This document shows positions 1 to 64,000 of a DNA stretch of 64,000 nt, piece after piece. Positions within the stretch are counted from its first letter, which is position 1; each line of letters begins with the position of its first letter. The stretch is from the NCBI GenBank assembly GCA_026018925.1, contig JAKSZU010000328.1:62001-126000 (forward strand). The letters run 5' to 3'. The notes beneath the pieces were generated by a model, which saw only the letters and a list, made by a program, of their open reading frames with translations, searched no databases and was not told the origin of the DNA. The position numbers and the translations under genes are program-made. The stretch is from Tupaia tana (Eukaryota; Chordata; Mammalia; Scandentia; Tupaiidae).

Positions 1-3000
1 TCTGTGTCTCTCTGCTCCTGTCTCCTCATATTTTTTTGGTAATTTTTCCTTTTTACGATTTTTTTAAAGGTAGAATTTCTCTCTGGCTCTCAGCTCCATC
101 TTTTGTTTTGTTAATAAGCCCTTCTGCTCCTTTCTCCCAGGCAGGAGAGTTGAGCCATTCTCTGAGAAGAATCCACATGGATACTGGGAACTAGATATTT
201 CAGGCACAGGAGAAATGAAGATTTTTTACTCATAATTCAGCCTCCAGCATGCAAAGCTAGTGTGGTAGGGAGCCCCTCTGGCCTGCTATCCCTGTCCCTG
301 AGTCTCTGAGGTCTCTGTGTCTCCCTGCTCCTGTCTCCTCATTTTTTTTTGGTAATTTTTCCTTTTTACGATTTTTTTAAAGGTAGAATTTCTCTCTGGC
401 TCTCAGCTCCATCTTTTGTTTTGTTAATAAGCCCTTCTGCTCCTTTCTCCCAGGCAGGAGAGTTGAGCCATTCTCTGAGAAGTATCCACATGGATACTGG
501 GAACTAGATATTTCAGGCACAGGAGAAATGAAGATTTTCTACTCATAATTCAGCCTCCAGCAAGCAAAGCTAGTGTGGTACGGAGCCCCTCTGGCCTTCT
601 ATCCCTGTCCCTGTGTCTCTGAGGTCTCTGTGTCTCTCTGCTCCTGTCTCCTCATTTTTTTTGGTAATTTTTCCTTTTTACGATTTTTTTAAAGGTAGAA
701 TTTCTCTCTGGCTCTCAGCTCCATCTTTTGTTTTGTTAATAAGTCCTTCTGGTCCTTTCTCCCAGGCAGGAGAGTTGAGCCATTCTCTGAGAAGAATCCA
801 CATGGATACTGGGAACTAGATATTTCAGGCACAGGAGAAATGAAGATTTTCTACTCATAATTCAGCCTCCAGCAAGCAAAGCTAGTGAGGTAGGGAGCCC
901 CACTGGCCTTCTATCCCTGTCCCTGTGTCTCTGAGTTCTCTGTGTCTCTCTGCTCCTGTCTCCTCATTATTTTTTGGTAATTTTTCCGTTTTACGATTTT
1001 TTTAAAGGTAGAATTTCTCTCTGGCTCTCAGCTCCATCTTTTGTTTTGTTAATAAGCCCTTCTGCTCCTTTCTCCCAGGCAGGAGAGTTGAGCCATTCTC
1101 TGAGAAGAATCCACATGGATACTGGGAACTAGATATTTCAGGCACAGGAGAAATGAAGATTTTCTACTCATAATTCAGCCTCCAGCAAGCAAAGCTAGTG
1201 TGGTAGGGAGCCCCTCTGGCCTTCTATCCCTGTCCCTGTGTCTCTGAGGTCTCTGTGTCTCTCTGCTCTTGTCTCCTCATTTTTTTTGGTAATTTTTCCT
1301 TTTTACGATTTTTTTAAAGGTAGAATTTCTCTCTGGCTCTCAGCTCCATCTTTTGTTTTGTTAATAAGCCCTTCTGCTCCTTTGTCCCAGGCAGGAGAGT
1401 TGAGCCATTCTCTGAGAAGAATCCACATGGATACAGGAAACTAGATATTTCAGGCACAGGAGAAATGAAGATTTTCTACTCATAATTCAGCCTCCAGCAA
1501 GCAAAGCTTGTGTGGTAGGGAGCCCCTCTGGCCTTCTATCCCTGTCCCTGTGTCTCTGAGGTCTCTGTGTCTCTCTGACCTGTCTCCTCATTTTTTTTTT
1601 GGTAATTTTTTCCTTTTTATGATTTTTTTAAAGGTATAATATCTCTCTGGCTCTCAGCTCCATCTTTTGTTTTGTTAATAAGCCCTTCTGCTCCTTTCTC
1701 CCAGGCAGGAGAGTTGAGCCATTCTCTGAGAAGAATCCACATGGTTACTGGGAACTAGATATTTCAGGCACAGGAGAAATGAAGATTTTCTACTCATAAT
1801 TCAGCCTCCAGCAAGCAAAGCTAGTGTGGTAGGGAGCCCCTCTGGCCTTCTATCACTGTCCCTGTGTCTCTGAGGTCTCTGTGTCTCCCTGCTCCTGTCT
1901 CCTCATTTTTTTTTGGTAATTTTTCCTTTTTACGATTTTTTTAAAGGTAGAATTTCTCTCTGGCTCTCAACTCCATCTTTTGTTTTGTTAATAAGCCCTT
2001 CTGCTCCTTTCTCCCAGGCAGGAGAGTTGAGCCATTCTCTGAGAAGTATCCACATGGATACTGGGAACTAGATATTTCAGGCACAGGAGAAATGAAGATT
2101 TTCTACTCATAATTCAGCCTCGAGCAAGCAAAGCTAGTGTAGTAGGGAGCCCCTCTGGCCTTCTATCCCTGTCCCTGTGGCTCTGAGGTCTCTGTGTCTC
2201 TCTGCTCCTGTCTCGTCATTTTTTTTGGTAATTTTTCCCGTTTTACGATTTTTTTAAAGGTATAAAATCTCTCTGGCTCTCAGCTCCATCTTTTGTTTTG
2301 TTAATAAGCCCTTCTGCTCCTTTCTCCCAGGCAGGATAGTTGAGCCATTCTCTGAGAAGGATCCACATGGATACTGGGAACTAGATATTTCAGGCACAGG
2401 AGAAATGAAGATTTTCTACTCATAATTCAGCCTCCAGCAAGCAAAGCTAGTGTGGTAGGGAGCCCCTCTGGCCTTCTATCCCTGTCCCTGTGTCTCTGAG
2501 GTCTCTGTGTCTCTCTGCTCCTGTCTCCTCATATTTTTTTGGTAATTTTTCCTTTTTACGATTTTTTTAAAGGTAGAATTTCTCTCTGGCTCTCAGCTCC
2601 ATCTTTTGTTTTGTTAATAAGCCCTTTTGCTCCTTTCTCCCAGGCAGGAGAGTTGAGCCATTCTCTGAGAAGAATCCACATGGATACTGGGAACTAGATA
2701 TTTCAGGCACAGGAGAAATGAAGATTTTCTACTCATAATTCAGCCTCCATCAAGCAAAGCTAGTGTGGTAGGGAGCCCCTCTGGCCTTCTATCCCTGTCC
2801 CTGTGGCTCTGAGGTCTCTGTGTCTCTCTGCTCCTGTCTCGTCATTTTTTTTGGTAATTTTTCCTGTTTTACGATTTTTTTAAAGGTAGAATTTCTCTCT
2901 GGCTCTCAGCTCCATCTTTTGTTTTGTTAATAAGCCCTTCTGCTCCTTTCTCCCAGGCAGGAGAGTTGAGCCATTCTCTGAGAAGTATCCACATGGATAC

Positions 3001-3432
3001 TGGGAACTAGATATTTCAGGCACAGGAGAAATGAAGATTTTCTACTCATAATTCAGCCTCCAGCAAGCAAAGCTAGTGTGGTAGGGAGCCCCTCTGGCCT
3101 TCTATCCCTGTCCCTGTGTCTCTGAGTTCTCTGTGTCTCTCTGCTCCTGTCTCTTCAGTTTTTTTTTGGTAATTTTTCCTTTTTACGATTTTTTTTAAAG
3201 GTAGAATTTCTCTCTGGCTCTCAGCTCCATCTTTTGTTTTGTTAATAAGCCCTTCTGCTCCTTTCTCCCAGGCAGGAGAGTTGAGCCATTCTCTGAGAAT
3301 AATCCACTTGGATACTGGGAACTAGATATTTCAGGCACAGGAGAAATGAAGATTTTCTACTCATAATTCAGCCTCCAGCAAGCAAAGCTAGTGTGGTAGG
3401 GAGCCCCTCTGGCCTTCTGTCCCTGTCCCTGT
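1..3432. repeat. Heterogeneous satellite segment, monomers 1-11
   Basis: The first monomer is partial (its box lies upstream of the window). Full monomers start at 302, 614, 927, 1240, 1552, 1866, 2179, 2492, 2805 and 3118. Most are mosaics of the types defined later. The one at 927 has the P-type 'cattattttttgg'. That at 1240 ends like H ('atacaggaaac', followed by 'gcttgtg'). That at 1552 is M-like ('tataatatc', 'ggttactgg'). That at 2179 has 'tataaaatc' with 'caggatag'. That at 3118 has a K-type start ('tcttcagttt') without K's end. No HOR register is obvious here. There is no gene. Confidence 0.9.
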
Positions 3433-6400
3433 GTCTCTGAGGTCTCTGTGTCTCTCTGCTCCTGTCTCCTCATTTTTTTTTTGGTAATTTTTCCTTTTTA
3501 CGATTTTTTTAAAGGTAGAATTTCTCTCTGGCTCTCAGCTCCATCTTTTGTTTTGTTAATAAGCCCTTCTGGTCCTTTCTCCCAGGCAGGAGAGTTGAGC
3601 CATTCTCTGAGAAGAATCCACATGGATACAGGGAACTAGATATTTCAGGCACAGGAGAAATGAAGATTTTCGACTCATAATTCAGACTCCAGCAAGCAAA
3701 GCTTGTGTGGTAGGGAGCCCCTCTGGCCTTCGATCCCTGTCCCTGTGTCTCTGAGGTCTCTGTGTCTCTCTGATCCTGTCTCCTCATTTTTTTTGGTAAT
3801 TTTTCCTTTTTATGATTTTTTTAAAGGTATAATATCTCTCTGGCTCTCAGCTCCATCTTTTGTTTTGTTAATAAGCCCTTCTGCTCCTTTCTCCCAGGCA
3901 GGAGAGTTGAGCTATTCTCTGAGAAGAATCCACATGGTTACTGGGAACTAGATATTTCAGGCACAGGAGAAATGAAGATTTTCTACTCATAATTCAGCCT
4001 CCAGCAAGCAAAGCTAGTGTGGTAGGGAGCCCCTCTGGCCTTCTATCCCTGTCCCTGTGTCTCTGAGGTCTCTGTGTCTCCCTGGTCCTGTCTCGTCATT
4101 TTTTTTTTGGTAATTTTTCCTTTTTACGATTTTTTTAAAGGTAGAATTTCTCTCTGGCTCTCAGCTCCATCTTTTGTTTTGTTAATAAGCCCTTCTGCTC
4201 CTTTCTCCCAGGCAGGAGAGTTGAGCCATTCTCTGAGAAGTATCCACATGGATACTGGGAACTAGATATTTCAGGCCCAGGAGAAATGAAGATTTTTTAC
4301 TCATAATTCAGCCTCCAGCAAGCAAAGCTAGTGTGGTAGGGAGCCCCTCTGGCCTTCTATCCCTGTCCCTGTGGCTCTGAGGTCTCTGTGTCTCTCTGCT
4401 CCTGTCTCCTCATTTTTTTTGGTAATTTTTCCTGTTTTACGATTTTTTTAAAGGTATACAATCTCTCTGGCTCTCAGCTCCATCTTTTGTTTTGTTAATA
4501 AGCCCTTCTGCTCCTTTCTCCCAGGCAGGATAGTTGAGCCATTCTCTGAGAAGAATCCACATGGATACTGGGAACTAGATATTTCAGGCACAGGAGAAAT
4601 GAAGATTTTCTACTCATAATTCAGCCTCCAGCAAGCAAAGCTAGTGTGGTAGGGAGCCCCTCTGGCCTTCTATCCCTGTCCCTGTGTCTCTGAGGTCTCT
4701 GTGTCTCTCTGCTCCTGTCTCCTCATATTTTTTTGGTAATTTTTCCTTTTTACGATTTTTTTAAAGGTAGAATTTCTCTCTGGCTCTCAGCTCCATCTTT
4801 TGTTTTGTTAATAAGCCCTTCTGCTACTTTCTCCCAGGCAGGAGAGTTAAGCCATTCTCTGAGAAGAATCCACATGGATACTGGGAACTAGATATTTCAG
4901 GCACAGGAGAAATGAAGATTTTCTACTCATAATTCAGCCTCCAGCAAGCAAAGCTAGTGTGGTAGGGAGACCCTCTGGCCTTCTATCCCTGTCCCTGTGT
5001 CTCTGAGTTCTCTGTGTCTCTCTGCTCCTGTCTCCTCATTATTTTTTGGTAATTTTTCCGTTTTACGATTTTTTTAAAGGTAGAATTTCTCTCTGGCTCT
5101 CAGCTCCATCTTTTGTTTTGTTAATAAGCCCTTCTGGTCCTTTCTCCCAGGCAGGAGAGTTGAGCCATTCTCTGAGAAGATTCCACATGGATACTGGGAA
5201 CTAGATATTTCAGGCACAGGAGAAATGAAGATTTTCTACTCATAATTCAGCCTCCAGCAAGCAAAGCTAGTGTGGTAGGGAGCCCCTCTGGCTTTCTATC
5301 CCTGTCCCTGTGGCTCTGAGGTCTCTGTGTCTCTCTGCTCCTGTCTCCTCAATTTTTTTAGTAATTTTTCCATTTTACGATTTTTTAAAAGGTATAATTT
5401 CTCTCTGGCTCTCACCTCCATCTTTTGTTTGTTAATAAGAACTTCTGCTCCTTTCTCCCAGGCAGGAGAGTTGAGCCATTCTCTGTGGAGGATCCACATG
5501 GATACTGGGAACTAGATATTTCAGGCACAGGAGAAATGAAGATTTTCTACTCATCATTCAGCCTCCAGCAAGCAAAGCTAGTGTGGTAGGGAACCCCTCT
5601 GGCCTTCTATCCCTTTCCCTGTGTCTCTGAGGTCTCTGTGTCTCTCTGCTCCTGTCTCCTCATTTTTTTTGGTAAGTTTTCCTTTTCACGATTTTTTTAA
5701 AGGTAGAATTTCTCTCTGGCTCTCAGCTCCATCTTTTGTTTTGTTAATAAGCCCTTCTGCTCCTTTCTCCCAGGCAGGAGAGTTGAGCCATTCTCTGAGA
5801 AGAATCCACATGGATACTGGGAACTAGATATTTCAGGCACAGGAGAAATGAAGATTTTCTACTCATAATTCAGCCTCCAGCAAGCAAAGCTAGTGTGGTA
5901 GGGAGCCCCTCTGGCCTTCTATCCCTGTCCCTGTGTCTCTGACGTCTCTGTGTCTCTCTGCTCCTGTCTCCTCATTTTTTTTGGTAATTTTTCCTTTTTA
6001 CGATTTTTTTAAAGGTGGAATTTCTCTCTGGCTCTCAGCTCCATCTTTTGTTTTGTTAATAAGCCCTTCTGCTCCTTTCTCCCAGGCAGGAGAGTTGAGC
6101 CATTCTCTGAGAAGTATCCACATGGATACTGGGAACTAGATATTTCAGGCACAGGAGAAATGAAGATTTTCTACTCATAATTCAGCCTCCAGCAAGCAAA
6201 GCTAGTGTGGTAGGGAGCCCCTCTGGGCTTCTATCCCTGTCCCTGTGTCTCTGAGGTCTCTGTGTCTCTCTGCTCCTGTCTCCTCATTTTTTTTGGTAAT
6301 TTTTCCTTACTACGATTTTTTTAAAGGTAGAATTTCTCTCTGGCTCTCAGCTCCATCTTTTGTTTTGTTAATAAGCTCTTCTGCTCCTTTCTCCCAGGCA

Positions 6401-7810
6401 GGAGAGTTGAGCCTTTCTCTGAGAAGAATCCACATGGATACTGGGAACTAGATATTTCAGGCACAGGAGAAATGAAGATTTTCTACTCATAATTCAGCCT
6501 CCATCAAGCAAAGCTAGTGTGGTAGGGAGCCCCTCTGTCCTTCTATCCCTGTCCCTGTGGCTCTGAGGTCTCTGTGTCTCTCTGCTCCTGTCTCCTCATT
6601 TTTTTTTTTGGTAATTTTTCCATTTTACGATTTTTTTAAAGGTAGAATTTCTCTCTGGCTCTCAGCTCCATCTTTTGTTTTGTTAATAAGCCCTTCTGCT
6701 CCTTTCTCCCAGGCAGGAGAGTTGAGCCATTCTCTGAGAAGAATCCACATGGATACTGGGAACTAGATATTTCAGGCACAGGAGAAATGAAGATTTTCTA
6801 CTCATAATTCAGCCTCCAGCAAGCAAAGCTAGTGTGGTAGGGAGCCCCTCTGGCCTTCTATCCCTGTCCCTGTGTCTCTGAGGTCTCTGTGTCTCTCTGC
6901 TCCTGTCTCCTCATTTTTTTTGGTAATTTTTCCTTTTTACGATTTTTTTAAAGGTAGAATTTCTCTCTGGCTCTCAGCTCCATCTTTTGTTTTGTTAATA
7001 AGCCCTTCTGCTCCTTTCTCCCAGGCAGGAGAGTTGAGCCATTCTCTGAGAAGAATCCACATGGATACTGGGAACTAGATATTTCAGGCACAGGAGAAAT
7101 GAAGATTTTCTACTCATAATTCAGCCTCCAGCAAGCAAAGCTAGTGTGGTAGGGAACCCCTCTGGCCTTCTATCCCTGTCCCTGTGTCTCTGAGGTCTCT
7201 GTGTCTCTCTGCTCCTGTCTCCTCATTTTTTTTGGTAATTTTTCCTTTTTACGATTTTTTTAAACGTAGAATTTCTCTCTGGCTCTCAGCTCCATCTTTT
7301 GTTTTGTTAATAAGCCCTTCTGGTCCTTTCTCCCAGGTAGGAGAGTTGAGCCATTCTCTGAGAAGAATTCACATGGATACAGGGAACTAAATATTTCAGG
7401 CACAGGAGAAATGAAGATTTTCTACTCATAATTCAGCCTCCAGCAAGCAAAGCTTGTGTGGTAGGGAGCCCCTCTGGCCTTCTATCCCTGTCTCTGTGTC
7501 TCTGAGGTCTCTGTGTCTCTCTGATCCTGTCTCCTCATTTTTTTTTGGTAATTTATCCTTTTTATGATTTTTTTAAAGGTATAATATCTCTCTGGCTCTC
7601 AGCTACATCTTTTGTTTTGTTAATAAGCCCTTCTGCTCCTTTCTCCCAGGCAGGAGAGTTGAGCCATTCTCTGAGAAGAATCCACATGGTTACTGGGAAC
7701 TAGATATTTCAGGCACAGGAGAAATGAAGATTTTCTACTCATAATTCAGCCTCCAGCAAGCAAAGCTAGTGTGGTAGAGAGCCCCTCTGGCCTTCTATCC
7801 CTGTCCCTGT
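3433..7810. repeat. Satellite segment with old register, monomers 12-25
   Basis: Starts are 3433 (H-like), 3747 (M-like), 4059 (U-like with 'ggcccagg' and 'gattttttac'), 4373 ('tatacaatc', 'caggatag'), 4686 (S-like 3' half, 'ctgctacttt', 'gttaagcc'), 4999 (P), 5312 (V), 5623 ('ggtaagttttcc', preceded by 'ccctttccc'), 5935 ('ggtggaattt'), 6247 (L), 6559 (J), 6874 (I), 7186 (H) and 7498 (M). Several of these unusual monomers reappear 23-24 monomers later, in 10632-13763. In this segment L is followed directly by J with no K between them. Confidence 0.88.
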
Positions 7811-10631
7811 GTCTCTGAGGTCTCTTTGTCTCTCTGCTCCTGTCTCCTCATTTTTTTTTTGGTAATTATTCCTTTTTACGATTTTTTAAATGTAGAATTT
7901 CTTTCTGGCTCTCACCTCCAACTTTTGTTTTGTTAATAAGCCCTTCTGCTCCTTTCTCCCAGGCAGGAGTGTTGAGGCATTCTCTGAGAAGAATCCACAT
8001 GGACACTGGGAACTAGATATTTCAGGCACAGGAGAAATGAAGATTTTCTACTCATAATTCAGCCTCCAGCAAGCAAAGCTAGTGTGGTAGGGAGCCCCTC
8101 TGGCCTTCTATCCCTGTCCCTGTGTCTCTGAGGTCTCTGTGTCTCTCTGCTCCTGTCTCCTCATATTTTTTTGGTAATTTTTCATTTTTACGATATTTTT
8201 AAAGGTAGAATTTCTCTCTGGCTCTCAGCTCCATCTTTTGTTTTGTTAATAAGCCCTTCTGCTCCTTTCTCCCAGGCAGGAGAGTTGAGCCATTCTCTGA
8301 GAAGTATCCACATGGATACTGGGAACGAGATATTTCAGGCACAGGAGAAATGAAGATTTTCTACTCATAATTCAGCCTCCTGCAAGCAAAGCTAGTGTAG
8401 TAGGGAGCCCCTCTGGCCTTCTATCCCTGTCCCTGTGTCTCTGAGGTCTCTGTGTCTCCCTGCTCCTGTCTCATCATTTTTTTTTGGTAATTTTTCCTTT
8501 TTACAATTTTTTTAAAGGTAGAATTTCTCTCTGGCTCTCAGCTCCATCTTTTGTTTTGTTAATAAGCCCTTCTGCTCCTTTCTCCCAGGCAGGAGAGTTG
8601 AGCCATTCTCTGAGAAGAATCCACATGGATACTGGGAACTAGATATTTCAGGCACAGGAGAAATGAAGATTTTCTACTCATAATTCAGCCTCCAGCAAGC
8701 AAAGCTAGTGTGGTAGGGAGCCCCTCTGGCCTTCTATCCCTGTCCCTGTGTCTCTGAGTTCTCTGTGTCTCTCTGCTCCTGTCTCCTCACTATTTTTTTT
8801 GGTAATTTTTCCTTTTTACGATTTTTTTAAAGGTAGAATTTCTCTGTGGCTCTCAGCTCCATCTTTTGTTTTGTTAATAAGCCCTTCTGCTCCTTTCTCC
8901 CAGGCAGGATAGTTGAGCCATTCTCTGAGAAGAATCCACATGGATACTGGGAACTAGATATTTCAGGCACAGGAGAAATGAAGATTTTCTACTCATAATT
9001 CAGCCTCCAGCAAGCAAAGCTAGTGTGGTAGGGAGCCCCTCTGGCCTTCTATCCCTGTCCCTGTGTCTCTGAGGTCTCTGTGTCTCTCTGCTCCTGTCTC
9101 CTCATTTTTTTTTGGTAATTTTTCCTTTTTAAGATTTTTTAAAGGTAGAATTTCTCTCTGGCTCTCAGCTCTAACTTTTGTTTTGTTAATAAGCCCTTCT
9201 GCTCCTTTCTCCCAGGCAGGAGAGTTGAGCCATTCTCTGAGAAGAATCCACATGGATACTGGGAACTAGATATTTCAGGCACAGGAGAAATGACGATTTT
9301 CTACTCATAATTCAGCCTCCAGCAAGCAAAGCTAGTGTGGTAGGGAGCCCCTCTGGCCTTCTATCCCTGTCCCTGTGTCTCTGAGGTCTCTGTGTATCTC
9401 TGCTCCTGTCTCCTCATATTTTTTTGGTAATTTTTCCTTTTTACGATTTTTTTAAAGGTAGAATTTCTCTCTGGCTCTCAGCTCCATCTTTTGTTTTGTT
9501 AATAAGCCCTTCTGCTCCTTTCTCCCAGGCAGGAGAGTTGAGCCATTCTCTGAGAAGAATCCACATGGATACTGGGAACAAGATATTTCAGGCACAGGAG
9601 AAATGAAGATTTTCTACTCATAATTGAGCCTCCAGCAAGCAAAGCTAGTGTGGTAGGGAGCACCTCTGGCCTTCTATCCCTGTCCCTGTGTCTCTGAGTT
9701 CTCTGTGTCTCTCTGCTCCAGTCTCCTCACTATTTTTTTTGGTAATTTTTCCTTTTTACGATTTTTTTAAAGGTAGAATTTCTCTCTGGCTCTCAGCTTC
9801 ATCTTTTGTTTTGTTAATAAGCCCTTCTGGTCCTTTCTCCCAGGCAGGAGAGTTGAGCCATTCTCTGAGAAGAATCCACATGGATACCTGGAACTAGATA
9901 TTTCAGGCACAGGAGAAATGAAGATTTTCTACTCATAATTCAGCCTCCAGCAAGCAAAGCTAGTGTGGTAGGGAGCCCCTCTGGCCTTCTATCCCCGTCC
10001 CTGTGGCTCTGAGGTGTCTGTGTCTCTCTGCTCCTGTCTCCTCATTTTTTTTTTGGTAATTTTTCCATTTTACGATTTTTTTAAAGGTAGAATTTCTCTC
10101 TGGCTCTCAGCTCCATCTTTTGTTTTGTTAATAAGCCCTTCTGCTCCTTTCTCCCAGGCAGGAGTGTTGAGCGATTCTCTGAGAAGAATCCACATGGATA
10201 CTGGGAACTAGATATTTCAGGCACAGGAGAAATGAAGATTTTCTACTCATAATTCAGCCTCCAGCAAGCAAAGCTAGTGTGGTAGGGAGCCCCTCTGGCC
10301 TTCTATCCCTGTCCCTGTGTCTCTGAGGTCTCTGTGTCTCCCTGCTCCTGTCTCGTCATTTTTTTTTGGTAATTTTTCCTTTTCACGATTTTTTTAAAGG
10401 TAGAATTTCTCTCTGGCTCTCAGCTCCATCTTTTGTTTTGTTAATAAGCCCTTCTGCTCCTTTCTCCCAGGCAGGAGAGTTGAGCCATTCTCTGAGAAGT
10501 ATCCACATGGATACTGGGAACTAGATATTTCAGGCACAGGAGAAATGAAGATTTTCTACTCATAATTCAGCCTCCAGCAAGCAAAGCTAGTGTGGTAGGG
10601 AGCCCCTCTGGCCTTCTGTCCCTGTCCCTGT
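7811..10631. repeat. Satellite segment X-Y-Z-T-A and following, monomers 26-34
   Basis: This is the first appearance of the X-Y-Z-T-A series that opens most later blocks: X 7811, Y 8124, Z 8437, T 8750, A 9065. It then departs from the later HOR. The monomer at 9377 has 'gtgtatctc', 'catattttttt' and 'gaacaagat'. That at 9690 is T-like with 'ctggtcc'. That at 10005 is J-like with 'gaggtgtctg'. That at 10319 is U-like with 'tttcacgat'. The distance to the next X (19403) is 37 monomers, far longer than any later X-to-X interval. Confidence 0.88.
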
Positions 10632-13600
10632 GTCTCTGAGGTCTCTGTGTCTCTCTGCTCCTGTCTCCTCATTTTTTTTTTGGTAATTTTTCCTTTTTAC
10701 GATTTTTTTAAAGGTAGAATTTCTCTCTGGCTCTCAGCTCCATCTTTTGTTTTGTTAATAAGCCCTTCTGCTCCTTTCTCCCAGGCAGGAGAGTTGAGCC
10801 ATTCTCTGAGAAGAATCCACATGGATACAGGGAACTAGATATTTCAGGCACAGGAGAAATGAAGATTTTCGACTCATAATTCAGCCTCCAGCAAGCAAAG
10901 CTTGTGTGGTAGGGAGCCCCTCTGGCCTTCGATCCCTGTCCCTGTGTCTCTGAGGTCTCTGTGTCTCTCTGATCCTGTCTCCTCATTTTTTTTTTGGTAA
11001 TTTTTCCTTTTTATGATTTTTTTAAAGGTATAATATCTCTCTGGCTCTCAGCTCCATCTTTTGTTTTGTTAATAAGCCCTTCTGCTCCTTTCTCCCAGGC
11101 AGGAGAGTTGAGCCCCTTCTCTGAGAAGAATCCACATGGTTACTGGGAACTAGATATTTCAGGCACAGGAGAAATGAAGATTTTCTACTCATAATTCAGC
11201 CTCCAGCAAGCAAAGCTAGTTTGGTAGGGAGCCCCTCTGGCCTTCTATCCCTGTCCCTGTGTCTCTGAGGTCTCTGTGTCTCCCTGCTCCTGTCTCGTCA
11301 TTTTTTTTTGGTAATTTTTCATTTTTACGATTTTTTTAAAGGTAGAATTTCTCTCTGGCTCTCAGCTCCATCTTTTGTTTTGTTAATAAGCCCTTCTGCT
11401 CCTTTCTCCCAGGCAGGAGAGTTGAGCCATTCTCTGAGAAGTATCCACATGGATACTGGGAACTAGATATTTCAGGCCCAGGAGAAATGAAGATTTTTTA
11501 CTCATAATTCAGCCTCCAGCAAGCAAAGCTAGTGTGGTAGGGAGCCCCTCTGGCCTTCTATCCCTGTCCCTGTGGCTCTGAGGTCTCTGTGTCTCTCTGC
11601 TCCTGTCTCCTCATATTTTTTTGGTAATTTTTCCTTTTTACGATTTTTTTAAAGGTAGAATTTCTCTCTGGCTCTCAGCTCCATCTTTTGTTTTGTTAAT
11701 AAGCCCTTCTGCTCCTTTCTCCCAGGCAGGAGAGTTGAGCCATTCTCTGAGAAGTATCCACATGGATACTGGGAACTAGATATTTCAGGCACAGGAGAAA
11801 TGAAGATATTCTTCTCATAATTCAGCCTCCAGCAAGCAAAGCTAGTGTGGTAGGGAGCCCCTCTGGCCTTCTATCCCTGTCCCTGTGTCTCTGAGGTCTC
11901 TGTGTCTCTCTGCTCCTGTCTCCTCATTTTTTTTGGTAATTTTTCCTTTTTACGATTTTTTTAAAGGTAGAATTTCTCTCTGGCTCTCACCTCCATCTTT
12001 TGTTTTGTTAATAAGCCCTTCTGCTCCTTTCTCCCAGGCAGGAGAGTTGAGCCATTCTCTGAGAAGAATCCACATGGATACTGGGAACTAGATATTTCAG
12101 GCACAGGAGAAATGAAGATTTTCTACTCATAATTCAGCCTCCAGCAAGCAAAGCTAGTGTGGTAGGGAGCCCCTCTGGCCTTCTATCCCTGTCCCTGTGT
12201 CTCTGAGGTCTCTGTGTCTCTCTGCTCCTGTCTCCTCATATTTTTTTGGTAATTTTTTCCTTTTTACGATTTTTTTAAAGGTAGAATTTCTCTCTGGCTC
12301 TCAGCTCCATCTTTTGTTTTGTTAATAAGCCCTTCTGCTACTTTCTCCCAGGCAGGAGAGTTAAGCCATTCTCTGAGAAGAATCCACATGGATACTGGGA
12401 ACTAGATATTTCAGGCACAGGAGAAATGAAGATTTTCTACTCATAATTCAGCCTCCAGCAAGCAAAGCTAGTGTGGTAGGGAGCCCCTCTGGCCTTCTAA
12501 CCCTGTCCCTGTGTCTCTGAGGTCTCTGTGTCTCTCTGCTCCTGTCTCCTCATATTTTTTTGGTAATTTTTCCTTTTTACGATGTTTTTAAATGTAGAAT
12601 TTCTCTCTGGCTCTCAGCTCCATCTTTTGTTTTGTTAATAAGCCCTTCTGCTCCTTTCTCCCAGGCAGGAGAGTTGAGCCATTCTCTGAGAAGAATCCAC
12701 ATGGATACTGGGAACTAGATATTTCAGGCACAGGAGAAATGAAGATTTTCTACTCATAATTCAGCCTCCAGCAAGCAAAGCTAGTGTGGTAGGGAGCCCC
12801 TCTGGCTTTCTATCCCTGTCCCTGTGGCTCTGAGGTCTCTGTGTCTCTCTGCTCCTGTCTCCTCAATTTTTTTTAGTAATTTTTCCATTTTACGATTTTT
12901 TAAAAGGTATAATTTCTCTCTGGCTCTCAGCTCCATCTTTTGTTTTGTTAATAAGAACTTCTGCTCCTTTCTCCCAGGCAGGAGAGTTGAGCCATTCTCT
13001 GTGGAGGATCCACATGGATACTGGGAACTAGATATTTCAGGCACAGGAGAAATGAAGATTTTCTACTCATAATTCAGCCTCCAGCAAGCAAAGCTAGTGT
13101 GGTAGGGAACCCCTCTGGCCTTCTATCCCTTTCCCTGTGTCTCTGAGGTCTCTGTGTCTCTCTGCTCCTGTCTCCTCATTTTTTTTGGTAAGTTTTCCTT
13201 TTTACGATTTTTTTAAAGGTAGAATTTCTCTCTGGCTCTCAGCTCCATCTTTTGTTTTGTTAATAAGCCCTTCTGCTCCTTTCTCCCAGGCAGGAGAGTT
13301 GAGCCATTCTCTGAGAAGAATCCACATGGATACTGGGAACTAGATATTTCAGGCCCAGGAGAAATGAAGATTTTTTACTCATAATTCAGCCTCCAGCAAG
13401 CAAAGCTAGTGTGGTAGGGAGCCCCTCTGGCCTTCTATCCCTGTCCCTGTGGCTCTGAGGTCTCTGTGTCTCTCTGCTCCTGTCTCCTCATTTTTTTTGG
13501 TAATTTTTCCTGTTTTACGATTTTTTTAAAGGTATACAATCTCTCTGGCTCTCAGCTCCATCTTTTGTTTTGTTAATAAGCCCTTCTGCTCCTTTCTCCC

Positions 13601-14390
13601 AGGCAGGATAGTTGAGCCATTCTCTGAGAAGAATTCACATGGATACTGGGAACTAGATATTTCAGGCACAGGAGAAATGAAGATTTTCTACTCATAATTC
13701 AGCCTCCAGCAAGCAAAGCTAGTGTGGTAGGGAGCCCCTCTGGCCTTCTAACCCTGTCCCTGTGTCTCTGAGGTCTCTGTGTCTCTCTGCTCCTGTCTCC
13801 TCATATTTTTTTTGGTAATTTTTCCTTTTTACGATGTTTTTAAATGTAGAATTTCTCTCTGGCTCTCAGCTCCATCTTTTGTTTTGTTAATAAGCCCTTC
13901 TGCTCCTTTCTCCCAGGCAGGAGAGTTGAGCCATTCTCTGAGAAGAATCCACATGGATACTGGGAACTAGATATTTCAGGCACAGGAGAAATGAAGATTT
14001 TCTACTCATAATTCAGCCTCCAGCAAGCAAAGCTAGTGTGGTAGGGAGCCCCTCTGGCCTGCTATCCCTGTCCCTGTGTCTCTGAGGTCTCTGTGTCTCC
14101 CTGCTCCTGTCTCGTCATATTTTTTTGGTAATTTTTCATTTTTACGATTTTTTTAAAGGTAGAATTTCTCTCTGGCTCTCAGCTCCATCTTTTGTTTTGT
14201 TAATAAGCCCTTCTGCTCCTTTCTCCCAGGCAGGAGAGTTGAGCCATTCTCGGAGAAGTATCCACATGGATACTGGGAACTAGATATTTCAGGCACAGGA
14301 GAAATGAAGATTTTCTACTCATAATTCAGCCTCCAGCAAGCAAAGCTAGTGTGGTAGGGAGCCCCTCTGGGCTTCTATCCCTGTCCCTGT
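10632..14390. repeat. Satellite segment repeating the 3.4-5.9 kb modules, monomers 35-46
   Basis: Starts are 10632 (H-like), 10946 (M-like), 11261 (U-like with 'ggcccagg'), 11574 (R), 11887, 12199 (S-like), 12513 (W), 12826 (V), 13139 ('ggtaagttttcc'), 13451 ('tatacaatc', 'caggatag'), 13764 (W) and 14078 (U, with 'ttctcggagaa'). The H-M-U trio at 10632-11573 matches 3433-4372 in private markers, including 'tttcgactcata' and 'cttcgatccc'. V and its successor match 5312-5934. The modules are the same but a few monomers have been gained, lost or reordered. Confidence 0.88.
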
Positions 14391-17300
14391 GTCTCTGAGG
14401 TCTCTGTGTCTCTCTGCTCCTGTCTCCTCATTTTTTTTGGTAATTTTTCCTTATTACGATTTTTTTAAAGGTAGAATTTCTCTCTGGCTCTCAGCTCCAT
14501 CTTTTGTTTTGTTAATAAGCTCTTCTGCTCCTTTCTCCCAGGCAGGAGAGTTGAGCCATTCTCTGAGAAGAATCCACATGGATACTGGGAACTAGATATT
14601 TCAGGCACAGGAGAAATGAAGATTTTCTACTCATAATTCAGCCTCCAGCAAGCAAAGCTAGTGTGGTAGGGAGCCCCTCTGGCCTTCTATCCCTGTCCCT
14701 GTGTCTCTGAGTTCTCTGTGTCTCTCTGCTCCTGTCTCTTTAGTTTTTTTTTTGGTAATTTTTCCTTTTTACGATTTTTTTTAAAGGTAGAATTTCTCTC
14801 TGGCTCTCAGCTCCATCTTTTGTTTTGTTAATAAGCCCTTCTGGTCCTTTCTCCCAGGCAGGACAGTTGAGCCATTCTCTGAGAAGAATCCACATGGATA
14901 CTGGGAACTAGATATTTCAGGCACAGGAGAAATGAAGATTTTCTACTCATAATTCAGCCTCCAGCTAGCAAAGCTAGTGTGGTAGGGAGCCCCTCTGGCC
15001 TTCTATCCCTGTCCCTGTGGCTCTGAGGTCTCTGTGTCTCTCTGCTCCTGTCTCCTCATTTTTTTTTTTGGTAATTTTTCCATTTTACGATTTTTTTAAA
15101 GGTAGAATTTCTCTCTGGCTCTCAGCTCCATCTTTTGTTTTGTTAATAAGCCCTTCTGCTCCTTTCTCCCAGGCAGGAGAGTTGAGCCATTCTCTGAGAA
15201 GAATCCACATGGATACTGGGAACTAGATATTTCAGGCACAGGAGAAATGAAGATTTTCTACTCATAATTCAGCCTCCAGCAAGCAAAGCTAGTGTGGTAG
15301 GGAGCCCCTCAGGCCTTCTATCCCCTGTCCCTGTGTCTCTGAGGTCTCTGTGTCTCTCTGCTCCTGTCTCATCATTTTTTTTGGTAATTTTTCCTTTTTA
15401 CGATTTTTTTAAAGGTAGAATTTCTCTCTGGCTCTCAGCTCCATCTTTTGTTTTGTTAATAAGCCCTTCTGCTCCTTTCTCCCAGGCAGGAGAGTTGAGC
15501 CATTCTCTGAGAAGAATCCACATGGATACTGGGAACTAGATATTTCAGGCACAGGAGAAATGAAGATTTTCTACTCATAATTCAGCCTCCAGCAAGCAAA
15601 GCTAGTGTGGTAGGGAGCCCCTCTGGCCTTCTATCCCTGTCCCTGTGTCTCTGAGGTCTCTGTGTATCTCTGCTCCTGTCTCCTCATTTTTTTTGGTAAT
15701 TTTTCCTTTTTACGATTTTTTTAAACGTAGAATTTCTCTCTGGCTCTCAGCTCCATGTTTTGTTTTGTTAATAAGCCCTTCTGGTCCTTTCTCCCAGGTA
15801 GGAGAGTTGAGCCATTCTCTGAGAAGAATTCACATGGATACAGGGAACTAAATATTTCAGGCACAGGAGAAATGAAGATTTTCTACTCATAATTCAGCCT
15901 CCAGCAAGCAAAGCTAGTGTGGTAGGGAGCCCCTCTGGGCTTCTATCCCTGTCCCTGTGTCTCTGAGGTCTCTGTGTCTCTCTGCTCCTGTCTCCTCATT
16001 TTTTTTGGTAATTTTTCCTTATTACGATTTTTTTAAAGGTAGAATTTCTCTCTGGCTCTCAGCTCCATCTTTTGTTTTGTTAATAAGCCCTTCTGGTCCT
16101 TTCTCCCAGGCAGGACAGTTGAGCCATTCTCTGAGAAGAATCCACATGGATACTGGGAACTAGATATTTCAGGCACAGGAGAAATGAAGATTTTCTACTC
16201 ATAATTCAGCCTCCAGCTAGCAAAGCTAGTGTGGTAGGGAGCCCCTCTGGCCTTCTATCCCTGTCCCTGTGGCTCTGAGGTCTCTGTGTCTCTCTGCTCC
16301 TGTCTCCTCATTTTTTTTTTTGGTAATTTTTCCATTTTACGATTTTTTTAAAGGTAGAATTTCTCTCTGGCTCTCAGCTCCATCTTTTGTTTTGTTAATA
16401 AGCCCTTCTGGTCCTTTCTCCCAGGCAGGAGAGTTGAGCCATTCTCTGAGAAGAATCCACATGGATACTGGGAACTAGATATTTCAGGCACAGGAGAAAT
16501 GAAGATTTTCTACTCATAATTCAGCCTCCAGCAAGCAAAGCTAGTGTGGTAGGGAGCCCCTCTGGCCTTCTATCCCTGTCCCTGTGTCTCTGAGGTCTCT
16601 GTGTCTCTCTGCTCCTGTCTCCTCATTTTTTTTGGTAATTTTTCCTTTTTACGATTTTTTTAAAGGTAGAATTTCTCTCTGGCTCTCAGCTCCATCTTTT
16701 GTTTTGTTAATAAGCCCTTCTGGTCCTTTCTCCCATGCAGGACAGTTGAGCCATTCTCTGAGAAGAATCCACATGGATACTGGGAACTAGATATTTCAGG
16801 CACAGGAGAAATGAAGATTTTCTACTCATAATTCAGCCTCCAGCTAGCAAAGCTAGTGTGGTAGGGAGCCCCTCTGGCCTTCTATCCCTGTCCCTGTGGC
16901 TCTGAGGTCTCTGTGTCTCTCTGCTCCTGTCTCCTCATTTTTTTTTTTGGTAATTTTTCCATTTTACGATTTTTTTAAAGGTAGAATTTCTCTCTGGCTC
17001 TCAGCTCCATCTTTTGTTTTGTTAATAAGCCCTTCTGCTCCTTTCTCCCAGGCAGGAGAGTTGAGCCATTCTCTGAGAAGAATCCACATGGATACTGGGA
17101 ACTAGATATTTCAGGCACAGGAGAAATGAAGATTTTCTACTCATAATTCAGCCTCCAGCAAGCAAAGCTAGTGTGGTAGGGAGCCCCTCTGGCCTTCTAT
17201 CCCTGTCCCTGTGTCTCTGAGGTCTCTGTGTCTCTCTGCTCCTGTCTCATCATTTTTTTTGGTAATTTTTCCTTTTTACGATTTTTTTAAAGGTAGAATT

Positions 17301-19402
17301 TCTCTCTGGCTCTCAGCTCCATCTTTTGTTTTGTTAATAAGCCCTTCTGCTCCTTTCTCCCAGGCAGGAGAGTTGAGCCATTCTCTGAGAAGAATCCACA
17401 TGGATACTGGGAACTAGATATTTCAGGCACAGGAGAAATGAAGATTTTCTACTCATAATTCAGCCTCCAGCAAGCAAAGCTAGTGTGGTAGGGAGCCCCT
17501 CTGGCCTTCTATCCCTGTCCCTGTGTCTCTGAGGTCTCTGTGTATCTCTGCTCCTGTCTCCTCATTTTTTTTGGTAATTTTTCCTTTTTACGATTTTTTT
17601 TAAACGTAGAATTTCTCTCTGGCTCTCAGCTCCATGTTTTGTTTTGTTAATAAGCCCTTCTGGTCCTTTCTCCCAGGTAGGAGAGTTGAGCCATTCTCTG
17701 AGAAGAATTCACATGGATACAGGGAACTAAATATTTCAGGCACAGGAGAAATGAAGATTTTCTACTCATAATTCAGCCTCCAGCAAGCAAAGCTAGTGTG
17801 GTAGGGAGCCCCTCTGGGCTTCTATCCCTGTCCCTGTGTCTCTGAGGTCTCTGTGTCTCTCTGCTCCTGTCTCCTCATTTTTTTTGGTAATTTTTCCTTA
17901 TTACGATTTTTTTAAAGGTAGAATTTCTCTCTGGCTCTCAGCTCCATCTTTTGTTTTGTTAATAAGCCCTTCTGGTCCTTTCTCCCAGGCAGGACAGTTG
18001 AGCCATTCTCTGAGAAGAATCCACATGGATACTGGGAACTAGATATTTCAGGCACAGGAGAAATGAAGATTTTCTACTCATAATTCAGCCTCCAGCTAGC
18101 AAAGCTAGTGTGGTAGGGAGCCCCTCTGGCCTTCTATCCCTGTCCCTGTGGCTCTGAGGTCTCTGTGTCTCTCTGCTCCTGTCTCCTCATTTTTTTTTTT
18201 GGTAATTTTTCCATTTTACGATTTTTTTAAAGGTAGAATTTCTCTCTGGCTCTCAGCTCCATCTTTTGTTTTGTTAATAAGCCCTTCTGCTCCTTTCTCC
18301 CAGGCAGGAGAGTTGAGCCATTCTCTGAGAAGAATCCACATGGATACTGGGAACTAGATATTTCAGGCACAGGAGAAATGAAGATTTTCTACTCATAATT
18401 CAGCCTCCAGCAAGCAAAGCTAGTGTGGTAGGGAGCCCCTCTGGCCTTCTATCCCTGTCCCTGTGTCTCTGAGGTCTCTGTGTCTCTCTGCTCCTGTCTC
18501 CTCATTTTTTTTGGTAATTTTTCCTTTTTACGATTTTTTTAAAGGTAGAATTTCTCTCTGGCTCTCAGCTCCATCTTTTGTTTTGTTAATAAGCCCTTCT
18601 GCTCCTTTCTCCCAGGCAGGAGTGTTGAGCCATTCTCTGAGAAGAATCCACATGGATACTGGGAACTAGATATTTCAGGCACAGGAGAAATGAAGATTTT
18701 CTACTCATAATTCAGCCTCCAGCAAGCAAAGCTAGTGTGGTAGGGAGCCCCTCTGGCCTTCTATCCCTGTCCCTGTGTCTCTGAGGTCTCTGTGTATCTC
18801 TGCTCCTGTCTCCTCATTTTTTTTGGTAATTTTTCCTTTTTACGATTTTTTTAAACGTAGAATTTCTCTCTGGCTCTCAGCTCCATGTTTTGTTTTGTTA
18901 ATAAGCCCTTCTGGTCCTTTCTCCCAGGTAGGAGAGTTGAGCCATTCTCTGAGAAGAATTCACATGGATACAGGGAACTAAATATTTCAGGAACAGGAGA
19001 AATGAAGATTTTCTACTCATAATTCAGCCTCCAGCAAGCAAAGCTTGTGTGGTAGGGAGCCCCTCTGGCCTTCTATCCCTGTCTCTGTGTCTCTGAGGTC
19101 TCTGTGTCTCTCTGATCCTGTCTCCTCATTTTTTTTTTGGTAATTTATCCTTTTTATGATTTTTTTAAAGGTATAATATCTCTCTGGCTCTCAGCTACAT
19201 CTTTTGTTTTGTTAATAAGCCCTTCTGCTCCTTTCTCCCAGGCAGGAGAGTTGAGCCATTCTCTGAGAAGAATCCACATGGTTACTGGGAACTAGATATT
19301 TCAGGCACAGGAGAAATGAAGATTTTCTACTCATAATTCAGCCTCCAGCAAGCAAAGCTAGTGTGGTAGAGAGCCCCTCTGGCCTTCTATCCCTGTCCCT
19401 GT
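14391..19402. repeat. L-K-J-I-H ladder with hybrid monomers, monomers 47-62
   Basis: The order read is L 14391, K 14703, J 15019, I 15335, H 15647; L/K hybrid 15959, J 16271, I/K hybrid 16586, J 16898, I 17213, H 17525; L/K hybrid 17838, J 18150, I 18465, H 18777, M 19089. The hybrids start as one type and end with K's signature ('caggacagtt' and 'cagctagcaaag'). The result is three successive modules of 5, 6 and 4 monomers before M, each joined through a hybrid. This is the pattern expected after repeated out-of-register exchange. Confidence 0.9.
15959..16270. repeat. L/K hybrid monomer
   Basis: It begins as L ('ctgggcttct' upstream, 'ttccttattacg') and ends as K ('ctggtcc', 'caggacagtt', 'cagctagcaaag'). 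The switch lies between about 16030 and 16090. The same hybrid recurs at 17838-18149. Confidence 0.88.
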
Positions 19403-22400
19403 GTCTCTGAGGTCTCTTTGTCTCACTGCTCCTGTCTCCTCATTTTTTTTTTTGGTAATTATTCCTTTTTACGATTTTTTAAATGTAGAATTTCTTTCTG
19501 GCTCTCACCTCCAACTTTTGTTTTGTTAATAAGCCCTTCTGCTCCTTTCTCCCAGGCAGGAGTGTTGAGGCATTCTCTGAGAAGAATCCACATGGACACT
19601 GGGAACTAGATATTTCAGGCACAGGAGAAATGAAGATTTTCTACTCATAATTCAGCCTCCAGCAAGCAAAGCTAGTGTGGTAGGGAGCCCCTCTGGCCTT
19701 CTATCCCTGTCCCTGTGTCTCTGAGGTCTCTGTGTCTCTCTGCTCCTGTCTCCTCATATTTTTTTGGTAATTTTTCATTTTTACGATTTTTTTAAAGGTA
19801 GAATTTCTCTCTGGCTCTCAGCTCCATCTTTTGTTTTGTTAATAAGCCCTTCTGCTCCTTTCTCCCAGGCAGGAGAGTTGAGCCATTCTCTGAGAAGTAT
19901 CCACATGGATACTGGGAAACGAGATATTTCAGGCACAGGAGAAATGAACATTTTCTACTCATAATTCAGCCTCCAGCAAGCAAAGCTAGTGTAGTAGGGA
20001 GCCCCTCTGGCCTTCTATCCCTGTCCCTGTGTCTCTGAGGTCTCTGTGTCTCCCTGCTCCTGTCTCATCATTTTTTTTTGGTAATTTTTCCTTTTTACGA
20101 TTTTTTTAAAGGTAGAATTTCTCTCTGGCTCTCAGCTCCATCTTTTGTTTTGTTAATAAGCCCTTCTGCTCCTTTCTCCCAGGCAGGAGAGTTGAGCCAT
20201 TCTCTGAGAAGAATCCACATGGATACTGGGAACTAGATATTTCAGGCACAGGAGAAATGAAGATTTTCTACTCATAATTCAGCCTCCAGCAAGCAAAGCT
20301 AGTGTGGTAGGGAGCCCCTCTGGCCTTCTATCCCTGTCCCTGTGTCTCTGAGTTCTCTGTGTCTCTCTGCTCCTGTCTCCTCACTATTTTTTTTGGTAAT
20401 TTTTTCCTTTTTACGATTTTTTTAAAGGTAGAATTTCTCTGTGGCTCTCAGCTCCATCTTTTGTTTTGTTAATAAGCCCTTCTGCTCCTTTCTCCCAGGC
20501 AGGATAGTTGAGCCATTCTCTGAGAAGAATCCACATGGATACTGGGAACTAGATATTTCAGGCACAGGAGAAATGAAGATTTTCTACTCATAATTCAGCC
20601 TCCAGCAAGCAAAGCTAGTGTGGTAGGGAGCCCCTCTGGCCTTCGATCCCTGTCCCTGTGTCTCTGAGGTCTCTGTGTCTCTCTGCTCCTGTCTCCTCAT
20701 TTTTTTTTGGTAATTTTTCCTTTTTAAGATTTTTTAAAGGTAGAATTTCTCTCTGGCTCTCAGCTCCAAGTTTTGTTTTGTTAATAAGCCCTTCTGCTCC
20801 TTTCTCCCAGGCAGGAGAGTTGAGCCATTCTCTGAGAAGAATCCACATGGATACTGGGAACTAGATATTTCAGGCACAGGAGAAATGAAGATTTTCTACT
20901 CATAATTCAGCCTCCAGCAAGCAAAGCTAGTGTGGTAGGGAGCCCCTCTGGGCTTCTATCCCTGTCCCTGTGTCTCTGAGGTCTCTGTGTCTCTCTGCTC
21001 CTGTCTCCTCATTTTTTTTGGTAATTTTTCCTTATTACGATTTTTTTAAAGGTAGAATTTCTCTCTGGCTCTCAGCTCCATCTTTTGTTTTGTTAATAAG
21101 CTCTTCTGCTCCTTTCTCCCAGGCAGGAGAGTTGAGCCATTCTCTGAGAAGAATCCACATGGATACTGGGAACTAGATATTTCAGGCACAGGAGAAATGA
21201 AGATTTTCTACTCATAATTCAGCCTCCAGCAAGCAAAGCTAGTGTGGTAGGGAGCCCCTCTGGCCTTCTATCCCTGTCCCTGTGTCTCTGAGTTCTTTGT
21301 GTCCTCTCTGCTCCTGTCTCTTCAGTTTTTTTTTTGGTAATTTTTCCTTTTTACGATTTTTTTTTAAAGGTAGAATTTCTCTCTGGCTCTCAGCTCCATC
21401 TTTTGTTTTGTTAATAAGCCCTTCTGGTCCTTTCTCCCAGGCAGGACAGTTGAGCCATTCTCTGAGAAGAAATCCACATGGATACTGGGAACTAGATATT
21501 TCAGGCACAGGAGAAATGAAGATTTTCTACTCATAATTCAGCCTCCAGCTAGCAAAGCTAGTGTGGTAGGGAGCCCCTCTGGCCTTCTATCCCTGTCCCT
21601 GTGGCTCTGAGGTCTCTGTGTCTCTCTGCTCCTGTCTCCTCATTTTTTTTTTTGGTAATTTTTCCATTTTACGATTTTTTTAAAGGTAGAATTTCTCTCT
21701 GGCTCTCAGCTCCATCTTTTGTTTTGTTAATAAGCCCTTCTGCTCCTTTCTCCCAGGCAGGAGAGTTGAGCCATTCTCTGAGAAGAATCCACATGGATAC
21801 TGGGAACAAGATATTTCAGGCACAGGAGAAATGAAGATTTTCTACTCATAATTCAGCCTCCAGCAAGCAAAGCTAGTGTGGTAGGGAGCCCCTCTGGCCT
21901 TCTATCCCTGTCCTGTGTCTCTGAGGTCTCTGTGTCTCTCTGCTCCTGTCTCCTCATTTTTTTTTGGTAATTTTTCCTTTTTAAGATTTTTTAAAGGTAG
22001 AATTTCTCTCTGGCTCTCAGCTCCAACTTTTGTTTTGTTAATAAGCCCCTTCTGCTCCTTTCTCCCAGGCAGGAGAGTTGAGCCATTCTCTGAGAAGAAT
22101 CCACATGGATACTGGGAACTAGATATTTCAGGCACAGGAGAAATGAAGATTTTCTACTCATAATTCAGCCTCCAGCAAGCAAAGCTAGTGTGGTAGGGAG
22201 CCCCTCTGGGCTTCTATCCCTGTCCCTGTGTCTCTGAGGTCTCTGTGTCTCTCTGCTCCTGTCTCCTCATTTTTTTTGGTAATTTTTCCTTATTACGATT
22301 TTTTTAAAGGTAGAATTTCTCTCTGGCTCTCAGCTCCATCTTTTGTTTTGTTAATAAGCTCTTCTGCTCCTTTCTCCCAGGCAGGAGAGTTGAGCCATTC

Positions 22401-23801
22401 TCTGAGAAGAATCCACACGGATACTGGGAACTAGATATTTCAGGCACAGGAGAAATGAGGATTTTCTACTCATAATTCAGCCTCCAGCAAGCAAAAGCTA
22501 GTGTGGTAGGGAGCCCCTCTGGCCTTCTATCCCTGTCCCTGTGTCTCTGAGTTCTTTGTGTCTCTCTGCTCCTGTCTCTTCAGTTTTTTTTTTGGTAATT
22601 TTTCCTTTTTACGATTTTTTTTAAAGGTAGAATTTCTCTCTGGCTCTCAGCTCCATCTTTTGTTTTGTTAATAAGCCCTTCTGGTCCTTTCTCCCAGGCA
22701 GGACAGTTGAGCCATTCTCTGAGAAGAATCCACATGGATACTGGGAACTAGATATTTCAGGCACAGGAGAAATGAAGATTTTCTACTCATAATTCAGCCT
22801 CCAGCTAGCAAAGCTAGTGTGGTAGGGAGCCCCTCTGGCCTTCTATCCCTGTCCCCTGTGGCTCTGAGGTCTCTGTGTCTCTCTGCTCCTGTCTCCTCAT
22901 TTTTTTTTTTGGTAATTTTTCCATTTTACGATTTTTTTAAAGGTAGAATTTCTCTCTGGCTCTCAGCTCCATCTTTTGTTTTGTTAATAAGCCCTTCTGC
23001 TCCTTTCTCCCAGGCAGGAGAGTTGAGCCATTCTCTGAGAAGAATCCACATGGATACTGGGAACTAGATATTTCAGGCACAGGAGAAATGAAGATTTTTC
23101 TACTCATAATTCAGCCTCCAGCAAGCAAAGCTAGTGTGGTAGGGAGCCCCTCTGGCCTTCTATCCCTGTCCCTGTGTCTCTGAGGTCTCTGTGTATCTCT
23201 GCTCCTGTCTCCTCATTTTTTTTGGTAATTTTTCCTTTTTACGATTTTTTTTAAACGTAGAATTTCTCTCTGGCTCTCAGCTCCATGTTTTGTTTTGTTA
23301 ATAAGCCCTTCTGGTCCTTTCTCCCAGGTAGGAGAGTTGAGCCATTCTCTGAGAAGAATTCACATGGATACAGGGAACTAAATATTTCAGGCACAGGAGA
23401 AATGAAGATTTTCTACTCATAATTCAGCCTCCAGCAAGCAAAGCTTGTGTGGTAGGGAGCCCCTCTGGCCTTCTATCCCTGTCTCTGTGTCTCTGAGGTC
23501 TCTGTGTCTCTCTGATCCTGTCTCCTCATTTTTTTTTGGTAATTTATCCTTTTGATGATTTTTTTAAAGGTATAATATCTCTCTGGCTCTCAGCTACATC
23601 TTTTGTTTTGTTAATAAGCCCTTCTGCTCCTTTCTCCCAGGCAGGAGAGTTGAGCCATTCTCTGAGAAGAATCCACATGGTTACTGGGAACTAGATATTT
23701 CAGGCACAGGAGAAATGAAGATTTTCTACTCATAATTCAGCCTCCAGCAAGCAAAGCTAGTGTGGTAGAGAGCCCCTCTGGCCTTCTATCCCTGTCCCTG
23801 T
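19403..23801. repeat. 14-monomer block X-Y-Z-T-A-L-K-J-A-L-K-J-H-M
   Basis: Starts include X 19403, Y 19716, Z about 20030, T about 20345, A about 20658, L about 20970, then K, J, A, L, K, J, H and M up to the next X at 23802. It corresponds to the HOR's 13-monomer block but keeps separate Y, Z and T monomers. Y has 'gaaacgagat' and 'gaacattttc', and Z keeps 'gaggtctctg'. These two markers are shared with the block at 59237 and not with the HOR copies. Several single-base insertions are present, for example near 21302, 21471, 22046 and 22495. Confidence 0.88.
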
Positions 23802-26800
23802 GTCTCTGAGGTCTCTTTGTCTCTCTGCTCCTGTCTCCTCATTTTTTTTTTGGTAATTATTCCTTTTTTACGATTTTTTAAATGTAGAATTTCTTTCTGG
23901 CTCTCACCTCCAACTTTTGTTTTGTTAATAAGCCCTTCTGCTCCTTTCTCCCAGGCAGGAGTGTTGAGGCATTCTCTGAGAAGAATCCACATGGACACTG
24001 GGAACTAGATATTTCAGGCACAGGAGAAAATGAAGATTTTCTACTCATAATTCAGCCTCCAGCAAGCAAAGCTAGTGTGGTAGGGAGCCCCTCTGGCCTT
24101 CTATCCCTGTCCCTGTGTCTCTGAGGTCTCTGTGTCTCTCTGCTCCTGTCTCCTCATATTTTTTTTGGTAATTTTTCATTTTTACGATTTTTTTAAAGGT
24201 AGAATTTCTCTCTGGCTCTCAGCTCCATCTTTTGTTTTGTTAATAAGCCCTTCTGCTCCTTTCTCCCAGGCAGGAGAGTTGAGCCATTCTCTGAGAAGTA
24301 TCCACATGGATACTGGGAACGAGATATTTCAGGCACAGGAGAAATGAAGATTTTCTACTCATAATTCAGCCTCCAGCAAGCAAAGCTAGTGTAGTAGGGA
24401 GCCCCTCTGGCCTTCTATCCCTGTCCCTGTGTCTCTGAGGACTCTGTGTCTCCCTGCTCCTGTCTCATCATTTTTTTTTGGTAATTTTTCCTTTTTACGA
24501 TTTTTTTAAAGGTAGAATTTCTCTCTGGCTCTCAGCTCCATCTTTTGTTTTTGTTAATAAGCCCTTCTGCTCCTTTCTCCCAGGCAGGAGAGTTGAGCCA
24601 TTCTCTGAGAAGAATCCACATGGATACTGGGAACTAGATATTTCAGGCACAGGAGAAATGAAGATTTTCTACTCATAATTCAGCCTCCAGCAAGCAAAGC
24701 TAGTGTGGTAGGGAGCCCCTCTGGCCTTCTATCCCTGTCCCTGTGTCTCTGAGTTCTCTGTGTCTCTCTGCTCCTGTCTCCTCACTATTTTTTTTGGTAA
24801 TTTTTCCTTTTTACGATTTTTTTAAAGGTAGAATTTCTCTGTGGCTCTCAGCTCCATCTTTTGTTTTGTTAATAAGCCCTTCTTCTCCTTTCTCCCAGGC
24901 AGGATAGTTGAGCCATTCTCTGAGAAGAATCCACATGGATACTGGGAACTAGATATTTCAGGCACAGGAGAAATGAAGATTTTCTACTCATAATTCAGCC
25001 TCCAGCAAGCAAAGCTAGTGTGGTAGGGAGCCCCTCTGGCCTTCTATCCCTGTCCCTGTGTCTCTGAGGTCTCTGTGTCTCTCTGCTCCTGTCTCCTCAT
25101 TTTTTTTTGGTAATTTTTCCTTTTTAAGATTTTTTAAAGGTAGAATTTCTCTCTGGCTCTCAGCTCCAACTTTTGTTTTGTTAATAAGCCCTTCTGCTCC
25201 TTTCTCCCAGGCAGGAGAGTTGAGCCATTCTCTGAGAAGAATCCACATGGATACTGGGAACTAGATATTTCAGGCACAGGAGAAATGAAGATTTTCTACT
25301 CATAATTCAGCCTCCAGCAAGCAAAGCTAGTGTGGTAGGGGAGCCCCTCTGGCCTTCTATCCCTGTCCCTGTGTCTCTGAGTTCTCTGTGTCTCTCTGCT
25401 CCTGTCTCCTCATTTTTTTTTGGTAATTTTTCCTTTTTACGATTTTTTTAAAGGTAGAATTTCTCTCTGGCTCTCAGCTCCATCTTTTGTTTTGTTAATA
25501 AGCCCTTCTGCTCCTTTCTCCCAGGCAGGAGAGTTGAGCCATTCTCTGAGAAGTATCCACATGGATACTGGGAACTAGATATTTCAGGCACAGGAGAAAT
25601 GAAGATTTTTTACTCATAATTCAGCCTCCAGCAAGCAAAGCTAGTGTGGTAGGGAGCCCCTCTGGCCTTCTATCCCTGTCCCTGTGGCTCTGAGGTCTCT
25701 GTGTCTCTCTGCTCCTGTCTCCTCATATTTTTTTGGTAATTTTTTCCTTTTTACGATTTTTTTAAAGGTAGAATTTCTCTCTGGCTCTCAGCTCCATCTT
25801 TTGTTTTGTTAATAAGCCCTTCTGCTCCTTTCTCCCAGGCAGGAGAGTTGAGCCATTCTCTGAGAAGTATCCACATGGATACTGGGAACTAGATATTTCA
25901 GGCACAGGAGAAATGAAGATTTTCTTCTCATAATTCAGCCTCCAGCAAGCAAAGCTAGTGTGGTAGGGAGCCCCTCTGGCCTTCTATCCCTGTCCCTGTG
26001 TCTCTGAGGTCTCTGTGTCTCTGCTCCTGTCTCCTCATTTTTTTTTGGTAATTTTTCCTTTGTACGATTTTTTTAAAGGTAGAATTTCTCTCTGGCTCTC
26101 AGCTCCATCTTTTGTTTTGTTAATAAGCCCTTCTGCTACTTTCTCCCAGGCAGGAGAGTTAAGCCATTCTCTGAGAAGAATCCACATGGATACTGGGAAC
26201 TAGATATTTCAGGCACAGGAGAAATGAAGATTTTCTACTCATAATTCAGCCTCCAGCAAGCAAAGCTAGTGTGGTAGGGAGCCCCCTCTGGCCTTCTATC
26301 CCTGTCCCTGTGTCTCTGAGTTCTCTGTGTCTCTCTGCTCCTGTCTCCTCATTATTTTTTGGTAATTTTTCCGTTTTACGATTTTTTTAAAGGTAGAATT
26401 TCTCTCTGGCTCTCAGCTCCATCTTTTGTTTTGTTAATAAGCCCTTCTGGTCCTTTCTCCCAGGCAGGAGAGTTGAGCCATTCTCTGAGAAGATTCCACA
26501 TGGATACTGGGAACTAGATATTTCAGGCACAGGAGAAATGAAGATTTTCTACTCATAATTCAGCCTCCAGCAAGCAAAGCTAGTGTGGTAGGGAGCCCCG
26601 CTGGCTTTCTATCCCTGTCCCTGTGGCTCTGAGGTCTCTGTGTCTCTCTGCTCCTGTCTCCTCAATTTTTTTAGTAATTTTTCCATTTTACGATTTTTTT
26701 AAAAGGTATAATTTCTCTCTGGCTCTCAGCTCCATCTTTTGTTTTGTTAATAAGAACTTCTGCTCCTTTCTCCCAGGCAGGAGAGTTGAGCCATTCTCTG

Positions 26801-29454
26801 TGGAGGATCCACATGGATACTGGGAACTAGATATTTCAGGCACAGGAGAAATGAAGATTTTCTACTCATAATTCAGCCTCCAGCAAGCAAAGCTAGTGTG
26901 GTAGGGAGCCCCTCTGGCCTTCTAACCCTGTCCCTGTGTCTCTGAGGGTCTCTGTGTCTCTCTGCTCCTGTCTCCTCATATTTTTTTGGTAATTTTTCCT
27001 TTTTACGATGTTTTTTAAATGTAGAATTTCTCTCTGGCTCTCAGCTCCATCTTTTGTTTTGTTAATAAGCCCTTCTGCTCCTTTCTCCCAGGCAGGAGAG
27101 TTGAGCCATTCTCTGAGAAGAATCCACATGGATACTGGGAACTAGATATTTTCAGGCACAGGAGAAATGAAGATTTTCTACTCATAATTCAGCCTCCAGC
27201 AAGCAAAGCTAGTGTGGTAGGGAGCCCCTCTGGCCTGCTATCCCTGTCCCTGTGTCTCTGAGGTCTCTGTGTCTCCCTGCTCCTGTCTCGTCATTTTTTT
27301 TTTGGTAATTTTTCCTTTTTTACGATTTTTTTAAAGGTAGAATTTCTCTCTGGCTCTCAGCTCCATCTTTTGTTTTGTTAATAAGCCCTTCTGCTCCTTT
27401 CTCCCAGGCAGGAGAGTTGAGCCATTCTCGGAGAAGTATCCACATGGATACTGGGAACTAGATATTTCAGGCACAGGAGAAATGAAGATTTTCTACTCAT
27501 AATTCAGCCTCCAGCAAGCAAAGCTAGTGTGGTAGGGAGCCCCTCTGGGCTTCTATCCCTGTCCCTGTGTCTCTGAGGTCTCTGTGTCTCTCTGCTCCTG
27601 TCTCCCTCATTTTTTTTGGTAATTTTTCCTTATTACGATTTTTTTTAAAGGTAGAATTTCTCTCTGGCTCTCAGCTCCATCTTTTGTTTTGTTAATAAGC
27701 TCTTCTGCTCCTTTCTCCCAGGCAGGAGAGTTGAGCCATTCTCTGAGAAGAATCCACATGGATACTGGGAACTAGATATTTCAGGCACAGGAGAAATGAA
27801 GATTTTCTACTCATAATTCAGCCTCCAGCAAGCAAAGCTAGTGTGGTAGGGAGCCCCTCTGGCCTTCTATCCCCTGTCCCTGTGTCTCTGAGTTCTCTGT
27901 GTCTCTCTGCTCCTGTCTCTTCAGTTTTTTTTTTGGTAATTTTTCCTTTTTACGATTTTTTTTTAAAGGTAGAATTTCTCTCTGGCTCTCAGCTCCATCT
28001 TTTGTTTTGTTAATAAGCCCTTCTGGTCCTTTCTCCCAGGCAGGACAGTTGAGCCATTCTCTGAGAAGAATCCACATGGATACTGGGAACTAGATATTTC
28101 AGGCACAGGAGAAATGAAGATTTTCTACTCATAATTCAGCCTCCAGCTAGCAAAGCTAGTGTGGTAGAGAGCCCCTCTGGCCTTCTATCCCTGTCCCTGT
28201 GGCTCTGAGGTCTCTGAGTCTCTCTGCTCCTGTCTCCTCATTTTTTTTTTTGGTAATTTTTCCATTTTACGATTTTTTTAAAGGTAGAATTTCTCTCTGG
28301 CTCTCAGCTCCATCTTTTGTTTTGTTAATAAGCCCTTCTGCTCCTTTCTCCCAGGCAGGAGAGTTGAGCCATTCTCTGAGAAGAATCCACATGGATACTG
28401 GGAACTAGATATTTCAGGCACAGGAGAAATGAAGATTTTCTACTCATAATTCAGCCTCCAGCAAGCAAAGCTAGTGTGGTAGGGAGCCCCTCTGGCCTTC
28501 TATCCCTGTCCCTGTGTCTCTGAGGTCTCTGTGTCTCTCTGCTCCTGTCTCCTCATTTTTTTTGGTAATTTTTCCTTTTTACGATTTTTTTAAAGGTAGA
28601 ATTTCTCTCTGGCTCTCAGCTCCATCTTTTGTTTTGTTAATAAGCCCTTCTGCTCCTTTCTCCCAGGCAGGAGAGTTGAGCCATTCTCTGAGAAGAATCC
28701 ACATGGATACTGGGAACTAGATATTTCAGGCACAGGAGAAATGAAGATTTTCTACTCATAATTCAGCCTCCAGCAAGCAAAGCTAGTGTGGTAGGGAGCC
28801 CCTCTGGCCTTCTATCCCTGTCCCTGTGTCTCTGAGGTCTCTGTGTATCTCTGCTCCTGTCTCCTCATTTTTTTTGGTAATTTTTCCTTTTTACGATTTT
28901 TTTAAACGTAGAATTTCTCTCTGGCTCTCAGCTCCATGTTTTGTTTGGTTAATAAGCCCTTCTGGTCCTTTCTCCCAGGTAGGAGAGTTGAGCCATTCTC
29001 TGAGAAGAATTCACATGGGATACAGGGAACTAAATATTTCAGGCACAGGGGAAATGAAGATTTTCTACTCATAATTCAGCCTCCAGCAAGCAAAGCTTGT
29101 GTGGTAGGGAGCCCCTCTGGCCTTCTATCCCTGTCTCTGTGTCTCTGAGGTCTCTGTGTCTCTCTGATCCTGTCTCCTCATTTTTTTTTGGTAATTTATC
29201 CTTTTTATGATTTTTTTAAAGGTATAATATCTCTCTGGCTCTCAGCTACATCTTTTGTTTTGTTAATAAGCCCTTTCTGCTCCTTTCTCCCAGGCAGGAG
29301 AGTTGAGCCATTCTCTGAGAAGAATCCACATGGTTACTGGGAACTAGATATTTCAGGCACAGGAGAAATGAAGATTTTCTACTCATAATTCAGCCTCCAG
29401 CAATTAAAGCTAGTGTGGTAGAGAGCCCCTCTGGCCTTCTATCCCTGTCCCTGT
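23802..29454. repeat. 18-monomer block, HOR copy 1 part a
   Basis: The order is X Y Z T A Q R S P V W U L K J I H M. It has a single U monomer (27254). K's end carries 'gtagagagcc' before J, and J has 'gtctctgagtc' (about 28211). The same two marks are found in the equivalent block at 38551. S here (about 26000) lacks one 'tct' from its 'gtctctctg' run. Single-base insertions are frequent, for example near 24029, 24548, 25341, 26284 and 27151. Confidence 0.92.
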
Positions 29455-32400
29455 GTCTCTGAGGTCTCTTTGTCTCTCTGCTCCTGTCTCCTCATTATTT
29501 TTTTGGTAATTATTCCTTTTTACGATTTTTTAAATGTAGAATTTCTTTCTGGCTCTCACCTCCAACTTTTGTTTTGTTAATAAGCCCTTCTGCTCCTTTC
29601 TCCCAGGCAGGAGTGTTGAGGCATTCTCTGAGAAGAATCCACATGGACACTGGGAACTAGATATTTCAGGCACAGGAGAAATGAAGAATTTCTACTCATA
29701 ATTCAGCCTCCAGCAAGCAAAGCTAGTGTGGTAGGGAGCCCCTCTGGCCTTCTATCCCTGTCCCTGTGTCTCTGAGGTCTCTGTGTCACTCTGCTCCTGT
29801 CTCCTCATATTTTTTTGGTAATTTTTCATTTTTACGATTTTTTTAAAGGTAGAATTTCTCTCTGGCTCTCAGCTCCATCTTTTGTTTTGTTAATAAGCCC
29901 TTCTGCTCCTTTCTCCCAGGCAGGATAGTTGAGCCATTCTCTGAGAAGAATCCACATGGATACTGGGAACTAGATATTTCAGGCACAGGAGAAATGAAGA
30001 TTTTCTACTCATAATTCAGCCTCCAGCAAGCAAAGCTAGTGTGGTAGGGAGCCCCTCTGGCCTTCTATCCCTGTCCCTGTGTCTCTGAGGTCTCTGTGTC
30101 TCTCTGCTCCTGTCTCCTCATTTTTTTTTTGGTAATTTTTCCTTTTTAAGATTTTTTAAAGGTTAGAATTTCTCTCTGGCTCTCAGCTCCAACTTTTGTT
30201 TTGTTAATAAGCCCTTCTGCTCCTTTCTCCCAGGCAGGATAGTTGAGCCATTCTCTGAGAAGAATCCACATGGATACTGGGAACTAGATATTTCAGGCAC
30301 AGGAGAAATGAAGATTTTCTACTCATAATTCAGCCTCCAGCAAGCAAAGCTAGTGTGGTAGGGAGCCCCTCTGGCCTTCTATCCCTGTCCCTGTGTCTCT
30401 GAGGTCTCTGTGTCTCTCTGCTCCTGTCTCCTCATTTTTTTTTGGTAATTTTTCCTTTTTAAGATTTTTTAAAGGTAGAATTTCTCTCTGGCTCTCAGCT
30501 CCAACTTTTGTTTTGTTAATAAGCCCTTCTGCTCCTTTCTCCCAGGCAGGAGAGTTGAGCCATTCTCTGAGAAGAATCCACATGGATACTGGGAACTAGA
30601 TATTTCAGGCACAGGAGAAATGAAGATTTTCTACTCATAATTCAGCCTCCAGCAAGCAAAGCTAGTGTGGTAGGGAGCCCCTCTGGGCTTCTATCCCTGT
30701 CCCTGTGTCTCTGAGGTCTCTGTGTCTCTCTGCTCCTGTCTCCTCATTTTTTTTTGGTAATTTTTCCTTATTACGATTTTTTTAAAGGTAGAATTTCTCT
30801 CTGGCTCTCAGCTCCATCTTTTGTTTTGTTAATAAGCTCTTCTGCTCCTTTCTCCCAGGCAGGAGAGTTGAGCCATTCTCTGAGAAGAATCCACATGGAT
30901 ACTGGGAACTAGATATTTCAGGCACAGGAGAAATGAAGATTTTCTACTCATAATTCAGCCTCCAGCAAGCAAAGCTAGTGTGGTAGGGAGCCCCTCTGGC
31001 CTTCTATCCCTGTCCCTGTGTCTCTGAGTTCTTTGTGTCTCTCTGCTCCTGTCTCTTCAGTTTTTTTTTTGGTAATTTTTCCTTTTTACGATTTTTTTTA
31101 AAGGTAGAATTTCTCTCTGGCTCTCAGCTCCATCTTTTGTTTTGTTAATAAGGCCCTTCTGGTCCTTTCTCCCAGGCAGGACAGTTGAGCCATTCTCTGA
31201 GAAGAATCCACATGGATACTGGGAACTAGATATTTCAGGCACAGGAGAAATGAAGATTTTCTACTCATAATTCAGCCTCCAGCTAGCAAAGCTAGTGTGG
31301 TAGGGAGCCCCTCTGGCCTTCTATCCCTGTCCCTGTGGCTCTGAGGTCTCTGTGTCTCTCTGCTCCTGTCTCCTCATTTTTTTTTTTGGTAATTTTTCCA
31401 TTTTACGATTTTTTTTAAAGGTAGAATTTCTCTCTGGCTCTCAGCTCCATCTTTTGTTTTGTTAATAAGCCCTTCTGCTCCTTTCTCCCAGGCAGGAGAG
31501 TTGAGCCATTCTCTGAGAAGAATCCACATGGATACTGGGAACTAGATATTTCAGGCACAGGAGAAATGAAGATTTTCTACTCATAATTCAGCCTCCAGCA
31601 AGCAAAGCTAGTGTGGTAGGGAGCCCCCTCTGGCCTTCTATCCCTGTCCCTGTGTCTCTGAGGTCTCTGTGTCTCTCTGCTCCTGTCTCCTCCTTTTTTT
31701 TTGGTAATTTTTCCTTTTTAAGATTTTTTAAAGGTAGAATTTCTCTCTGGCTCTCAGCTCCAACTTTTGTTTTGTTAATAAGCCCTTCTGCTCCTTTCTC
31801 CCAGGCAGGAGAGTTGAGCCATTCTCTGAGAAGAATCCACATGGATACTGGGAACTAGATATTTCAGGCACAGGAGAAATGAAGATTTTCTACTCATAAT
31901 TCAGCCTCCAGCAAGCAAAGCTAGTGTGGTAGGGAGCCCCTCTGGGCTTCTATCCCTGTCCCTGTGTCTCTGAGGTATCTGTGTCTCTCTGCTCCTGTCT
32001 CCTCATTTTTTTTGGTAATTTTTCCTTATTACGATTTTTTTAAAGGTAGAATTTCTCTCTGGCTCTCAGCTCCATCTTTTGTTTTGTTAATAAGCTCTTC
32101 TGCTCCTTTCTCCCAGGCAGGAGAGTTGAGCCATTCTCTGAGAAGAATCCACATGGATACTGGGAACTAGATATTTCAGGCACAGGAGAAATGAAGATTT
32201 TCTACTCATAATTCAGCCTCCAGCAAGCAAAGCTAGTGTGGTAGGGAGCCCCTCTGGCCTTCTATCCCTGTCCCTGTGTCTCTGAGTTCTTTGTGTCTCT
32301 CTGCTCCTGTCTCTTCAGTTTTTTTTTTGGTAATTTTTCCTTTTTACGATTTTTTTTAAAGGTAGAATTTCTCTCTGGCTCTCAGCTCCATCTTTTGTTT

Positions 32401-33534
32401 TGTTAATAAGCCCTTCTGGTCCTTTCTCCCAGGCAGGACAGTTGAGCCATTCTCTGAGAAGAATCCACATGGATACTGGGAACTAGATATTTCAGGCACA
32501 GGAGAAATGAAGATTTTCTACTCATAATTCAGCCTCCAGCTAGCAAAGCTAGTGTGGTAGGGAGCCCCTCTGGCCTTCTATCCCTGTCCCTGTGGCTCTG
32601 AGGTCTCTGTGTCTCTCTGCTCCTGTCTCCCTCATTTTTTTTTTTGGTAATTTTTCCATTTTACGATTTTTTTAAAGGTAGAATTTCTCTCTGGCTCTCA
32701 GCTCCATCTTTTGTTTTGTTAATAAGCCCTTCTGCTCCTTTCTCCCAGGCAGGAGAGTTGAGCCATTCTCTGAGAAGAATCCACATGGATACTGGGAACT
32801 AGATATTTCAGGCACAGGAGAAATGAAGATTTTCTACTCATAATTCAGCCTCCAGCAAGCAAAGCTAGTGTGGTAGGGAGCCCCTCTGGCCTTCTATCCC
32901 TGTCCCTGTGTCTCTGAGGTCTCTGTGTATCTCTGCTCCTGTCTCCTCATTTTTTTTGGTAATTTTTCCTTTTTACGATTTTTTTAAACGTAGAATTTCT
33001 CTCTGGCTCTCAGCTCCATGTTTTGTTTTGTTAATAAGCCCTTCTGGTCCTTTCTCCCAGGTAGGAGAGTTGAGCCATTCTCTGAGAAGAATTCACATGG
33101 ATACAGGGAACTAAATATTTCAGGCACAGGAGAAATGAAGATTTTCTACTCATAATTCAGCCTCCAGCAAGCAAAGCTTGTGTGGTAGGGAGCCCCTCTG
33201 GCCTTCTATCCCTGTCTCTGTGTCTCTGAGGTCTCTGTGTCTCTCTGATCCTGTCTCCTCATTTTTTTTTGGTAATTTATCCTTTTGATGATTTTTTTAA
33301 AGGTATAATATCTCTCTGGCTCTCAGCTACATCTTTTGTTTTGTTAATAAGCCCTTCTGCTCCTTTCTCCCAGGCAGGAGAGTTGAGCCATTCTCTGAGA
33401 AGAATCCACATGGTTACTGGGAACTAGATATTTCAGGCACAGGAGAAATGAAGATTTTCTACTCATAATTCAGCCTCCAGCAAGCAAAGCTAGTGTGGTA
33501 GAGAGCCCCTCTGGCCTTCTATCCCTGTCCCTGT
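29455..33534. repeat. 13-monomer block, HOR copy 1 part b
   Basis: The order is X, Y/T hybrid (29768), A/T hybrid (30081), A (30395), L, K, J, A, L, K, J, H, M. Compared with 19403-23801, the separate Y, Z and T monomers are replaced by one Y/T fusion, and an extra A-type monomer ending like T has been gained. The second A has 'ctcctttttt' in place of 'ctcattttt', and the second L has 'gaggtatctg'. Both marks recur at 46374-46700 in HOR copy 2. Confidence 0.92.
29768..30080. repeat. Y/T hybrid monomer
   Basis: The 5' part is Y ('catattttttt', 'tttttcattttta') and the 3' part is T ('caggatagttg', 'gagaagaatcc', 'gaactagat'). The switch lies between about 29835 and 29935, where Y and T are nearly identical. 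The expected Z is missing. A matching hybrid is at 44496-44808. Confidence 0.88.
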
Positions 33535-36500
33535 GTCTCTGAGGTCTCTTTGTCTCTCTGCTCCTGTCTCCTCATTTTTTTTTTTGGTAATTATTCCTTT
33601 TTACGATTTTTTAAATGTAGAATTTCTTTCTGGCTCTCACCTCCAACTTTTGTTTTGTTAATAAGCCCTTCTGCTCCTTTCTCCCAGGCAGGAGTGTTGA
33701 GGCATTCTCTGAGAAGAATCCACATGGACACTGGGAACTAGATATTTCAGGCACAGGAGAAATGAAGATTTTCTACTCATAATTCAGCCTCCAGCAAGCA
33801 AAGCTAGTGTGGTAGGGAGCCCCTCTGGCCTTCTATCCCTGTCCCTGTGTCTCTGAGGTCTCTGTGTCTCTCTGCTCCTGTCTCCTCATATTTTTTTGGT
33901 AATTTTTCATTTTTACGATTTTTTTAAAGGTAGAATTTCTCTCTGGCTCTCAGCTACATCTTTTGTTTTGTTAATAAGCCCTTCTGCTCCTTTCTCCCAG
34001 GCAGGAGAGTTGAGCCATTCTCTGAGAAGTATCCACATGGATACTGGGAACGAGATATTTCAGGCACAGGAGAAATGAAGATTTTCTACTCATAATTCAG
34101 CCTCCAGCAAGCAAAGCTAGTGTAGTAGGGAGCCCCTCTGGCCTTCTATCCCTGTCCCTGTGTCTCTGAGGACTCTGTGTCTCCCTGCTCCTGTCTCATC
34201 ATTTTTTTTTGGTAATTTTTCCTTTTTACGATTTTTTTAAAGGTAGAATTTCTCTCTGGCTCTCAGCTCCATCTTTTGTTTTGTTAATAAGCCCTTCTGC
34301 TCCTTTCTCCCAGGCAGGAGAGTTGAGCCATTCTCTGAGAAGAATCCACATGGATACTGGGAACTAGATATTTCAGGCACAGGAGAAATGAAGATTTTCT
34401 ACTCATAATTCAGCCTCCAGCAAGCAAAGCTAGTGTGGTAGGGAGCCCCTCTGGCCTTCTATCCCTGTCCCTGTGTCTCTGAGTTCTCTGTGTCTCTCTG
34501 CTCCTGTCTCCTCACTATTTTTTTTGGTAATTTTTCCTTTTTACGATTTTTTTAAAGGTAGAATTTCTCTGTGGCTCTCAGCTCCATCTTTTGTTTTGTT
34601 AATAAGCCCTTCTGCTCCTTTCTCCCAGGCAGGATAGTTGAGCCATTCTCTGAGAAGAATCCACATGGATACTGGGAACTAGATATTTCAGGCACAGGAG
34701 AAATGAAGATTTTCTACTCATAATTCAGCCTCCAGCAAGCAAAGCTAGTGTGGTAGGGAGCCCCTCTGGCCTTCTATCCCTGTCCCTGTGTCTCTGAGGT
34801 CTCTGTGTCTCTCTGCTCCTGTCTCCTCATTTTTTTTTGGTAATTTTTCCTTTTTAAGATTTTTTAAAGGTAGAATTTCTCTCTGGCTCTCAGCTCCAAC
34901 TTTTGTTTTGTTAATAAGCCCTTCTGCTCCTTTCTCCCAGGCAGGAGAGTTGAGCCATTCTCTGAGAAGAATCCACATGGATACTGGGAACTAGATATTT
35001 CAGGCACAGGAGAAATGAAGATTTTCTACTCATAATTCAGCCTCCAGCAAGCAAAGCTAGTGTGGTAGGGAGCCCCTCTGGCCTTCTATCCCTGTCCCTT
35101 GTGTCTCTGAGTTCTCTGTGTCTCTCTGCTCCTGTCTCCTCATTTTTTTTTGGTAATTTTTCCTTTTTACGATTTTTTTAAAGGTAGAATTTCTCTCTGG
35201 CTCTCAGCTCCATCTTTTGTTTTGTTAATAAGCCCTTCTGCTCCTTTCTCCCAGGCAGGAGAGTTGAGCCATTCTCTGAGAAGTATCCACATGGATACTG
35301 GGAACTAGATATTTCAGGCACAGGAGAAATGAAGATTTTTTACTCATAATTCAGCCTCCAGCAAGCAAAGCTAGTGTGGTAGGGAGCCCCTCTGGCCTTC
35401 TATCCCTGTCCCTGTGGCTCTGAGGTCTCTGTGTCTCTCTGCTCCTGTCTCCTCATATTTTTTTTGGTAATTTTTCCTTTTTACGATTTTTTTAAAGGTA
35501 GAATTTCTCTCTGGCTCTCAGCTCCATCTTTTGTTTTGTTAATAAGCCCTTCTGCTCCTTTCTCCCAGGCAGGGAGAGTTGAGCCATTCTCTGAGAAGTA
35601 TCCACATGGATACTGGGAACTAGATATTTCAGGCACAGGAGAAATGAAGATTTTCTTCTCATAATTCAGCCTCCAGCAAGCAAAGCTAGTGTGGTAGGGA
35701 GCCCCTCTGGCCTTCTATCCCTGTCCCTGTGTCTCTGAGGTCTCTGTGTCTCTCTGCTCCTGTCTCCTCATTTTTTTTGGTAATTTTTCCTTTGTACGAT
35801 TTTTTTAAAGGTAGAATTTCTCTCTGGCTCTCAGCTCCATCTTTTGTTTTGTTAATAAGCCCTTCTGCTACTTTCTCCCAGGCAGGAGAGTTAAGCCATT
35901 CTCTGAGAAGAATCCACATGGATACTGGGAACTAGATATTTCAGGCACAGGAGAAATGAAGATTTTCTACTCATAATTCAGCCTCCAGCAAGCAAAGCTA
36001 GTGTGGTAGGGAGCCCCTCTGGCCTTCTATCCCTGTCCCTGTGTCTCTGAGTTCTCTGTGTCTCTCTGCTCCTGTCTCCTCATTATTTTTTGGTAATTTT
36101 TCCGTTTTACGATTTTTTTAAAGGTAGAATTTCTCTCTGGCTCTCAGCTCCATCTTTTGTTTTGTTAATAAGCCCTTCTGGTCCTTTCTCCCAGGCAGGA
36201 GAGTTGAGCCATTCTCTGAGAAGATTCCACATGGATACTGGGAACTAGATATTTCAGGCACAGGAGAAATGAAGATTTTCTACTCATAATTCAGCCTCCA
36301 GCAAGCAAAGCTAGTGTGGTAGGGAGCCCCTCTGGCTTTCTATCCCTGTCCCTGTGGCTCTGAGGGTCTCTGTGTCTCTCTGCTCCTGTCTCCTCAATTT
36401 TTTTAGTAATTTTTCCATTTTACGATTTTTTAAAAGGTATAATTTCTCTCTGGCTCTCAGCTCCATCTTTTGTTTTGTTAATAAGAACTTCTGCTCCTTT

Positions 36501-38550
36501 CTCCCAGGCAGGAGAGTTGAGCCATTCTCTGTGGAGGATCCACATGGATACTGGGAACTAGATATTTCAGGCACAGGAGAAATGAAGATTTTCTACTCAT
36601 AATTCAGCCTCCAGCAAGCAAAGCTAGTGTGGTAGGGAGCCCCTCTGGCCTTCTAACCCTGTCCCTGTGTCTCTGAGGTCTCTGTGTCTCTCTGCTCCTG
36701 TCTCCTCATATTTTTTTGGTAATTTTTCCTTTTTACGATGTTTTTAAATGTAGAATTTCTCTCTGGCTCTCAGCTCCATCTTTTGTTTTGTTAATAAGCC
36801 CTTCTGCTCCTTTCTCCCAGGCAGGAGAGTTGAGCCATTCTCTGAGAAGAATCCACATGGATACTGGGAACTAGATATTTCAGGCACAGGAGAAATGAAG
36901 ATTTTCTACTCATAATTCAGCCTCCAGCAAGCAAAGCTAGTGTGGTAGGGAGCCCCTCTGGCCTGCTATCCCTGTCCCTGTGTCTCTGAGGTCTCTGTGT
37001 CTCCCTGCTCCTGTCTCGTCATTTTTTTTTGGTAATTTTTCCTTTTTACGATTTTTTTAAAGGTAGAATTTCTCTCTGGCTCTCAGCTCCATCTTTTGTT
37101 TTGTTAATAAGCCCTTCTGCTCCTTTCTCCCAGGCAGGAGAGTTGAGCCATTCTCGGAGAAGTATCCACATGGATACTGGGAACTAGATATTTCAGGCAC
37201 AGGAGAAATGAAGATTTTCTACTCATAATTCAGCCTCCAGCAAGCAAAGCTAGTGTGGTAGGGAGCCCCTCTGGCCTGCTATCCCTGTCCCTGTGTCTCT
37301 GAGGTCTCTGTGTCTCCCTGCTCCTGTCTCGTCATTTTTTTTTGGTAATTTTTCCTTTTTACGATTTTTTTAAAGGTAGAATTTCTCTCTGGCTCTCAGC
37401 TCCATCTTTTGTTTTGTTAATAAGCCCTTCTGCTCCTTTCTCCCAGGCAGGAGAGTTGAGCCATTCTCGGAGAAGTATCCACATGGATACTGGGAACTAG
37501 ATATTTCAGGCACAGGAGAAATGAAGATTTTCTACTCATAATTCAGCCTCCAGCAAGCAAAGCTAGTGTGGTAGGGAGCCCCTCTGGGCTTCTATCCCTG
37601 TCCCTGTGTCTCTGAGGTCTCTGTGTCTCTCTGCTCCTGTCTCCTCATTTTTTTTGGTAATTTTTCCTTATTACGATTTTTTTAAAGGTAGAATTTCTCT
37701 CTGGCTCTCAGCTCCATCTTTTGTTTTGTTAATAAGCTCTTCTGCTCCTTTCTCCCAGGCAGGAGAGTTGAGCCATTCTCTGAGAAGAATCCACATGGAT
37801 ACTGGGAACTAGATATTTCAGGCACAGGAGAAATGAAGATTTTCTACTCATAATTCAGCCTCCAGCAAGCAAAGCTAGTGTGGTAGGGAGCCCCTCTGGC
37901 CTTCTATCCCTGTCCCTGTGTCTCTGAGTTCTCTGTGTCTCTCTGCTCCTGTCTCTTCAGTTTTTTTTTTTGGTAATTTTTCCTTTTTACGATTTTTTTT
38001 AAAGGTAGAATTTCTCTCTGGCTCTCAGCTCCATCTTTTGTTTTGTTAATAAGCCCTTCTGGTCCTTTCTCCCAGGCAGGACAGTTGAGCCATTCTCTGA
38101 GAAGAATCCACATGGATACTGGGAACTAGATATTTCAGGCACAGGAGAAATGAAGATTTTCTACTCATAATTCAGCCTCCAGCTAGCAAAGCTAGTGTGG
38201 TAGGGAGCCCCTCTGGCCTTCTATCCCTGTCCCTGTGGCTCTGAGGTCTCTGAGTCTCTCTGCTCCTGTCTCCTCATTTTTTTTTTGATAATTTTTCCAT
38301 TTTACGATTTTTTTAAAGGTAGAATTTCTCTCTGGCTCTCAGCTCCATCTTTTGTTTTGTTAATAAGCCCTTCTGCTCCTTTCTCCCAGGCAGGAGAGTT
38401 GAGCCATTCTCTGAGAAGAATCCACATGGATACTGGGAACTAGATATTTCAGGCACAGGAGAAATGAAGATTTTCTACTCATAATTCAGCCTCCAGCAAG
38501 CAAAGCTAGTGTGGTAGAGAGCCCCTCTGGCCTTCTATCCCTGTCCCTGT
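33535..38550. repeat. 16-monomer block, HOR copy 1 part c
   Basis: The order is X Y Z T A Q R S P V W U U L K J, with the next X following J directly and I, H and M absent. U is doubled (36982 and 37295). J has 'ttttgataattt', a G-to-A change that removes the usual 'ggtaat'. The block parallels the 18-monomer block through its first 12 types, so the 47-mer contains two related X-to-U modules plus the shorter middle block. Confidence 0.92.
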
Positions 38551-38862
38551 GTCTCTGAGGTCTCTTTGTCTCTCTGCTCCTGTCTCCTCATTTTTTTTTT
38601 GGTAATTATTCCTTTTACGATTTTTTAAATGTAGAATTTCTTTCTGGCTCTCACCTCCAACTTTTGTTTTGTTAATAAGCCCTTCTGCTCCTTTCTCCCA
38701 GGCAGGAGTGTTGAGGCATTCTCTGAGAAGAATCCACATGGACACTGGGAACTAGATATTTCAGGCACAGGAGAAATGAAGATTTTCTACTCATAATTCA
38801 GCCTCCAGCAAGCAAAGCTAGTGTGGTAGGGAGCCCCTCTGGCCTTCTATCCCTGTCCCTGT
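38551..38862. repeat. Monomer type X (block opener)
   Basis: Diagnostic marks are 'gaggtctctttgtc', 'ggtaattattcc', 'taaatgtagaatttc' followed by 'tttctggctctcacc', 'ccaactttt', 'caggagtgttgaggc' and 'catggacactgg'. It is usually preceded by 'gtagagagcc'. X occurs at 7811, 19403, 23802, 29455, 33535, 38551, 44183, 48257, 53269 and 59237. It is the most diverged type and the best landmark for reading the HOR. Confidence 0.9.
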
Positions 38863-39175
38863 GTCTCTGAGGTCTCTGTGTCTCTCTGCTCCTGTCTCCT
38901 CATATTTTTTTGGTAATTTTTCATTTTTACGATTTTTTTAAAGGTAGAATTTCTCTCTGGCTCTCAGCTACATCTTTTGTTTTGTTAATAAGCCCTTCTG
39001 CTCCTTTCTCCCAGGCAGGAGAGTTGAGCCATTCTCTGAGAAGTATCCACATGGATACTGGGAACGAGATATTTCAGGCACAGGAGAAATGAAGATTTTC
39101 TACTCATAATTCAGCCTCCAGCAAGCAAAGCTAGTGTAGTAGGGAGCCCCTCTGGCCTTCTATCCCTGTCCCTGT
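38863..39175. repeat. Monomer type Y
   Basis: Marks are 'catattttttt', 'aatttttcattttta', 'gctacatc' (HOR copies only), 'gagaagtatcc' and 'gggaacgagat'. It is followed by 'gtgtagtagg' leading into Z. The C-to-G change in 'gaacgagat' removes a stop that almost all other monomers have in that frame, so open frames run slightly further here. Y always follows X. Confidence 0.88.
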
Positions 39176-39488
39176 GTCTCTGAGGACTCTGTGTCTCCCT
39201 GCTCCTGTCTCATCATTTTTTTTTGGTAATTTTTCCTTTTTACGATTTTTTTAAAGGTAGAATTTCTCTCTGGCTCTCAGCTCCATCTTTTGTTTTGTTA
39301 ATAAGCCCTTCTGCTCCTTTCTCCCAGGCAGGAGAGTTGAGCCATTCTCTGAGAAGAATCCACATGGATACTGGGAACTAGATATTTCAGGCACAGGAGA
39401 AATGAAGATTTTCTACTCATAATTCAGCCTCCAGCAAGCAAAGCTAGTGTGGTAGGGAGCCCCTCTGGCCTTCTATCCCTGTCCCTGT
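39176..39488. repeat. Monomer type Z
   Basis: Marks are 'gaggactctgtgtc' (HOR copies; 'gaggtctctg' at 8437, 20030 and 59863), 'ctccctgctcc' and 'ctcatcattttt'. The second half is consensus. Z follows Y and precedes T. The 'gaggact' form is shared by the Z monomers from 24430 to 53895, so it spread with the HOR. Confidence 0.87.
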
Positions 39489-39803
39489 GTCTCTGAGTTC
39501 TCTGTGTCTCTCTGCTCCTGTCTCCTCACTATTTTTTTTGGTAATTTTTCCTTTTTACGATTTTTTTAAAGGTAGAATTTCTCTGTGGCTCTCAGCTCCA
39601 TCTTTTGTTTTGTTAATAAGCCCTTCTGCTCCTTTCTCCCAGGCAGGATAGTTGAGCCATTCTCTGAGAAGAATCCACATGGATACTGGGAACTAGATAT
39701 TTCAGGCACAGGAGAAATGAAGATTTTCTACTCATAATTCAGCCTCCAGCAAGCAAAGCTAGTGTGGTAGGGAGCCCCTCTGGCCTTCTATCCCTGTCCC
39801 TGT
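39489..39803. repeat. Monomer type T
   Basis: Marks are 'gagttctctg', 'ctcactattttt', 'tctctgtggctctc' and 'caggatagttg'. The A of 'caggatag' is a useful junction marker because it appears in the 3' half of the Y/T and A/T hybrids. At 60175 a T monomer has lost it. Confidence 0.87.
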
Positions 39804-40115
39804 GTCTCTGAGGTCTCTGTGTCTCTCTGCTCCTGTCTCCTCATTTTTTTTTGGTAATTTTTCCTTTTTAAGATTTTTTAAAGGTAGAATTTCTCTCTGG
39901 CTCTCAGCTCCAACTTTTGTTTTGTTAATAAGCCCTTCTGCTCCTTTCTCCCAGGCAGGAGAGTTGAGCCATTCTCTGAGAAGAATCCACATGGATACTG
40001 GGAACTAGATATTTCAGGCACAGGAGAAATGAAGATTTTCTACTCATAATTCAGCCTCCAGCAAGCAAAGCTAGTGTGGTAGGGAGCCCCTCTGGCCTTC
40101 TATCCCTGTCCCTGT
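39804..40115. repeat. Monomer type A
   Basis: Marks are 'tttttaagatttttt' (the otherwise conserved CpG is gone) and 'ctccaacttttg'. The second T tract is short. A follows T and also recurs inside the 13- and 14-monomer blocks before L. Because it lacks 'acg', this type has no CpG at all in most copies. Confidence 0.87.
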
Positions 40116-40284
40116 GTCTCTGAGTTCTCTGTGTCTCTCTGCTCCTGTCTCCTCATTTTTTTTTGGTAATTTTTCCTTTTTACGATTTTTTTAAAGGTAG
40201 AATTTCTCTCTGGCTCTCAGCTCCATCTTTTGTTTTGTTAATAAGCCCTTCTGCTCCTTTCTCCCAGGCAGGAGAGTTGAGCCA

Positions 40285-40295
40285 TTCTCTGAGAA
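40285..40295. repeat. 11-bp dyad 'ttctctgagaa'
   Basis: Two 5-bp arms (TTCTC and GAGAA) flank one central base. It directly abuts the palindrome above. It is conserved in nearly all monomers. In U the centre is G, giving 'ttctcggagaa' and a CpG. In V it is disrupted to 'ttctctgtgga'. In the monomers at 63005, 63319 and 63634 the first T becomes G. Confidence 0.8.
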
Positions 40296-40312
40296 GTATC
40301 CACATGGATACT
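40295..40312. repeat. 18-bp near-perfect palindrome in 'gaagtatcc' monomers
   Basis: 'agtatccacatggatact' has two 8-bp arms that are exact reverse complements around a CA centre. It is present wherever the monomer has 'gagaagtatcc' (Y, Q, R, U and others). The majority form 'gagaagaatcc' shortens the uninterrupted stem to five base pairs. The centre contains the E-box-like 'cacatg'. Confidence 0.85.
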
Positions 40313-40428
40313 GGGAACTAGATATTTCAGGCACAGGAGAAATGAAGATTTTTTACTCATAATTCAGCCTCCAGCAAGCAAAGCTAGTGTGGTAGGGAGC
40401 CCCTCTGGCCTTCTATCCCTGTCCCTGT

Positions 40429-40741
40429 GGCTCTGAGGTCTCTGTGTCTCTCTGCTCCTGTCTCCTCATATTTTTTTGGTAATTTTTCCTTTTTACGATT
40501 TTTTTAAAGGTAGAATTTCTCTCTGGCTCTCAGCTCCATCTTTTGTTTTGTTAATAAGCCCTTCTGCTCCTTTCTCCCAGGCAGGAGAGTTGAGCCATTC
40601 TCTGAGAAGTATCCACATGGATACTGGGAACTAGATATTTCAGGCACAGGAGAAATGAAGATTTTCTTCTCATAATTCAGCCTCCAGCAAGCAAAGCTAG
40701 TGTGGTAGGGAGCCCCTCTGGCCTTCTATCCCTGTCCCTGT
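40429..40741. repeat. Monomer type R
   Basis: Marks are 'ggctctgag' at the box, 'catattttttt', 'gagaagtatcc' and 'gaagattttcttctc'. It follows Q and precedes S. A related monomer is at 11574 ('gaagatattcttctc'). Confidence 0.85.
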
Positions 40742-41053
40742 GTCTCTGAGGTCTCTGTGTCTCTCTGCTCCTGTCTCCTCATTTTTTTTGGTAATTTTTC
40801 CTTTGTACGATTTTTTTAAAGGTAGAATTTCTCTCTGGCTCTCAGCTCCATCTTTTGTTTTGTTAATAAGCCCTTCTGCTACTTTCTCCCAGGCAGGAGA
40901 GTTAAGCCATTCTCTGAGAAGAATCCACATGGATACTGGGAACTAGATATTTCAGGCACAGGAGAAATGAAGATTTTCTACTCATAATTCAGCCTCCAGC
41001 AAGCAAAGCTAGTGTGGTAGGGAGCCCCTCTGGCCTTCTATCCCTGTCCCTGT
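40742..41053. repeat. Monomer type S
   Basis: Marks are 'cctttgtacgat', 'ctgctactttctcc' and 'gagagttaagcc'. The copy near 26000 lacks one 'tct'. S-like 3' halves are already present at 4686 and 12199, joined to 5' halves without 'tttgtacg', so S combines an old 3' half with a newer 5' substitution. Confidence 0.85.
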
Positions 41054-41366
41054 GTCTCTGAGTTCTCTGTGTCTCTCTGCTCCTGTCTCCTCATTATTTT
41101 TTGGTAATTTTTCCGTTTTACGATTTTTTTAAAGGTAGAATTTCTCTCTGGCTCTCAGCTCCATCTTTTGTTTTGTTAATAAGCCCTTCTGGTCCTTTCT
41201 CCCAGGCAGGAGAGTTGAGCCATTCTCTGAGAAGATTCCACATGGATACTGGGAACTAGATATTTCAGGCACAGGAGAAATGAAGATTTTCTACTCATAA
41301 TTCAGCCTCCAGCAAGCAAAGCTAGTGTGGTAGGGAGCCCCTCTGGCTTTCTATCCCTGTCCCTGT
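41054..41366. repeat. Monomer type P
   Basis: Marks are 'gagttctctg', 'cattattttttgg', 'ttccgttttacg', 'ctggtcc' and 'gagaagattcc'. It is found at 4999 and in every block that contains V, always just before V. A related monomer at 927 has 'ctgctcc' and 'gagaagaatcc'. Confidence 0.86.
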
Positions 41367-41678
41367 GGCTCTGAGGTCTCTGTGTCTCTCTGCTCCTGTC
41401 TCCTCAATTTTTTTAGTAATTTTTCCATTTTACGATTTTTTAAAAGGTATAATTTCTCTCTGGCTCTCAGCTCCATCTTTTGTTTTGTTAATAAGAACTT
41501 CTGCTCCTTTCTCCCAGGCAGGAGAGTTGAGCCATTCTCTGTGGAGGATCCACATGGATACTGGGAACTAGATATTTCAGGCACAGGAGAAATGAAGATT
41601 TTCTACTCATAATTCAGCCTCCAGCAAGCAAAGCTAGTGTGGTAGGGAGCCCCTCTGGCCTTCTAACCCTGTCCCTGT
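41367..41678. repeat. Monomer type V
   Basis: This is a strongly marked type: 'ctggctttctatcc' upstream, 'ggctctgag', 'cctcaattttttta', 'gtaatttttccatttt', 'aaaaggtataattt', 'aataagaacttctg' and 'ctctgtggaggatcc'. The T-to-A change removes the 'ggtaat' box. It is found at 5312, 12826 and once in each 16-, 18- and 19-monomer block. Confidence 0.88.
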
Positions 41679-41991
41679 GTCTCTGAGGTCTCTGTGTCTC
41701 TCTGCTCCTGTCTCCTCATATTTTTTTGGTAATTTTTCCTTTTTACGATGTTTTTAAATGTAGAATTTCTCTCTGGCTCTCAGCTCCATCTTTTGTTTTG
41801 TTAATAAGCCCTTCTGCTCCTTTCTCCCAGGCAGGAGAGTTGAGCCATTCTCTGAGAAGAATCCACATGGATACTGGGAACTAGATATTTCAGGCACAGG
41901 AGAAATGAAGATTTTCTACTCATAATTCAGCCTCCAGCAAGCAAAGCTAGTGTGGTAGGGAGCCCCTCTGGCCTGCTATCCCTGTCCCTGT
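41679..41991. repeat. Monomer type W
   Basis: Marks are 'ttctaaccctg' upstream, 'catattttttt', 'acgatgtttttaaatg' and a consensus second half. In the HOR it follows V and precedes U. In the older region W occurs twice, before V at 12513 and before U at 13764, suggesting a local duplication there. Confidence 0.86.
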
Positions 41992-42303
41992 GTCTCTGAG
42001 GTCTCTGTGTCTCCCTGCTCCTGTCTCGTCATTTTTTTTTGGTAATTTTTCCTTTTTACGATTTTTTTAAAGGTAGAATTTCTCTCTGGCTCTCAGCTCC
42101 ATCTTTTGTTTTTTAATAAGCCCTTCTGCTCCTTTCTCCCAGGCAGGAGAGTTGAGCCATTCTCGGAGAAGTATCCACATGGATACTGGGAACTAGATAT
42201 TTCAGGCACAGGAGAAATGAAGATTTTCTACTCATAATTCAGCCTCCAGCAAGCAAAGCTAGTGTGGTAGGGAGCCCCTCTGGGCTTCTATCCCTGTCCC
42301 TGT
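41992..42303. repeat. Monomer type U
   Basis: Marks are 'ggcctgctatcc' upstream, 'ctccctgctcc', 'gtctcgtcatt' and 'ttctcggagaagtatcc'. The two extra CpGs make it the most CpG-rich type. U is single in the 18-monomer blocks (27254, 41992) and doubled in the others (36982/37295, 51701/52013, 56730/57045). This copy lacks the G of 'gttaataag' (near 42110). Confidence 0.87.
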
Positions 42304-42615
42304 GTCTCTGAGGTCTCTGTGTCTCTCTGCTCCTGTCTCCTCATTTTTTTTGGTAATTTTTCCTTATTACGATTTTTTTAAAGGTAGAATTTCTCTCTGG
42401 CTCTCAGCTCCATCTTTTGTTTTGTTAATAAGCTCTTCTGCTCCTTTCTCCCAGGCAGGAGAGTTGAGCCATTCTCTGAGAAGAATCCACATGGATACTG
42501 GGAACTAGATATTTCAGGCACAGGAGAAATGAAGATTTTCTACTCATAATTCAGCCTCCAGCAAGCAAAGCTAGTGTGGTAGGGAGCCCCTCTGGCCTTC
42601 TATCCCTGTCCCTGT
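42304..42615. repeat. Monomer type L
   Basis: Marks are 'ctgggcttctat' upstream, 'ttccttattacg' and 'aataagctcttctg'. It precedes K everywhere except at 6247, where J follows directly. It occurs once in the 16- and 18-monomer blocks and twice in the 13- and 14-monomer blocks. Confidence 0.87.
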
Positions 42616-42931
42616 GTCTCTGAGTTCTCTGTGTCTCTCTGCTCCTGTCTCTTCAGTTTTTTTTTTGGTAATTTTTCCTTTTTACGATTTTTTTTAAAGG
42701 TAGAATTTCTCTCTGGCTCTCAGCTCCATCTTTTGTTTTGTTAATAAGCCCTTCTGGTCCTTTCTCCCAGGCAGGACAGTTGAGCCATTCTCTGAGAAGA
42801 ATCCACATGGATACTGGGAACTAGATATTTCAGGCACAGGAGAAATGAAGATTTTCTACTCATAATTCAGCCTCCAGCTAGCAAAGCTAGTGTGGTAGAG
42901 AGCCCCTCTGGCCTTCTATCCCTGTCCCTGT
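42616..42931. repeat. Monomer type K
   Basis: Marks are 'gagttctctg' or 'gagttctttg', 'tcttcagttttttttt', a long second T tract, 'ctggtcc', 'caggacagtt' and 'cagctagcaaag'. The last two identify K-derived 3' halves in the hybrid monomers at 15959, 16586 and 17838. 'tcttcag' gives K an additional acceptor-like AG. Confidence 0.88.
42878..42890. repeat. K-type inverted repeat 'ctagcaaagctag'
   Basis: A 5-bp stem with an AAA loop is created in K monomers by the change from 'cagcaagc' to 'cagctagc'. It marks K-derived 3' ends and so helps trace hybrid monomers. Other types have only the right arm. Confidence 0.8.
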
Positions 42932-43246
42932 GGCTCTGAGGTCTCTGAGTCTCTCTGCTCCTGTCTCCTCATTTTTTTTTTTGGTAATTTTTCCATTTTA
43001 CGATTTTTTTAAAGGTAGAATTTCTCTCTGGCTCTCAGCTCCATCTTTTGTTTTGTTAATAAGCCCTTCTGCTCCTTTCTCCCAGGCAGGAGAGTTGAGC
43101 CATTCTCTGAGAAGAATCCACATGGATACTGGGAACTAGATATTTCAGGCACAGGAGAAATGAAGATTTTCTACTCATAATTCAGCCTCCAGCAAGCAAA
43201 GCTAGTGTGGTAGGGAGCCCCTCTGGCCTTCTATCCCTGTCCCTGT
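42932..43246. repeat. Monomer type J
   Basis: Marks are 'ggctctgag', a long first T tract before 'ggtaat', and 'ttccattttacg'. It always follows K or a K-ended hybrid, except at 6559 (after L). Subtypes have 'gtctctgagtc' (28200, 38232, 42932, 52944 and 57977) and 'ttttgataattt' (38232, 52944 and 57977). Confidence 0.87.
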
Positions 43247-43322
43247 GTCTCTGAGGTCTCTGTGTCTCTCTGCTCCTGTCTCCTCATTTTTTTTGGTAAT
43301 TTTTCCTTTTTACGATTTTTTT

Positions 43323-43332
43323 AAAGGTAGAA
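43323..43332 (+). other. 5' splice-donor-like site (example of one per monomer)
   Basis: 'aaaggtagaa' resembles an AAG/GTRAGT donor with a weak downstream half. It lies about 70 bp upstream of the acceptor-like AG in the same monomer, so splicing between neighbours would leave roughly 240-nt pieces. It becomes 'aaaggtataa' in V and M and 'aaacgtagaa' in H. Confidence 0.3.
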
Positions 43333-43360
43333 TTTCTCTCTGGCTCTCAGCTCCATCTTT

Positions 43361-43397
43361 TGTTTTGTTAATAAGCCCTTCTGCTCCTTTCTCCCAG
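43361..43397 (+). other. 3' splice-acceptor-like site (example of one per monomer)
   Basis: In this consensus-like monomer a branch-point-like 'ttaat' (adenine at 43371) is followed by an AG-free pyrimidine tract and 'ctcccag' with AG at 43396-43397, a 26-nt branch-to-AG distance. The arrangement fits vertebrate acceptor rules. Nearly every monomer carries the same site, so the plus strand offers about 200 of them. No exon structure or transcript evidence is visible, so this is sequence resemblance only. Confidence 0.5.
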
Positions 43398-43558
43398 GCA
43401 GGAGAGTTGAGCCATTCTCTGAGAAGAATCCACATGGATACTGGGAACTAGATATTTCAGGCACAGGAGAAATGAAGATTTTCTACTCATAATTCAGCCT
43501 CCAGCAAGCAAAGCTAGTGTGGTAGGGAGCCCCTCTGGCCTTCTATCCCTGTCCCTGT

Positions 43559-43870
43559 GTCTCTGAGGTCTCTGTGTATCTCTGCTCCTGTCTCCTCATT
43601 TTTTTTGGTAATTTTTCCTTTTTACGATTTTTTTAAACGTAGAATTTCTCTCTGGCTCTCAGCTCCATGTTTTGTTTGGTTAATAAGCCCTTCTGGTCCT
43701 TTCTCCCAGGTAGGAGAGTTGAGCCATTCTCTGAGAAGAATTCACATGGATACAGGGAACTAAATATTTCAGGCACAGGGGAAATGAAGATTTTCTACTC
43801 ATAATTCAGCCTCCAGCAAGCAAAGCTTGTGTGGTAGGGAGCCCCTCTGGCCTTCTATCCCTGTCTCTGT
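43559..43870. repeat. Monomer type H
   Basis: Marks are 'gtgtatctctg', 'taaacgtagaa', 'ctccatgttttg', 'ctggtcc', 'cccaggtagg', 'agaattcacatgg', 'atacagggaactaaat' and 'gcttgtgtgg' at the end. The 'gcagg' to 'gtagg' change keeps the acceptor-like AG. The subtype with 'tttgtttggtt' is limited to the 18- and 19-monomer blocks. H precedes M, except within the 14.4-19.4 kb ladder. Confidence 0.88.
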
Positions 43871-44182
43871 GTCTCTGAGGTCTCTGTGTCTCTCTGATCC
43901 TGTCTCCTCATTTTTTTTTGGTAATTTATCCTTTTTATGATTTTTTAAAGGTATAATATCTCTCTGGCTCTCAGCTACATCTTTTGTTTTGTTAATAAGC
44001 CCTTCTGCTCCTTTCTCCCAGGCAGGAGAGTTGAGCCATTCTCTGAGAAGAATCCACATGGTTACTGGGAACTAGATATTTCAGGCACAGGAGAAATGAA
44101 GATTTTCTACTCATAATTCAGCCTCCAGCAATTAAAGCTAGTGTGGTAGAGAGCCCCTCTGGCCTTCTATCCCTGTCCCTGT
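43871..44182. repeat. Monomer type M
   Basis: Marks are 'cctgtctctgtg' upstream, 'tctgatcctg', 'aatttatcc', 'tttatgatttt' (or 'ttgatgat', CpG lost), 'ggtataatatc', 'gctacatc' and 'catggttactgg', followed by 'gtagagagcc'. In the later blocks it always directly precedes X. M-like monomers at 1552, 3747 and 10946 are instead followed by U-like monomers, an older arrangement. Confidence 0.88.
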
Positions 44183-47100
44183 GTCTCTGAGGTCTCTTTG
44201 TCTCTCTGCTCCTGTCTCCTCATTATTTTTTTGGTAATTATTCCTTTTTACGATTTTTAAAATGTAGAATTTCTTTCTGGCTCTCACCTCCAACTTTTGT
44301 TTTGTTAATAAGCCCTTCTGCTCCTTTCTCCCAGGCAGGAGTGTTGAGGCATTCTCTGAGAAGAATCCACATGGACACTGGGAACTAGATATTTCAGGCA
44401 CAGGAGAAATGAAGAATTTCTACTCATAATTCAGCCTCCAGCAAGCAAAGCTAGTGTGGTAGGGAGCCCCTCTGGCCTTCTATCCCTGTCCCTGTGTCTC
44501 TGAGGTCTCTGTGTCACTCTGCTCCTGTCTCCTCATATTTTTTTGGTAATTTTTCATTTTTACGATTTTTTTAAAGGTAGAATTTCTCTCTGGCTCTCAG
44601 CTCCATCTTTTGTTTTGTTAATAAGCCCTTCTGCTCCTTTCTCCCAGGCAGGATAGTTGAGCCATTCTCTGAGAAGAATCCACATGGATACTGGGAACTA
44701 GATATTTCAGGCACAGGAGAAATGAAGATTTTCTACTCATAATTCAGCCTCCAGCAAGCAAAGCTAGTGTGGTAGGGAGCCCCTCTGGCCTTCTATCCCT
44801 GTCCCTGTGTCTCTGAGGTCTCTGTGTCTCTCTGCTCCTGTCTCCTCATTTTTTTTTTGGTAATTTTTCCTTTTAAGATTTTTTAAAGGTAGAATTTCTC
44901 TCTGGCTCTCAGCTCCAACTTTTGTTTTGTTAATAAGCCCTTCTGCTCCTTTCTCCCAGGCAGGATAGTTGAGCCATTCTCTGAGAAGAATCCACATGGA
45001 TACTGGGAACTAGATATTTCAGGCACAGGAGAAATGAAGATTTTCTACTCATAATTCAGCCTCCAGCAAGCAAAGCTAGTGTGGTAGGGAGCCCCTCTGG
45101 CCTTCTATCCCTGTCCCTGTGTCTCTGAGGTCTCTGTGTCTCTCTGCTCCTGTCTCCTCATTTTTTTTTGGTAATTTTTCCTTTTTAAGATTTTTTAAAG
45201 GTAGAATTTCTCTCTGGCTCTCAGCTCCAACTTTTGTTTTGTTAATAAGCCCTTCTGCTCCTTTCTCCCAGGCAGGAGAGTTGAGCCATTCTCTGAGAAG
45301 AATCCACATGGATACTGGGAACTAGATATTTCAGGCACAGGAGAAATGAAGATTTTCTACTCATAATTCAGCCTCCAGCAAGCAAAGCTAGTGTGGTAGG
45401 GAGCCCCTCTGGGCTTCTATCCCTGTCCCTGTGTCTCTGAGGTCTCTGTGTCTCTCTGCTCCTGTCTCCTCATTTTTTTTGGTAATTTTTCCTTATTACG
45501 ATTTTTTTAAAGGTAGAATTTCTCTCTGGCTCTCAGCTCCATCTTTTGTTTTGTTAATAAGCTCTTCTGCTCCTTTCTCCCAGGCAGGAGAGTTGAGCCA
45601 TTCTCTGAGAAGAATCCACATGGATACTGGGAACTAGATATTTCAGGCACAGGAGAAATGAAGATTTTCTACTCATAATTCAGCCTCCAGCAAGCAAAGC
45701 TAGTGTGGTAGGGAGCCCCTCTGGCCTTCTATCCCTGTCCCTGTGTCTCTGAGTTCTTTGTGTCTCTCTGCTCCTGTCTCTTCAGTTTTTTTTTTGGTAA
45801 TTTTTCCTTTTTACGATTTTTTTTAAAGGTAGAATTTCTCTCTGGCTCTCAGCTCCATCTTTTGTTTTGTTAATAAGCCCTTCTGGTCCTTTCTCCCAGG
45901 CAGGACAGTTGAGCCATTCTCTGAGAAGAATCCACATGGATACTGGGAACTAGATATTTCAGGCACAGGAGAAATGAAGATTTTCTACTCATAATTCAGC
46001 CTCCAGCTAGCAAAGCTAGTGTGGTAGGGAGCCCCTCTGGCCTTCTATCCCTGTCCCTGTGGCTCTGAGGTCTCTGTGTCTCTCTGCTCCTGTCTCCTCA
46101 TTTTTTTTTTTGGTAATTTTTCCATTTTACGATTTTTTTAAAGGTAGAATTTCTCTCTGGCTCTCAGCTCCATCTTTTGTTTTGTTAATAAGCCCTTCTG
46201 CTCCTTTCTCCCAGGCAGGAGAGTTGAGCCATTCTCTGAGAAGAATCCACATGGATACTGGGAACTAGATATTTCAGGCACAGGAGAAATGAAGATTTTC
46301 TACTCATAATTCAGCCTCCAGCAAGCAAAGCTAGTGTGGTAGGGAGCCCCTCTGGCCTTCTATCCCTGTCCCTGTGTCTCTGAGGTCTCTGTGTCTCTCT
46401 GCTCCTGTCTCCTCCTTTTTTTTTGGTAATTTTTCCTTTTTAAGATTTTTTAAAGGTAGAATTTCTCTCTGGCTCTCAGCTCCAACTTTTGTTTTGTTAA
46501 TAAGCCCTTCTGCTCCTTTCTCCCAGGCAGGAGAGTTGAGCCATTCTCTGAGAAGAATCCACATGGATACTGGGAACTAGATATTTCAGGCACAGGAGAA
46601 ATGAAGATTTTCTACTCATAATTCAGCCTCCAGCAAGCAAAGCTAGTGTGGTAGGGAGCCCCTCTGGGCTTCTATCCCTGTCCCTGTGTCTCTGAGGTAT
46701 CTGTGTCTCTCTGCTCCTGTCTCCTCATTTTTTTTGGTAATTTTTCCTTATTACGATTTTTTTAAAGGTAGAATTTCTCTCTGGCTCTCAGCTCCATCTT
46801 TTGTTTTGTTAATAAGCTCTTCTGCTCCTTTCTCCCAGGCAGGAGAGTTGAGCCATTCTCTGAGAAGAATCCACATGGATACTGGGAACTAGATATTTCA
46901 GGCACAGGAGAAATGAAGATTTTCTACTCATAATTCAGCCTCCAGCAAGCAAAGCTAGTGTGGTAGGGAGCCCCTCTGGCCTTCTATCCCTGTCCCTGTG
47001 TCTCTGAGTTCTTTGTGTCTCTCTGCTCCTGTCTCTTCAGTTTTTTTTTTGGTAATTTTTCCTTTTTACGATTTTTTTTAAAGGTAGAATTTCTCTCTGG

Positions 47101-48256
47101 CTCTCAGCTCCATCTTTTGTTTTGTTAATAAGCCCTTCTGGTCCTTTCTCCCAGGCAGGACAGTTGAGCCATTCTCTGAGAAGAATCCACATGGATACTG
47201 GGAACTAGATATTTCAGGCACAGGAGAAATGAAGATTTTCTACTCATAATTCAGCCTCCAGCTAGCAAAGCTAGTGTGGTAGGGAGCCCCTCTGGCCTTC
47301 TATCCCTGTCCCTGTGGCTCTGAGGTCTCTGTGTCTCTCTGCTCCTGTCTCCTCATTTTTTTTTTGGTAATTTTTCCATTTTACGATTTTTTTAAAGGTA
47401 GAATTTCTCTCTGGCTCTCAGCTCCATCTTTTGTTTTGTTAATAAGCCCTTCTGCTCCTTTCTCCCAGGCAGGAGAGTTGAGCCATTCTCTGAGAAGAAT
47501 CCACATGGATACTGGGAACTAGATATTTCAGGCACAGGAGAAATGAAGATTTTCTACTCATAATTCAGCCTCCAGCAAGCAAAGCTAGTGTGGTAGGGAG
47601 CCCCTCTGGCCTTCTATCCCTGTCCCTGTGTCTCTGAGGTCTCTGTGTATCTCTGCTCCTGTCTCCTCATTTTTTTTGGTAATTTTTCCTTTTTACGATT
47701 TTTTTAAACGTAGAATTTCTCTCTGGCTCTCAGCTCCATGTTTTGTTTTGTTAATAAGCCCTTCTGGTCCTTTCTCCCAGGTAGGAGAGTTGAGCCATTC
47801 TCTGAGAAGAATTCACATGGATTACAGGGAACTAAATATTTCAGGCACAGGAGAAATGAAGATTTTCTACTCATAATTCAGCCTCCAGCAAGCAAAGCTT
47901 GTGTGGTAGGGAGCCCCTCTGGCCTTCTATCCCTGTCTCTGTGTCTCTGAGGTCTCTGTGTCTCTCTGATCCTGTCTCCTCATTTTTTTTTTGGTAATTT
48001 ATCCTTTTGATGATTTTTTTAAAGGTATAATATCTCTCTGGCTCTCAGCTACATCTTTTGTTTTGTTAATAAGCCCTTCTGCTCCTTTCTCCCAGGCAGG
48101 AGAGTTGAGCCATTCTCTGAGAAGAATCCACATGGTTACTGGGAACTAGATATTTCAGGCACAGGAGAAATGAAGATTTTCTACTCATAATTCAGCCTCC
48201 AGCAAGCAAAGCTAGTGTGGTAGAGAGCCCCTCTGGCCTTCTATCCCTGTCCCTGT
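44183..48256. repeat. 13-monomer block, HOR copy 2 part b
   Basis: The order is X, Y/T hybrid (44496), A/T hybrid (44809), A (45121), L, K, J, A, L, K, J, H, M, as in 29455-33534. X is preceded by 'gcaattaaagc' and followed by 'gaagaatttc', both also found at the equivalent places in copy 1. The Y/T hybrid carries 'gtgtcactctg' in both copies. The fusion therefore arose before the 14.7 kb unit was duplicated. An extra base occurs in H ('gattacaggg', near 47820). Confidence 0.92.
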
Positions 48257-51200
48257 GTCTCTGAGGTCTCTTTGTCTCTCTGCTCCTGTCTCCTCATTTT
48301 TTTTTTGGTAATTATTCCTTTTTACGATTTTTTAAATGTAGAATTTCTTTCTGGCTCTCACCTCCAACTTTTGTTTTGTTAATAAGCCCTTCTGCTCCTT
48401 TCTCCCAGGCAGGAGTGTTGAGGCATTCTCTGAGAAGAATCCACATGGACACTGGGAACTAGATATTTCAGGCACAGGAGAAATGAAGATTTTCTACTCA
48501 TAATTCAGCCTCCAGCAAGCAAAGCTAGTGTGGTAGGGAGCCCCTCTGGCCTTCTATCCCTGTCCCTGTGTCTCTGAGGTCTCTGTGTCTCTCTGCTCCT
48601 GTCTCCTCATATTTTTTTGGTAATTTTTCATTTTTACGATTTTTTTAAAGGTAGAATTTCTCTCTGGCTCTCAGCTACATCTTTTGTTTTGTTAATAAGC
48701 CCTTCTGCTCCTTTCTCCCAGGCAGGAGAGTTGAGCCATTCTCTGAGAAGTATCCACATGGATACTGGGAACGAGATATTTCAGGCACAGGAGAAATGAA
48801 GATTTTCTACTCATAATTCAGCCTCCAGCAAGCAAAGCTAGTGTAGTAGGGAGCCCCTCTGGCCTTCTATCCCTGTCCCTGTGTCTCTGAGGACTCTGTG
48901 TCTCCCTGCTCCTGTCTCATCATTTTTTTTTGGTAATTTTTCCTTTTTACGATTTTTTTAAAGGTAGAATTTCTCTCTGGCTCTCAGCTCCATCTTTTGT
49001 TTTGTTAATAAGCCCTTCTGCTCCTTTCTCCCAGGCAGGAGAGTTGAGCCATTCTCTGAGAAGAATCCACATGGATACTGGGAACTAGATATTTCAGGCA
49101 CAGGAGAAATGAAGATTTTCTACTCATAATTCAGCCTCCAGCAAGCAAAGCTAGTGTGGTAGGGAGCCCCTCTGGCCTTCTATCCCTGTCCCTGTGTCTC
49201 TGAGTTCTCTGTGTCTCTCTGCTCCTGTCTCCTCACTATTTTTTTTGGTAATTTTTCCTTTTTACGATTTTTTTAAAGGTAGAATTTCTCTGTGGCTCTC
49301 AGCTCCATCTTTTGTTTTGTTAATAAGCCCTTCTGCTCCTTTCTCCCAGGCAGGATAGTTGAGCCATTCTCTGAGAAGAATCCACATGGATACTGGGAAC
49401 TAGATATTTCAGGCACAGGAGAAATGAAGATTTTCTACTCATAATTCAGCCTCCAGCAAGCAAAGCTAGTGTGGTAGGGAGCCCCTCTGGCCTTCTATCC
49501 CTGTCCCTGTGTCTCTGAGGTCTCTGTGTCTCTCTGCTCCTGTCTCCTCATTTTTTTTTGGTAATTTTTCCTTTTTAAGATTTTTTAAAGGTAGAATTTC
49601 TCTCTGGCTCTCAGCTCCAACTTTTGTTTTGTTAATAAGCCCTTCTGCTCCTTTCTCCCAGGCAGGAGAGTTGAGCCATTCTCTGAGAAGAATCCACATG
49701 GATACTGGGAACTAGATATTTCAGGCAACAGGAGAAATGAAGATTTTCTACTCATAATTCAGCCTCCAGCAAGCAAAGCTAGTGTGGTAGGGAGCCCCTC
49801 TGGCCTTCTATCCCTGTCCCTGTGTCTCTGAGTTCTCTGTGTCTCTCTGCTCCTGTCTCCTCATTTTTTTTTGGTAATTTTTCCTTTTTACGATTTTTTT
49901 AAAGGTAGAATTTCTCTCTGGCTCTCAGCTCCATCTTTTGTTTTGTTAATAAGCCCTTCTGCTCCTTTCTCCCAGGCAGGAGAGTTGAGCCATTCTCTGA
50001 GAAGTATCCACATGGATACTGGGAACTAGATATTTCAGGCACAGGAGAAATGAAGATTTTTTACTCATAATTCAGCCTCCAGCAAGCAAAGCTAGTGTGG
50101 TAGGGAGCCCCTCTGGCCTTCTATCCCTGTCCCTGTGGCTCTGAGGTCTCTGTGTCTCTCTGCTCCTGTCTCCTCATATTTTTTTGGTAATTTTTCCTTT
50201 TTACGATTTTTTTAAAGGTAGAATTTCTCTCTGGCTCTCAGCTCCATCTTTTGTTTTGTTAATAAGCCCTTCTGCTCCTTTCTCCCAGGCAGGAGAGTTG
50301 AGCCATTCTCTGAGAAGTATCCACATGGATACTGGGAACTAGATATTTCAGGCACAGGAGAAATGAAGATTTTCTTCTCATAATTCAGCCTCCAGCAAGC
50401 AAAGCTAGTGTGGTAGGGAGCCCCTCTGGCCTTCTATCCCTGTCCCTGTGTCTCTGAGGTCTCTGTGTCTCTCTGCTCCTGTCTCCTCATTTTTTTTGGT
50501 AATTTTTCCTTTGTACGATTTTTTTAAAGGTAGAATTTCTCTCTGGCTCTCAGCTCCATCTTTTGTTTTGTTAATAAGCCCTTCTGCTACTTTCTCCCAG
50601 GCAGGAGAGTTAAGCCATTCTCTGAGAAGAATCCACATGGATACTGGGAACTAGATATTTCAGGCACAGGAGAAATGAAGATTTTCTACTCATAATTCAG
50701 CCTCCAGCAAGCAAAGCTAGTGTGGTAGGGAGCCCCTCTGGCCTTCTATCCCTGTCCCTGTGTCTCTGAGTTCTCTGTGTCTCTCTGCTCCTGTCTCCTC
50801 ATTATTTTTTGGTAATTTTTCCGTTTATACGATTTTTTTAAAGGTAGAATTTCTCTCTGGCTCTCAGCTCCATCTTTTGTTTTGTTAATAAGCCCTTCTG
50901 GTCCTTTCTCCCAGGCAGGAGAGTTGAGCCATTCTCTGAGAAGATTCCACATGGATACTGGGAACTAGATATTTCAGGCACAGGAGAAATGAAGATTTTC
51001 TACTCATAATTCAGCCTCCAGCAAGCAAAGCTAGTGTGGTAGGGAGCCCCTCTGGCTTTCTATCCCTGTCCCTGTGGCTCTGAGGTCTCTGTGTCTCTCT
51101 GCTCCTGTCTCCTCAATTTTTTTAGTAATTTTTCCATTTTACGATTTTTTAAAAGGTATAATTTCTCTCTGGCTCTCAGCTCCATCTTTTGTTTTGTTAA

Positions 51201-53268
51201 TAAGAACTTCTGCTCCTTTCTCCCAGGCAGGAGAGTTGAGCCATTCTCTGTGGAGGATCCACATGGATACTGGGAACTAGATATTTCAGGCACAGGAGAA
51301 ATGAAGATTTTCTACTCATAATTCAGCCTCCAGCAAGCAAAGCTAGTGTGGTAGGGAGCCCCTCTGGCCTTCTAACCCTGTCCCTGTGTCTCTGAGGTCT
51401 CTGTGTCTCTCTGCTCCTGTCTCCTCATATTTTTTTGGTAATTTTTCCTTTTTACGATGTTTTTAAATGTAGAATTTCTCTCTGGCTCTCAGCTCCATCT
51501 TTTGTTTTGTTAATAAGCCCTTCTGCTCCTTTCTCCCAGGCAGGAGAGTTGAGCCATTCTCTGAGAAGAATCCACATGGATACTGGGAACTAGATATTTC
51601 AGGCACAGGAGAAATGAAGATTTTCTACTCATAATTCAGCCTCCAGCAAGCAAAGCTAGTGTGGTAGGGAGCCCCTCTGGCCTGCTATCCCTGTCCCTGT
51701 GTCTCTGAGGTCTCTGTGTCTCCCTGCTCCTGTCTCGTCATTTTTTTTTGGTAATTTTTCCTTTTTACGATTTTTTAAAGGTAGAATTTCTCTCTGGCTC
51801 TCAGCTCCATCTTTTGTTTTGTTAATAAGCCCTTCTGCTCCTTTCTCCCAGGCAGGAGAGTTGAGCCATTCTCGGAGAAGTATCCACATGGATACTGGGA
51901 ACTAGATATTTCAGGCACAGGAGAAATGAAGATTTTCTACTCATAATTCAGCCTCCAGCAAGCAAAGCTAGTGTGGTAGGGAGCCCCTCTGGCCTGCTAT
52001 CCCTGTCCCTGTGTCTCTGAGGTCTCTGTGTCTCCCTGCTCCTGTCTCGTCATTTTTTTTTGGTAATTTTTCCTTTTTACGATTTTTTTAAAGGTAGAAT
52101 TTCTCTCTGGCTCTCAGCTCCATCTTTTGTTTTGTTAATAAGCCCTTCTGCTCCTTTCTCCCAGGCAGGAGAGTTGAGCCATTCTCGGAGAAGTATCCAC
52201 ATGGATACTGGGAACTAGATATTTCAGGCACAGGAGAAATGAAGATTTTCTACTCATAATTCAGCCTCCAGCAAGCAAAGCTAGTGTGGTAGGGAGCCCC
52301 TCTGGGCTTCTATCCCTGTCCCTGTGTCTCTGAGGTCTCTGTGTCTCTCTGCTCCTGTCTCCTCATTTTTTTTGGTAATTTTTCCTTATTACGATTTTTT
52401 TAAAGGTAGAATTTCTCTCTGGCTCTCAGCTCCATCTTTTGTTTTGTTAATAAGCTCTTCTGCTCCTTTCTCCCAGGCAGGAGAGTTGAGCCATTCTCTG
52501 AGAAGAATCCACATGGATACTGGGAACTAGATATTTCAGGCACAGGAGAAATGAAGATTTTCTACTCATAATTCAGCCTCCAGCAAGCAAAGCTAGTGTG
52601 GTAGGGAGCCCCTCTGGCCTTCTATCCCTGTCCCTGTGTCTCTGAGTTCTCTGTGTCTCTCTGCTCCTGTCTCTTCAGTTTTTTTTTTTGGTAATTTTTC
52701 CTTTTTACGATTTTTTTTAAAGGTAGAATTTCTCTCTGGCTCTCAGCTCCATCTTTTGTTTTGTTAATAAGCCCTTCTGGTCCTTTCTCCCAGGCAGGAC
52801 AGTTGAGCCATTCTCTGAGAAGAATCCACATGGATACTGGGAACTAGATATTTCAGGCACAGGAGAAATGAAGATTTTCTACTCATAATTCAGCCTCCAG
52901 CTAGCAAAGCTAGTGTGGTAGGGAGCCCCTCTGGCCTTCTATCCCTGTCCCTGTGGCTCTGAGGTCTCTGAGTCTCTCTGCTCCTGTCTCCTCATTTTTT
53001 TTTTGATAATTTTTCCATTTTACGATTTTTTTAAAGGTAGAATTTCTCTCTGGCTCTCAGCTCCATCTTTTGTTTTGTTAATAAGCCCTTCTGCTCCTTT
53101 CTCCCAGGCAGGAGAGTTGAGCCATTCTCTGAGAAGAATCCACATGGATACTGGGAACTAGATATTTCAGGCACAGGAGAAATGAAGATTTTCTACTCAT
53201 AATTCAGCCTCCAGCAAGCAAAGCTAGTGTGGTAGAGAGCCCCTCTGGCCTTCTATCCCTGTCCCTGT
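48257..53268. repeat. 16-monomer block, HOR copy 2 part c
   Basis: The order is X Y Z T A Q R S P V W U U L K J, with U doubled at 51701 and 52013 and J carrying 'ttttgataattt' near 53003. The first U has two T residues fewer in its second T tract than the second U. The P monomer has 'ccgtttatacg' near 50822, a change not seen in the other P copies. X follows J directly at 53269. Confidence 0.92.
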
Positions 53269-56200
53269 GTCTCTGAGGTCTCTTTGTCTCTCTGCTCCTG
53301 TCTCCTCATTTTTTTTTTGGTAATTATTCCTTTTTACGATTTTTTAAATGTAGAATTTCTTTCTGGCTCTCACCTCCAACTTTTGTTTTGTTAATAAGCC
53401 CTTCTGCTCCTTTCTCCCAGGCAGGAGTGTTGAGGCATTCTCTGAGAAGAATCCACATGGACACTGGGAACTAGATATTTCAGGGCAACAGGAGAAATGA
53501 AGATTTTCTACTCATAATTCAGCCTCCAGCAAGCAAAGCTAGTGTGGTAGGGAGCCCCTCTGGCCTTCTATCCCTGTCCCTGTGTCTCTGAGGTCTCTGT
53601 GTCTCTCTGCTCCTGTCTCCTCATATTTTTTTGGTAATTTTTCATTTTTACGATTTTTTTAAAGGTAGAATTTCTCTCTGGCTCTCAGCTACATCTTTTG
53701 TTTTGTTAATAAGCCCTTCTGCTCCTTTCTCCCAGGCAGGAGAGTTGAGCCATTCTCTGAGAAGTATCCACATGGATACTGGGAACGAGATATTTCAGGC
53801 ACAGGAGAAATGAAGATTTTCTACTCATAATTCAGCCTCCAGCAAGCAAAGCTAGTGTAGTAGGGAGCCCCTCTGGCCTTCTATCCCTGTCCCTGTGTCT
53901 CTGAGGACTCTGTGTCTCCCTGCTCCTGTCTCATCATTTTTTTTTGGTAATTTTTCCTTTTTACGATTTTTTTAAAGGTAGAATTTCTCTCTGGCTCTCA
54001 GCTCCATCTTTTGTTTTGTTAATAAGCCCTTCTGCTCCTTTCTCCCAGGCAGGAGAGTTGAGCCATTCTCTGAGAAGAATCCACATGGATACTGGGAACT
54101 AGATATTTCAGGCACAGGAGAAATGAAGATTTTCTACTCATAATTCAGCCTCCAGCAAGCAAAGCTAGTGTGGTAGGGAGCCCCTCTGGCCTTCTATCCC
54201 TGTCCCTGTGTCTCTGAGTTCTCTGTGTCTCTCTGCTCCTGTCTCCTCACTATTTTTTTTGGTAATTTTTCCTTTTTTACGATTTTTTTAAAGGTAGAAT
54301 TTCTCTGTGGCTCTCAGCTCCATCTTTTGTTTTGTTAATAAGCCCTTCTGCTCCTTTCTCCCAGGCAGGATAGTTGAGCCATTCTCTGAGAAGAATCCAC
54401 ATGGATACTGGGAACTAGATATTTCAGGCACAGGAGAAATGAAGATTTTCTACTCATAATTCAGCCTCCAGCAAGCAAAGCTAGTGTGGTAGGGAGCCCC
54501 TCTGGCCTTCTATCCCTGTCCCTGTGTCTCTGAGGTCTCTGTGTCTCTCTGCTCCTGTCTCCTCATTTTTTTTTGGTAATTTTTCCTTTTTAAGATTTTT
54601 TAAAGGTAGAATTTCTCTCTGGCTCTCAGCTCCAACTTTTGTTTTGTTAATAAGCCCTTCTGCTCCTTTCTCCCAGGCAGGAGAGTTGAGCCATTCTCTG
54701 AGAAGAATCCACATGGATACTGGGAACTAGATATTTCAGGCACAGGAGAAATGAAGATTTTCTACTCATAATTCAGCCTCCAGCAAGCAAAGCTAGTGTG
54801 GTAGGGAGCCCCTCTGGCCTTCTATCCCTGTCCCTGTGTCTCTGAGTTCTCTGTGTCTCTCTGCTCCTGTCTCCTCATTTTTTTTTTGGTAATTTTTCCT
54901 TTTTACGATTTTTTTAAAGGTAGAATTTCTCTCTGGCTCTCAGCTCCATCTTTTGTTTTGTTAATAAGCCCTTCTGCTCCTTTCTCCCAGGCAGGAGAGT
55001 TGAGCCATTCTCTGAGAAGTATCCACATGGATACTGGGAACTAGATATTTCAGGCACAGGAGAAATGAAGATTTTTTACTCATAATTCAGCCTCCAGCAA
55101 GCAAAGCTAGTGTGGTAGGGAGCCCCTCTGGCCTTCTATCCCTGTCCCTGTGGCTCTGAGGTCTCTGTGTCTCTCTGCTCCTGTCTCCTCATATTTTTTT
55201 GGTAATTTTTCCTTTTTACGATTTTTTTAAAGGTAGAATTTCTCTCTGGCTCTCAGCTCCATCTTTTGTTTTGTTAATAAGCCCTTCTGCTCCTTTCTCC
55301 CAGGCAGGAGAGTTGAGCCATTCTCTGAGAAGTATCCACATGGATACTGGGAACTAGATATTTCAGGCACAGGAGAAATGAAGATTTTCTTCTCATAATT
55401 CAGCCTCCAGCAAGCAAAGCTAGTGTGGTAGGGAGCCCCTCTGGCCTTCTATCCCTGTCCCTGTGTCTCTGAGGTCTCTGTGTCTCTCTGCTCCTGTCTC
55501 CTCATTTTTTTTGGTAATTTTTCCTTTGTACGATTTTTTTAAAGGTAGAATTTCTCTCTGGCTCTCAGCTCCATCTTTTGTTTTGTTAATAAGCCCTTCT
55601 GCTACTTTCTCCCAGGCAGGAGAGTTAAGCCATTCTCTGAGAAGAATCCACATGGATACTGGGAACTAGATATTTCAGGCACAGGAGAAATGAAGATTTT
55701 CTACTCATAATTCAGCCTCCAGCAAGCAAAGCTAGTGTGGTAGGGAGCCCCTCTGGCCTTCTATCCCTGTCCCTGTGTCTCTGAGTTCTCTGTGTCTCTC
55801 TGCTCCTGTCTCCTCATTATTTTTTGGTAATTTTTCCGTTTTACGATTTTTTTAAAGGTAGAATTTCTCTCTGGCTCTCAGCTCCATCTTTTGTTTTGTT
55901 AATAAGCCCTTCTGGTCCTTTCTCCCAGGCAGGAGAGTTGAGCCATTCTCTGAGAAGATTCCACATGGATACTGGGAACTTAGATATTTCAGGCACAGGA
56001 GAAATGAAGATTTTCTACTCATAATTCAGCCTCCAGCAAGCAAAGCTAGTGTGGTAGGGAGCCCCTCTGGCTTTCTATCCCTGTCCCTGTGGCTCTGAGG
56101 TCTCTGTGTCTCTCTGCTCCTGTCTCCTCAATTTTTTTTAGTAATTTTTCCATTTTTACGATTTTTTAAAAGGTATAATTTCTCTCTGGCTCTCAGCTCC

Positions 56201-59200
56201 ATCTTTTGTTTTGTTAATAAGAACTTCTGCTCCTTTCTCCCAGGCAGGAGAGTTAGCCATTCTCTGTGGAGGATCCACATGGATACTGGGAACTAGATAT
56301 TTCAGGCACAGGAGAAATGAAGATTTTCTACTCATAATTCAGCCTCCAGCAAGCAAAGCTAGTGTGGTAGGGAGCCCCTCTGGCCTTCTAACCCCTGTCC
56401 CTGTGTCTCTGAGGTCTCTGTGTCTCTCTGCTCCTGTCTCCTCATATTTTTTTGGTAATTTTTCCTTTTTACGATGTTTTTTAAATGTAGAATTTCTCTC
56501 TGGCTCTCAGCTCCATCTTTTGTTTTGTTAATAAGCCCTTCTGCTCCTTTCTCCCAGGCAGGAGAGTTTGAGCCATTCTCTGAGAAGAATCCACATGGAT
56601 ACTGGGAACTAGATATTTCAGGCACAGGAGAAATGAAGATTTTCTACTCATAATTCAGCCTCCAGCAAGCAAAGCTAGTGTGGTAGGGAGCCCCTCTGGC
56701 CTGCTATCCCTGTCCCTGTGTCTCTGAGGTCTCTGTGTCTCCCTGCTCCTGTCTCGTCATTTTTTTTTTGGTAATTTTTTCCTTTTTACGATTTTTTTAA
56801 AGGTAGAATTTCTCTCTGGCTCTCAGCTCCATCTTTTGTTTTGTTAATAAGCCCTTCTGCTCCTTTCTCCCAGGCAGGAGAGTTGAGCCATTCTCGGAGA
56901 AGTATCCACATGGATACTGGGAACTAGATATTTCAGGCACAGGAGAAATGAAGATTTTCTACTCATAATTCAGCCTCCAGCAAGCAAAGCTAGTGTGGTA
57001 GGGAGCCCCTCTGGCCTGCTATCCCTGTCCCTGTGTCTCTGAGGTCTCTGTGTCTCCCTGCTCCTGTCTCGTCATTTTTTTTTGGTAATTTTTCCTTTTT
57101 ACGATTTTTTTAAAGGTAGAATTTCTCTCTGGCTCTCAGCTCCATCTTTTGTTTTGTTAATAAGCCCTTCTGCTCCTTTCTCCCAGGGCAGGAGAGTTGA
57201 GCCATTCTCGGAGAAGTATCCACATAGGATACTGGGAACTAGATATTTCAGGCACAGGAGAAATGAAGATTTTCTACTCATAATTCAGCCTCCAGCAAGC
57301 AAAGCTAGTGTGGTAGGGAGCCCCTCTGGGCTTCTATCCCTGTCCCTGTGTCTCTGAGGTCTCTGTGTCTCTCTGCTCCTGTCTCCTCATTTTTTTTGGT
57401 AATTTTTCCTTATTACGATTTTTTTAAAGGTAGAATTTCTCTCTGGCTCTCAGCTCCATCTTTTGTTTTGTTAATAAGCTCTTCTGCTCCTTTCTCCCAG
57501 GCAGGAGAGTTGAGCCATTCTCTGAGAAGAATCCACATGGATACTGGGAACTAGATATTTCAGGCACAGGAGAAATGAAGATTTTCTACTCATAATTCAG
57601 CCTCCAGCAAGCAAAGCTAGTGTGGTAGGGAGCCCCTCTGGCCTTCTATCCCTGTCCCTGTGTCTCTGAGTTCTCTGTGTCTCTCTGCTCCTGTCTCTTC
57701 AGTTTTTTTTTTTTGGTAATTTTTCCTTTTTACGATTTTTTTTAAAGGTAGAATTTCTCTCTGGCTCTCAGCTCCATCTTTTGTTTTGTTAATAAGCCTT
57801 CTGGTCCTTTCTCCCAGGCAGGACAGTTGAGCCATTCTCTGAGAAGAATCCACATGGATACTGGGAACTAGATATTTCAGGCACAGGAGAAATGAAGATT
57901 TTCTACTCATAATTCAGCCTCCAGCTAGCAAAGCTAGTGTGGTAGGGAGCCCCTCTGGCCTTCTATCCCTGTCCCTGTGGCTCTGAGGTCTCTGAGTCTC
58001 TCTGCTCCTGTCTCCTCATTTTTTTTTTGATAATTTTTCCATTTTTACGATTTTTTTAAAGGTAGAATTTCTCTCTGGCTCTCAGCTCCATCTTTTGTTT
58101 TGTTAATAAGCCCTTCTGCTCCTTTCTCCCAGGCAGGAGAGTTGAGCCATTCTCTGAGAAGAATTCCACATGGATACTGGGAACTAGATATTTTCAGGCA
58201 CAGGAGAAATGAAGATTTTCTACTCATAATTCAGCCTCCAGCAAGCAAAGCTAGTGTGGTAGGGAGCCCCTCTGGCCTTCTATCCCTGTCCCTGTGTCTC
58301 TGAGGTCTCTGTGTCTCTCTGCTCCTGTCTCCTCATTTTTTTTGGTAATTTTTCCTTTTTACGATTTTTTTAAAGGTAGAATTTCTCTCTGGCTCTCAGC
58401 CTCCATCTTTTGTTTTGTTAATAAGCCCTTCTGCTCCTTTCTCCCAGGCAGGAGAGTTGAGCCATTCTCTGAGAAGAATCCACATGGATACTGGGAACTA
58501 GATATTTCAGGCACAGGAGAAATGAAGATTTTCTACTCATAATTCAGCCTCCAGCAAGCAAAGCTAGTGTGGTAGGGAGCCCCTCTGGCCTTCTATCCCT
58601 GTCCCTGTGTCTCTGAGGTCTCTGTGTATCTCTGCTCCTGTCTCCTCATTTTTTTTGGTAAATTTTTCCTTTTTACGATTTTTTTAAACGTAGAATTTCT
58701 CTCTGGCTCTCAGCTCCATGTTTTGTTTGGTTAATAAGCCCTTCTGGTCCTTTCTCCCAGGTAGGAGAGTTGAGCCATTCTCTGAGAAGAATTCACATGG
58801 ATACAGGGAACTAAATATTTCAGGCACAGGGGGAAATGAAGATTTTCTACTCATAATTCAGCCTCCAGCAAGCAAAGCTTGTGTGGTAGGGAGCCCCTCT
58901 GGCCTTCTATCCCTGTCTCTGTGTCTCTGAGGTCTCTGTGTCTCTCTGATCCTGTCTCCTCATTTTTTTTTGGTAATTTATCCTTTTTATGATTTTTTTA
59001 AAGGTATAATATCTCTCTGGCTTCTCAGCTACATCTTTTGTTTTGTTAATAAGCCCTTCTGCTCCTTTCTCCCAGGCAGGAGAGTTGAGCCATTCTCTGA
59101 GAAGAATCCACATGGATACTGGAACTAGATATTTCAGGCACAGGAGAAATGAAGATTTTCTACTCATAATTCAGCCTCCAGCAAGCAAAGCTAGTGTGGT

Positions 59201-59236
59201 AGAGAGCCCCCTCTGGCCTTCTATCCCTGTCCCTGT
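53269..59236. repeat. Chimeric 19-monomer block
   Basis: The order is X Y Z T A Q R S P V W U U L K J I H M. The first 16 monomers carry marks of the 16-monomer block: doubled U (56730, 57045) and J with 'ttttgataattt' near 58026. The last three (I about 58296, H about 58610, M about 58922) match the end of the 18-monomer block, including 'tttgtttggtt' in H. The third HOR period is therefore 48 monomers rather than 47 when measured from 44183 to 59237. Single-base indels are dense after about 54 kb. Confidence 0.9.
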
Positions 59237-62200
59237 GTCTCTGAGGTCTCTTTGTCTCTCTGCTCCTGTCTCCTCATTTTTTTTTTGGTAATTATTCCTT
59301 TTACGATTTTTTAAATGTAGAATTTCTTTCTGGCTCTCACCTCCAACTTTTGTTTTGTTAATAAGCCCTTCTGCTCCTTTCTCCCAGGCAGGAGTGTTGA
59401 GGCATTTCTCTGAGAAGAATCCACATGGACACTGGGAACTAGATATTTCAGGCACAGGAGAAATGAAGATTTTCTACTCATAATTCAGCCTCCAGCAAGC
59501 AAAGCTAGTGTGGTAGGGAGCCCCTCTGGCCTTCTATCCCTGTCCCTGTGTCTCTGAGGTCTCTGTGTCTCTCTGCTCCTGTCTCCTCATATTTTTTTGG
59601 TAATTTTTCATTTTTACGATTTTTTTAAAGGTAGAATTTCTCTCTGGCTCTCAGCTCCATCTTTTGTTTTGTTAATAAGCCCTTCTGCTCCTTTCTCCCA
59701 GGCAGGAGAGTTGAGCCATTCTCTGAGAAGTATCCACATGGATACTGGGAACGAGATATTTCAGGCACAGGAGAAATGAACATTTTCTACTCATAATTCA
59801 GCCTCCAGCAAGCAAAGCTAGTGTAGTAGGGAGCCCCTCTGGCCTTCTATCCCTGTCCCTGTGTCTCTGAGGTCTCTGTGTCTCCTGCTCCTGTCTCATC
59901 ATTTTTTTTTGGTAATTTTTTCCTTTTTACGATTTTTTTAAAGGTAGAATTTCTCTCTGGCTCTCAGCTCCATCTTTTGTTTTGTTAATAAGCCCTTCTG
60001 CTCCTTTCTCCCAGGCAGGAGAGTTGAGCCATTCTCTGAGAAGAATCCACATGGATACTGGAACTAGATATTTCAGGCACAGGAGAAATGAAGATTTTCT
60101 ACTCATAATTCAGCCTCCAGCAAGCAAAGCTAGTGTGGTAGGGAGGCCCTCTGGCCTTCTATCCCTGTCCCTGTGTCTCTGAGTTCTCTGTGTCTCTCTG
60201 CTCCTGTCTCCTCACTATTTTTTTTTGGTAATTTTTCCTTTTTACGATTTTTTAAAGGTAGAATTTCTCTGTGGCTCTCAGCTCCATCTTTTGTTTTGTT
60301 AATAAGCCCTTCTGCTCCTTTCTCCCAGGCAGGAGAGTTGAGCCATTCTCTGAGAAGAATCCACATGGATACTGGGAACTAGATATTTCAGGCACAGGAG
60401 AAATGAAGATTTTCTACTCATAATTCAGGCCTCCAGCAAGCAAAGCTAGTGTGGTAGGGAGCCCCTCTGGCCTTCTATCCCTGTCCCTGTGTCTCTGAGA
60501 TCTCTGTGTCTCTCTGCTCCTGTCTCCTCATTTTTTTTTGGTAATTTTTCTTTTAAGATTTTTTTAAAGGTAGAATTTCTCTCTGGCTCTCAGCTCCAAC
60601 TTTTTGTTTTGTTAATAAGCCCTTCTGCTCCTTTCTCCCAGGCAGGATAGTTGAGCCATTCTCTGAGAAGAATCCACATGGATACTGGGAACTAGATATT
60701 TCAGGCACAGGAGAAATTGAAGATTTTCTACTCATAATTCAGACCTCCAGCAAGCAAAGCTAGTGTGGTAGGGAGCCCCTCTGGGCTTCTATCCCTGTCC
60801 CTGTGTCTCTGAGGTCTCTGTGTCTCTCTGCTCCTGTCTCCTCATTTTTTTTGTAATTTTTCCTTATTACGATTTTTTTAAAGGTAGAAATTTCTCTCTG
60901 GCTCTCAGCTCCATCTTTTGTTTTGTTAATAAGCTCTTCTGCTCCTTTCTCCAGGCAGGAGAGTTGAGCATTCTCTGAGAAGAATCCACATGGATACTGG
61001 GAACTAGATATTTCAGGCACAGGAGAAATGAAGATTTTCTACTCATAATTCAGCCTCCAGCAAGCAAAGCTAGTGTGGTAGGGAGCCCCTCTGGCCTTCT
61101 ATCCCTGTCCCTGTGTCTCTGAGTTCTCTGTGTCTCTCTGCTCCTGTCTCTTCAGTTTTTTTTTTTGGTAATTTTTCCTTTTTACGATTTTTTTTAAAGG
61201 TAGAATTTCTCTCTGGCTCTCAGCTCCATCTTTTGTTTTGTTAATAAGCCCTTCTGGTCCTTTCTCCCAGGCAGGACAGTTGAGCCATTCTCTGAGAAGA
61301 ATCCACATGGATACTGGGAACTAGATATTTCAGGCACAGGAGAAATGAAGATTTTCTACTCATAATTCAGCCTCCAGCAAGCAAAGCTAGTGTGGTAGGG
61401 AGCCCTCTGGCCTTCTATCCCTGTCCCTGTGTCTCTGAGTTCTCTGTGTCTCTCTGCTCCTGTCTCCTCACTATTTTTTTTGGTAATTTTTCCTTTTTAC
61501 GATTTTTTTAAAGGTAGAATTTCTCTCTGGCTCTCAGCTCCATCTTTTGTTTTGTTAATAAGCCCTTCTGCTCCTTTTCTCCCAGGCAGGATAGTTGAGC
61601 CATTCTCTGAGAAGAATCCACATGGATACTGGGAACTAGATATTTCAGGCACAGGAGAAATGAAGATTTTCTACTCATAATTCAGCCTCCAGCAAGCAAA
61701 GCTAGTGTGGTAGGGAGCCCCTCTGGCCTTCTATCCCTGTCCCTGTGTCTCTGAGATCTCTGTGTCTCTCTGCTCCTGTCTCCTCATTTTTTTTTTGGTA
61801 ATTTTTCCTTTTTAAGATTTTTTAAAGGTAGAATTTCTCTCTGGCTCTCAGCTCCAACTTTTGTTTTGTTAATAAGCCCTTCTGCTCCTTTCTCCCAGGC
61901 AGGATAGTTGAGCCATTCTCTGAGAAGAATCCACATGGATACTGGGAACTAGATATTTCAGGCACAGGAGAAATGAAGATTTTCTACTCATAATTCAGCT
62001 CCAGCAAGCAAAGCTAGTGTGGTAGGGAGCCCCTCTGGGCTTCTATCCCTGTCCCTGTGTCTCTGAGGTCTCTGTGTCTCTCTGCTCCTGTCTCCTCATT
62101 TTTTTTGGTAATTGTTTCCTTATTACGATTTTTTTAAAGGTAGAATTTCTCTCTGGCTCTCAGCTCCATCTTTTGTTTTGTTAATAAGCTCTTCTGCTCC

Positions 62201-63004
62201 TTTCTCCCAGGCAGGAGAGTTGAGCCATTCTCTGAGAAGAATCCACATGGATACTGGGAGACTAGATATTTCAGGCACAGGAGAAATGAAGATTTTCTAC
62301 TCATAATTCAGCCTCCAGCAAGCAAAGCTAGTGTGGTAGGGAGCCCCTCTGGCCTTCTATCCCTGTCCCTGTGTCTCTGAGTTCTCTGTGTCTCTCTGCT
62401 CCTGTCTCTTCAGTTTTTTTTTTGGTAATTTTTCCTTTTTACGATTTTTTTTAAAGGTAGAATTTCTCTCTGGCTCTCAGCTCCATCTTTTGTTTTGTTA
62501 ATAAGCCCTTCTGGTCCTTTCTCCCAGGCAGGACAGTTGAGCCATTCTCTGAGAAGAATCCACATGGATACTGGGGAACTAGATATTTCAGGCACAGGAG
62601 AAATGAAGATTTTCTACTCATAATTCAGCCTCCAGCTAGCAAAGCTAGTGTGGTAGGGAGCCCCTCTGGCCTTGCTATCCCTGTCCCTGTGGCTCTGAGG
62701 TCTCTGTGTCTCTCTGCTCCTGTCTCCTCATTTTTTTTTTGGTAATTTTTCCATTTTACGATTTTTTAAAAGGTAGAATTTCTCTCTGGCTCTCAGCTCC
62801 ATCTTTTGTTTTGTTAATAAGCCCTTCTGCTCCTTTCTCCCAGGCAGGAGAGTTGAGCCATTCTCTGAGAAGAATCCACATGGATACTGGGAACTAGATA
62901 TTTCAGGCACAGGAGAAATGAAGATTTTCTACTCATAATTCAGCCTCCAGCAAGCAAAGCTAGTGTGGTAGGGAGCCCCTCTGGCCTTCTATCCCTGTCC
63001 CTGT
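59237..63004. repeat. Rearranged 12-monomer block
   Basis: Starts are X 59237, Y 59550, Z 59863, T 60175, A/T 60491, L 60805, K 61125, T-like 61431, A/T 61747, L 62059, K 62373 and J 62691. It resembles the 19403 block: Y has 'gaacattttc' and Z has 'gaggtctctg', neither of which occurs in the HOR copies. The T at 60175 ends with A's 'caggagag', while the two A monomers end with T's 'caggatag' and begin 'gagatctc'. The first K has lost its 'cagctagc' end and leads into a T-like monomer where J would be expected. Confidence 0.87.
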
Positions 63005-64000
63005 GTCTCTGAGGTCTCTGTGTCTCTCTGCTCCTGTCTCCTCATTTTTATTTTGGTAATTTTTCCTTTTTACGATTTTTTTAAAGGTAGAATTTCTCTC
63101 TGGCTCTCAGCTCCATCTTTTGTTTTGTTAATAAGCCCTTCTGCTCCTTTCTCCCAGGCAGGAGAGTTGAGCCAGTCTCTGAGAAGAATCCACATGGATA
63201 CTGGGAACTAGATATTTCAGGCACAGGTGAAATGAAGATTTTCTACTCATAATTCAGCCTCCAGCAAGCAAAGCTAGTGTGGTAGGGAGCCCCTCTGGCC
63301 TTCTATCCCTGTCCCTGTGTCTCTGAGGTCTCTGTGTCTCTCTGCTCCTGTCTCCTCATTTTTTTTTTTGGTAATTTTTCCTTTTTACGATTTTTTTAAA
63401 GGTAGAATTTCTCTCTGGCTCTCAGCTCCATCTTTTGTTTTGTTAATAAGCCCTTCTGCTCCTTTCTCCCAGGCAGGAGAGTTGAGCCAGTCTCTGAGAA
63501 GAATCCACATGGATACTGGGAACTAGATATTTCAGGCACAGGAGAAATGAAGATTTTCTACTCATAATTCAGCCTCCAGCAAGCAAAGCTAGTGTGGTAG
63601 GGAGCCCCTCTGGCCTTCTATCCCTGTCCCTGTGTCTCTGAGGTCTCTGTGTCTCTCTGCTCCTGTCTCCTCATTTTTTTTTGGTAATTTTTCCTTTTTA
63701 CGATTTTTTTAAAGGTAGAATTTCTCTCTGGCTCTCAGCTCCATCTTTTGTTTTGTTAATAAGCCCTTCTGCTCCTTTCTCCCAGGCAGGAGAGTTGAGC
63801 CAGTCTCTGAGAAGAATCCACATGGATACTGGGAACTAGATATTTCAGGCACAGGAGAAATGAAGATTTTCTACTCATAATTCAGCCTCCAGCAAGCAAA
63901 GCTAGTGTGGTAGGGAGCCCCTCTGGCCTTCTATCCCTGTCCCTGTGTCTCTGAGGTCTCTGTGTCTCTCTGCTCCTGTCTCCTCATATTTTTTTGGTAA
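63005..64000. repeat. Local expansion of an I-like monomer carrying 'gccagtctctg'
   Basis: Three consecutive complete monomers (63005, 63319, 63634) share 'gagccagtctctgag' where all other monomers I checked have 'gagccattctctgag'. They differ in the first T tract ('ttttattttgg' in the first). A partial monomer with 'catattttttt' begins at 63947. This is a short-range tandem amplification, independent of the 47-mer, and it may continue beyond the window. Confidence 0.88.

Follow-up and report, generated by a model that had tools for sequence, protein, structure and literature searches.

Two tandem copies of a 47-monomer unit in a 313-bp satellite array of Tupaia tana: a possible first step towards a higher-order repeat

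In a 313-bp satellite array of Tupaia tana, a unit of 47 monomers, composed of blocks of 18, 13 and 16 monomers, was found in two tandem copies that are 99.95% identical by substitution. We consider it fairly likely that this pair is a local and very young tandem duplication, produced by two successive in-register unequal exchanges in an array that is irregular and not homogenised. It represents at most a newborn "cascading" higher-order repeat (HOR), and possibly a first step towards a HOR rather than an established one.

The satellite array and the 47-monomer unit

The window is the whole analysed stretch of 64,000 nucleotides. Its analysis with TRF revealed a single array with 204.1 copies of the 313-bp satellite, which was segmented into 203 monomers with a mean difference of 9.57 substitutions over all monomer pairs. 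On the contig of 202.6 kb the array occupies around 195 kb (contig position 1 to about 194,759), and all 621 contig monomers have a length of 310–318 bp. The monomer phase used here lies 186 bp before that of the original prediction.

Ten monomers of the window, termed X, carry all eight of a set of rare diagnostic states (one of them a gap), which were selected from seven of these ten, and every other monomer carries fewer than four. The X monomers start at positions 7625, 19217, 23616, 29269, 33349, 38365, 43997, 48071, 53083 and 59051. In total, 17 X monomers recur at block starts on the contig. The threshold-based search missed monomer 291 and took in monomer 517; letters were compared between X-blocks with a hand-set list of 16, including 291 and excluding 517. 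The array and its blocks are as follows:

1..64000, forward strand: 313-bp satellite array, head-to-tail, all monomers in one orientation, extending past both window ends (TRF and monomer segmentation)
19217..23615, forward strand: 14-monomer X-block left of copy 1 (monomer lags)
23616..38364, forward strand: copy 1 of the 47-monomer unit (18+13+16 blocks), 14,749 bp (monomer lags, global alignment)
23616..29268, forward strand: 18-monomer block L1 (monomer comparison)
29269..33348, forward strand: 13-monomer block of copy 1 (monomer comparison)
33349..38364, forward strand: 16-monomer block S1 (monomer comparison)
38365..53082, forward strand: copy 2 of the 47-monomer unit, 14,718 bp
38365..43996, forward strand: 18-monomer block L2, with a mosaic head carrying two letters of the 19-block (core alignment, letter comparison)
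43997..48070, forward strand: 13-monomer block of copy 2 (monomer comparison)
48071..53082, forward strand: 16-monomer block S2, with 0 substitutions over 5,010 matched bases and 8 indel bases compared with S1
53083..59050, forward strand: 19-monomer X-block after copy 2 (monomer lags)

The original prediction of three X-initiated blocks of 18, 13 and 16 monomers was exact, and its X-to-X offsets of 14,749, 14,728, 14,722 and 14,718 bp were reproduced to the base. Global alignment of the two copies resulted in 8 mismatches and 43 gap columns (99.946% identity by substitution; 99.952% at the originally predicted positions), and three of the mismatches, near 32631, are in fact two one-base indels. 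For 16 usable in-register control offsets out of 22 the identity was 96.4–98.1%, while the other six (±1, ±2, +46 and +48) were discarded because end gaps let their alignments slide back to the self-match or to the true copy. This alignment had been named as the possible refutation of a tandem 47-monomer series, and the copy segments are closer to each other than the in-register controls.

Among lags of 1 to 179 window monomers, lag 47 has the lowest mean difference (6.28 substitutions, 156 pairs). Within 23616–56848 it decreases to 0.63 substitutions (59 pairs), compared with means of 6.61 for the 75 pairs at lag 31 (9.7 kb) and 7.36 for the 90 pairs at lag 16 (5.0 kb). The predicted dominance of the 14.7-kb signal is therefore seen at the monomer level in this region, but not in a count of 24-mer offsets over the whole window, in which 14.7 kb (0.550), 9.7 kb (0.558) and 5.0 kb (0.522) are not separated. 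On the contig, matching monomers (at most 2 substitutions) follow one another without interruption in a run of up to 30, whereas 100 shuffles of the monomer order gave no run longer than 4.

The number of distinct monomer types had been overestimated at 47 and is actually 20–26 in copy 2 and 24–30 in the noisier copy 1, where the ranges span thresholds of 2 and 1 substitutions; a HOR of the Willard type, with each monomer of a different type, is thus not present. The layout of aligned rows, in which types recur within the unit, is that of a cascading superHOR as defined by Gluncic and Paar, but the types of such a repeat are described as differing by more than 5% (PMC12428378), whereas the types of copy 2 differ by 2.98% on average and exceed 5% in 10.7% of pairs. 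The array also differs from alpha satellite, which has monomers of about 171 bp and a CENP-B box in part of them, in its monomer length and in the absence of the core box.

What stands of the term higher-order repeat is a tandem unit whose copies are much closer to each other than its monomers are; a unit amplified repeatedly and homogenised along the array was not found, since the 47-mer comprises two copies and 12 further monomers and occurs nowhere else among the 621 of the contig. The first 12 monomers of the 19-block prolong the unit at lag 47, and the next nine match at lag 48 (mean of 1.89 substitutions). From 20474 on, the 14-monomer left block matches the last ten monomers of the 13-block (7 substitutions), so that the 47-mer ends at the left edge of copy 1. 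The copies are as identical as those of homogenised HORs, as would be expected if the window were the edge of an established HOR of this unit whose many other copies are unassembled or collapsed. This is improbable, as both flanks on the contig differ from the 47-mer, and an exact X-diagnostic 29-mer has at least 14 matches in the 2.95-Gb assembly, all of them on this contig among the matches listed (with one mismatch allowed, 8 of the 25 matches listed fall on five other contigs). Due to the restricted extent of the unit and of the exact 29-mer, a HOR in the usual sense is not supported; together with the variable length of the other X-blocks (10 to 37 monomers), they point to a local tandem duplication.

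Junctions, mosaic sites and proposed origin

The 18- and 16-monomer rows have a common core of 12 monomers, and all three rows begin with X. Two junctions carry a parental switch:

38430..38518, forward strand: parental switch interval at the junction of copy 1 and copy 2 (bounded by sites 380 and 468 in the monomer pair that starts at 38051)
53148..53236, forward strand: second S-to-X junction, with the same switch interval (informative-site comparison)

At the copy junction the sequence changes from a 62-40 parent to a 65-X parent inside an interval of 88 bp. To the left, 19 of 20 informative sites agree with the 62-40 parent; all 20 are situated in the monomer preceding X except one, which is base 66 of X. 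To the right, all seven follow the 65-X parent. A single one of the 27 sites (site 154, on the left) disagrees and has the letter of the wrong parent. The hybrid monomer matches both example parents at every base between its positions 67 and 153. A single parental switch inside a homology tract, with the monomer register kept, is the pattern of an unequal exchange.

Position 294 of the monomer after X is A in S1, S2, the 19-block and L2 (4 of the 16 X-blocks) and C in L1 and the other 11, which indicates that the head of L2 derives from the 19-block in its modified form (19*, see below) or its kin. The X monomers of both junctions have A at position 66, where those of L1, S1 and S2 have T; a third X (monomer 386, following a normal type-65 monomer) likewise carries A, so this letter is not exclusive to the hybrid X. 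In the alignment of five cores, ten substitution columns were found, but six of them, column 402 and five around 3680, turned out on inspection to be run-length or two-base indels. The mosaic is supported by two substitution sites. Monomers 13–18 of L2 show 3, 0, 0, 0, 0 and 0 differences to L1 and 0, 0, 6, 0, 0 and 0 to the 19-block shifted by one; because they fail to separate the two, only the extra monomer of the 19-block, missing in both L1 and L2, favours an origin from L1 there.

These observations can be accommodated by a starting block order of 18-13-19. In a first exchange, monomer 17 of the 19-block would have recombined with the X of that same block; the result would be 18-13-16-19*, in which a hybrid X marks the new junction. 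In a second exchange, the 12-monomer core common to 19* and the 18-block would have recombined 47 monomers out of register, and the product would be 18-13-16-18*-13-16-19*. The observed block lengths of 18, 13, 16, 18, 13, 16 and 19 fit these two events exactly, and a head of L2 from 19* or its kin agrees with the prediction of the model. A history with a single event (18-13-19 to 18-13-16-18-13-19) was rejected because its product lacks the second 16-block before 19*. Each exchange may have been a sister-chromatid crossover or an equivalent jump during replication restart; unequal crossing over and break-induced recombination are named among the mechanisms of satellite change (PMC8122249).

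Under the two-exchange model no sequence-specific function would be attributed to the 47-mer. Selection on a putative protein-binding or origin signal in the 47-mer or in X, driving its amplification, would be consistent with the recurrence of the 17 X monomers at block starts and with a near-palindrome within the monomer (AGAATCCACATGGATACT). However, in 52 non-redundant window monomers, 91% of windows of equal length vary no more than this near-palindrome does, and the longest invariant run (11) is at chance level (P 0.32). Furthermore, the best CENP-B box match in the consensus has 6 mismatches, the window lacks the core box, and neither the window nor L016 has an Rfam match at gathering scores. 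With conserved-box, dyad and CENP-B tests all negative, selection of this kind is highly improbable. The tRNA gene search of L016 was negative as well.

Consensus quality and the possibility of an assembly loop

Private one-base insertions mark a zone of noisy consensus, which takes in the greater part of copy 1 and the final portion of copy 2. In the window it consists of two patches (by monomer starts):

19844..36170, no strand: left patch of private one-base insertions, thinning rightwards
47756..62503, no strand: right patch of private one-base insertions

On the contig, 66 private insertions were counted in 190 monomers (81.5–141 kb), located at 81.8–98.2, 109.8–124.5 and 134.2–140.5 kb, compared with 6 in the preceding 260 monomers and none afterwards. 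Due to this clustering, the assembly path here rests on a weak consensus. The chromosome might thus contain 18-13-16-19* once, and the assembler might have jumped from the 19* core to the near-identical core of the 18-block and written 14.7 kb twice, which would yield the same sequence as a true duplication. From monomer 13 of the L block to the end of the S block, past the switch, almost all differences between the copies are one-base indels. Nearly all of these fall in runs, with at least one exception, at contig position 98107; the remaining difference is one T/A at a run boundary (29531). Of the 45 indel bases in the whole unit, 39 duplicate a neighbour and 38 are surplus bases of copy 1, as such a loop could explain. 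The T/A difference and two letters of copy 1 at 24884 and 26600, found in 2 and 1 of the 621 monomers, respectively, are consensus noise or without explanation. There is also a precedent, since the 33mer HORs of chromosome 21 in hg38 are reported as absent from the complete assembly (PMC12385485).

In contrast, the S1/L2 junction (38365) lies within contig positions 98,170–109,756, a stretch in which the count was zero for private insertions and one for private deletions. Further local duplications occur elsewhere in the contig array at lags of 21, 50, 62 and 12; that at lag 21 comprises 16 monomers with 0.06 substitutions per monomer in clean consensus. Such events therefore do happen in this array, and we regard the assembly loop as unlikely, though still to be reckoned with, and a true tandem duplication as the preferred reading.

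Comparison with known repeats and significance

Several long units of other satellites resemble the 47-mer in part. The 52mer alpha-satellite HOR of human chromosome 21 is reported with likewise only two complete copies, 0.2% apart, and a unit of about 50 monomers, but its monomers are 17.7% apart within a copy (PMC12385485), compared with around 3% for the 313-bp monomers. The cascading 58mer superHOR of the orangutan Y chromosome is described as built from rows of 13, 16, 7, 4 and 18 monomers, with types repeated inside the unit and variants by row duplication and loss; it differs in its satellite and in its dozens to hundreds of copies (67 / 310) (PMC12428378). The 59mer HOR of orangutan chromosome 13 shares the very long unit and the cascading layout, but is alpha satellite (PMC11276891). 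Outside primates, the CNM HORs of chicken are given with units of 26–98 monomers, but with a 41-bp monomer and 5–162 units per cluster; they are assigned to acrocentric centromeres, with CENP-A usually at or near the cluster edges (PMC9974502). The crow satellite suggested for comparison, crowSat1 of the hooded crow, is cited with a similar unit length of about 14 kb (PMC6115840), but at 2.95 Gb the assembly is unlikely to be that of a bird.

No description of the 313-bp satellite was found by a literature search with repeat size and sequence words, nor was there a match for SINE-like words. The size words matched a paper on a nematode genome with a 313-bp repeat. A scan of bacterial and archaeal genome contigs, viral contigs and phage records revealed nothing beyond one 20-mer match in a bacterial MAG, which aligns to the consensus over those 20 bases alone and is close to chance by our own estimate. 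The array is probably structural heterochromatin, perhaps pericentromeric or centromeric.

A two-copy "superHOR" in a draft assembly may correspond to one recent duplication or to an assembly loop, which calls for caution before the label HOR is applied. The origin of HOR units is usually argued from arrays that are already homogenised. Here, block order and common variants would allow the founding steps to be read, from the hybrid monomer and the 16-monomer duplication to the 47-monomer duplication. We are somewhat inclined to see in this locus a freeze-frame of the birth of a HOR, in which a superHOR unit of around 50 monomers stands at two copies in an abundant 313-bp satellite without a description found in our literature search, with both founding exchanges recoverable and one of them placed within 88 bp.

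The 47-monomer repeat and its blocks

A lag of 47 monomers is conspicuous: a run of 59 monomers starting at 23616 matches, single misses allowed, its counterparts 47 monomers onward, and the two resulting copies differ in a MAFFT alignment by 8 mismatches and 43 gap columns. The original prediction of a 47-monomer series present twice in succession is thereby confirmed as a real feature of the sequence. Under a stricter gap model, mismatches fall to 6 columns and the indels add up to 45 bases; the mismatch column at 31152 is a chunk-edge effect, where an unbroken alignment gives an inserted G.

Features of the window discussed here
23616–38364: copy 1 of the 47-monomer unit
38365–53082: copy 2 of the 47-monomer unit
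53083–59050: 19-monomer X-block after copy 2 (19-block)
7625–19216: 37-monomer X-block

Ten monomers in the window are of the X type that opens each block, each carrying eight of eight rare states, and all other window monomers carry fewer than four. The resulting block lengths are 37, 14, 18, 13, 16, 18, 13, 16 and 19, followed by a 30-monomer block crossing the window end, which bears out the predicted organization into three X-initiated blocks (18 + 13 + 16). A core of 12 monomers is common to the 18-block and the 16-block, and the 13-block is a shorter relative. The 47 different monomer types proposed per copy did not hold: copy 1 contains 30 types at one tolerated substitution and 24 at two, copy 2 contains 26 and 20, respectively. 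The feature is thus real in the sequence and was partly mis-described. The 37-monomer block, opened by the X at 7625, is unusually long and has an internal 6-monomer duplication (14833–18590).

On the whole contig (C451), lag-47 runs of at least 5 monomers, allowing no more than one substitution, begin at just four contig positions, 89,697, 91,582, 94,724 and 98,170, all inside the unit. After copy 2, 12 more monomers match at lag 47, followed by nine at lag 48 (mean 1.89 substitutions), and X-blocks further right comprise 30, 24, 10, 16, 12, 24 and 15 monomers. The X-diagnostic 29-mer was found 14 times as an exact match in the assembly, always on C451, and 25 times with one mismatch, 17 on C451 and 8 on five other contigs (C226, C446, C497, C628 and C1082); these repeat counts are lower bounds. 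Other local duplications occur on the contig at lags 21, 50, 62 and 12, the lag-21 duplication (C451 10495–15499 and 17066–22069) covering 16 monomers with 0.06 substitutions per monomer and a clean consensus. A four-monomer motif is present in series at contig 51,791–53,983.

Proposed origin of the two copies

The junction of the two copies consists of a type 62 monomer followed by a hybrid X. Along this monomer pair, one parent is matched at the informative sites through base 380 and the other at those from 468 onward (example parents, the pairs 62-40 and 65-X). On the left side, one of 20 sites dissents and just one (base 66 of X) lies within the X monomer itself; bases 67–153 of the hybrid X are identical to both example parents. 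Since the same parental switch is seen at the second junction of a 16-block with an X, both junctions probably descend from one event.

The cores of the 18-blocks of copies 1 and 2 (L1, L2), of the 16-blocks (S1, S2) and of the 19-block differ by four real substitution columns, at core positions 66, 606, 1264 and 2978. Position 66 is A in L2 and the 19-block and T in L1, S1 and S2, and positions 1264 and 2978 are private to L1. At position 606, which corresponds to column 294 in the monomer that follows X, C occurs only in L1 among the five cores; among 16 X-blocks, A occurs only in S1, L2, S2 and the 19-block.

Two in-register exchanges would account for the block order and the variant sites. 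The first would have converted 18-13-19 into 18-13-16-19*, the asterisk marking a 19-block with hybrid X; the second would have taken place between shared cores offset by 47 monomers, right of core position 606 and left of the extra monomer of the 19-block. The block totals fit this history (18 + 13 + 16 + 18 + 13 + 16 + 19 = 113 monomers, contig monomers 273–385). Two observations count against it: A is also found at position 66 of a further X, monomer 386, whose predecessor is normal, and monomers 13–18 of L2 fail to tell L1 and the 19-block apart, being as close to the one as to the other (with a shift of one monomer for the 19-block), bar one monomer each.

The identical sequence, mosaic head included, would also result if the assembly had looped through the shared core. 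Private one-base insertions are concentrated in the 190 monomers of contig 81.5–141 kb, which hold 66, against 6 among the first 260 and 0 afterwards. Within this zone they lie at contig 81.8–98.2, 109.8–124.5 and 134.2–140.5 kb, and the noisy stretches take in the greater part of copy 1 as well as the end of copy 2. Copy 1 holds 38 of the 45 inter-copy indel bases as additional letters, and 39 of the 45 repeat the adjoining base, a pattern resembling long-read error. For these reasons, a real duplication in the chromosome is considered probable, though well short of certain, and an assembly loop rather unlikely; L2 monomers 13–18 affect this weighting only marginally.

Under the stricter gap model, at most three substitution columns are left in 14.7 kb once the chunk-edge column and the two sites accounted for by the exchanges are removed. 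At substitution rates of 1–5 × 10^-9 per site per year, three differences would correspond to about 20,000–100,000 years; some or all of them may be consensus errors.

The duplication belongs to a known kind of event. A cascading layout has been reported in alpha satellites of orangutan and human (PMC12428378, PMC11276891, PMC12385485). The 47-mer shares this layout and differs from the alpha satellites portrayed there in that its monomers are only about 3% apart. A link to the crow satellite with a unit of about 14 kb is unlikely, as the size of the assembly is that expected of a mammal-like vertebrate and no bird genome is known to be so large.

The satellite array and its possible role

C451, of which the window is positions 62001–126000, was read over its full 202,589 bp, and the assembly searched comprised 2,948,224,869 bases in 1198 contigs. 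The contig is a single head-to-tail array of a 313-bp monomer to about 194,759, followed by about 7.8 kb of other DNA. All 621 complete monomers measure 310–318 bp, monomers differ by a mean of 9.6 substitutions within the window and 10.2 across the contig, and the window contains CpG at 0.08 times the expected frequency. Past the array end (C451 195001–202589), AT-rich DNA with several tRNA-like SINE copies was recognised by eye; four stretches match another sampled locus (L019) at 82–88%, and neither a tRNA nor an Rfam match was found in this segment.

The 313-bp satellite is widespread in the assembly, being present in 22 of 40 other contigs (non-random 1-kb samples); one further contig has a 125-bp derivative and one a weak 71-base match at 77%. 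Nine of 12 samples align with C451 over about 1 kb at best identities of 88.2–96.0%, and the remaining three match at 97.6% over 754 bases (L035), 91.1% over 448 (L020) and 91.6% over 131 (L018). As a control, eight random 1-kb pieces of C451 match elsewhere in C451 at 97.4–100%. Because the sample identities mostly lie below these self-matches, the arrays look more similar within contigs than between them; L035 falls inside the control range, but over a shorter match. Concerted evolution predicts arrays that are more alike within than between contigs.

L018 (C442, a 14.1-Mb contig, 20001–21000) and L035 contain a 125-bp tandem unit from monomer positions 25–154, and L020 has a period of 442 bp (about 313 + 129). 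The shorter satellite seems to have arisen from part of the 313-bp one. Samples L023, L042 and L044, from other contigs, carry a second, GC-rich satellite (0.59–0.60) with a period of 350–351 bp.

A search of the window revealed neither a CENP-B core box nor an Rfam match; the monomers have no conserved segment beyond chance, and their dyad is no less variable than 91% of equally long stretches. None of the tests applied suggests a function for the 47-mer unit. The size and spread of the array would suit a structural role of the array, possibly a pericentromeric or centromeric one.
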